Part shown: piece after piece, positions 1 through 33,103 of the stretch | Layout of the letters: each line of letters begins with the position of its first letter | Numbering within the stretch: the first letter of the stretch is position 1 | IMG/VR virus record: IMGVR_UViG_3300032315_000031 | Coordinates: 1 to 33,103 of that record | Source: a virus | Reading direction: 5' to 3' (one strand) | Length of the DNA stretch: 33,103 bases | Made by a program: the position numbers and the translations under genes | Notes under the pieces: generated by a model | The model's input: only the letters and a program-made list of their open reading frames with translations | What the model was told of the DNA's origin: nothing | Database searches by the model: none

Positions 1-2655
1 GCGCAATTCCTTCGTTCATTCTTCATCGACCTCGATGTTGGAGATAGAAAAGGATACGCTACTAAAGAAGACGCACTTACTAGTTTGCGAGAGTTCGTGG
101 AAGCAAAAGAACTCCCCCCGCCGGTCATCATCGACTCAGGTACAGGAATCCACGCCTACTGGCTCTTTGACGAAGACGTAGCGGCGACTGAGTGGAAGCC
201 TTACGCTGAGAAGTTCAAAGCGTTCTGCCTTGAATCATTAAAGATAGACCCTGTAGTCACGGCTGACCTTGCGCGTATTCTGCGCTGCCCAGACACGCTT
301 AACTACAAGACCGACCCACCGTCACCCTCCGCTGTACTTAGCGATGAGATTTACGTCTACTCTTTTGATGCGTTCAAAGAGTTTCTAGGCATAGAAGAGA
401 TCAACTTAGCGGCGGCTGACGTCTTAAAGAGTATTCCGAAAGGGCTCGACGAAGAGACTAAGGCTCTCATGAAGTTGGACAACTATGAGACGGTGTTCGA
501 CAAGATCGCAATACGCAGCATGGAGGGGGATGGGTGTGAGCAAATCAAGTGGGCAATCGAGAACCGCCGAACTTTGCCTGAACCAGTGTGGACAGCCGTG
601 CTGTCAATCGCACAACACTGCGTCGATAGAGATGAAGCAATCCATGCACTCTCCTGCGACTACCCCGGCTATAGCTGGGAAGAAACAGAAAAGAAAGCCA
701 ACCAGCGGCAAGGCAAGCCTTATTCTTGCGAAGTGTTTGACAACGTCAACCCCGATGTCTGTGATAACTGCAAGCACCGAGGCAGCATCACCAACCCGCT
801 TGCTCTCGGAAAGACAATCAAGATTGCTAAAGCGGAATCAGTTCGGACGGACGAGGATACCAAAGGTATTTCAAAAAGCCTGATCGTAGACCACCCGCAG
901 TACTTGTTCCCGTACTTCAGGGCAGAGAACGGCGGCATTTACTTTCAGCCGCCCCCGACTAAAGATAAGAAGGGCAACAGGATTGAGCATGACCCAGAAT
1001 TAATTTTTGAGCATGAGTTGTTTCCGGTAGAGCGTCTGTACAGTAAGACAGAAGGCGCCATGATGCTTATGCGTTTGCTGCTGCCGAAAGACCCACCCAA
1101 AGAGTTCTTGCTTCCTGTCAGGATTCTTCAGTCAACGGATGAGCTGAAGAAGTCTTTACTGTTTCACGACATCATCCCTTTGCCTCACTTGATGGTACAT
1201 ATGATGGGTTATTTAAATAAATGGGGAAAGTATCTAGCCAGCACCGTACCTGCTGAGATCGTTCAGATGCAGATGGGCTGGACAGAAGTAGTTGATGGCA
1301 AGCGGCTGGGCGACGAGTTTGTTGTTGGCAACCGGATGGTTAAGCGTAATGGCACCGTGGTTAAAGCCGCTGTTGCTCCGGCAATCCGAATTATCTCTAA
1401 GATTTTTGACCCACGAGGGACATTTGAAAAATGGCAAGAGTGTGTACAGGAGCTGAATCGACCATCGATGGAGCTACACGCCCTTGGTGCGCTTACCGGC
1501 TTCGGTGCGCCCTTAATGAATCTGACTTCTACAAGTGGCGTAATTTTGTCGTACACCGGGGAATCGGGCAATGCGAAGACTGGTGCTTTGATGGCAAACC
1601 TAAGCACGTGGGGCAACCCGAAGGATATGTGGGTGCTGGACGCGACACAGAATGGGTTAATAACGCGGTACGTTACATTCAAAAATATTCCGTACGGTTT
1701 AGATGAAGCGCATAACAGACCAGCAGATGAAGTAGCCAAGTTTGTCCACGCAGTCTCACAGGGCAAAGCCAAGATCAGGATGCAGGGATCGATCAACGCT
1801 GAGCGAGAGCATGAGTTAGCAGCTTCTTCAATAGCGATGCTTACATCCAACCAGCCGATGCTAGACATCATCATGCAGAAGAAGAGCTACGCCAACGGCG
1901 AGATGGCACGGTTGATTGAGTTAATGATTGATAAGCCTAGCGCCATGACTGAAGACCCTCATCTGGGACGGCGCGTGTTTGACCCGCTACGCTACAACTA
2001 CGGTCATGCTGGCATCAAGCTGGTGCAGGGGTTCTATACGCTGGGGGAGCAAGACCTGCTAGACCGCATAGCTTATTGGTTGGCACGGTTCGAGAAAGAC
2101 TTTGGGCTGGACGATATCTACCGCTTCTACAAAGATTATGTTTGCGCAGTGTTCACGGGCGGCATGGTCGCTAACGAGTTCAAGATCGTTGACTTTGAGT
2201 TGAACCGGATTTACGACCGCTTGCTGTATGAGATGATTAACCTACGTGACAACGTAGTTAAACTGGGGCACATGGATTATGAAGGATTGGTCGGTGAATT
2301 TATCAACAAGTACTACACAGGCTTCCTTGGAATCAACGACGGAAAAGTCACATACGAGCCCCGAACATCTCTTGTTGGCCGCATGGATGTCGCGCTCGGA
2401 CAAGTCTTTATCTCTACGACTGAGTTTAAAAAGTATCTTGGAGAGAAACAACTTAGTTCACGGGAATTTGAAAAAGCCATGAAGGATAAAGGCATCCTGC
2501 TCGGTATGAAGAAGATGCGGCTGGACTCCGGCTGGAAGGGTGCTTTTAGTATGCTCGACAAAAATATGAACGTAAACTGCTATGTCTTTGAAACCAAAAT
2601 CCCAAGTTCTTTCTTTGACGCCGATAGACATGGAGCAACTGACGGAGGAGCCTGA
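1..2655 (+). CDS. Primase-helicase fusion: AEP-type primase-polymerase plus DUF927-like helicase (5' partial)
   Basis: Replication protein that should prime and unwind phage DNA. The frame is open from base 1, so the gene starts outside the window; residue numbers here count from the first codon. The N-terminal part shows the motifs of an archaeo-eukaryotic primase: a hydrophobic strand with Asp10 and Asp12 (IDLD), then SGTGIH with His51, then ARILRCPDTLNYK. A zinc-knuckle-like segment follows (Cys243, Cys254, Cys257, His259, ending KHRG). The C-terminal half has a Walker A motif GESGNAKT (520-527) and a Walker B motif ending LDEAHN (Asp568, Glu569), as in DUF927-like superfamily 3 type helicases. 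It is the only large gene on the + strand and converges on the late genes. The motifs are seen; the assignment is family knowledge. A TTG at 85 is an in-frame possible start but would remove the catalytic aspartates, so I do not use it. Confidence 0.9.
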   Translation, partial: AQFLRSFFIDLDVGDRKGYATKEDALTSLREFVEAKELPPPVIIDSGTGIHAYWLFDEDVAATEWKPYAEKFKAFCLESLKIDPVVTADLARILRCPDTLNYKTDPPSPSAVLSDEIYVYSFDAFKEFLGIEEINLAAADVLKSIPKGLDEETKALMKLDNYETVFDKIAIRSMEGDGCEQIKWAIENRRTLPEPVWTAVLSIAQHCVDRDEAIHALSCDYPGYSWEETEKKANQRQGKPYSCEVFDNVNPDVCDNCKHRGSITNPLALGKTIKIAKAESVRTDEDTKGISKSLIVDHPQYLFPYFRAENGGIYFQPPPTKDKKGNRIEHDPELIFEHELFPVERLYSKTEGAMMLMRLLLPKDPPKEFLLPVRILQSTDELKKSLLFHDIIPLPHLMVHMMGYLNKWGKYLASTVPAEIVQMQMGWTEVVDGKRLGDEFVVGNRMVKRNGTVVKAAVAPAIRIISKIFDPRGTFEKWQECVQELNRPSMELHALGALTGFGAPLMNLTSTSGVILSYTGESGNAKTGALMANLSTWGNPKDMWVLDATQNGLITRYVTFKNIPYGLDEAHNRPADEVAKFVHAVSQGKAKIRMQGSINAEREHELAASSIAMLTSNQPMLDIIMQKKSYANGEMARLIELMIDKPSAMTEDPHLGRRVFDPLRYNYGHAGIKLVQGFYTLGEQDLLDRIAYWLARFEKDFGLDDIYRFYKDYVCAVFTGGMVANEFKIVDFELNRIYDRLLYEMINLRDNVVKLGHMDYEGLVGEFINKYYTGFLGINDGKVTYEPRTSLVGRMDVALGQVFISTTEFKKYLGEKQLSSREFEKAMKDKGILLGMKKMRLDSGWKGAFSMLDKNMNVNCYVFETKIPSSFFDADRHGATDGGA

Positions 2656-2833
2656 GTGGGTGTTTCCGTATGCCTACATGCAGCCGGGGGATAGTTTCTT
2701 TATCCCTACGCTGCGCCCCGCCCAGATGATCTACGCCGCTGACACAGCGGCGAAGAAGGCAGACATCCGTGTAAAGATTTATACCTGTCACAAGGACGGT
2801 CATCTAGGCGTACGGGTTTGGCGTATGGATTAG
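2630..2833 (+). CDS. Small conserved phage protein with GDSFF...GVRVWR pattern
   Basis: A 67-residue protein of unknown function that overlaps the end of the primase-helicase by 26 bases. It contains PGDSFFIP near residue 20 and ends GVRVWRMD. I recall this pattern from small proteins next to phage replication genes, possibly the family named DUF7303, but cannot confirm it. An in-frame ATG at 2582 would give 83 residues with a 74-base overlap; neither start has a clear ribosome binding site, and I prefer the smaller overlap. Its stop codon overlaps the stop of the opposing late gene. A perfect inverted repeat lies inside it at 2734-2752. Confidence 0.7.
   Translation: MEQLTEEPEWVFPYAYMQPGDSFFIPTLRPAQMIYAADTAAKKADIRVKIYTCHKDGHLGVRVWRMD
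2734..2752. other. Perfect GC-rich inverted repeat (8-bp stem, 3-base loop)
   Basis: CGCCGCTG at 2734-2741 and CAGCGGCG at 2745-2752 are exact reverse complements separated by ACA. It lies about 80 bases before the point where the two convergent transcription units meet. It has no T-tract on either side, so it is not a standard intrinsic terminator. It may slow or fold transcripts from either direction, or be chance within coding sequence. Confidence 0.4.
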
Positions 2834-5800
2834 AACTCATACCCCATGGCTTTGTACATATCTACTAGTTGCATCTTGAGCAGGGACTGCTGTACACGGT
2901 TTGCTTCTAGTAGATCACGCTTTGTATTGTAGTCGTAGTCGGTGCTTCGTCTAATTTCTTTTGCTTCGCTACGCAGGTCTTTAAGTTCACCGTTAGCATC
3001 GCCTTTGTACTGCTCGACCAAGAATTCATCCAGTGGGTTATCCGCAAGATACTTGTAGTACATCTCTATGTCCGACTGCTCCAACTCTTTGAGCCGGTCT
3101 TTGCGCCGATCTAAGTCCTTCTCAATCTTGTTCCACATTCTCGCGTCATAGTCGGAGCGCGTTCCAATAAAGCCGGACAGGATCAAACTGTCTTGCTTTA
3201 ATATTTCTGTTGTAGACCGTTCTGACCCCATGCCGATGGTAAACATATTCCACCCAGCCGCGCCAACTTTTGCCAATGCATCTATATAGGCAGACGCGAA
3301 GAAGTACATTTCATTAGGCCCAAAGTCAAACCCAGTGGTTCTAAAAAGAGCTATTGATAGGTCTTTATACATTTTAGGTACGTTGTCTGCACCCGTATAC
3401 ACACTGCCATTTGGCCCTTGACGGTTGTTGTAAATCTCTTGTCCAAGAGAGTTATAGTTCATAGCAAACTCAACAAGCGGCTTAAGCGGAGCTGGGGCCA
3501 CCGAGTCAATAATAAATTCACTGGGCTTTTCTATGATGCTGCCTCTTGAAACAGGCAGTGGCAGGAACGAGTCCATCAGGATCGGCACCATGTTTGCCAG
3601 CACTTCAGTAAACTTAGTGTCGGAGTTCCCCAGCGAGGCTATCTGAGCGCCAAGTGCAGCAAACGCACCCATACCGAAGCCCCACGGGATTGTAATGATG
3701 TCGTTAACTCCGGGACCGATAAAGAACCGAGCGTCGCGCATCCAGCGAGACATGTCGTCTGTAGCTACACGGTTACGTCCAAAGTCATCCTCACCCGCCC
3801 CGGCGTACGCAAGGTAGTACATGGCTACGCCAAATCCAAACAACACTGCGGAAGTATTTTTACCGCGCTCGGCTTGCTCAATAAACTTCTTGGTGAACTC
3901 TTCGCGGTTGCCCTTGGTTCGCAGTTCTGTGGGTAGCTCAGCCCATGCACGATCAGCCGCTGCCTTATACCCGCCAAACACAGAAGATATAGCGGGAGCT
4001 AGAGACTCAGTAACACGCACGGCACCGGTAGCTGACGCGCTAAAGAACATAAACCACGCGCCCATCTGATTGGCCTTTAAACCTCTTTCTTCGAAGTTAG
4101 CCAGACCTTTAGCAAACGCTGCCGCTGGTTTATTGGCAGCTTGTTCGGCATCAGCACGGCTCATACCCTTCTTCATGAGTTTGCCAATTTCTTCTGACTT
4201 GCGCATCTTGAACGCAGCGGCGCGGCTAGTGAATTCAAACGCCGCCATGTAAACATCGAAGAACTTGGTGACATTCTCAAGCCCTTTAGCTGTAGCTGAT
4301 TTGTTTGCCTGACCTAGCAGGTCACGAAACTGCCCCTTAGAAGTAAAGCTGCTGACGTAGGCAATGTCGCCGCCGTTCTGCAAGTAGTCAAGCAGGTCTT
4401 TGACGTGGCCCGATTTATCTTTAGCTAATAGTTCTTTCAGACGTGGGTTCTTAGACGGATCAGCGCCGCCTTCGTAAAACGCTTTAGCAACAGCACCCGA
4501 CTTGTAGAAGCCGTTGGACACTACGTAGTTGGCAATTGAGCCAACGTAGTTAGCCGCCGCGCCGGGGGTCATATCAATACTTATATTAAATGCGTTAGCC
4601 AGCATGTCACGCACGAAGTTCTTAGGTGCGAACGCTACGTTGTAGCGCGTATGGGTCTGCCCCATGTAGCTGGTGAAGGTGTTTAGCTTATCTATTATTC
4701 CGCTGCCTGTTTGGTACGTCTTACGGATAGCGTTACGCAGCCGATCGTTTTTAACCGATATAACAGCCACTTCACCTTCTGGCATGTAATACAGGAACAC
4801 GTTTTGATTGCTCATTAGTTTGAGCAACTCCGGGTCTGACTTTATGTTGTACCGATCTTGAAACGAAATCGTCTTGATCTTCCCATCTATTAGTCCGGTA
4901 TTAACTAAGTTGTACAAGTTCTTAGTCACGTCCTTGCGTCCAGACCTCGAAGCGGCTACTGCCGCATCAGCCATCATTGTAAGAATCGGGTTGTCAGGCA
5001 GCGTGTAGCGCCCCTCCTGCGTATATTCTTTCTGCTGAAGCTCGCGTCCAAGCGCCTGCTCACCGCCGTAGAACAAGTCGGCATCTTTATCTTCTACGGG
5101 CTTACCCTTGTATGTGACGTAGTTCTTATAGCCATAAAAGTCTACGAGATTATCAACCTGCGGCGACCAGTAGTTAGCCTGCTTGTTAAGCATGATAGTA
5201 ACTTCAGACAACTCGCGAAGCTTTGCCAAGACGTCATCCATCATCTTCTTTTCAGCTTTGTTTTGGTCAAACGTAGCCAAGTGCCTCTGAACATCGGCGG
5301 GTTCTAGCCCAGCTAGAACGCTGTAGTTACCGTGTGATATATCAAATTCAGGTACGTTCTTACCTTCTTTGCCCGGGTCGAGGTTATTCTTATCAGCAAC
5401 TATCTTATCCAACAGCTTGCGGTATTCCTGCGCCAGCGTTTTAGGCGTAATACCTAACTTAGCAGCGTTGTCTTTTAAATCAGTCTTTGATGTTAGTTCA
5501 GCAAAAATCCTAGTGCGGGCTGTATCGGGACTGATTGCTGTGCCGTACCAGTTTATGTTGTTTATGTCCGAGCGTAGCGGCACCTTCCTCAAATACTTAA
5601 CGGCGCGTACTTCGCTCTCGTGCATCACGGTACCATAGGCTGACAGGCGTTTTAGTACCGTGTCGATTGACTGCCCAGTCTCTTTAGCGATATCAACCAG
5701 CATCTCATTGATCTGGTCTATGGTTGGATTGACGTAAGTGTTGTAAAAATTACGGAAGTTGCCTGCTCCCAAAGATATGGAGTCGTAAATGTTATTGGCT

Positions 5801-8800
5801 TCCTTCTCGTTACCAACAACAAGCAGCCCGCTACGGTCTAATTGGCGCTGGAAGTCTTTAACAGGGTACTGCTCATTCTGATATTGCCGAGCGAGTTCCT
5901 TAGCCCGGCCCGATAGCCCACCTGTGAACCATGACTTAATTGAACCAAAGAACCCTTTGGGCTTTTCAGGCAGCTTCTGACCCTCAATAAATTCTTCTGT
6001 GGTCTTGCCTGCGTACTCCCCAGCCTTCTTGGGCTCCCCCATAAACGATACGCCCTCGGCTTTGCCGGGAGTCTTGGCACCGCCTTCGAATGGGCCAGTC
6101 AGCATCGTCTGGATGTTTTCTAGAACTTGGCTCGACACATTGTCAGCCTTGATACCAAGCAGCTGCATGACACGTGTAGCGAATTCTCTAAGCGCGTTCT
6201 TAACCTGTAGGACTTTACTGAGCGGCGGCATCTGGGCCATGTCAGCTACGAACTCTGAGTTAGAAAACGCTTGAGCGAGGAACTCTTTGAGGGTGCCGAT
6301 CTCGTACTTCTTGCCTAGCTTATTCTTGACGTGCTCATGCAACTTGCCGAGGTTGTCCAGAGCAATCTTCTGGATCGGGGTCAAGTTCTGTGGGTTGTCC
6401 ACCGCACGGTCAGTGATGAAGTGCGCGTACTCATGCAGCACCACCACGTCGAGCATTGTTTCACGTGGAACCTTTGGATCGATTGTGATTGTTTCAGTCG
6501 CTGGGTCGTACATGCCGGGGCGGTTGCCCTCTACCTTACCGATCACGACGGTTGGCTTGATACCCAGCTGACTTAAGACTTTCTCGATCTGTGAGGCGAA
6601 CAGCTTGGTGGCTGGGTCGGTATAGCCGGTCTTGACGGCACGTAGGATCGAATTGGTATCGCCAGAACGCAGAGCGGCTACAGTCTCCCGCTCAATGATA
6701 TTCTCGCTTTCCTTCTTCTCTTCAACTTTCCTAGTCGTAACCGGCTGCGCTTCGCCTTTCTTAGCGGTGGCAACCGTAGTGCCAGCCTCGGCAGCAGCTT
6801 TCTTACGGGCTTCCCGAATATCGGAGGCCCTCTTCTTGCCTAGCTTGCCAACACCCTTAATCTCTGCCGCAAGAGTTTCTTTACGCTTGGCTTCAACCGT
6901 TTTCTTTTGATCTTCAGATAGCGACTCAACAAATTTATCGCGTACCCGTTTTCTACTTTTAATGTGTGGCTTAAACTCTTTGGCAGCGTTATCAATAGCG
7001 GTTTCGCGCTCGCTTTGCGTCATCCGTCCCAGAATGTCGTAGATCGTTACTTCTTCTGGCTTGGCAGATGGGATGCCAAGCTTTTTGTTCTCTTCAACTT
7101 TAGCTTCATTAGCATCATTTTCAGCTTTTATCTGCTCGGCGTAAGTTGTCTTGAGGGTAGATAGCGCGGCGTCAAACTCATCAAATGCGGCTTCAGCGCC
7201 AGCAAAGTTTATTGCCTGATTAATATCTTTAGGCGGCGCTCCGCGTGTGCCTACCTTAGAAGCTACGAACGGCTTATGTTCTTTAGTTAGCCCTGCCTCA
7301 GTTGGCGCAGCTTTCTCTTCTTCGAGCTTAACTACGCGCTTGGAGGGGGTGAAGGGTTTTTCCTCTTTTTTCGGTTCTGCTTTGACGGTTTCAAGGGTTT
7401 GAGTGACATCGGCTTTTTCCTCTGGTATTACTTGTTGCAAGCTTGTAATAGGAACGGTGCGCAGAAGCTCGCCCATCTCATCTTTTATGCTTATGTCTGC
7501 GCGATTACCTGAAGTGTTTAATATCGTAACCGGAGTGCTACCTCCAAGCTCGTTTAAAATTGCGGGGCCCGGTACTAATGCAGCTGGCTGCGCTCCTTCT
7601 GCCACAGCAGCTGGTTCAATAGGTCCTCCAGCAGGCACCACTCCAGCGGGTTCAGGTGCTTTAATTCTTGTGGCGGGCTCTCCCACTCCTGATGCAGAAC
7701 TAACAACGCTAGGCTGATCTCCTGCGGGGATAGCTTCAATAGGCTTGACACTTTCAACCCCCTTTAAATCCGTATTAAGTAGGTCTTGAATTCTTTCTAG
7801 ATAGGGTAAAGCCAGCTTATTGCCATTTGAATCAAGCCCAGTTTCAAGCATACGCTCGTAGCGATACTTAGCTTCTTCGGGGGTTTCATCCTCACGTTTC
7901 GGAGGAGGCAGGGCTGCTTCCCGGGGGGCTCCAACAGCCGCGTCTACAGCCGCAAGTGGGTCAGCTTCTATTGCTGGTGCAGCGGGGGGCGTTTGATTAA
8001 GCTGTGCCGCAGCCGCCTGTTGTTCAGGTGTAAGAACGCCAAACGGTAGATTAGCCGCGCTTTCAGCGGCTTGGGCTTGTGCCTGTACAGCTTCGGCTTG
8101 AGGAACTATAGCAGCAGCGGTTTCCGCAGCAGTCTGTGTAGCTTGCTGGGCTTCTAGTTCTTTACGGGCAGCGTCAGCTGCAAGAGCTTGACTTGTTTCA
8201 ATCGCCCCGATACCCGCACCCGGAATAAAGCCAAGCGCCGCGCCTAGTGTAGCGGCACCCGCCACACCTTTTGTTGGGTCAATCCGTGGGTCGTATTCTT
8301 GAGCAGCCGCGCGTCCAGAGTATTCGGTTACACCTTCTTCAAAGCCTTCTTGCGCTGATTCAAATAAGCCTGTTTTGATCGCTCCGCCTAGGGTAGAACC
8401 AGCTAGTTTCCTACCACCTACACCAGCTAAGAATTTTTCAACACCGAACGCACCGGTTGCGCCGCCGACTAAAGCAGGGACAAACGACGCACGCCGGGCC
8501 GCAGTACGCGCAGCGTCTTCTTTTACTTTCTCTAGCGGTATGCCTTTTTCTACTTGACTACGAATAAAGTCGTTCTCTAAGAGAATTTCATCCGGGGTAT
8601 TCATCACCAATTCGTAGGCTGAACCCCCAGCGTCACCACCCGCCATCGCAGCGTTAGTCACGATACCGGCACCCAAACCTAAACGGCTTGCGGTTTTCTC
8701 TGCCAGTTTGAGTAATTGAGCTGCTTTCTGTGTGCCTTTAATAGCTAGACCGGGGCCAGCAAAAGAACCAACCGCTTGACCGGCAGCTTGCAGGGGGTTT

Positions 8801-9186
8801 GTGGCTACATATTTAGCAGCGGCTGAGACTTCTTCGCCTATGGTTTTAGCTTCTGCTAAATTACGCTGGAACTCTTCGCGCCCAGCTTTAACCATATCAC
8901 TCTGTGATCTTTCGCCCTCTTTAATTATTTCATCTACTGCTTTGGAGAACGAATTACCCGGGGCTACAAAGTCAGCCGCTGCTTTAGCTCCGCCCGCCGC
9001 TGCGTTTGCAATACTGATTACAGTATCGTTCATAACAGCAAATATGTTGCGGGTCTTTGGCTCAAGCTTTGGCTCAGCGCTTAACTTAGCCTGTATAGCT
9101 GAGATAACCTGCTCTCTCGTAGCTCCTTCAGGCCCGTCAATTTCATACGTTTTACCGCCCGGGCCTTTGATTTCGTAAGTAGGCAT
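2830..9186 (-). CDS. Giant polyvalent internal-virion protein with zinc metallopeptidase motif
   Basis: A 2118-residue protein, last gene of the late unit. Residues 1-35 carry an ER-x-GP...GPEGAT type motif (MPTYEIKGPGGKTYEI) that I recall at the start of large virion proteins. Residues about 45-330 are Ala/Gly-rich and amphipathic, and 340-700 are Pro/Ala/Glu-rich linker. HEYAH at 918-922 is a zincin HExxH motif, with Glu968 a possible third ligand. Residues about 1510-1830 (RYNVAFAPKNFVRDML onward, with hydrophobic segments) resemble the large-polyvalent-protein domain LPD38. The end is a charged coiled coil. Such proteins are packaged and ejected with the genome and may act on the host envelope or defences; this role is inferred from family and position (the T7 gp16 slot). 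The ATG at 9186 follows AAAGGTTAAAG, three bases after the upstream stop. Confidence 0.85.
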   Translation of the reverse strand: MPTYEIKGPGGKTYEIDGPEGATREQVISAIQAKLSAEPKLEPKTRNIFAVMNDTVISIANAAAGGAKAAADFVAPGNSFSKAVDEIIKEGERSQSDMVKAGREEFQRNLAEAKTIGEEVSAAAKYVATNPLQAAGQAVGSFAGPGLAIKGTQKAAQLLKLAEKTASRLGLGAGIVTNAAMAGGDAGGSAYELVMNTPDEILLENDFIRSQVEKGIPLEKVKEDAARTAARRASFVPALVGGATGAFGVEKFLAGVGGRKLAGSTLGGAIKTGLFESAQEGFEEGVTEYSGRAAAQEYDPRIDPTKGVAGAATLGAALGFIPGAGIGAIETSQALAADAARKELEAQQATQTAAETAAAIVPQAEAVQAQAQAAESAANLPFGVLTPEQQAAAAQLNQTPPAAPAIEADPLAAVDAAVGAPREAALPPPKREDETPEEAKYRYERMLETGLDSNGNKLALPYLERIQDLLNTDLKGVESVKPIEAIPAGDQPSVVSSASGVGEPATRIKAPEPAGVVPAGGPIEPAAVAEGAQPAALVPGPAILNELGGSTPVTILNTSGNRADISIKDEMGELLRTVPITSLQQVIPEEKADVTQTLETVKAEPKKEEKPFTPSKRVVKLEEEKAAPTEAGLTKEHKPFVASKVGTRGAPPKDINQAINFAGAEAAFDEFDAALSTLKTTYAEQIKAENDANEAKVEENKKLGIPSAKPEEVTIYDILGRMTQSERETAIDNAAKEFKPHIKSRKRVRDKFVESLSEDQKKTVEAKRKETLAAEIKGVGKLGKKRASDIREARKKAAAEAGTTVATAKKGEAQPVTTRKVEEKKESENIIERETVAALRSGDTNSILRAVKTGYTDPATKLFASQIEKVLSQLGIKPTVVIGKVEGNRPGMYDPATETITIDPKVPRETMLDVVVLHEYAHFITDRAVDNPQNLTPIQKIALDNLGKLHEHVKNKLGKKYEIGTLKEFLAQAFSNSEFVADMAQMPPLSKVLQVKNALREFATRVMQLLGIKADNVSSQVLENIQTMLTGPFEGGAKTPGKAEGVSFMGEPKKAGEYAGKTTEEFIEGQKLPEKPKGFFGSIKSWFTGGLSGRAKELARQYQNEQYPVKDFQRQLDRSGLLVVGNEKEANNIYDSISLGAGNFRNFYNTYVNPTIDQINEMLVDIAKETGQSIDTVLKRLSAYGTVMHESEVRAVKYLRKVPLRSDINNINWYGTAISPDTARTRIFAELTSKTDLKDNAAKLGITPKTLAQEYRKLLDKIVADKNNLDPGKEGKNVPEFDISHGNYSVLAGLEPADVQRHLATFDQNKAEKKMMDDVLAKLRELSEVTIMLNKQANYWSPQVDNLVDFYGYKNYVTYKGKPVEDKDADLFYGGEQALGRELQQKEYTQEGRYTLPDNPILTMMADAAVAASRSGRKDVTKNLYNLVNTGLIDGKIKTISFQDRYNIKSDPELLKLMSNQNVFLYYMPEGEVAVISVKNDRLRNAIRKTYQTGSGIIDKLNTFTSYMGQTHTRYNVAFAPKNFVRDMLANAFNISIDMTPGAAANYVGSIANYVVSNGFYKSGAVAKAFYEGGADPSKNPRLKELLAKDKSGHVKDLLDYLQNGGDIAYVSSFTSKGQFRDLLGQANKSATAKGLENVTKFFDVYMAAFEFTSRAAAFKMRKSEEIGKLMKKGMSRADAEQAANKPAAAFAKGLANFEERGLKANQMGAWFMFFSASATGAVRVTESLAPAISSVFGGYKAAADRAWAELPTELRTKGNREEFTKKFIEQAERGKNTSAVLFGFGVAMYYLAYAGAGEDDFGRNRVATDDMSRWMRDARFFIGPGVNDIITIPWGFGMGAFAALGAQIASLGNSDTKFTEVLANMVPILMDSFLPLPVSRGSIIEKPSEFIIDSVAPAPLKPLVEFAMNYNSLGQEIYNNRQGPNGSVYTGADNVPKMYKDLSIALFRTTGFDFGPNEMYFFASAYIDALAKVGAAGWNMFTIGMGSERSTTEILKQDSLILSGFIGTRSDYDARMWNKIEKDLDRRKDRLKELEQSDIEMYYKYLADNPLDEFLVEQYKGDANGELKDLRSEAKEIRRSTDYDYNTKRDLLEANRVQQSLLKMQLVDMYKAMGYEF

Positions 9187-9188
9187 CT

Positions 9189-11777
9189 TTAACCTTTAAC
9201 GCGTAGTTCACCCCAACCAGAAGTATCCGCTTTAGATGAACCTGCGGGGGCTGTCTCTTTAAAAGCTTCAGGATAGTCTTTCTTATATCTCGCTTCAATT
9301 TCTCTGCGGGTTGTAGAGAGTTCACGCTCAATCTGTTCAATCTGCGGCTGATATTTTTTCTGAGTTTCTGTAGGCATTGATTTGAATCTATCAAGCTGTT
9401 TACGTTTTGCCTCAGTTTGATCTTTGTATGCTTTATCTATGGCTTGTTCAACCAAGCGCCTTTCTTTATCCGCTCTCGCTTCACCGCCACCACCAGTAGC
9501 AGCCGCACGTAGCGCCGCCGATTGAATACTAGCTTGTTTCTGCATTTCCGCAGAAGCCATTTGCGCGGCTGACGTTCTCTTATTCTCAAACTCATGCACT
9601 TGCAGTTTGCTAATATCTAAAGACAGCTTTGCGAGATTACCCTTGGCTTCTTGGTCAAGCTTATAAGCATCATCCACCCTGCCCTTTTTCTCCATGAGTG
9701 CGGCGCGGTCTAGATCATTTATGCTCTTGTTAATTTCTTTCTGGAGTGCACGAGCCTTGTCCTGATCTTCAATCAAATCAGGTATGGTGTTATTAATAGA
9801 CATAACCGCAGCCCTTAAAATCGGCCCGGGCGTTGAACCAAACTGAGCAAACATCTGTGCCCAACGCAAGTACTCAGCTTTCTTGGCGTCGCCCTGCGCC
9901 CGCTCCAAGGCTTTCTGTTGCTCAACCTTTTCATTCTGAATCATGGCGATTGGGTCAATCCCATACTTGTCATAGAGCTTTTGTTTACGCTCCATCTGAC
10001 CTTCTATACCTACATCCGCTTCTGTTTTAAAGCTTGTTTGCTGCGCTTTTAATTCTTCAAGCGCTTTATTTGGCTCCGCAGCAATCCGCTTGTACTCAGT
10101 TTGAAACGGACTAGTATCTACCGCTGGCTTAGGCGCAGCGGCTTTCGGACGTGAGGCAACCGGTGGGGCGGCTTTCTTAGGCGCTTCGTCTTTCTCTTTA
10201 AACGGATTGTCTACTTCGTCAACTTTATTACCTTCTTTAAATGCAACTATCCCGCCACTAGCCATACCACGCACTTTATCGCGGCGCTGCTTCTCAGCTT
10301 GAGCAATCCCTAATGTCTCAGGGTCAGTGTCTTGTGGGTTTGTTTTCTTCTTAAGCTGGTCATCAGACAGCTTCTTCATCATCCCCGGCAGTTTGTATGG
10401 GTCAACGCCTGACGCAATCCCGCCGCCAGCCATCTCTTTAATGTGCCCGCCTTCCGCTCTGCCGCCATAAGCGTTATACATATTAGCAGCGGCACCCATA
10501 AAACCGATGCCCTGTTGAAACATAGAGGGTTGTGCTTGGTACATCTGGGTAGATGACGCTTGCATCGGCAAGCCACGTAGCATGTTAGACAATGTGCCTA
10601 ACTGAATGAACGGGTATTGCTGCTCGGTAGCGTAATCTTGGATAATCTGGTTTAGACGCGCTTGCTCGTAGGCTTGTTGTTTTGCTCCTATGTCGTACTG
10701 TTGGCCCATTAAGCCCATTTCCTGCTGGTATTGCTGAGCGCCGAATTGACCTAGCTGCTGTGCGCCCCGCATTGCTTGATCGTAACTGCGTAACCCTAAC
10801 TCAGAGCCAAACTGACGCGACTGTTCTGAAGCTCGTTGGGCTTCTAGGCCATAACGCGCGGCGGTTTCCGCAGCGGTCATCTGTTGACCGTAGCCAAACT
10901 GACGAGCTTGCTCCCCTAACTGTTGTACACCCAACCGTGCGGCTAGGTTTTGCTGGCCTGTACCAAAGCCCATCTGCTGATTAGCCAATGATGCTTGTAG
11001 AGCGCGTTGTTGGTCGATTTGGAACTGCTGTGCGCCTTGCTCAAACGCTGCTTGTGATCCACGCGTCTGAATATCTTCCATCTGCTGACCTAGATTACGC
11101 TGGCGCTCGGCCTCAACCATTGCAGACCTTGATCCGCCAAACGCGCCTTGCTGCGCAGCCTGTGCTTGCTGTTGTTGACGCATGATTCCCGACTGACGCA
11201 GTGCTTCGCGCTTGCCGATATCTGTCACCGCTTGTTGGTACGGCGACATGTACTGCTGCATTACGTTAGGGTCGATGAACTTACCCGTGCTAACATTCTC
11301 CGGGCGCTCCATTTGGTACTGTTGCAGGTCGGACATGGAGTACTGTCCGGGGGCGCTATATTGAGAGTTAAATGAAGTTGGGTCATACTTACCCGCCCGC
11401 AGCGAACCCGTAATAGCTTGGTTTGTGTAATCAGAAGCAAGCCCCGTCTGTCCGGGTAGCTGATATCTTTGCAGGTTGCCCATTGCCTGCGCCTGCATAG
11501 GAGTAAAACCAGCTACTGTTTCGCCTGTGCCCGCGCCGTACTTTTCCTCCATCGCCGTCTTAAAAGACTTGTACGGTTGGAAACCAGTGGCCTTACCATC
11601 TTCAAAGTTAAATATTTGTCTTTCTGTAGCGCCCATCATCCGCTCAACATACGGTTGAGCGTACTCAGGAATATTTGAGGTCTGCGAATACGTGTAGTTA
11701 GGGCCGCCACCGCCCCCGCCCGGATAAACCCGACGACCGTCATTGCTGTAACCGTTAAACTTATTCCTGATAATCAT
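9189..11777 (-). CDS. Gln/Ala-rich internal virion protein
   Basis: An 862-residue protein with no enzyme motif. After an N-terminal Gly run (about residues 20-25), residues about 160-400 are extremely Gln-rich with heptad-like spacing and include GAFGGSRSAMVEAERQR, a motif I recall from internal or tail proteins of many phages. The middle carries Gly-Gly motifs (EMAGGGIASG, GMASGGIVAFKEG). The C-terminal third is charged and probably coiled coil. It lies directly before the 2118-residue polyvalent protein and after a possible GNAT-fold gene, matching the slot of T7 gp14/gp15 ejection proteins; that role is inference. The start ATG overlaps the upstream stop as ATGA, with AGGAAA as the ribosome binding site. 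Confidence 0.75.
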   Translation of the reverse strand: MIIRNKFNGYSNDGRRVYPGGGGGGPNYTYSQTSNIPEYAQPYVERMMGATERQIFNFEDGKATGFQPYKSFKTAMEEKYGAGTGETVAGFTPMQAQAMGNLQRYQLPGQTGLASDYTNQAITGSLRAGKYDPTSFNSQYSAPGQYSMSDLQQYQMERPENVSTGKFIDPNVMQQYMSPYQQAVTDIGKREALRQSGIMRQQQQAQAAQQGAFGGSRSAMVEAERQRNLGQQMEDIQTRGSQAAFEQGAQQFQIDQQRALQASLANQQMGFGTGQQNLAARLGVQQLGEQARQFGYGQQMTAAETAARYGLEAQRASEQSRQFGSELGLRSYDQAMRGAQQLGQFGAQQYQQEMGLMGQQYDIGAKQQAYEQARLNQIIQDYATEQQYPFIQLGTLSNMLRGLPMQASSTQMYQAQPSMFQQGIGFMGAAANMYNAYGGRAEGGHIKEMAGGGIASGVDPYKLPGMMKKLSDDQLKKKTNPQDTDPETLGIAQAEKQRRDKVRGMASGGIVAFKEGNKVDEVDNPFKEKDEAPKKAAPPVASRPKAAAPKPAVDTSPFQTEYKRIAAEPNKALEELKAQQTSFKTEADVGIEGQMERKQKLYDKYGIDPIAMIQNEKVEQQKALERAQGDAKKAEYLRWAQMFAQFGSTPGPILRAAVMSINNTIPDLIEDQDKARALQKEINKSINDLDRAALMEKKGRVDDAYKLDQEAKGNLAKLSLDISKLQVHEFENKRTSAAQMASAEMQKQASIQSAALRAAATGGGGEARADKERRLVEQAIDKAYKDQTEAKRKQLDRFKSMPTETQKKYQPQIEQIERELSTTRREIEARYKKDYPEAFKETAPAGSSKADTSGWGELRVKG

Positions 11778-12181
11778 AATTTTTTCCTCATTACCTGATG
11801 GGTTACTTCCAACCCAATCTTTTCGTACATCTGGACTATTGTTCCCTTAGCCCATAACTGCGCGACTGTAGCGCCGTGGGCTCTCATCCAGTTGTACAAC
11901 TCCTCAATGACGTGAGGCCGCACAATCGCTTTACCACCCATCAAATTACCGTGCGCAACGCGCTGCGTCGGGTAATCAATAATGTCTATCGCTGCTGCAC
12001 CTGTAATACCCTCACCCGGTTCTTCCCACACTACTAAGTAAGTACGCCCAGTACGAATAGCGTATTCAATCAGCTCAATCTTGTTTAAATCTGGATCAAG
12101 ATCAATCGCTCGCTGTAACAACGGTGCTGCTATAGGCCAAACTTGGGGTAACTCGTTAGGGTGTATCTGATATAAGGGCAT
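11774..12181 (-). CDS. GNAT-fold-like protein of the internal virion block
   Basis: A 135-residue protein. The pattern of an N-terminal helix pair (APLLQRAIDLDPDL), a strand ending YLVVWEEP, a central strand (GAAAIDII) and a late ATVAQLWAKGTIVQMYEKIGL segment resembles the GCN5-related acetyltransferase fold. The usual acetyl-CoA loop R/Q-x-x-G-x-G/A is not obvious, so catalysis is doubtful. Phages of this kind often carry a GNAT-like small gene between nozzle and internal core genes, comparable in size and place to T7 gp13 (internal virion protein A). That comparison is inference. It overlaps the next gene by ATGA, which suggests coupled translation. Confidence 0.6.
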   Translation of the reverse strand: MPLYQIHPNELPQVWPIAAPLLQRAIDLDPDLNKIELIEYAIRTGRTYLVVWEEPGEGITGAAAIDIIDYPTQRVAHGNLMGGKAIVRPHVIEELYNWMRAHGATVAQLWAKGTIVQMYEKIGLEVTHQVMRKKL

Positions 12182-12183
12182 AT

Positions 12184-13884
12184 TTACGCAGGCAGGTGTT
12201 TGTCAGCTTTACTATTAACTGCTACTTTCTTTTTACCGATACTCTTTCTGCGGGTGTTTTGAATCCGCTCCATCATCGCGTAAAGCTTTCTAGCCCCTGC
12301 TTCAGTTGAGCCATTGCCCAACTCAGAGACGATACGCGCTGGAATTACAAACTCACCATCAGCAAGACGAGCAGGCTGACGTTTACCAATGACAGCAGGA
12401 ATAGAATCCGAAACTCCATCGCCGGGGCCTCTCAAAAGTCGTCCACCATCGGAATAAGAACCCAAGTTACCCATGATGCCACCTTGCGCGGCCTCAATTG
12501 GGATGTCCATGTAGTTATCTATATCGCCAAGATTAGTCTTAGGCATTTCCGCTACGGGCACTTTGGATTTTTTAGCAAGTCGTGCGTATTCATCCATAGC
12601 AGCAGAGTATGGGCTGCTTAATTGTTGTTTTCTACTACGAGGAATAATTCCTTCGTCGAACTTTTTGCCAAGGGCTTCTACATCACTTAATTGCTTCTTA
12701 CGTTCTTTTTCCATTTCGTCATAGCTTTCCCCTATCCCTCGCAAAGCGCGTTGTTTGCGAGTCTTTAGCCCGTACTCTTTTGCATCTGCTTTTGAAATGC
12801 CGCCGGACGCCATACGTGGCTCTCCGGTATAACGCCCAACCGGAGCGTCTAACGCTTGGGGAATTACATTATTTGGCATTGGGCGCTGCACCATCGGGTT
12901 GCTATACATCGGCGTCTGGTACTGCGACTGCGGATACATAGTGTTGTCACCAATTGCATTTTCTGCGGACATCTGTTCAACGGGGCCACCTACTGCAAAC
13001 TTCTGATATTCGTAAGAACGCTCAAAAGGTTGAGGAGTAGCTACGCTAGGCTTAAACTTACTCATATCCACCATACTCTTGTATTCTTTCTTTTCTGGTG
13101 GCTTGGGTTTATTCATAAACTGCCCAGCGGTCATTAGTCCAATACCGGTTTGCAGTGGGTTATCTTGCGCATACTGCAACGCAGCCTCAAAGCCTCTCTC
13201 GAGCGCACTTTTTGGCGCTAAAGGAAATGCCGTTTCTTTCATCCCCATTAACTGCTCCGTTGGGGCTGACGCCATTTGTGATATACCTTTGTCAGACGCT
13301 GCCCTAGCAAGGGTGCCGGGATCGTTATATGGGGCTCCTCGCGGTAGGAAATTCTGTGTAAGTTCTGGTGGTGCGTTACCTAAACCAGCCGCGTCTTTAA
13401 ATGCCATTGGCGAGCTACCGGCAGGTGGGGGTGGAGCGGCAGGCGGAGCAGCAGGCGGAGCAGCAGGCGGAGCAACAGCCACAGGCGGAGCAGCAGGTGG
13501 GGGTGGGACAGCAGGTGGGGGTGGAGCAGCATAAGGAGGAATAGGTGTCGTAGTCGCAGGATTAAAATAAGCAGAAGGGCCGGCGCCTTGCATAATGCCT
13601 TGAGTACCTGCCTGCGTTGCGGCTTGCGTTGCGGCTTGCGTTGCGGCTTGTGTCCCCGCCTGAGTAGCAGCTTGTTGTATGCCAGCTTGTGCAGCCTTTT
13701 TCATAGCGGCTTGAATAGTAGCCTGTTTAGCTGCTTCTACTGCAGCGGTTTGAGCGGCAGCAGTCCCGGCAGCGGTAGCGGCGGTAGCGGCGGTAGCGGC
13801 GGGTATAGCGGCGGCAGTGGTAGCAGCAATAGCGGGTGCGGCGATAGCGGACTTAGCAATAGCAGCGGCGACAATTTGTGGCAT
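12184..13884 (-). CDS. Low-complexity Ala/Pro-rich virion protein with conserved DGEFVIPA C-terminal module
   Basis: A 566-residue protein. Residues 1-100 are almost only Ala, Thr, Gln and Gly; about 110-160 are Pro/Ala repeats. The middle holds Gly-Gly motifs (KFAVGGPVEQM, RMASGGISKADAKE, AQGGIMGNLG). The C-terminal 100 residues differ in character: GPGDGVSDSIPAVI, then LADGEFVIPARIVSELGNGS, then AGARKLYAMMERI. I recall this module at the C-terminus of structural proteins in many environmental phages; its function is not known to me. The gene sits in the internal-virion block between two small genes that may have GNAT folds. Its ribosome binding site GGGAGA lies inside the last codons of the preceding gene. 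Confidence 0.7.
   Translation of the reverse strand: MPQIVAAAIAKSAIAAPAIAATTAAAIPAATAATAATAAGTAAAQTAAVEAAKQATIQAAMKKAAQAGIQQAATQAGTQAATQAATQAATQAGTQGIMQGAGPSAYFNPATTTPIPPYAAPPPPAVPPPPAAPPVAVAPPAAPPAAPPAAPPPPAGSSPMAFKDAAGLGNAPPELTQNFLPRGAPYNDPGTLARAASDKGISQMASAPTEQLMGMKETAFPLAPKSALERGFEAALQYAQDNPLQTGIGLMTAGQFMNKPKPPEKKEYKSMVDMSKFKPSVATPQPFERSYEYQKFAVGGPVEQMSAENAIGDNTMYPQSQYQTPMYSNPMVQRPMPNNVIPQALDAPVGRYTGEPRMASGGISKADAKEYGLKTRKQRALRGIGESYDEMEKERKKQLSDVEALGKKFDEGIIPRSRKQQLSSPYSAAMDEYARLAKKSKVPVAEMPKTNLGDIDNYMDIPIEAAQGGIMGNLGSYSDGGRLLRGPGDGVSDSIPAVIGKRQPARLADGEFVIPARIVSELGNGSTEAGARKLYAMMERIQNTRRKSIGKKKVAVNSKADKHLPA
13437..13815. repeat. In-frame minisatellite tracts in the 566-residue protein gene
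   Basis: Three kinds of short direct repeat lie in this gene: GCAGGCGGAGCA-like 12-mers near 13437-13530 (encoding Pro-Pro-Ala runs), TTGCGTTGCGGC 12-mers near 13611-13652 (Ala-Thr-Gln-Ala), and AGCGGCGGT-like 9-mers near 13768-13815 (Ala-Thr-Ala). Unit lengths are multiples of three, so copy-number change would keep the frame. Confidence 0.8.
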
Positions 13885-13885
13885 G

Positions 13886-14191
13886 TCAAATCTCCCTCTT
13901 CATCAATACAAGCCCCATGTTTTGCCCGTACTGGTGTAAACCAAACATTTTGATAAGTTTTTGCGCCTTCTTATCATGTTCTAAAGGCGTTGCATAGACC
14001 TCATTGTACCCCTCAGCCTTTAACCCGGGGGCGACAACATTAGTAAAAATATTACGGTACCGCTTAAACTTAGAGGGCGACCACGCCCCCGTTTCTATAT
14101 TCAAATGCAACGCCACTTTTCCGATGTCAAGCATATAGTCACAGAGAAAAGTCACCTCTGCATCTTGGTAGAGAGTTCTGCGGGGGATCAT
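13886..14191 (-). CDS. Small GNAT-like protein of the internal virion block
   Basis: A 101-residue protein. The ending VYATPLEHDKKAQKLIKMFGLHQYGQNMGLVLMKR resembles the last strand-helix-strand of acetyltransferase folds (helix, then a GFxxYG-like turn), but the protein is too short for a full GNAT domain, and I see no acetyl-CoA loop. The start ATG at 14191 overlaps the upstream stop as ATGA. Its last codons (AGG GAG ATT TGA) form the ribosome binding site of the next gene. The family is uncertain; it could also be an unrelated small virion protein. Confidence 0.55.
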   Translation of the reverse strand: MIPRRTLYQDAEVTFLCDYMLDIGKVALHLNIETGAWSPSKFKRYRNIFTNVVAPGLKAEGYNEVYATPLEHDKKAQKLIKMFGLHQYGQNMGLVLMKREI

Positions 14192-14496
14192 ACTTTTATC
14201 TTCACCACGTTGCCCGCAGACGTGTCGTAGTACAGGTCGCCTATCCGTAAATTTGCCAGATCGGCTTGTGTTGGTAGGCTGACAATTCTAGCCTGCGTTA
14301 GCTGGTTCACGCTACTGTAGTTCTGGGCAGAAATAATGTCGGTTCCCACAATTTGCGTAGACCCTGAAGACGGCCCCGGATTATCCAACTGCTGAAAATA
14401 CTGGCGCAGGATGTTGTTAAGCGTGTCTTGATACTGGCGGTCGTATTGAACGGGAGCCAAGGGGAGTACAGGGGCTTTGGTTGTACCGGTAGACAT
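14188..14496 (-). CDS. Small conserved phage structural protein
   Basis: A 102-residue protein with a helix-forming middle (YQDTLNNILRQYFQQLDNPG) and a conserved-looking end (SLPTQADLANLRIGDLYYDT, then GNVVKIKV). I recall this combination in small genes next to nozzle-type genes of marine podovirus-like phages; the function is unknown. GGAAGGA upstream of the ATG is a good ribosome binding site. It lies 2 bases after the large nozzle-like gene and overlaps the next gene by ATGA. Confidence 0.65.
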   Translation of the reverse strand: MSTGTTKAPVLPLAPVQYDRQYQDTLNNILRQYFQQLDNPGPSSGSTQIVGTDIISAQNYSSVNQLTQARIVSLPTQADLANLRIGDLYYDTSAGNVVKIKV

Positions 14497-14498
14497 TC

Positions 14499-17093
14499 TT
14501 AGTTCCTTCCATCAGGACGCACGTCCATACGTGGCACGCCTAACTGCCACTGCGTACCTAGTCTGTTTGATGACACCCGCAAGGCCATCTGCCGCCCCCG
14601 CACTCGGGTGTAGATAATCTCCGTAAACTCCTGCACGTTGTAGCTGTTTTGTGTAGCGTACGTTTGTGGAGGGTCTCCCCCAGCGGAAACCGCAGCAAAC
14701 CTAGAGTTGTTGTAGGCAGCGCCGGGGTTTTGACGGGGGCGTAGCGTAAAAGTAGCCGTGGGGCGAGCGTCTTCCGAAGTGGAACCGCCCGTAAAAGACC
14801 CGTCAAAAGTTATGTCTGGCAGCATACGCCACACAAACCCGTAGTTGTGCCCGTCACCAATATCAAAGTCCGAAGACTGTACATACGAAACGATGGCTCT
14901 TTCACGTATCTGTGCGGCCTCTACATACCCATCATTTACATTATTTTCATGGAACACCACATAGTTGTCAGAGGTTGTGGCTTGGGGGAACTGACGAATT
15001 GGGCTGTCCAACCACGCAGTTCTATCTAATGAACCGTAGTACCAGACGCGGTCTAAGTAGTTAAAGATGACGTAGCGGTCTATAGTAGTGTTTGGATTTT
15101 CAACGGTGCCAGTACCATCTGCGCCTTCTATTGAACAGTAGAACCACCAAATTTCACTATAGCCTTCATTGCTGCCAGCGAAGAACTGCGCTTCTTGGTT
15201 TCTATTAATACTAGAGAATACAAATTGACGTACCGCGCAAGGCAGCGTCTCAATACGGCCTGAGTACACGTAGAACTTATCGGTGCCCATCCAGTACACA
15301 ACACCAGCAGCGGTAGCAATCGCATTTGGAGACGCAATCGATATGTTGTCGGCGAGCAGTGTGAAACCCCAGACCAGTGGTGGGCCTAGATACTGCATGG
15401 AGTAAACCGCTGCGTCGGTGAAGACAACAATTTCTTGACGTGTTTGCAGTGCCCCAATAATCTCTGACCCCCGTGAAAGCCGGAAACTACCTGCTTGGTT
15501 TAGCAGGCTTGGTGTCCAGTTCGTATAGCTTTCCTGCGCACTCCAGCGCACCAACAGGGGGTCTAGTGCTGTAGTACCGTATGCGCCGTAGTCGTTGCAA
15601 CCAAAGGCAATTACGATACGTGTCGAGTCCGACACCATGATCTGATTAATAGTGCTTGGGACATCAGTACCAGAAACGAGAGCGCCTCGCGTAGTAAACG
15701 CAGGGGTTGCACCTGCGCCCGGGTCCCACACATACAACGCGCCGCCACGTGGACTGAATAACAACTGTTCACCAAAGTTTGACTGGCTCCACAAACGCAA
15801 CTGCAAACCAAAGCCTGTAGTAAAACCTGAACCCCAACCACGACTTGCGCTTGCAATAAGAGAGGCATCTGGATAACCCACAGTAACATTAGAGCCACCA
15901 CCTGAACCAGTCGATGTAGCATTTACTGTAGGAGGGTAATTGCCGTTGGTAATAAAAGTAAACGTGTTTGCGTTAGTAACCGTTATTTCTACTGTGCGGT
16001 TAATAAGGTTTGTACTAAGCCCCCCAATCTCTAATAGCGAAGCAGTGCCTGTACCAGTACCCACGCCAGTAGCGGTAAAAACTGTACCAACGTTGTTATT
16101 AATTGCACCAATTAAAGTGAAGTTAGTCGATCCACTATTTGTAGAAATAATTTGATACTGCTTACCAATAACAAAAGACCCTGCCGTTACTGTTACTCCT
16201 ACAGCCCCACTAATAGACACATAGGCAATAGATGCAACTCCAGTTCCAGAACCTATGCCCGTAGCAGTAAATATAATCCCTACTGTATTGGCTGATGCCC
16301 CAATGGCTACGAAGTTTGTAGTCCCTACACTCACAATTTTGTATGAACGCCCAACAACAAATGACCCCGCATTGGTGTTATACCCATGTGCTGTTTGTGT
16401 CACTGTAACTACGTTGCTGCCGCTAGTCGTAGCTATTGGGTTTGCCCCTAACATAGCGACCAAGTATGGCGACCAAGGCCCTGCGCCCCAACCAGTTCCT
16501 TCGGTATAGATAGGTAGGCCAGTGTTAATTTGATATGCAATCGTTAGCCCCGTCATGGTGGAGCTAGATGCGGTGGTGTTGGCGGTAACCGAAAGCTGTA
16601 CTTGGTACCGTACACCAGAGAGGACGTTAACAATCTGGAACTCGTTATTCAGTACCGCTGCCGTGACGTTGCCGCCAAGCGTAGTAGCCCCCGCCAATGT
16701 AACGAAGTCGTTGACCTGTAATGAATCAGCGCCTGTGTCTGTAATCGTTAGTAGATTGGAGCCGTTAGTAACGGCAAGCGTGATCTGATTAGATGGGTTA
16801 GTGTTTGTCTCACGTAGGGGGGTGACATCAAAATACGCGCCGCCGTTCTCGACGTAGAATTTAAGATTGGTGCCAAGCCCGAGCAGGTTGTAGTTTTTTA
16901 GCGTTACCCAATTCCAAAGTGATCGGCACACGCCTAAGAATGTATTAGCAGACAGTGGCGACCAACCGCCAATCTTCTCAGGGTAGCCGGAGCGAAACCG
17001 CACCTTGTCGCAATCAAACCAACCGCCTTCGTTGGCAAGCGTTGTGCCCTCTCGGTTTACACCGGGGCGAAACTGTAGGTTCTGTAGTGGCAT
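14499..17093 (-). CDS. Tail nozzle/hub-like protein (tubular protein B type)
   Basis: An 864-residue protein beginning MPLQNLQFRPGVNREGT, then WFDCDKVRFRSGYPEKIGGW, a start I recall from the large conserved tail protein of many environmental podovirus-like phages, often compared to T7 gp12 or P22 gp10. Repeated strand patterns such as VYSMQYLGPPLVWGF suggest a beta-propeller-like body. Residues about 100-200 and 220-390 hold Ig-like beta domains; the second is interrupted by two tandem repeats at about 16030-16375. The protein should form the lower tail tube next to the portal (inferred). Its ATG follows AAGGGG. Confidence 0.75.
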   Translation of the reverse strand: MPLQNLQFRPGVNREGTTLANEGGWFDCDKVRFRSGYPEKIGGWSPLSANTFLGVCRSLWNWVTLKNYNLLGLGTNLKFYVENGGAYFDVTPLRETNTNPSNQITLAVTNGSNLLTITDTGADSLQVNDFVTLAGATTLGGNVTAAVLNNEFQIVNVLSGVRYQVQLSVTANTTASSSTMTGLTIAYQINTGLPIYTEGTGWGAGPWSPYLVAMLGANPIATTSGSNVVTVTQTAHGYNTNAGSFVVGRSYKIVSVGTTNFVAIGASANTVGIIFTATGIGSGTGVASIAYVSISGAVGVTVTAGSFVIGKQYQIISTNSGSTNFTLIGAINNNVGTVFTATGVGTGTGTASLLEIGGLSTNLINRTVEITVTNANTFTFITNGNYPPTVNATSTGSGGGSNVTVGYPDASLIASASRGWGSGFTTGFGLQLRLWSQSNFGEQLLFSPRGGALYVWDPGAGATPAFTTRGALVSGTDVPSTINQIMVSDSTRIVIAFGCNDYGAYGTTALDPLLVRWSAQESYTNWTPSLLNQAGSFRLSRGSEIIGALQTRQEIVVFTDAAVYSMQYLGPPLVWGFTLLADNISIASPNAIATAAGVVYWMGTDKFYVYSGRIETLPCAVRQFVFSSINRNQEAQFFAGSNEGYSEIWWFYCSIEGADGTGTVENPNTTIDRYVIFNYLDRVWYYGSLDRTAWLDSPIRQFPQATTSDNYVVFHENNVNDGYVEAAQIRERAIVSYVQSSDFDIGDGHNYGFVWRMLPDITFDGSFTGGSTSEDARPTATFTLRPRQNPGAAYNNSRFAAVSAGGDPPQTYATQNSYNVQEFTEIIYTRVRGRQMALRVSSNRLGTQWQLGVPRMDVRPDGRN
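16030..16375. repeat. Two tandem ~47-residue repeats nested in the nozzle-like gene
   Basis: Read on the - strand, the gene encodes two imperfect copies of SFVxGxxYxIxSxG(T/S)TNFxxIGAxxNxVGxxFTATGxGxGTGxAS (patterns, not identical). They sit between AHGYNTNAG and the strand NRTVEITVTNANTFTF, that is, within a beta domain which exists earlier in the same protein without such an insert. I recall this repeat from phage tail fibres. Confidence 0.75.
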
Positions 17094-17102
17094 CGTAGCC
17101 CC

Positions 17103-19283
17103 TTACATAGCGGCGATAACAAATGCCAGCAACTCGTTGTATCGCACACCTAACTGCGTCACTTCTGTTGCACCTTCGACCGGCGAGTAATACACAACTC
17201 TTTGCGTTCTCATTTCTTGAGTGGGGGGATATAGCCGCTCTTCCGTTTTCTCCCACCATGTGTCAGAACAGAACAAGCCATAACGGTTAGCGTCTAGCCC
17301 CTCTGCTGTGAAGGCATCGCGTACTTCTTGAGCAATCACACCGACGTGGATACGGGCAGCAGCGCCTTTAGCTTCTACGGCACCCTTAAATCGGAACTTC
17401 TTAATCAGTCCCTTGATGCGCACAGCTACTCGCTTCTCAGCAGCGTCAAGGTCAGCTATGTCTTGTTTTGCATTAGCGTCGGACGTATTAATTGTGCCAT
17501 TCGCTGCAAAGACTTCTGCCCATCTGTTCCCAGCAAGTCCTAACGACAGCGCGTTATCCGCGTTAGGTTTAAACGACCCGTTTTCTGTAATTACGCGCGG
17601 CTGGCCACCAGTGGCTATAAGAACTTGGTTGTTTGCATCTGGCCCAGAATATATTGATTCATTGTTGACACCGGTAGTAAAGTTATACGCCCCATTAGTA
17701 GAAATATAGGTAAGAGCCGTTACTGTGCCCGTGTCGTCGATAGTCACCACTGAGTTTTGGATTAGCTTACCAGTGGTCGAATTAAACCTAACAACCGCAT
17801 TATCTGTTGCACTTCCCGGTCCAACTACATCGCCTGCGGCAGCTGTCCAAGACAAAACACCAGTGCCGTCAGTTTTGAGAACCTCGTTGGGGGCACCGTC
17901 ATCTGCTGGCAGGGTTAAGGTATAACTGTTAAGAAGTGAGGCAGGGGATTGAAGAGTTACAGAATTTGTTCCGTTGTCTGTATCTACAAACAACTGAAGT
18001 TGTGCTTGCCCCGCCGCTGTTGCGCGGAACTGATATGTACGTGCAGTAGTAATAGAGTTTCCTGTACCCCCGTACACAGCAACTTGGTTAACGTTTGCTG
18101 TTGGTTGAGTGCCAGTAAAACTTACACCACCGGCACTTGCTGCCGTAGTTGCATTAAATGAGGAGTACCACTGCGTAGTTGACGAAGCGTTGAACTCTAG
18201 CAGTCCGTTAGTAGGTAAGGAAATAGACGTTAAAGCTTGGTCAATAGCAGCACCCGCCGCAGGGAACACGTTTACCGTGTTTGCCCCTTTGTTAACGATA
18301 AGTACTTTACGCCCAACAGTGGCAGCAGGGAGCGTTACGCCGGAAGGGCTACTAGCCGCTGAAGTGATTACGTTATAGTCAGAAGTAAGTGGTCCTTGTC
18401 CTTGTGCACTAGACCCCGCAGTTACGTTTGCCGTGGTAGAGACTTTGGCGGCGACCAAAGACGGCGTTGTTATTAGTGGGCTAGTCAGCGTCAACGCGCT
18501 GTATGAATACCAACGCAAAGTAGTGGCGGCATTAAACTCCAGCACACCATCGACAGGAATTTGAGTAGACGCGTTTGTTGCCAGCGCATCAATTGCCGCA
18601 CCAGTTGCCGGAAAGACATTGATCGGGTTAGCGCCTTTGTTGACAATAATAATTCTGCGGCCTACTGTCGCAGTGGGCAAAACTACACCAGATGGGTTAG
18701 CTGCCGCCGTAGTAATGATGTTGTAGTCAGCGGTAAGGGCCGTTCCGCTTACTTGTGAGTTAACCCCCGCAGTCACGGCTGCATTAGTTGAGAACGTCTC
18801 GCCGGACAACGACGGTGTAATTAAATCTGCGTTGGTAAACGAAACGCTGCCGGAGATGTAGTCCACAGCATCATGAAACTCTATGCCATCTGAACGCACA
18901 AAAGCCGTTTTACCTGCGGGGATCGTATATCCAGCACCAGCCGCCGTGGTGTTGCCAATAACAGTAGAACACCAAATATCCGCGTTATATGGCGTGTCGT
19001 TTTTAATGACGTACAGCTTAGTAACAGGCGGGGCAAAGACGTTAAACGCATCTGTCCAACTACCGGTTTGAAACACTAACGCTGCGCAACGCGCTTGATC
19101 TGCCGCACCATTAGCAGCAACCAACGCCTGATCTTCAGCGTCAATAGTTACCGTAGCCGCACCAGAAATAGCGTCTTCGATTAGCGTGCCTAAGTTGGTG
19201 TTGGTCGTTGTGCCCCATGTACCAGACTGTTCACCGTTGGCAATCAGTTCAATGCGTAAATCGGGGCTGTATGTACTTGGCAT
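17103..19283 (-). CDS. Tail spike/fibre with C-terminal S74 self-cleaving chaperone
   Basis: A 726-residue protein. The start (YSPDLRIELIANGEQSGTWG) is a common phage fibre N-terminus. Residues about 165-370 contain two ~105-residue repeats, each with TADYNIIT/TSDYNVIT, PSGVxLPxATVGR, and IVNKGAN...VNVFPA. The end is an intramolecular chaperone (Peptidase_S74): INTSDANAK with Ser601 and Lys606 as the expected Ser-Lys dyad, then GVIAQEV, then YNELLAFVIAAM. In this family the chaperone trimerises the fibre and then cuts itself off before the serine, here releasing about 126 residues. Dyad spacing is seen; cleavage is inferred. AAGGA precedes the ATG. Confidence 0.88.
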   Translation of the reverse strand: MPSTYSPDLRIELIANGEQSGTWGTTTNTNLGTLIEDAISGAATVTIDAEDQALVAANGAADQARCAALVFQTGSWTDAFNVFAPPVTKLYVIKNDTPYNADIWCSTVIGNTTAAGAGYTIPAGKTAFVRSDGIEFHDAVDYISGSVSFTNADLITPSLSGETFSTNAAVTAGVNSQVSGTALTADYNIITTAAANPSGVVLPTATVGRRIIIVNKGANPINVFPATGAAIDALATNASTQIPVDGVLEFNAATTLRWYSYSALTLTSPLITTPSLVAAKVSTTANVTAGSSAQGQGPLTSDYNVITSAASSPSGVTLPAATVGRKVLIVNKGANTVNVFPAAGAAIDQALTSISLPTNGLLEFNASSTTQWYSSFNATTAASAGGVSFTGTQPTANVNQVAVYGGTGNSITTARTYQFRATAAGQAQLQLFVDTDNGTNSVTLQSPASLLNSYTLTLPADDGAPNEVLKTDGTGVLSWTAAAGDVVGPGSATDNAVVRFNSTTGKLIQNSVVTIDDTGTVTALTYISTNGAYNFTTGVNNESIYSGPDANNQVLIATGGQPRVITENGSFKPNADNALSLGLAGNRWAEVFAANGTINTSDANAKQDIADLDAAEKRVAVRIKGLIKKFRFKGAVEAKGAAARIHVGVIAQEVRDAFTAEGLDANRYGLFCSDTWWEKTEERLYPPTQEMRTQRVVYYSPVEGATEVTQLGVRYNELLAFVIAAM

Positions 19284-19292
19284 GGCTATTCC

Positions 19293-19751
19293 TTACAAAA
19301 GTTTGCACTCGGCTTTTCTGCGTCGGGTTAATCCCGGTAAAACCCGTCCGTTTGCTTTATTCCACCGCATTAGTTCTGTCTTAGCGCCTTCCCAATCCCG
19401 CTCGGCTATACGGCGACGTAGCGTACTGGCACGGTACCGAGGCACGCCCAAATTATAGGCAAAATCCCCCACAGCTCCTAGTATTTTGGGGTACGCAATC
19501 AGGTGGGGAGACGCTTTTAACACCCCTGCTATATACGTGTGCCGTAGCTCATGCAGCAACCAATCCTCGGCAGTCTCCTTGGTAATCGGCGCATCGTCCA
19601 TCGTCACTTTCGTCCCATCTGGCTTATAGACCGTGCCGTACCCAATCGTCGGGTAGCCCGCCGGGCAAATGTAAGGCTTTAGCCGCAACCCCTCAAAAGG
19701 TCGACAAATAGCAGCAGCTACCTCTACCGCCTCACTTACTGACCCGGTCAT
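19293..19751 (-). CDS. Endolysin, GH24 T4-type lysozyme with Glu-Cys-Thr active site
   Basis: Cuts the glycan chains of peptidoglycan at lysis. The core is RPFEGLRLKPYICPAGYPT followed by IGYGT, the T4/P22 lysozyme active-site region. Numbered from the ATG at 19751, Glu20, Cys29 and Thr35 match T4 lysozyme Glu11, Asp20 and Thr26 in spacing (9 and 6). The aspartate is replaced by cysteine, as in P1 Lyz. No signal peptide or SAR segment is visible, so release should depend on the holin encoded just before it. A TTG at 19766 is possible but less likely than the ATG with GAG upstream. It overlaps the holin gene by 20 bases. Length, 152 residues, is usual for the family. Confidence 0.88.
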   Translation of the reverse strand: MTGSVSEAVEVAAAICRPFEGLRLKPYICPAGYPTIGYGTVYKPDGTKVTMDDAPITKETAEDWLLHELRHTYIAGVLKASPHLIAYPKILGAVGDFAYNLGVPRYRASTLRRRIAERDWEGAKTELMRWNKANGRVLPGLTRRRKAECKLL

Positions 19752-20202
19752 ACACTCGACCCACAAACCAGAAGCTGATGATCATGAACATAATGGTCAT
19801 GTCGTCTTTTGTCCAAATGCCAATCAGAACCTCTTTCCAGTTGCCGCCTTGCATCATTGCTAACTCAAACATGGCGTACTTGACTAGGAAATAAGCGGTA
19901 ACAAACAGATAAGTGATGCCCGGACGTACCAAAGCTGATACACCTGCAATAAACTTCCCCGCAGCGGCAGCGGTTTGACCCTGCTCCTTAAACGCCTCAG
20001 ACATCGCGTCCATCTCAGCCATCGTCATCTCGGCTTCGGTCTGGCGCATGGCGATCTCGCCACGCACTTTGGCAAACTCCATCTCAGCATTCAGCATCGC
20101 AAGTTCATGCTTGCGTTCGCCAACACGGTCAAACAGCTTAAACGCTTCAGGGGCTAGTCGCAGTAGCCCACCAAATACACCGCCAAGAAGAGTTTCGAGC
20201 AT
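19732..20202 (-). CDS. Holin, 3TM type
   Basis: A 156-residue membrane protein that should open the inner membrane to release the lysozyme. An amphipathic or hydrophobic start (LLGGVFGGLLRL) is followed by a charged helix (about 30-80, rich in Glu, Met, Ala), a hydrophobic region (about 83-115, including PGITYLFVTAYFLVKYAMF) and another near 133-150 (TIMFMIISFWFVGRVYD). This order fits the 'holin of 3TMs' family (PF11351) known from gene transfer agents and phages. The next gene, overlapping, is the endolysin. The ribosome binding site GAGGT lies just before the ATG. Confidence 0.8.
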   Translation of the reverse strand: MLETLLGGVFGGLLRLAPEAFKLFDRVGERKHELAMLNAEMEFAKVRGEIAMRQTEAEMTMAEMDAMSEAFKEQGQTAAAAGKFIAGVSALVRPGITYLFVTAYFLVKYAMFELAMMQGGNWKEVLIGIWTKDDMTIMFMIISFWFVGRVYDRVSK

Positions 20203-20211
20203 ATCTACCTC

Positions 20212-21018
20212 TTACCAAGACCAAATAAATACTGCGCCATCACCGCCACGACCGCCAGCTGAAGCATCCTCACCGGAACCGCCACCGCCGCAGCCAATGC
20301 CGCCGCGACCACCACCGGTGCCAACAGTAGTAGATGTTGTGCCGCCAGCACCGCCACATCCGACAAGGATCGGCTGGGTAATAAAATATCCATCAGCACC
20401 GGCTACAGTACCCCCAGCAGTTGCGGCAGGTAAAATGGTGTAGCCATAATTAGGCGTTACTGAACCACCAGTTCCCGACGCGCCACCAGCACCCCCAGCC
20501 CCACCAGAAAGAAAAGTCGTATTTGATGCGGTTTGGTTCGTGCCAGACGTGGTATTGCTACCCGCAGCCCCAGCTTGCCCAGCGATAGAGACAAATATTC
20601 CAGCTGCGCCGAAATAATTATTTGAAGATGCTGTGCCTGCAGCTCCTGCAGTAACAGAGCCAGTACCAGATGTCCCACCATTCGCGGTTAACAAGTTATA
20701 ACCCGTTCCGTCTTTTGCTTGATATACGACTGTCGAACTACCTGCATTAACGCCAGATGTCCCACCTGCTCCAACGGTTATTCTTAGAACATCTGGAATA
20801 AAAATGGCTGGGCCTATCCAAGAAGTGATTGCGCCTGATCCGCCACCACCCCCGCCGTTGGTAGCTTGTCCATTACCCCCACCGCCGCCGCCACCAATAA
20901 GCATAAAACGCACCATCGATGCACCGCGAGGCTTCACCCAATCACGAGCCGTACCGCCGCCGTAGAACTCTTGGTAATTTGCACCTTGTGGTGTTGGCGT
21001 ATTAAATATATCTAGCAT
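20212..21018 (-). CDS. Glycine-rich receptor-binding-type tail protein, paralogue A
   Basis: A 268-residue protein, one of three adjacent paralogues. It shares with the two upstream copies the blocks PTPQGA, WxKPxGxSxVxxMLIGGGGG, A(I/V)T...IPDVLRxxV, IAGQ, NYGYT, QPI(L/I)V and a Gly-rich ending in Trp (IWSW). Such Gly-rich sandwiches form host-contacting tips of phage fibres; the adhesin role is inferred. GGTGA from the end of the preceding gene serves as its ribosome binding site. It is the last of the three copies and lies directly before the holin. Confidence 0.7.
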   Translation of the reverse strand: MLDIFNTPTPQGANYQEFYGGGTARDWVKPRGASMVRFMLIGGGGGGGNGQATNGGGGGGSGAITSWIGPAIFIPDVLRITVGAGGTSGVNAGSSTVVYQAKDGTGYNLLTANGGTSGTGSVTAGAAGTASSNNYFGAAGIFVSIAGQAGAAGSNTTSGTNQTASNTTFLSGGAGGAGGASGTGGSVTPNYGYTILPAATAGGTVAGADGYFITQPILVGCGGAGGTTSTTVGTGGGRGGIGCGGGGSGEDASAGGRGGDGAVFIWSW

Positions 21019-21022
21019 CGCG

Positions 21023-21790
21023 TCACCATGTAATTATTACTACGAGACCATCGCCGCCTTTAGCTCTTCTGTTGTCAGAGGTATCGATATAACCGCCGCC
21101 ACCACCAGAGCCTACGCCGCCAGCACCACCCACAGCTAGTGATGTGGATGGTGATCCAGCCCCACCACACGAAACAATTATTGGTTGTGTTTGAAAAAAC
21201 CCAGAACCGCCACCACTGTTATTTGTGTATCCATAGTTAGCCGTTACTAAAATTATAGTACCCGCCGCACCAGCCGAGGTAAATGTTGTTGAAGAAGCAG
21301 GTGGTGTGCCACTGTAAGTGTAATCTTGCCCCGCTATAGATTGGAAAAAACCCATAGCCGTGAAAAAGTTTGCTGTCATTGCAGCTCCACCGGAAGCCGT
21401 ACCGGTTGGATTTCCTCGTGTCAATCCGAAGCCGCCAGCAGCAGTAAGTAATGTGTATCCAGTACCGTCTTTTTGTTGGTAAATTATAGAAGTAGTACCG
21501 CCAATCTCAGCAGTTCCGCTATTTCCTCCCAAACCCCCTCTTGCTACGCTCACTCGAAGGACATCAGGAATGAGAAAAGCTGGGCACATAAAGTTAGTAA
21601 CAGCAGCAGAGCCACCACCACCGCCCTCACTTCCGCCATCACCACAAGCACCTCCGCCGCCGCCGCCAATCAATGTAAACCACACGAACGATGCGCCTTG
21701 AGGCTTCGTCCAGTCAGAGGTCGATCCACCTTGCGAAAACATCTGAATATCCGCACCCTGCGGCGTTGGGTAATTTATTGGGTAGCTCAT
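21023..21790 (-). CDS. Glycine-rich receptor-binding-type tail protein, paralogue B
   Basis: A 255-residue paralogue of the genes on both sides. It has PTPQGADIQMF, DWTKPQGASFVWFTLIGG, AFLIPDVLRVSV, QSIAGQ, TANYGYT, QPIIVSCGGAG and the ending VVIITW. It differs from copy A mostly in the Gly-rich loops between these blocks, as expected if the loops contact receptors. Its start follows GGTGAT formed by the Trp-stop codons of copy C. Confidence 0.7.
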   Translation of the reverse strand: MSYPINYPTPQGADIQMFSQGGSTSDWTKPQGASFVWFTLIGGGGGGACGDGGSEGGGGGSAAVTNFMCPAFLIPDVLRVSVARGGLGGNSGTAEIGGTTSIIYQQKDGTGYTLLTAAGGFGLTRGNPTGTASGGAAMTANFFTAMGFFQSIAGQDYTYSGTPPASSTTFTSAGAAGTIILVTANYGYTNNSGGGSGFFQTQPIIVSCGGAGSPSTSLAVGGAGGVGSGGGGGYIDTSDNRRAKGGDGLVVIITW

Positions 21791-21791
21791 A

Positions 21792-22448
21792 TCACCAACT
21801 CGCTATCAATGCAAAACCGGGGCCGCCTTGTACTGTATTACCTCCAGCACCAGAACCTACACCTCCACGACCCCCACTTGATCCACCAACACTAACTATT
21901 AATGGCTGAATAAAAAATAATCCTTGTGCGCTATTTGTATAACCGTAATTAGCTGCAACAGAACTACTATAAGAACCACCAGATAAAAAAGTGGTTGGAG
22001 ATGCACTTATACTACCCGAAGAACCGTTTTGCCCCGCAACAGATTGATAAAACCCAGAAGCGCTAAAGTTGTTGGCAGCAGTTGAAGCTCCACCACCAAA
22101 ACCGTTCGCGCTTTCTGCTCTCAACAACTCCACAGGGGTAGAGCTTGAAAATCTTCCGTAAACAGCAGTAAATCCGCCTGAATTTCCTGCTGAATCTATT
22201 TTTAAGTATAAAATGTCTGGAACATGTTGCGCAGCTCCATACCACACAGTTACAGCAGCAGACCCGCCTCCATCTTCTCCGCCACCTTGTCCACCAGAAC
22301 CAATTAGCATGATATATACATGGCTTACACCGGTAGGTTTATTCCAAGAAGATCGTAATTGATTCGCCAATGAAGATTGGGGAGCATAAAACATCTGCAC
22401 ATCAGCGTTGGCGGTACGGAATTGGTTCTGATTCTGCGGTACGAACAT
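21792..22448 (-). CDS. Glycine-rich receptor-binding-type tail protein, paralogue C
   Basis: A 218-residue, shortest and most divergent paralogue. It keeps ADVQMFYAP, WNKPTGVSHVYIMLIG, HVPDILYLKI, YQSVAGQNG, AANYGYTNS, QPLIVSVGG and the ending ALIASW, but its Gly runs are fewer. The ribosome binding site GGAGTAAAT lies in the last codons of the preceding small gene. Confidence 0.68.
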   Translation of the reverse strand: MFVPQNQNQFRTANADVQMFYAPQSSLANQLRSSWNKPTGVSHVYIMLIGSGGQGGGEDGGGSAAVTVWYGAAQHVPDILYLKIDSAGNSGGFTAVYGRFSSSTPVELLRAESANGFGGGASTAANNFSASGFYQSVAGQNGSSGSISASPTTFLSGGSYSSSVAANYGYTNSAQGLFFIQPLIVSVGGSSGGRGGVGSGAGGNTVQGGPGFALIASW

Positions 22449-22450
22449 AT

Positions 22451-22642
22451 TTACTCCGGCGTATACCAGTTAGGAGTTGCGGCGTTGTCGTTGACGCAGG
22501 TGTATTCCACAATCTCTTCACCAATCAAAGTACCGTCAGCGCGATACACGCCGATGTAGCTACCGTTAGCGTCAAGATGTGCGTAACCCTGTGAGCCATC
22601 AGAAAACTGCAATTCAAACCAGCTATCAGTCTCGCGCCACAT
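22451..22642 (-). CDS. Small tail-region protein, unknown function
   Basis: A 63-residue acidic protein (WFELQFSDGSQGYAHLDANG, then YIGVYRADGTLIGEEIVEYT). I recall similar short proteins beside fibre genes in aquatic phages, with no known role. The ATG at 22642 is chosen because AGGAG lies 8 bases upstream; a longer frame to 22708 has no such site and would overlap the preceding gene further. Confidence 0.65.
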   Translation of the reverse strand: MWRETDSWFELQFSDGSQGYAHLDANGSYIGVYRADGTLIGEEIVEYTCVNDNAATPNWYTPE

Positions 22643-22643
22643 A

Positions 22644-23081
22644 TTAGTAATCTCCTGCAACGCAAACCACCGAGTAACCAGTACCGGCTGAACCCGTCGA
22701 TGTACCAAAGGTCACATAGAGCAGGTAGTTTGCATTGAGAGCGAAGTTGATCGGCAACTCAAATACTGAAGTCGCAGCAGTCTGCGAAACTGTCACCGCA
22801 GGCAGCGTGATTTCGTCGTACAGCCAAGTGTTCGTGGCGTTGGTTGTAGTGCTTGACGAGACAAAGATACGGCACACAGTCGCCGCAGGTGAACCCACAG
22901 GACGGAAGCGAATCTTCTGAATATACGAGCCGTTCGAACCCGCTGTAAACAACTTGTAATTTGTACCGGTACCATCGAGCGCGGTATTAGCGGTCGGGCC
23001 TACGATAAGGCCTGAGTTGTTTTGCGCTACCGATTGAATATCACCAGTAATCGAATAAATAGGTGCTGTATTTGCTGGCAT
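22644..23081 (-). CDS. Tail/fibre-associated structural protein
   Basis: A 145-residue protein rich in Thr, Ser, Asn and Ala with alternating strand patterns (YIQKIRFRPVGSPAATVCRIF, then WLYDEITLPAVTVS, then NYLLYVTFGTSTGSAGTGYS). It looks like a jelly-roll-type beta protein of the tail, but I do not recognise a named family. AAGGAG precedes the ATG at a good distance. Its last codons hold the ribosome binding site of the next gene. Confidence 0.65.
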   Translation of the reverse strand: MPANTAPIYSITGDIQSVAQNNSGLIVGPTANTALDGTGTNYKLFTAGSNGSYIQKIRFRPVGSPAATVCRIFVSSSTTTNATNTWLYDEITLPAVTVSQTAATSVFELPINFALNANYLLYVTFGTSTGSAGTGYSVVCVAGDY

Positions 23082-23091
23082 GATTTACTCC

Positions 23092-23364
23092 TTAAGGAAG
23101 AATGCAGTTAATTGCGATGGCTCTGACTAGACCAATTTGAGTCCCGGGGGATGGGTCAGTCCATGTAGGCGCAGCGGCAGAACCATTTGAGGTCAATACT
23201 TGACCAGACGTGCCGAACGATGGAGACGCTCCGACACCAATAGCCCTAGATGAGTTTAGCGTCAACCCAGTATTTCCAGCGGCTTGCAAAGCAAGAACAC
23301 CAGAAGCATCAGCCGTGACAACAGCCCCGCCTACGACAGTATCTGCATTAATATTTACAGGCAT
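23092..23364 (-). CDS. Short fibre-type protein with GQVLTSNGSAAAPTW motif
   Basis: A 90-residue protein. AIGVGASPSFGTSGQVLTSN and GSAAAPTWTDP are a widespread phage-fibre linker motif. The same block is in the 189-residue protein at 24972-25541 (GAIGVGSTPGYGTNGQVLTS), so this gene may be a truncated paralogue lacking the C-terminal half. AGGAG is 6 bases before the ATG. Confidence 0.65.
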   Translation of the reverse strand: MPVNINADTVVGGAVVTADASGVLALQAAGNTGLTLNSSRAIGVGASPSFGTSGQVLTSNGSAAAPTWTDPSPGTQIGLVRAIAINCILP

Positions 23365-23376
23365 GATTTACTCCTG

Positions 23377-23736
23377 CTAATCCGACGTTAATTTATGTTT
23401 ACTCAACAAGTCCCACTGCTGCTCTGGGGTCAAGTCTGGAGAGGCGACATCATCAACTCCGTCACCATCCCTGATTGCATGGATGCAGCAAAAGACTGTC
23501 TGTGGCTCTAGCGCGATGAACTGATGCACGATTCCTTTAGGTGTGACGATCAGATGCGGCGCAGTAAATTCTTGTTCGCCGTTGTCATGCTTCATCAGAA
23601 CTTTACCAGTTGCCAACAGCGTGATGTGATCAAACACATGGGCATGACCTTCATGCGTATCACCGACGTTCAAGCATCGGTGCATCTTGACGAAGACGTT
23701 GTCAACGAGTTTTAGGTCAGTTACTGGGCTCGACAC
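23377..23736 (-). CDS. Cupin-fold metal-binding protein
   Basis: A 119-residue single-domain cupin. Motif 1 reads GDTHEGHAHVFDHITLLATG: His31, His33 and His37, where the last replaces the usual Glu. Motif 2 reads TPKGIVHQF with His71. Four histidines would bind one metal ion. The substrate is unknown. It sits between tail genes, so it may decorate a fibre or modify host surface sugars or metabolites; both are guesses. The start is GTG at 23736, supported by GGAGT upstream; it overlaps the preceding gene by 20 bases. Confidence 0.75.
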   Translation of the reverse strand: MSSPVTDLKLVDNVFVKMHRCLNVGDTHEGHAHVFDHITLLATGKVLMKHDNGEQEFTAPHLIVTPKGIVHQFIALEPQTVFCCIHAIRDGDGVDDVASPDLTPEQQWDLLSKHKLTSD

Positions 23737-24073
23737 GGGTCACTCCAATGTTAGTTGCTGCTATCGCCGCCTCAAGTTCAGGATTACGCCAGTTGCACGA
23801 TGCCTCATCAAAGACCCACCCGTCGCCTTCTGGTTGCGGCGGTATGAAAGCATCACGGGTTTGATCGTAAACAAAACCAATACCAGCGTAGTTCTTGCGC
23901 TTGTTACCGTTGTAGCTGGTTTGCATCCAGATAGTGTCTTCGCCAAAAAGCTGTTTGCAGAACGCAATCCCTTTGGCTTCTGATTCTTGACCGTCTTGCA
24001 GCAACATCTCATTACCAACAACAATGACACGAAGGACGATGTTGTTTTCGTCTAGTTCAGCAAAATGAGCCAT
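23717..24073 (-). CDS. Conserved small tail protein (MAHFAELDENN family)
   Basis: A 118-residue protein. MAHFAELDENNIVLRVIVVGNE at the start, GIAFCKQLFGEDTIWMQTS, and RKNYAGIGFVYDQTRDAFIP form a pattern I recall from many cyanophage and other marine phage tail modules, with function unproven. The ATG at 24073 is preferred over an upstream start at 24088: GGAGG lies 9 bases before it and its A is shared with the stop TAA of the preceding gene. Confidence 0.75.
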   Translation of the reverse strand: MAHFAELDENNIVLRVIVVGNEMLLQDGQESEAKGIAFCKQLFGEDTIWMQTSYNGNKRKNYAGIGFVYDQTRDAFIPPQPEGDGWVFDEASCNWRNPELEAAIAATNIGVTRVEPSN

Positions 24074-24975
24074 TACTGGAACCTCCAACGAATTACTACG
24101 ATACCAGAGCCGCCACTAGCCGATGCCAAATCAGCCCTGCCACCGCCACCACCACCACCTGTATTTGGTGATCCGGCTACAGCAGTTGTAACGCCACCAG
24201 TAACCCCACCACCAGCGCCACCACCACCAGCGCCACCATTCCCCCTAGTATTCAATCTCGAACTACCACCACCACCACCTGCATAAGTAACAGATGCTCC
24301 AGACAAAGAAGATGCCAAGCCAGCGCCGCCATTACCAGCAATTGAAACGGTAGCACTCCCACCAACTGCACTTTTCCCACCCCCGCCACCAGCGTTATAT
24401 ACACCAGATTTATCGTCACGAAATGTAGTACCACCGGCAAACCCCTCCCCAGAGACACCAATACCCCCACCGCCACCAATTCCGCTAAAAGTGCAGCCAC
24501 CACCACCAGAACCTCCAGAGCCTCCGGTTGGGTCTCCACCAGAGTTGATAACGCCACCGCCACCACCCCCCCCTGTGGTTGTTACTAAGGCTCCAAACGA
24601 TGAAGCGGTTCCAGAATTACCTCTGGCTTTAGTTACCCCCGTCCCACCACCCCCGACTGTGACTGTGTAGGCAATCGCTGTTAAAGTAAGACTTGGGGAA
24701 GTAGTTGTCCCTGCGGTTTTCATACCACCAGCACCGCCACCGCCACCAGCTTCAGTGCTTCCACCTGCACCACCACCAGCTACTACGATGTATGAAACCG
24801 CACTACCGTAGGTTGGGTCTGAGCCGAGTTTGTTTACAGTAAACGTGCCGGAGCCGTTAAAGGTGGCAACTCTATAATCCCCATCAGTAGTGACAGTAGC
24901 ACCAACTGTAGACACATCCATATAGGGGGAAGCACCCCCAATCGATGCAATAACCCCTCGAAGAATGCCGCTCAT
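24073..24975 (-). CDS. Glycine-rich tail fibre protein (GGSGIVVIRW type)
   Basis: A 300-residue protein. A 35-residue non-Gly head (MSGILRGVIASIGG) precedes a strand segment (GDYRVATFNGSGTFTV), then a body of long Gly runs, ending SGGSGIVVIRWRF. That ending is a common signature of phage Gly-rich fibre proteins. It differs from the A-C triplet in block order, so it is a different Gly-rich family. The ATG at 24975 forms ATGA with the preceding stop; a longer start at 25002 is possible. Confidence 0.72.
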   Translation of the reverse strand: MSGILRGVIASIGGASPYMDVSTVGATVTTDGDYRVATFNGSGTFTVNKLGSDPTYGSAVSYIVVAGGGAGGSTEAGGGGGAGGMKTAGTTTSPSLTLTAIAYTVTVGGGGTGVTKARGNSGTASSFGALVTTTGGGGGGGVINSGGDPTGGSGGSGGGGCTFSGIGGGGGIGVSGEGFAGGTTFRDDKSGVYNAGGGGGKSAVGGSATVSIAGNGGAGLASSLSGASVTYAGGGGGSSRLNTRGNGGAGGGGAGGGVTGGVTTAVAGSPNTGGGGGGGRADLASASGGSGIVVIRWRFQ

Positions 24976-25541
24976 GTTAGACCCGTACCAGAAATGATCC
25001 ACTCAGTGCTAGTGACTTTTATACAAGTCGCTATGCCATTCGCCGCGAGTGTTCTTGATCCAGTTGTACCTGCACCAGCTAAACGCATCGTGTCTGTCGT
25101 GATAGCGATTGTTATGACACCCGCGCCGTTCTGGTTGATAAACGTGATCGCAGTTCCTATTGCGTATGGAACACTACTATTAGCGGGAATTGTGAAAGTC
25201 CTAGCTGTCGTATCAGCAGATGGGTGGAATATTTGCTTACCGGAGTCAGTTGCCACCAGTGTGTAAGCGGCAGATTGTGAGTTCTGTGGGATGTTGAGAT
25301 AACCGATGTTAGCTGTTGCATCTCCTGCTGAAGTCCATGTAGGCGCAGCACCTGACCCCGCAGATGTCAATACCTGCCCGTTTGTGCCGTAGCCCGGAGT
25401 TGATCCAACACCAATCGCCCCTGTGGTAGCTAACGTAACAGAAGGCGTTGTGCCATTGACTTGAAGTTGCAGTGTTCCGTCTGTATTGCCGGTGCTAACT
25501 AAAGCAGTTCCTGATGATGTACCTGCTGAAATCGTACTCAT
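24972..25541 (-). CDS. Tail fibre protein with GQVLTSAGSGAAPTW linker
   Basis: A 189-residue protein. The first 75 residues end in the linker GQVLTSAGSGAAPTWTSAGD, the rest forms a beta domain (AAYTLVATDSGKQIFH, TFTIPANSSVPYAIGTAITF, IAITTDTMRLAGAGTTGSRT) that resembles a fibre tip or knob repeated in many phages. The N-terminal half is shared with the 90-residue gene at 23092-23364. AAGGAG precedes the ATG. Confidence 0.7.
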   Translation of the reverse strand: MSTISAGTSSGTALVSTGNTDGTLQLQVNGTTPSVTLATTGAIGVGSTPGYGTNGQVLTSAGSGAAPTWTSAGDATANIGYLNIPQNSQSAAYTLVATDSGKQIFHPSADTTARTFTIPANSSVPYAIGTAITFINQNGAGVITIAITTDTMRLAGAGTTGSRTLAANGIATCIKVTSTEWIISGTGLT

Positions 25542-25550
25542 TGCTGCTCC

Positions 25551-26018
25551 TTAAATAACTACCCAGCGTTGGCCGGACGACACCGTAACTGCAAAACCGG
25601 GTGCAATCGTAATCGGCCCCACTGATATAGCATTCTGACCTGATGGTAACGTGTAGCTGGTGTTTATTGTCGTGTTGTTAGTGATTATCGATTGATTCGC
25701 TGCACCCAACGCTGACCGCGCCGCTGGGTACGTCACAAACACATCCTTGGTTCCGGCAGAAAAATTGACTAGTGATCCAGCGTTGCTGGACGATAGAACC
25801 GTATCTCTAGACAGCGTATTGCCCGACGAGGTATACGTACCGATGCCCACTTCCCACTCAGTGCCGGTCTGCGCTGCAATAGTGTAATAGCAGGTGTTGG
25901 CGTTACCGATCCCTGCACTAAATGTCTGGAACCCCGTCACCGCACCCGCTAACGTAACCGGTCCAGTACTTGTCGTTGTCGTGGTCTCTTTGACCCTGTC
26001 TGCTTGAATAAGTGGCAT
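25551..26018 (-). CDS. Conserved phage tail-associated beta protein
   Basis: A 155-residue protein starting MPLIQADRVKETTTTT, with EVGIGTYTSSGNTLSRDTVL, SSSNAGSLVNFSAGTKDVFV and the end VSSGQRWVVI. I recall this layout, including the SRDTVLSSSN and GTKDVFVTYPA blocks, from many phages in the baseplate or fibre region. It may link a fibre to the tail; function is unproven. GGTGAG is the ribosome binding site. Confidence 0.72.
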   Translation of the reverse strand: MPLIQADRVKETTTTTSTGPVTLAGAVTGFQTFSAGIGNANTCYYTIAAQTGTEWEVGIGTYTSSGNTLSRDTVLSSSNAGSLVNFSAGTKDVFVTYPAARSALGAANQSIITNNTTINTSYTLPSGQNAISVGPITIAPGFAVTVSSGQRWVVI

Positions 26019-26025
26019 ATCTCAC

Positions 26026-27027
26026 CTATACCGTGTTAATTAGCACCCACTGTGCGTCTTCGTCGGTGTCAATTTCTGTCCACGACGCGTTATAAACCTC
26101 ACCCGTTACGCCTGACGCAGATACGCCAGAAAGTTGTACGATCTTACCAATCACCGGTATTACGTTGCCCGTAATACCGTTAGCAACAACACCAGCCAGA
26201 GGAGAACTAACCGTACCAACAAAGCCTTCCGCAGACACACTAGTCAACGGCAACGAAATGTCAGGTCCCGGACTGGTTATCTCACCTGATGCAGACACAC
26301 CTGTCAGTGCTTGGAACACACCCGGCACCGCGCCTACGTTACCGACGAAGCCTTGCGCTTGAACGTGGTTTAAGAAAGCAGAAAGCGTAGTAGACGGACC
26401 GCCTTCTTCACCTATGGCTTCTACGCCGGTTAGCGCGACTTGCGATGTAGAGGACGTTGTTACAACACCTGTTTGTCCTGCTGCCGAAACACCGGTCAAC
26501 GTCGCACCGGTGCTAAACATGAAGACGCCTACTTCTCCCGAAGCAGCAACGCCCGTCAAGGCAACTGAAATATCAACGCCAACATTACCAGCAAAGCCGT
26601 TCGCGGTAACACCAGACAACGCTATGATGGTTTCAGGCGTTCCAACAACAGTACCTACCTGACCATCTGCGGAGACACCCGTTAGCGGTATGGAGAGCCC
26701 AGAAGACCCAGTAATATCCCCAACAACACCAGATGCCAACACACCGGTTAGTGCCTTGACCTCGCCCGGAACAGCAACAACAGTACCAACCTCACCCGCT
26801 GCTTGAACACCGGAAATAGCCGTTGTACTTTCTGCTAGGGGTACAACAGTGCCAAGCGCACCTGACGCTACAACACCTGTAATTGCCTGAAACGCGTCGT
26901 ACCGTGGGATAACGGTATCAACATTCCCTGTAGCGGAAACCCCCGTTAGTGCAACAGTAATAGCCGGGACAACTGCCCCATCAGTCGAACTATACGGCGC
27001 ACCAGAGTAGGGGTAATTTCCGTACAT
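26026..27027 (-). CDS. Tail protein made of about 14 LTGVxAxGxxG repeats
   Basis: A 333-residue protein. After a Tyr/Gly/Pro-rich start (MYGNYPYSGAPYSS), residues about 20-312 are about 14 imperfect repeats of 17-26 residues with the core (L/I)(T/S)GVxAxGxxGxV. It ends SWTEIDTDEDAQWVLINTV. The regular spacing suggests a fibrous beta-solenoid or stacked beta structure; such repeats occur in phage fibres. One repeat is degenerate (AFLNHVQAQGFVGNV). The ribosome binding site is weak (GATGAGA). Confidence 0.75.
   Translation of the reverse strand: MYGNYPYSGAPYSSTDGAVVPAITVALTGVSATGNVDTVIPRYDAFQAITGVVASGALGTVVPLAESTTAISGVQAAGEVGTVVAVPGEVKALTGVLASGVVGDITGSSGLSIPLTGVSADGQVGTVVGTPETIIALSGVTANGFAGNVGVDISVALTGVAASGEVGVFMFSTGATLTGVSAAGQTGVVTTSSTSQVALTGVEAIGEEGGPSTTLSAFLNHVQAQGFVGNVGAVPGVFQALTGVSASGEITSPGPDISLPLTSVSAEGFVGTVSSPLAGVVANGITGNVIPVIGKIVQLSGVSASGVTGEVYNASWTEIDTDEDAQWVLINTV
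26075..26970. repeat. Tandem repeat array coding for LTGV-type repeats
   Basis: About 14 in-frame units of roughly 51-78 bases on the - strand. At the protein level each has a Gly-Val-x-Ala-x-Gly core, and many units share near-identical DNA around the core, such as codons for LTGVSA. Conservation is concentrated on the core; the rest of each unit varies. Confidence 0.75.
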
Positions 27028-27036
27028 GGAATCTCA

Positions 27037-27522
27037 TCAGGTGGTTACGAGGCGCAGCAGAGCAGTCGATGTGGTGTTCGACGGCATGGTCAAAGTAAAG
27101 GTGCCCGATGTCACGGTCTGCGCAGTAAATGTATGCACGCTAACTGCCTTATTGCTCTGAGTGCTGTTGTAGATCAGGACGCAGTCAAACGACGCAAACG
27201 TCACAGGGTTACCCGATGTGCCATACACAATCGACGCAGATGGAGTCCAGTAACCTGTACCCGCAGTTGCCGAAGTGTTGGTTGAAGTCGGTGGGTTAGC
27301 GCCTGTTACGTTCACGCCACCTGCCGTGTAGTTTGCGCTGGTCACTTCGCCGGTTGATGTATATACCGTAGTCGAAGCATTGATCGTAGCACTTGCCAAA
27401 TACAGCGCGGCCTTGAACGTATCAGCAGTACCTGCGGCACGGATGGGTGCAGTACCGAAGTTGTGGGTTGCAGTCATCAGTTCGCCAAGGAACGATGTGC
27501 ACATGGATTGGGTATTAGCCAT
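27037..27522 (-). CDS. Conserved tail-region structural protein, paralogue 1
   Basis: A 161-residue protein. FKAALYLASATINASTTVYT, then EVTSANYTAGGVNVTG, VLIYNSTQSNKAVSVHTF and TMPSNTTSTALLRL are blocks also found in the 143-residue gene at 27733-28164, so the two are paralogues. I recall this family from many environmental phages; the function is unknown, and position suggests a tail or decoration protein. TAAGGAG is a strong ribosome binding site. Confidence 0.72.
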   Translation of the reverse strand: MANTQSMCTSFLGELMTATHNFGTAPIRAAGTADTFKAALYLASATINASTTVYTSTGEVTSANYTAGGVNVTGANPPTSTNTSATAGTGYWTPSASIVYGTSGNPVTFASFDCVLIYNSTQSNKAVSVHTFTAQTVTSGTFTLTMPSNTTSTALLRLVTT

Positions 27523-27532
27523 TTAAAGCTCC

Positions 27533-27724
27533 TTAAAAAGATGCGGCGACCGGTAGGCCGCTAACTGTGTATTTCTTTAATACCATGTCAACCGAACGAT
27601 GCACTAGTTCTTCATCTAACCAATACTCCACCCAGTTGATCGTCTCATTGTCATTGTCGATGACGCCCGTCTTCTTTTCGAGAAGCGACTCATCCATTTC
27701 GCCTTTTGTGGTTTGAACAAGCAT
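27533..27724 (-). CDS. Small conserved phage protein
   Basis: A 63-residue acidic protein: MLVQTTKGEMDESLLEKKTG, then INWVEYWLDEELVHRSVDMV. It lies between the two paralogous structural genes. I recall the LVQTTKGEMDESLLEK start from the tail modules of several aquatic phages; its function is unknown. GGGG lies 4 bases before the ATG. Confidence 0.7.
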   Translation of the reverse strand: MLVQTTKGEMDESLLEKKTGVIDNDNETINWVEYWLDEELVHRSVDMVLKKYTVSGLPVAASF

Positions 27725-27732
27725 TTAGCCCC

Positions 27733-28164
27733 CTATGGAAAACGAATCAAAGCGGTTGTTGCGGTATTGGTTGGCATCGTGACGGTGTTAGTTACTGCCG
27801 TAAATGTTTTATCTGAACCAAAGTCCAGCACTGCTACAGACGCGTTGCTTCGCGTCACGTTATAGATTAAAGCCCCACGCGCTACAAAGTTAGCGCCGGG
27901 CCATGACACATCAGCAAAATCTACATACACCGTTCCAGCGTTCGGGCCTGTGGTTTCTGTGTTAATTGTCACGCCGGTCATCACCACGCCACCTGCGGTG
28001 TAGCCTGTACCTGTCACTTCGTTAGTCGTTGTGTACGTGGTTGTTAACTGTCCAATATCAGAAAACGCTGTATATAACGCCATCTTTAACGTGTCCGTTG
28101 CCAAGTTCTGCCCTGCTTGGAGCATCTCTTGTTTGAAGCTGTTTGTCAGACCTTGCTGGATCAT
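27733..28164 (-). CDS. Conserved tail-region structural protein, paralogue 2
   Basis: A 143-residue paralogue of the 161-residue gene at 27037-27522: LTNSFKQEMLQAG, TLKMALYTAFSDI, TYTTTNEVTGTGYTAGGVVM, ALIYNVTRSNASVAVLDFGS and TMPTNTATTALIRF align block by block. The ATG overlaps the stop of the adaptor gene as ATGA, so the two are probably translated together. Confidence 0.72.
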   Translation of the reverse strand: MIQQGLTNSFKQEMLQAGQNLATDTLKMALYTAFSDIGQLTTTYTTTNEVTGTGYTAGGVVMTGVTINTETTGPNAGTVYVDFADVSWPGANFVARGALIYNVTRSNASVAVLDFGSDKTFTAVTNTVTMPTNTATTALIRFP

Positions 28165-28880
28165 GGGTTGACCTTAATCTTTGCCTGACCATCACGGTAA
28201 GCATCACCACGCTCCAGACCTGTACCCAGACGATTCAATTGCATCATGGCTTCTTTGTACTTGCCGTCATATAGCGCAATCAAATCCTGCTCACCTTTTA
28301 AGAAGGTGTACGCCTCAACCAACGCGCCGTATAGCAGCACGGGTGAGTAGTTATCGCCCAGCCAAGTACGCCCGTTGTCAGCAACTGTGATTGACTCTGG
28401 GTAATAGTAATAATGCAGCTCAACTGCGTAGGTATCGTCCGGTGTTGGGCCAATAATAAAGCTCAGCTCATCCGTGATACTTGTATTAATAACTGTTGGG
28501 CCAAACAAGGCGTAGTACTTGGGAAACCCCTCGTTCGTTGGGCTTGGATACGCCGCACGAATAAAGTTCACATCCTTATTCAACAAATACTCGTAGTTAC
28601 CTGTACCGTCTATTACCGCCATCGAAAACACTGACAAGAAGTCGGTGGGGCAAGACAAGTACTTGTTACCTTGCTGGATGCTGCCGGTGACGTTCTTGCG
28701 CAGGGCAGGAATCTGAACGGTGTTGTACACCCGCTCTTCGGCTTGTTGGATGAAGAAGTTGAGCTGTTCTGTACCAGTAGACGTAGTGGTACCACTACCT
28801 GCGACATTCGTCCATGTATTAGACGGAAAATCGTTTTGCAGGTAGTTCTTTACCTGAATGAACAGTTCGTTGTACGTCAT
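28161..28880 (-). CDS. Head-tail adaptor protein (SU10 adaptor type)
   Basis: A 239-residue protein: an N-terminal helix (YNELFIQVKNYLQNDFPSNT), QLNFFIQQAEERVYNTVQIP, NKYLSCPTDFLSVFSMAVID, LHYYYYPESI, and a C-terminal helix pair (LLYGALVEAYTFLKGEQDLI...YKEAMMQLNRLG). This matches what I know of the phage adaptor family that binds below the portal and carries the tail. The role is family knowledge and fits its place between connector and fibre genes. Confidence 0.8.
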   Translation of the reverse strand: MTYNELFIQVKNYLQNDFPSNTWTNVAGSGTTTSTGTEQLNFFIQQAEERVYNTVQIPALRKNVTGSIQQGNKYLSCPTDFLSVFSMAVIDGTGNYEYLLNKDVNFIRAAYPSPTNEGFPKYYALFGPTVINTSITDELSFIIGPTPDDTYAVELHYYYYPESITVADNGRTWLGDNYSPVLLYGALVEAYTFLKGEQDLIALYDGKYKEAMMQLNRLGTGLERGDAYRDGQAKIKVNP

Positions 28881-28881
28881 A

Positions 28882-29145
28882 TCAACCCATCGGGCCTCGT
28901 GCCATTACGCCTTTAGTCGCAGCACCTGTGCCGCGAATTTTGATACCAGTTGTTTTTGCTTCTTTGTAGTTGCCTTTGCTAACTACACCACCAGCAATGT
29001 TCATCTCGTCCATGTATTTAGCGCCCTCGTTGCGGCTCGCATATGAGGTCACGTTGGTATCTTTACCCTCCATCGTGTGCGGTGGGGCATACACTTCTGC
29101 AGGGCCAACTTCTTTACCCTGCTTCTTCATAGAGTACTTAGCCAT
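28882..29145 (-). CDS. Small basic phage protein with IKIRGTGAATKGVMARGP ending
   Basis: An 87-residue protein, Lys/Gly-rich. Its end TTGIKIRGTGAATKGVMARG is a pattern I recall at the C-terminus of small connector-region proteins in marine phages. Function unknown. AGGGG lies before the ATG, and the ATG shares its first base with the stop of the 55-residue gene upstream. Confidence 0.72.
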   Translation of the reverse strand: MAKYSMKKQGKEVGPAEVYAPPHTMEGKDTNVTSYASRNEGAKYMDEMNIAGGVVSKGNYKEAKTTGIKIRGTGAATKGVMARGPMG

Positions 29146-29312
29146 TATTTACCCCTTGAGTTGCCACGCTGGTTCATAGCACGCGCCATGTTACGTCCAT
29201 ACTTCTTCATGGCTTCGCCGGTTACGCCGCCTTTAGCCATTTTTTTGGCTCCGTGCATACGCTTTTCATGTCCTTCGACTGCTTTGTCAGCTACTTTTTT
29301 CATGCTGTCCAT
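29145..29312 (-). CDS. 55-residue basic protein with KMAKGGVTGEAMKK motif
   Basis: Small gene between the zinc-ribbon gene and the 87-residue gene. The protein begins MDSMKKVADKAVEGHEKRMH and continues KMAKGGVTGEAMKKYGRNMA, ending NQRGNSRGK. GGAG lies 5 bases before the ATG at 29312, and the stop TAA shares its last base with the next ATG, both typical of the neighbours. It carries one of the Gly-Gly motifs found in other proteins of the late unit. Function unknown. Confidence 0.75.
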   Translation of the reverse strand: MDSMKKVADKAVEGHEKRMHGAKKMAKGGVTGEAMKKYGRNMARAMNQRGNSRGK

Positions 29313-29320
29313 AGTTACTC

Positions 29321-29728
29321 CTACGAGATTGTTACACTGCCTATCTGTGCAGGTGACGTTAAAGCATTCGGTGTCAACCCTACATCATCTGATCTTGAAC
29401 CACCTACCGGTGCCCATCCCCACTGAAATACTCTACTACCGCCTGACGGGTCACCAAAGTCTGTATTTAACGTCAACTGCAACCCTGTGTAGCCGGACTG
29501 CTTGTAGCTATTATCAGGGCGCGGTTCCCGTACTGCTTGGGGGTCTTGCACCGGGTACATACCTAACTGCAACTGCGGCTGATCCGGTTCCCAACACGTA
29601 GGGCACACCTTAATCGTAACCTGCTTGGTCTTGATCGTCAGCTTTTTTAACTCTTTTAGCTTGTAGCGAAACCCGCAGCGGTCACATTCTGCAATCGAGT
29701 TCTTACCACTAGCAAACCTATTACCCAT
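29321..29728 (-). CDS. Zinc-ribbon connector-region protein
   Basis: A 135-residue protein. Cys15-x2-Cys18 and Cys42-x2-Cys45 (ECDRCGF ... VCPTCWEPDQP) form a two-knuckle zinc ribbon. The rest is a Gly/Pro-rich beta segment. I recall this start (zinc ribbon followed by LG-x-PV-x-DPQAVR) from many environmental phages, in which it lies among connector genes; it may stabilise the head-tail joint, but this is inference. Its ATG forms TAATG with the stop of the preceding gene. Confidence 0.75.
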   Translation of the reverse strand: MGNRFASGKNSIAECDRCGFRYKLKELKKLTIKTKQVTIKVCPTCWEPDQPQLQLGMYPVQDPQAVREPRPDNSYKQSGYTGLQLTLNTDFGDPSGGSRVFQWGWAPVGGSRSDDVGLTPNALTSPAQIGSVTIS

Positions 29729-30468
29729 TAGAAAAACATCTCTCTCGGCACAAGCCGGTCAGCAGCCTTCTCGCGGTCTTCACCTGCCGCCAAGTCCCAA
29801 GCTTCGTCATACATCAACTTCAAGGCTTGAATCCGCATCGGGTCAACTTCTGCTTTCTTTACCGCAATCATATAAGCCAGCCCTGCTACCAAGCAATTCT
29901 GAAAGCGGAACGGTATATCAATCACGTTCGTGCCGGTACCGGCATCATAAATACGCTTTAACCGCCAGTAGTAAAACACGTAGTACGGGTTCTGGGTCGT
30001 GCCTTGATCCGGCGCAGGCCATACATTAATCTGTGGGTATTTCGGTACGGCTACGTTAGACCCGACTTGCTGCCCCGACTGACGGTTAATCCAGACCTGA
30101 ATCGGACGCCCTTGTGCCAGCTTGTTGGGGATAGTTGAGTAGGTCGAAACCGAAATACGAGTGATGTTCAAATCCGTCTGATTAGGGCCTTGTCCGGAAT
30201 CAGTGCGAATAACATGTTCAACCAGATCAACGGTATCATTAGGTAGATCATAGGTAGTCACTCCCTGCGCTAAGTTGATCGAACCCTGCTCAATAGTCCA
30301 CAGGTTAATGCCCCGGTTAGCCCACTCGCCAATCAGGAAGTTCAGACTACGCCGTGCTGTACGAAAATCATAGCCCGTACGCAACTCCAAGCCACAACGC
30401 TCAAACGCCTCTTCGAATATCTCGTTGAGGTCGGGATTAAAGCTAGTTGTGTTGGTTGTAAAGGCCAT
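29728..30468 (-). CDS. Head-tail connector/adaptor protein (tail tubular A-like)
   Basis: A 246-residue protein: LNEIFEEAFERCGLELRTGY, ARRSLNFLIGEWANRGINLW, VTTYDLPNDTVDLVEHVIRT, YYVFYYWRLKRIYD and a C-terminal helix bundle (FQNCLVAGLAYMIAVKKAE). This is a common adaptor of environmental podovirus-like phages, often labelled tail tubular protein A. It should form a ring under the portal. The second adaptor at 28161-28880 belongs to a related fold class. The ATG overlaps the previous stop as TAATG. Confidence 0.8.
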   Translation of the reverse strand: MAFTTNTTSFNPDLNEIFEEAFERCGLELRTGYDFRTARRSLNFLIGEWANRGINLWTIEQGSINLAQGVTTYDLPNDTVDLVEHVIRTDSGQGPNQTDLNITRISVSTYSTIPNKLAQGRPIQVWINRQSGQQVGSNVAVPKYPQINVWPAPDQGTTQNPYYVFYYWRLKRIYDAGTGTNVIDIPFRFQNCLVAGLAYMIAVKKAEVDPMRIQALKLMYDEAWDLAAGEDREKAADRLVPREMFF

Positions 30469-30701
30469 TACCTAAACCCCGCTGTCTTCTTCGCAATACT
30501 CTTGGGTTGTGCTACAAACTGCTTTCCCGCCTTCTTGCCCGCCCGCTTTGCTTTCGTCGTTGCTGCGTACTCCGCTGGGCTTAATGCTTTGATTGCCTTC
30601 TCCGGCAAGTACCTTTCGCCAGTCTTGGAGGATGGCTTCCCACTCTTTGTGCGCCATTTTTGATCCCCCCAGTTTTTAAGCGATTGTTGCGGAGCTTTCA
30701 A
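30468..30701 (-). CDS. Small basic protein (probable DUF5872), TTG start
   Basis: A 77-residue, very Lys-rich protein: LKNWGDQKWRTKSGKPSSKT, then GERYLPEKAIKALSPAEYAA. I recall this as DUF5872, found in phages and some giant viruses; the number is from memory. Its function is unknown; the charge suggests nucleic acid or capsid-interior contact. No ATG exists in the frame. The TTG at 30701 overlaps the stop of the previous gene as TTGA and has a GGGGG run upstream. Confidence 0.78.
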   Translation of the reverse strand: MKAPQQSLKNWGDQKWRTKSGKPSSKTGERYLPEKAIKALSPAEYAATTKAKRAGKKAGKQFVAQPKSIAKKTAGFR

Positions 30702-30973
30702 TCTTTATACCCCCCGCCTGCTGCCTTGTACTTCTTAGCCACCAACTGCGCTTTACGGGCTGACCACTGACCAGCACCTGTGCCATGCGTTGCTGCGGCC
30801 TTTACCTGAGACACAATCCTCTTACGCAACCCGGGCTTGGTGTAGTTACCAGCAGCATTAACCTTCCCACCTTCTTTATACTGCGTGAAGTCGGTGTTAT
30901 CCCGACGGGCTTTTTTCTTCCCGCCGGGCATCTTAGAAGGGTTAATCGCACCCATGCCGCGTGAGGTCATCAT
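30698..30973 (-). CDS. Small basic protein with GQWSARKAQLVAKKYKAAGGGY ending
   Basis: A 91-residue, Lys/Gly-rich protein. The ending AGQWSARKAQLVAKKYKAAG recurs in small phage proteins (possibly the family called DUF6321; name from memory). The middle has KEGGKVNAAGNYTKPGLRKR, one of the Gly-Gly motifs of this region. Its first two codons are both ATG; the first overlaps the previous stop as TAATG. Confidence 0.75.
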   Translation of the reverse strand: MMTSRGMGAINPSKMPGGKKKARRDNTDFTQYKEGGKVNAAGNYTKPGLRKRIVSQVKAAATHGTGAGQWSARKAQLVAKKYKAAGGGYKD

Positions 30974-31395
30974 TAGCAGTACCCGCCTTTTTTCATGTTT
31001 TTAGCGCCAGCCATCGACACTTGTCTAGCCTTGGTCTTGCCTTTAACAGCAACACCATCGGCTTGTTTGTGACCAGCAGCCAGACCGCCCGAAGCCATCT
31101 TCTTCATAGCCATACCACCTTTAGCCATCTTGCCCTTACCGTCAGCAGCAAAAGCTGGCACTTTCTGACCATCCTTCATGACCATAGGCATACCACCACC
31201 GGCGTAACCGCCCATTGCCATCTTCTTAACCTTACCGCCTTTTTTCATCATTGCCTTTGATTCTTTCATCTCACCGCCTCCTGATTTAGTGAACTCTTGT
31301 CCCACGGTTACAGGGACGCCGACCTTCTTTGCGAACTTCGGGTTATTCGCTACTGCTTGCATGAATCTTTCTTGCTTGGCAGATTTAGCTGGCAT
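30973..31395 (-). CDS. Small basic protein, MPAKSAKQERFM type, with five Gly-Gly motifs
   Basis: A 140-residue protein. The N-terminus MPAKSAKQERFMQAVANNPK with FAKKVGVP is a motif I recall from many phages. The rest is low complexity: MKKGGKV, KMAMGGYAGGG, KMAKGGMAM, KMASGGLAAG, NMKKGGYC. The ATG at 31395 overlaps the stop of the preceding gene (TGATG) and has AGGAAGG eight bases before it; the longer frame to 31401 starts at a weaker codon. It may be packaged in the capsid (inference). Confidence 0.75.
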   Translation of the reverse strand: MPAKSAKQERFMQAVANNPKFAKKVGVPVTVGQEFTKSGGGEMKESKAMMKKGGKVKKMAMGGYAGGGMPMVMKDGQKVPAFAADGKGKMAKGGMAMKKMASGGLAAGHKQADGVAVKGKTKARQVSMAGAKNMKKGGYC

Positions 31396-31934
31396 CAGCA
31401 AATCCTTCCTTTAGTCTTACCACGCTGGGCGATACCATCCGCGCGGTTAGAAGCCGAAGACACCTTACCGCCCTTCTTAAACTCTACGCCACGACTATCA
31501 ATCCCCATACGTTTGTTATCACGCATGGTTCTTTTAGGGTCTAGATCACTGCCAAGATTCATAGAATAAGGGTCTCTTAGACTAGAACCCGCCATTTTGC
31601 CAGCCCCACTAACAGAGGTTTTACTGGCACGTTCTTTACGATCCTGCTCAGACTTCCTCATGCCGCTAAGTGCTGCTGCCGCACCAAGAGCCACACCCGT
31701 ACCAGCAAGAGCCGCTGCCGTACCACGATTGGTTGGCTTTTTAGTTTCGCCCTCGTCCTCGTCCTTTTTACTAGCCGGACGCTCGGACTCATCAGGACCT
31801 TTATCTTTTTCTTTCAGCTTGGTGTTGTACTTCTCACCATTCCACTCAAAGCTCTTCTTGCCCTCTTTGCGGGCTTCGGCAAAGGCTTCTTTAAAAGTAG
31901 AGCCCTTGTCGTCGTAGTGTAGTTTCTCTTTCAT
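31395..31934 (-). CDS. Small charged protein with FKEAFAEARKEG start and shared C-terminal tag
   Basis: A 179-residue protein. Residues 13-40 (STFKEAFAEARKEGKKSFEW, then NGEKYNTKL) are a motif I recall from the N-terminus of small phage proteins. Then comes a Lys/Asp/Glu-rich linker, an Ala/Gly hydrophobic segment (about 72-95), and the C-terminal tag GGKVSSASNRADGIAQRGKT that the next two upstream genes also carry. Start at 31934: TAATG overlap, GGGAGA upstream. The hydrophobic segment could be a membrane helix or glycine zipper. Confidence 0.72.
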   Translation of the reverse strand: MKEKLHYDDKGSTFKEAFAEARKEGKKSFEWNGEKYNTKLKEKDKGPDESERPASKKDEDEGETKKPTNRGTAAALAGTGVALGAAAALSGMRKSEQDRKERASKTSVSGAGKMAGSSLRDPYSMNLGSDLDPKRTMRDNKRMGIDSRGVEFKKGGKVSSASNRADGIAQRGKTKGRIC

Positions 31935-32290
31935 TAGCAAATTCTCCCTTTGGTCTTGCCGCGCTGAGCAATGCCGTCAGCACGAGCCGACGCTGAACTA
32001 ACTTTGCCGCCAGATTTCATGCCGTTTCCTTTAGGTGGCAAACTTTTACGCGCTGCTTCGCCAACCGATTCTGCAAAACTTTTTTCTTTTTCTTTTTCTT
32101 TTTCTTTTTCTTTTACGGGCGGCTTTGAAGGCATTAGTTTTGCGCCAAGCCCAAGTAATGCTTCACGAACAGCTTTGCGCGGGGCTTCATTTTCCTCGCG
32201 TTCTTTTTTTAGCTGTTTCTCGTAAGCCTCGTTTTCTTTCTTTACAAGCGCGTCTCTACGAGCGTTTTCAATTTCATTTTCCATAGGCAT
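31934..32290 (-). CDS. Small coiled-coil protein with KE repeat and shared C-terminal tag
   Basis: A 118-residue protein. The first 50 residues are a Lys/Glu-rich helix (ENARRDALVKKENEAYEKQL), then comes a KE repeat encoded by a hexamer tract, then the tag GGKVSSASARADGIAQRGKT. The start codon shares a base with the preceding stop (TAATG), with GGGAGG before it. Function unknown; the charged helix could be a scaffold-like or capsid-interior protein. Confidence 0.72.
   Translation of the reverse strand: MPMENEIENARRDALVKKENEAYEKQLKKEREENEAPRKAVREALLGLGAKLMPSKPPVKEKEKEKEKEKSFAESVGEAARKSLPPKGNGMKSGGKVSSASARADGIAQRGKTKGRIC
32081..32114. repeat. Hexanucleotide microsatellite (TTTTTC)5TTTT
   Basis: On the + strand five exact TTTTTC units are followed by TTTT. 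On the coding (-) strand they encode alternating Lys-Glu in the 118-residue protein. The unit is six bases, so slippage would add or remove Lys-Glu pairs without a frameshift. Confidence 0.9.
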
Positions 32291-32964
32291 TACAGTACCC
32301 TCCCACGAGTCTTGCCACGCTGTGCGATACCATCAGCACGCTTGGACGCTGAACTTACCATTCCACCGCGCTTCATAATTGGGTTGCCCATAGTGTCGTA
32401 TTGAATCTCATCTGCTCCACGCTGCTTTTTCTTTTGTTCTTCACGATAGCGGCGCATGGAGTCTTGGGCTTTATCCAGACGTTCTTTAGTCAGGAATGTA
32501 TTCTTGGGACCCATACCACTTGTACTAAATTTAAAGTTACCTTGTGACCCAAGTTTTGCTGGCGCTTCGCCTGAAGTGTCTTGCGCAGCGGGAGTTACAT
32601 TCTTTGGCTTTTCAGACTTCGGTGTTGCTTTTTTAGGTTTTGGCGTAGGGTAGTTATCACTACGCATTACTGCTTCATCAGCGCCTTCTGGAATGAGTTC
32701 AGGGCGACCTTTCGACGCGGCCATAGCGCGTTTTTCTCCGGCGCTAATCGTCTTTGGTTCTTCCTTTGGCTCCGCTTTCGACTCTATAGCGGGGGCTTCT
32801 GCATCTTTCTTGCCGCTTCTGAACTCTTTGACTTTACGAGCGTAGTCGCTGTCGTCTTTGTCCTTATCTTTCAACTTCTTATACAAGTCGTAGCCAATCA
32901 TGCCTAGACCTATTCCGGTCAAGATGTCGCCACCACTAGCAAATTTTTTAGTTTTGCGTTTCAT
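32290..32964 (-). CDS. Lys-rich protein with N-terminal hydrophobic segment and shared C-terminal tag
   Basis: A 224-residue protein. It starts MKRKTKKFASGGDILTGIGL, where a Gly-Gly motif runs into a short hydrophobic stretch (about 12-28); then a Lys/Glu/Pro-rich disordered body, a helix (SMRRYREEQKKKQRG) and the tag RGGMVSSASKRADGIAQRGK. It is the first of three adjacent genes with this tag. The ATG lies three bases after the preceding stop, with no clear ribosome binding site, so it is probably translated by coupling. Confidence 0.72.
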   Translation of the reverse strand: MKRKTKKFASGGDILTGIGLGMIGYDLYKKLKDKDKDDSDYARKVKEFRSGKKDAEAPAIESKAEPKEEPKTISAGEKRAMAASKGRPELIPEGADEAVMRSDNYPTPKPKKATPKSEKPKNVTPAAQDTSGEAPAKLGSQGNFKFSTSGMGPKNTFLTKERLDKAQDSMRRYREEQKKKQRGADEIQYDTMGNPIMKRGGMVSSASKRADGIAQRGKTRGRVL

Positions 32965-32967
32965 GGT

Positions 32968-33103
32968 TTACACTTTTTGGGCAATAAGTTGGTCAATTTT
33001 TGCTTCTAACTTATTAAAGCGTTGGTCAATGTGTGTAGTGATACGCTCGACTTCTGCTTTAGTAACGTTATCCCGCGCTATGTCTACACGGGTATCATTA
33101 AGA
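32968..33103 (-). CDS. Coiled-coil protein, C-terminal fragment (5' partial)
   Basis: The last 44 residues of a gene that starts beyond the right edge. The frame is open to the edge and ends with TAA at 32970-32968. The residues TKAEVERITTHIDQRFNKLE and AKIDQLIAQKV show a heptad pattern with Ile/Leu/Phe, so a coiled coil is likely. Function cannot be told from this part. Confidence 0.6.
   Translation of the reverse strand, partial: LNDTRVDIARDNVTKAEVERITTHIDQRFNKLEAKIDQLIAQKV

Follow-up and report, generated by a model that had tools for sequence, protein, structure and literature searches.

Three adjacent proteins (224, 118, and 181 amino acids [aa]), encoded among the late genes on the minus strand of a 33,103-base virus record (the whole stretch analyzed here, called the window), share one C-terminal peptide of ~28 aa for which we found no earlier description. 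We propose, with a probability of about one-half, that the C-terminal ~25 to 28 residues of these proteins serve as a modular docking tag, that is, as a candidate signal for virion incorporation. A tblastn search of 50,697 phage records with the 28-aa tag of the window gave no match at an E value of ≤10, with masking excluded as the cause, and an open-access full-text search for six tag strings returned no paper.

Results

A preliminary description of this DNA had reported that a short Gly-Gly (GG) motif recurs across dissimilar late proteins in two separated clusters. Every string that it quoted was located in the window, always on the minus strand. The 862-aa late protein (9189..11777) contains GMASGGIVAF (10239-10268) and EMAGGGIAS (10410-10436), and its GG motifs fall in the region where several relatives have two separate genes in place of one. 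The 566-aa late protein (12184..13884) contains AQGGIMG (12469-12489), RMASGGIS (12793-12816), and KFAVGGPV (12979-13002). In the other cluster, KMAKGGVT is found in the 55-aa protein (29220-29243), QYKEGGKV in the 91-aa protein (PHROG 17747; 30860-30883), some homologues of which also have the motif, and KFASGGDI at the N terminus of the 224-aa protein (32923..32946); FKKGGKV in the 181-aa protein and MKSGGKV in the 118-aa protein are further examples. The protein sizes reported earlier agree with ours except for two, since the proteins given as 140 and 179 aa are 142 and 181 aa long (the latter has 179 aa when counted from the ATG).

Taken literally, the pattern of the preliminary description matched 5 sites in three proteins (expected, 0.3 to 0.6) and missed several of its own examples. 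A refined pattern, [FMY][AK]xGGx[AVILM], which was picked post hoc after inspection of the data, matched 12 times in seven window proteins, compared with 0.7 matches expected from residue shuffles and 1.3 from shuffles in which glycine runs were kept; the maxima over 500 shuffles of each kind were 4 and 7. This enrichment contradicts the simple Gly-rich bias that had been offered as the alternative. Because the refined pattern was picked after looking, the relatives matter as an independent test. Five near-complete relatives had 11, 14, 7, 5, and 2 matches, with 1.2 to 1.5 expected. Most of these matches lay either in the tag cluster or in the counterparts of the 566- and 862-aa proteins, and the 566-aa homologues of all five had the motif. 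The relative with 2 matches (G008) showed no enrichment, and the 5 matches of another (G009) were inside its shuffle maximum. Overall, the GG motif in two gene clusters recurs in most, not all, relatives, and single proteins can hold up to 7 to 11 GG occurrences.

In the 181-, 118-, and 224-aa proteins, the GG motif opens a longer, undescribed C-terminal unit. The earlier claim of a motif system holds insofar as a conserved element is shared, and it overlooked this larger unit. The tag in the window reads (M/F)-K-x-GG-x-V-SSAS-x-RADG(I/C)A-x-RGKT-(K/R)-G-(R/K)-x-x-COOH, and its core, written as a degenerate DNA pattern, matched 3 times in the window versus 0 in 100 shuffles. The tags, all on the minus strand, lie at 32293..32376 (MKRGGMVSSASKRADGIAQRGKTRGRVL) in the 224-aa protein (32290..32964), at 31937..32020 (MKSGGKVSSASARADGIAQRGKTKGRIC) in the 118-aa protein (31934..32290), and at 31398..31481 (FKKGGKVSSASNRADGIAQRGKTKGRIC) in the 181-aa protein (31395..31940). 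The bodies of the three proteins are mutually dissimilar (best BLASTP E value, 0.57). The 224-aa protein has a disordered-type body with one copy at the N terminus and one at the C terminus, and it had no match in PHROG or Pfam. An AlphaFold model of the 181-aa protein had a mean pLDDT of 54, exceeding 70 only at residues ~16 to 40; this protein also contains a second short module, FKEAFAEARKEGKKSFEWNGEKYNT (31821..31895, minus strand), predicted to form a helix and two strands. The 142-aa protein (30973..31401, minus strand) belongs to PHROG 16759 and matches PHROGs 22033 and 25121 ("virion structural protein") less strongly; it has several GG motifs, including MKKGGYC at its C-terminal end (30976..30996, minus strand), as well as a degenerate internal tag, KMASGGLAAGHKQADGVAVKGKTKARQV (31018..31101, minus strand).

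The 246-aa tail adaptor (29728..30468, minus strand) is the landmark for the tail-gene-side boundary of the tag cluster. The late genes of the window run from this adaptor through a 239-aa protein and tail genes to the 864-, 566-, 862-, and 2118-aa proteins, and the plus strand carries a DUF927 gene. In relatives, the gene order is TerL, portal, GroES-like, scaffold-like, p150, p230, and major capsid protein (PHROG 371), followed by cement-type, DUF6321, tagged genes, homologues of the 142-, 91-, and 77-aa proteins, adaptor, and tail. The window stops inside the capsid-adaptor block, and its capsid genes are therefore outside the record.

Viral contigs fetched through tag searches contained 702 tagged open reading frames (ORFs), corresponding to 617 distinct proteins at 238 loci, and all 238 loci show markers of one capsid-adaptor module. 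The tag was situated between the major capsid protein and the adaptor in 358/379 cases, counted at loci where both genes were present, and in 14 records of 50 to 67 kb the tag matches formed one compact cluster per record. The ASCERTAINMENT control consisted of loci that were fetched by capsid protein or adaptor and not by tag, some contigs of which overlap the earlier set. In this unascertained set, 59 of the 63 intervals at loci with both the capsid gene and the adaptor contained at least one tag, and 149 tags were inside the interval and 9 outside. Inspection of the four tagless loci revealed degenerate GKT-type ends at L325 and L344 and GG motifs, with the tag absent, at L327; L391 looks uninformative in that its capsid gene and presumed adaptor do not bracket a tag block. 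The tag is nearly universal in this phage clade.

By portal and adaptor, the nearest isolates were HTVC023P, HTVC027P, CRP-901/902, DSL-LC04, and Pag-Yong1, mostly 30 to 45% identical. A quick capsid tree, in which the three longest branches (L093, L094, and L095) are unreliable, placed the tagged phages, including Pag-Yong1, in a clade (SH-aLRT, 99) separate from most of the isolates that lack the tag; the untagged record L093 fell inside this clade on an artefactually long branch. PDB sequence searches with the capsid protein and the adaptor gave no match. Among 84,980 bacterial and archaeal genomes of GTDB, one binned contig matched, from a gammaproteobacterial metagenome-assembled genome. 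The tag-bearing phages are short-tailed and widespread, with almost no cultured representatives.

Within the tag, residues D, G, G, and T were invariant among 171 distinct tags and were kept in 81/81 unascertained tags, for which the counting pattern itself required DG....GxT; that pattern fits 150/153 proteins of the unascertained set. The stop codon follows exactly 5 residues past GKT in 465 of the 702 tagged ORFs and 2 residues past it in 27, and the corresponding numbers in the unascertained sample were 88/150 and 13/150. Conservation is strongest downstream of GG and extends to the C terminus; GG itself ranks among the better conserved positions, and short tags without GG exist. Amino acid identity between tags was 0.705 within genomes and 0.702 between genomes, and codon identity at the conserved tag residues was 0.42 and 0.40, respectively, with 0.32 expected from codon usage. 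Near-invariant residues combined with synonymous codons that are close to saturated imply selection on the peptide. Codon identity is about as high between genomes as within one, and on this ground a recent origin of the tags from a single copy, by duplication or gene conversion, was rejected. The tags are old, separately maintained peptides and not recent copies.

The tag very seldom has more than one cysteine, which occupies one of two sites. Among 346 distinct tags, cysteine occurred after DG in 160, at the C terminus in 79, at both sites in 4, and at neither in 103 (Fisher P = 1e-21), and the unascertained tags were distributed in the same order of categories as 36, 23, 0, and 22 (P = 4e-8). 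Given that related sequences are not independent, these P values overstate the strength of the pattern, and the switching between both cysteine states within single body families is the better evidence. Most bodies (372/450) have no cysteine.

Single-linkage clustering of the 558 distinct bodies gave 152 clusters, of which 96 had one member; the largest cluster is artificially big owing to low complexity. By the charge-hydropathy rule, 82% of bodies were disordered, compared with 21% of controls. The N-terminal GG form was present in 96 of the 702 tagged proteins versus 1 of 328 controls. AlphaFold models of two tagged proteins, both of low confidence (pLDDT, 53 to 54), left the tag without a fold, with a pLDDT of ~30 in a DUF6321 protein and ~50 in the 181-aa protein. 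Membrane-helix bodies were excluded, since hydrophobic segments were rarer than in controls (4% versus 12%). Enzyme bodies were likewise rejected: Pfam matches among 113 members were limited to DUF6321, DUF6496, and DUF2188, and a 201-aa tagged protein with an enzyme-like appearance had no Pfam or PDB match. PHROG matches of tagged proteins comprised only 16759, two families with the annotation virion structural protein (22033 and 25121), and DUF6321-type families.

Among DUF6321 proteins, 31 were tagged and 136 were untagged, with body identity of up to 96%, and in the tagged ones the tag is simply appended after ...RAWNC. This family shows that the tag is modular, and existing proteins may gain or lose it. 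Since members of the DUF6321 and 142-aa families also occur untagged or with degenerate tags, the tag is not strictly required for those proteins.

Discussion

We suggest that a component of the capsid module recognizes the free C-terminal peptide K-GG-x-V-SSAS-x-RADG[I/C]A-x-RGKT-[K/R]-G-[R/K]-x-[C/V/L/I]-COOH during head assembly. Such recognition would lead to the attachment of small, mostly disordered accessory proteins to the particle or to their packing into it. The sequence [K/R]-[F/M/Y]-x-x-GG-x-hydrophobic, found at N termini, within the 142-aa protein, and in the two late proteins of 566 and 862 aa, could be a weaker or related docking element. A fixed free C terminus, near-invariant residues, many different bodies, and a strict place in the capsid module together suggest that a partner in the module reads the peptide, which in turn favors docking or incorporation. 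From these features, we infer both the binding to a virion component and the presence of the tagged proteins in virions; no mass spectrometry of a tagged phage was found in our search. It is a tentative extension of this reading that one capsid-module receptor reads the tag, with its single cysteine at alternating sites, clade-wide, allows the phage to load exchangeable disordered accessory proteins, and also reads the shorter GG motif of larger late proteins.

The tag could instead be a nucleic acid-binding tail, a basic peptide with which small internal proteins would cover or compact the packaged genome or bind nucleic acid of the phage in the cell. The basic character of the tag (average net charge, +5.2) means that such binding could explain part of the data, and it is matched by bodies rich in Lys and Arg (18% versus 12% in controls) and by the formal resemblance of GxxxxGKT to a phosphate-binding loop. 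However, basic tails are usually loosely conserved, and this tag has an invariant acidic residue; its fixed C-terminal spacing and a single cysteine that alternates between two sites fit a specific pocket better, so that we consider the nucleic acid reading unlikely. We see little prospect, too, for external decoration, in which the tag would anchor disordered proteins like hairs on the outer capsid surface. The tagged genes come directly after the capsid and cement-type genes, and body content and number differ between phages, as that reading would have it, but the looser GG motif is common to the 862- and 566-aa proteins, which adjoin the 2118-aa protein, and this position suggests internal or ejected proteins.

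The preliminary description had named, as examples of a shared function, processing by a maturation protease at GG and "docking to a common scaffold." If a maturation or double-glycine protease cut at GG, the tag would be released or removed; the conservation of GG and the splitting of the 862-aa protein near its GG stretch in several relatives agree with this. Against it, some short tags lack GG, one protein can contain up to 7 to 11 GG, and the conservation peak lies downstream. A prohead protease gene was also looked for beyond the window, in 13 records of 50 to 67 kb, and none of the Mu-like, S78, S14/ClpP, or S49 families was found. The lack of any prohead protease from these families favors docking over cleavage, and we regard processing at GG as improbable. 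Least probable by far is a mere bias toward glycine or low complexity that reflects no shared function; the bodies are indeed of low complexity and rich in Lys, Ala, and Gly, but the enrichment over shuffles (at the DNA level, 3 pattern matches versus none), the near-invariant columns, the fixed C-terminal spacing, and the replication in the unascertained sample all speak against it. Docking to a common scaffold, as the preliminary description had put it, comes close to our preferred reading, and its interpretation is partly supported.

Among known systems, the capsid targeting sequence (CTS) of phage T4 is a short terminal peptide on dissimilar proteins (internal proteins and Alt) that directs them into the prohead (PMC5694885). 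The tag, too, is a short terminal peptide on several dissimilar proteins of one phage. However, the CTS is N-terminal, 10 to 20 residues long, and removed by the protease gp21, whereas the tag is C-terminal, ~25 residues long, and unrelated in sequence as far as is known, and no prohead protease of the families searched was found. Because the tag sits at the opposite end of the protein, with N-terminal occurrences limited to the short GG element, and no protease of those families was detected, we did not file the tag as a CTS; the best reading, by analogy, is that it may be functionally like the CTS without being a member. If it is a virion incorporation signal, the tag would be a compact C-terminal address label for particle loading in a widespread uncultured phage group and possibly a means of packaging proteins into phage heads that mirrors, at the C terminus, the N-terminal targeting peptide of T4. 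Hundreds of small proteins that lack annotation would then gain a function in one step, and their virion location would be directly testable.

Two further resemblances were rejected. DG[IC]AxRGKT formally fits the Walker A P-loop, GxxxxGK[S/T], but P-loop NTPases have this loop in an alpha/beta fold with a helix following it, whereas the tagged proteins usually stop 5 residues past GKT and the AlphaFold models show no fold for the tag. The tag likewise does not match a C39 double-glycine leader, since leaders are N-terminal and end in GG, whereas here GG is ~25 residues from the C terminus and conservation follows it.

The crAss001 cargo proteins (gp45 and others) and the P22/T7 ejection proteins are carried in the virion, some bound to the portal (PMC10172136), and must be recruited during assembly, as proposed for the tagged proteins; unlike these, they are large and mainly helical, with no described shared terminal peptide tag. 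DarA and Hdf of phage P1 are accessory proteins of the head that bind the inside of the capsid (PMC12810830) and have folded binding domains, and a shared short C-terminal tag is not described in that paper. Podoviruses of the HTVC023P/CRP-901 type (Pelagibacter and Roseobacter phages), the nearest isolates by portal, capsid, and adaptor, have the same gene order and small basic genes at a comparable place; no RADGIAQRGKT tag was found in them, loose GG motifs occur in some, and their capsid proteins lie outside the tagged clade. The only isolate-type records found with the tag are those of Planktothrix phage Pag-Yong1 (also deposited as MinM2 and Pra-JY27), whose capsid protein lies within the tagged clade. 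Its single tagged protein, annotated as hypothetical, has 308 aa, is encoded between capsid and adaptor, and ends in a variant of the tag, RYASGGMIGRDGCAKRGRTKGRFI.

The 181-amino-acid protein (positions 31395 to 31940, minus strand), one of three adjacent window proteins carrying the RADG...GKT C-terminal tag, contains a second short module, FxxAFxxARxxGxxxFxWxGKxYxT (positions 31821 to 31895, minus strand; further coordinates for this entry are 2472 to 2765 of locus L253 and 5010 to 5510 of L255). Structure prediction gave a helix and two strands for this module, and among the loci scanned, 27 of the 29 proteins that have it also have the tag. We also saw the module at the C-terminal end of a small microvirus protein that, by our reading, looks like an M15 peptidase, at the N-terminal start of gp34 of the T7-like phage RHEph01, and as a match to a crAss-like tail lysozyme.

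A tagged protein of about 203 residues (L096, about 4606 to 5217), which found no match in Pfam or PDB, has an embedded homologue at residues 477 to 648 of an 825-residue protein (L250, 2558 to 5035). Between the capsid and adaptor genes of Caudoviricetes sp. MW202545 lies the gene for a 449-residue protein (L095, 4302 to 5651) with about 11 Gly-Gly (GG) motifs and no RADG tag.

The 862-residue protein is encoded by a single open reading frame in the window (9189 to 11777, minus strand) and in its relative G008. Relatives G001, G002, G003, and G009 have two genes in its place, with the boundary close to the protein's GG-rich stretch. Close to the C terminus of the 566-residue protein is YSDGGRLLRGPGDGVSDSIPA...GARKLYAMMERIQNTR (12250 to 12456, minus strand), a motif presumably shared with other phages; in most relatives examined, the homologues of the 566-residue protein have a similar sequence at their C-terminal ends.

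In the phage collection, OQ594354, OL906435, and PP438419, three records named for different cyanobacterial hosts, are all 65,014 bases long. The same queries also gave identical matches in all three. Given this and the equal length, the three records could represent a single phage, whose host might be a companion bacterium.

Follow-up and report, generated by a model that had tools for sequence, protein, structure and literature searches.

A conserved peptide on unrelated small proteins encoded beside the capsid gene of an aquatic podovirus lineage: a candidate C-terminal docking or encapsidation signal

Why would consecutive viral genes with unrelated bodies end in nearly the same peptide? 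The question arises from a whole IMG/VR virus record of 33,103 bp (IMGVR_UViG_3300032315_000031; here called the window). On its minus strand, which carries genes 1–4 and the adaptor gene described below, three consecutive ORFs with unrelated bodies share the 25-residue end GG(K/M)VSSASxRADGIAQRGKT(K/R)GRxx, and each overlaps the start codon of the gene after it. Gene 1 (32290..32964, 224 aa) contains the N-terminal MKRKTKKFASGG, a disordered basic body (pI 9.9), and at its C-terminus the tag copy GGMVSSASKRADGIAQRGKTRGRVL (32293..32367, 51.1 bits with a tag HMM). Gene 2 (31934..32290, 118 aa) has a disordered charged body with an (EK)n run, and ends in GGKVSSASARADGIAQRGKTKGRIC (31937..32011, 50.4 bits). 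Gene 3 (31395..31934, 179 aa) contains a short alpha-beta-beta module, then a disordered linker, and ends in GGKVSSASNRADGIAQRGKTKGRIC (31398..31472, 51.9 bits). The net charge of the tag is +5 in each gene.

A degenerate DNA pattern for the tag core gave 3 matches in the window, vs 0 in 100 dinucleotide shuffles, and tblastn with the tag on the window recovered the three copies at E 3e-10 to 3e-9. The preliminary description of near-identical ends on three consecutive non-homologous genes was borne out. The bodies of genes 1–3 matched no Pfam, PHROG or credible NCBIfam family; a sub-threshold NCBIfam match to gene 3 was rejected as spurious. A Pfam search with genes 1–4 gave no match, including none to the profile of DUF6321 (PF19846), a domain discussed below. 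Among about 290 related loci, genes 1 and 2 minus the tag had no homologue, and homology of gene 3 minus the tag was restricted to part of the N-terminal region around the alpha-beta-beta module.

Gene 4 (30973..31395, 140 aa, phrog_16759) contains an MPAKS module at its N-terminus and a Gly/Lys/Met-rich body with the end GGYC. The weaker form of the tag attributed to this gene is present as a degenerate copy, ADGVAVKGKTKAR (31024..31074; tblastn E 5e-4, HMM 19.1 bits), but it is sub-terminal, lying inside gene 4 and not at its terminus.

To place these copies in context, the degenerate tag pattern was searched in IMG/VR, where it matched at least 120 stretches with at least 204 instances, in agreement with the earlier statement that the same ending occurs in other aquatic phages. 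Among the pattern matches listed, 135 of 204 instances end exactly three residues past GKT[RK]G, and the tag HMM was built from 133 ends lying at this distance. Searched as a profile at 19 bits or more, the tag was found in at least 352 distinct copies in the loci gathered, a count of related sequences and not of independent events. The tag is not confined to one genome, and is a real and widespread label.

The position of the tag in the protein is predominantly C-terminal, with 212 of the 352 listed copies ending at most 3 residues from the stop and 110 lying 4–25 residues before it. Many of the 110 sub-terminal copies belong to the MPAKS family, with the end KMxxGGxC. Most of the other 30 listed copies are N-terminal in a small family ending in GRNMARANNQKRG, and the rest are internal or duplicated; N-terminal copies were found mainly in the GRNMARA family. 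The existence of sub-terminal and N-terminal copies indicates that a free C-terminus is not strictly required. The strict core was set by the search pattern, so that invariance at the pattern positions is partly by construction; the profile search and the variants in three loci (L174, L229 and L268), such as RGDGIAQRGKT and RADGCIRKGHT, show a wider true variation.

Matches to the tag were present in 2 of 84,980 prokaryote species genomes, and both matching stretches are phage-like, with a phage major capsid protein (MCP) and adaptor, indicating that the tag is a phage feature. Two tagged-lineage phage contigs, L292 (JAGYJT010000012.1, 83.8 kb) and L293, lie in a Chitinophagales MAG and a Gammaproteobacteria MAG; these placements are possible host hints or binning errors. 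The letters of the tag gave no result in the literature. A tblastn search of isolate phages with the 25-aa tag gave no match, an uninformative outcome, since even a perfect short match would have an E near or above the limit. Neither a strict nor a loosened form of the tag was found in the annotated relatives HTVC023P, CRP-902, RLK and DSL-LC04, and a PDB sequence search with the tag, gene 4 and the MCP gave no match.

Among 23 long tag-bearing records, the MCP was present in 22 and an SU10-type adaptor in 22, and with few exceptions the tag matches lie between the MCP and adaptor genes. One exception is L293, in which a tagged gene follows the first adaptor gene and has adaptor-region genes on both sides. 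The MCP is of the Mu gpT/Phage_capsid_4 type (Pfam PF25209 and PF10124), with the HK97 fold known for gpT. In the 22 long tagged records, it is 63–67% identical to the MCP of the metagenome-assembled phage DSL-LC04 (PMC10611076).

The association with the capsid gene was examined in both directions. All 49 tag-selected loci containing an MCP have the same MCP lineage. When 31 loci of this lineage, near the L021 MCP, were selected by MCP, each with at least 6 kb downstream, the strict tag was present in 20, and the tag at 15 bits or more in 28. In the sister lineage, that of DSL-LC04, the tag was found in 1 of 80 loci chosen by MCP; this locus, L174, is the sole tagged one among the 30 whose downstream sequence reaches 4 kb or more. 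Mapped on an MCP tree with 91 rows, the tag label requires 6 changes, vs 20.7 with shuffled labels. The tag follows one uncultured podovirus lineage, near HTVC023P and DSL-LC04, found in lake and sea. The window record stops just upstream of gene 1, short of the expected MCP position. Its SU10-type head-tail adaptor (29728..30468) shows up to 82% identity to the tagged lineage and up to 56% to the DSL-LC04 lineage, and this closer relationship assigns the window to the tagged lineage.

Removal of the tag left 306 bodies of 35 aa or more, which formed 106 blastp clusters, including 82 singletons. The members of the largest cluster (128 bodies) are linked in a chain by modules that they have in common, MPAKS and the alpha-beta-beta element among them. 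Further evidence of portability came from DUF6321, which usually ends in ...RINKSLRAWNC. In six tag-selected loci, the tag directly follows this domain; L255, with a diverged form, and L293 also combine DUF6321 and the tag, for a total of seven or eight genomes. Most DUF6321 relatives have no tag after their native end RAWNC. In L052, the tag lies downstream of, and outside, the DUF6321 match. The preliminary description had inferred a portable peptide module, and at least 352 copies on at least 100 body clusters, together with tags appended past the native DUF6321 end, strongly support a module carried by at least 100 unrelated bodies.

DUF6321 itself is a widespread C-terminal module of aquatic phages, occurring in hundreds of cyanophages and pelagiphages, and its last residue is usually Cys. 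The domain, as in the example at L052:7178-7498, matches several PHROG profiles of 99–928 aa at or near their C-terminal ends. Small proteins of this gene cluster often end in Cys (WNC or WKC in DUF6321, GGKC in the MPAKS family, MC or IC in the tag).

The bodies have a median length of 102 aa and a median net charge of +4.3 per 100 aa, and 85% of them fall on the disordered side of the Uversky charge-hydropathy line. Cys is absent from the body in 140 of 150 tagged proteins. Between genomes whose MCPs share 92% identity or more, a tagged homologue was found for 9% of the C-terminally tagged bodies; a second count, with the conserved MPAKS family included, gave 38% for tagged proteins vs 62% for untagged neighbors. 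Turnover of the tagged bodies therefore looks fast, with the reservations that homology between disordered sequences is underestimated by blast and that some ORFs in the untagged set are spurious.

AlphaFold2 models were built from shallow alignments of 12–14 sequences. The gene 3 model has pLDDT of about 90 for residues 11–40 only, which form a helix and a hairpin, and below 60 for the rest, including the tag. In a model of DUF6321 with the tag, for which two isolate-phage rows were left out of the alignment, the domain has pLDDT of about 60–80 and the tag about 30. The tag is thus predicted to be unstructured in both modeled proteins, as expected for a peptide that folds on binding. A Foldseek search with the gene 3 model found nothing significant.

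The confidently modeled part of gene 3 corresponds to the alpha-beta-beta module around STFKEAFAEARKEGKKSFEWNGEKYNT (31815..31904, residues 11–40). Its motif, SFxEAFAxARxAGxKTFxWNGKxYxT, predicted to form a helix and a hairpin, recurs in unrelated viruses, including the crAss-like cr107_1, two microviruses, Rhizobium phages, Pseudomonas putida phages, a Synechococcus phage, and Roseobacter and Pelagibacter phages. By sequence, it is a portable module found across viral realms.

The module of gene 4, MPAKSAKQERFMQAVANNPKFAKKVG (MPAKS; 31282..31395, residues 1–38), also forms the N-terminus of the jumbo-phage proteins GAP32_317 and CBB_322, and is encoded among the head genes of Stenotrophomonas phage BUCT555. 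MS/MS of purified virions identified CBB_322, whose numbering was verified against the genome, through 30 unique peptides (PMC5259590 Table 4). An MPAKS/MPSKS module is also present in phiKZ (PHIKZ165.1).

Whether the peptide or its DNA is conserved was addressed through codon usage. Different codons were used for 51% of identical residues in 52 same-genome tag pairs, 60% between genomes, and 64% in a random draw. Synonymous codons are nearly randomized between copies, showing that it is the peptide, and not the DNA, that is conserved. The preliminary description had proposed spread by local recombination, which finds no support in the window for recent events, since 18 of the 23 residues that tags 2 and 3 have in common are encoded by different codons. 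Recent gene conversion as the origin of the tag copies was likewise rejected on the codon differences; it is clear only in L050, the one multi-tag genome in which the tags, three of them, are near-identical in DNA.

An exception to the randomization lies at the 3' end. In the tag core, glycine 11 is encoded by GGR in 108 of 151 tags, whereas GGY is used almost throughout for glycines 2 and 7; the Arg after glycine 11 is nearly always xGR, and CGY predominates for Arg further upstream. In 147 of 151 tags, an ATG lies no more than 17 nt downstream. This bias indicates that the last two or three tag codons also serve as the Shine-Dalgarno sequence of the next gene. In the window, the Shine-Dalgarno sequence GGGAGG of gene 2 (32299..32304) lies in the last G-R codons of tag 1, whose gene overlaps the next in TAATG. 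A role at the DNA or RNA level, in which the 3' end is kept for the next gene's Shine-Dalgarno and start or as a recombination hotspot, would be consistent with these codons, with the close ATG and with the near-identical tags of L050. It accounts for the last 2–3 codons only, the other codons being synonymously randomized, and the tag also occurs in sub-terminal and N-terminal positions. As an explanation of the tag it is largely refuted for the core, and we consider it highly improbable.

Tags within a genome resemble each other beyond expectation. Identity at variable sites is 0.58 within genomes vs 0.42 when permuted (p 0.0002). Tag positions 5–6 are identical in 53% of same-genome pairs with different bodies vs 28% of random pairs, and in 26% of pairs with 75–100% identical bodies from other genomes (n=19). 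At tag position 6, all tags of a locus agree in R/K class in 43 of 58 multi-tag loci vs 28 expected from shuffling, some contigs being counted twice; across the MCP tree, this class switches 14 times. An underpowered scan of MCP columns found none co-varying significantly with the tag class. As the co-variation persists despite nearly saturated codons, it is best explained by adaptation to a shared partner; old gene conversion may be an alternative source.

A second dependence was found between two hydrophobic sites. Cys occurs at ADG[C] in 46 of 151 tags and at the last residue in 49 of 151, but at both sites in only 1 of 151 (Fisher p 1e-8, only indicative because the sequences are related). 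When not Cys, both sites are mostly I, V or L. The near absence of tags with Cys at both sites indicates that the two depend on each other, as if both were parts of one hydrophobic contact.

We hypothesize that a single podovirus lineage uses the tag as a C-terminal peptide for docking or encapsidation, a reading to which we give an even chance. Among the families of explanations, capsid targeting or co-assembly has the best support from the sequence patterns described: the tag is probably an address label, taking small disordered proteins encoded beside the capsid gene into the virus particle. Each tagged gene would give a small, basic, mostly disordered protein ending in an address of about 25 residues, with a GGxV-like lead followed by SASxRADG[I/C]AxxGKT[R/K]G[K/R]xx-COOH. 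The address would bind one common partner from the same late operon, for which the MCP lattice or its scaffold is the most likely candidate, ahead of the portal and the adaptor. Through this interaction, several unrelated proteins would be pulled into the head under assembly or onto its inner face. As the address resides in the tag, the bodies would be freely exchangeable and the tag fixed. The identity of the partner, the presence of the tagged proteins in virions and the role of the bodies after delivery are what we infer beyond the patterns themselves.

Counted in favor of docking, besides these patterns and the unstructured tag in the models, is that the MPAKS module of the tag carrier gene 4 also heads the virion protein CBB_322. 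Counted against it are the underpowered scan that linked no MCP column to the tag class; the DSL-LC04-lineage phages, with MCPs about 65% identical and no tag, which imply that this capsid type does not need the tag; the sub-terminal and N-terminal copies, and the L293 tagged gene past the first adaptor gene; and the basic character of the tag (+5), which might merely bind packaged DNA.

This last possibility is the main rival of an address peptide. In this view the tag would bind nucleic acid, and a disordered end rich in Lys and Arg would allow the small basic proteins to coat or condense packaged DNA, or to act on host DNA, with no need for a specific protein partner. The charge of the tag, the basic and disordered bodies, and the location of the genes in the head cluster fit this explanation. 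It leaves unexplained the conserved non-basic residues A, D, G and T at core positions 0–2, 4, 7 and 9, although their conservation is partly imposed by the pattern; charge alone would call for neither a C-terminal register nor the Cys exclusion, and restriction to one capsid lineage is unexpected for a generic DNA binder. We regard a DNA-binding tail as unlikely. Somewhat less probable still is docking to the neck, with the tag binding the portal or adaptor and marking ejection or neck-lining proteins instead of capsid-interior cargo. Tagged genes lie directly upstream of the SU10-type adaptor, and that of L293 sits between two adaptor-region genes, but adaptors of this family also occur in the sister lineage, which lacks the tag, and the observations fit capsid docking equally well.

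Two further explanations appear improbable. The suggestion in the preliminary description that the tag is a protease-recognition signal, for cleavage or degradation by a phage protease, found no positive evidence. The terminal location would suit it, and T4 likewise proteolyses its capsid-targeting sequences; on the other hand, searches not aimed at a gp21-like enzyme turned up no head protease in the vicinity of the tagged genes, and conservation reaches the last residues, with the Cys/hydrophobic exclusion, unlike a short scissile motif. The bodies could also be fast-evolving paralogues of one ancestral tagged gene, with the tag as an inherited, functionless tail. The likeness of the bodies in composition and the recurrence of small N-terminal modules are compatible with such descent, which we judge equally doubtful: a functionless tail would not be expected to be the most conserved part, whereas this one has been kept despite near saturation of its codons, and also follows DUF6321, a well-conserved domain unrelated to the other bodies.

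The docking or encapsidation reading has precedents. The capsid-targeting sequence (CTS) of T4 is N-terminal and is cut by the gp21 prohead protease. As with the CTS, a single short conserved peptide is found here on otherwise diverse phage proteins, in 106 body clusters. In T4, the internal proteins are a highly diverse set in which only the CTS is conserved (PMC3012670). The present tag differs in being C-terminal (212 of 352 listed copies lie within 3 aa of the stop and 110 at 4–25), in its length of about 25 aa and in belonging to a podovirus with a Mu gpT-type MCP. Encapsulin cargo peptides are C-terminal, sometimes N-terminal, and occur on unrelated cargo beside an HK97-fold shell gene (PMC7355545). 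The tag resembles them as a terminal peptide on unrelated proteins near an HK97-fold gene (22 of 23 long records), with both termini used, and they are its nearest C-terminal analogue. An encapsulin cargo peptide measures about 10 aa, and its binding site is a hydrophobic pocket in the shell, whereas the tag is longer, basic and viral, and its neighbors are a phage MCP and an SU10-type adaptor instead of an encapsulin shell. Because its position differs from that of the T4 CTS and its shell type from that of encapsulins, the tag falls in neither class; the best reading by analogy is that it works like them without being a member of either.

Two modules of the same gene cluster offer closer comparisons. 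DUF6321 is, like the tag, a short aquatic-phage module at the extreme C-terminus of unrelated proteins, but it is about 80 aa, partly folded in the model and present in many phages, whereas the tag belongs to one lineage. MPAKS/MPSKS (phrog_16759, 22033, 25121) is likewise a portable short module of phage head or virion proteins, and gene 4 has both; unlike the tag, it is N-terminal, unrelated in sequence, and present in jumbo myoviruses and other phages.

A more specific proposal, which we offer tentatively and hold to be less probable than docking or encapsidation as such, is that an abundant freshwater and marine podovirus lineage loads exchangeable small disordered proteins into its capsid via a C-terminal address and so delivers them to the host. 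Such a system would parallel the internal proteins of T4, having evolved independently with the address at the C-terminus, and the packaged repertoire would be readable from metagenomes by tag search. If the tag is an encapsidation signal, a sequence search would list the packaged, possibly injected proteins of many uncultured phages, and the tag would provide a short portable peptide to load foreign proteins into an HK97-type shell; the T4 strategy of a fixed address and changing cargo would have re-evolved at the opposite end of the protein. Regardless of encapsidation, hundreds of aquatic-phage ORFans gain a common, testable annotation.

Further observations concern other genes of the window. 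Two small genes at 28882-29145 and 29145-29312 have recurrent ends, ...TTGIKIRGTGAATKGVMARGPMG and ...GRNMARAMNQRGNSRGK. With its GIxxRGxGxATKG motif, the 28882-29145 family may represent a distant analogue of the tag; in relatives, the 29145-29312 family often has the ADG motif at its N-terminus (MAYTRSADGIAKKGKTEGKNLGNSGP). The protein encoded at 30698-30973 (phrog_17747) ends in QWSARKAQLVAKKYKAAGGGYKD, and is an untagged neighbor in DSL-LC04-lineage genomes too. A 2118-aa ORF at 2830-9186, beside tail/neck genes, is possibly an ejected or internal virion protein, and the ORFs at 9189-11777 and 12184-13884 contain GGIxxxxxGG-type glycine repeats.
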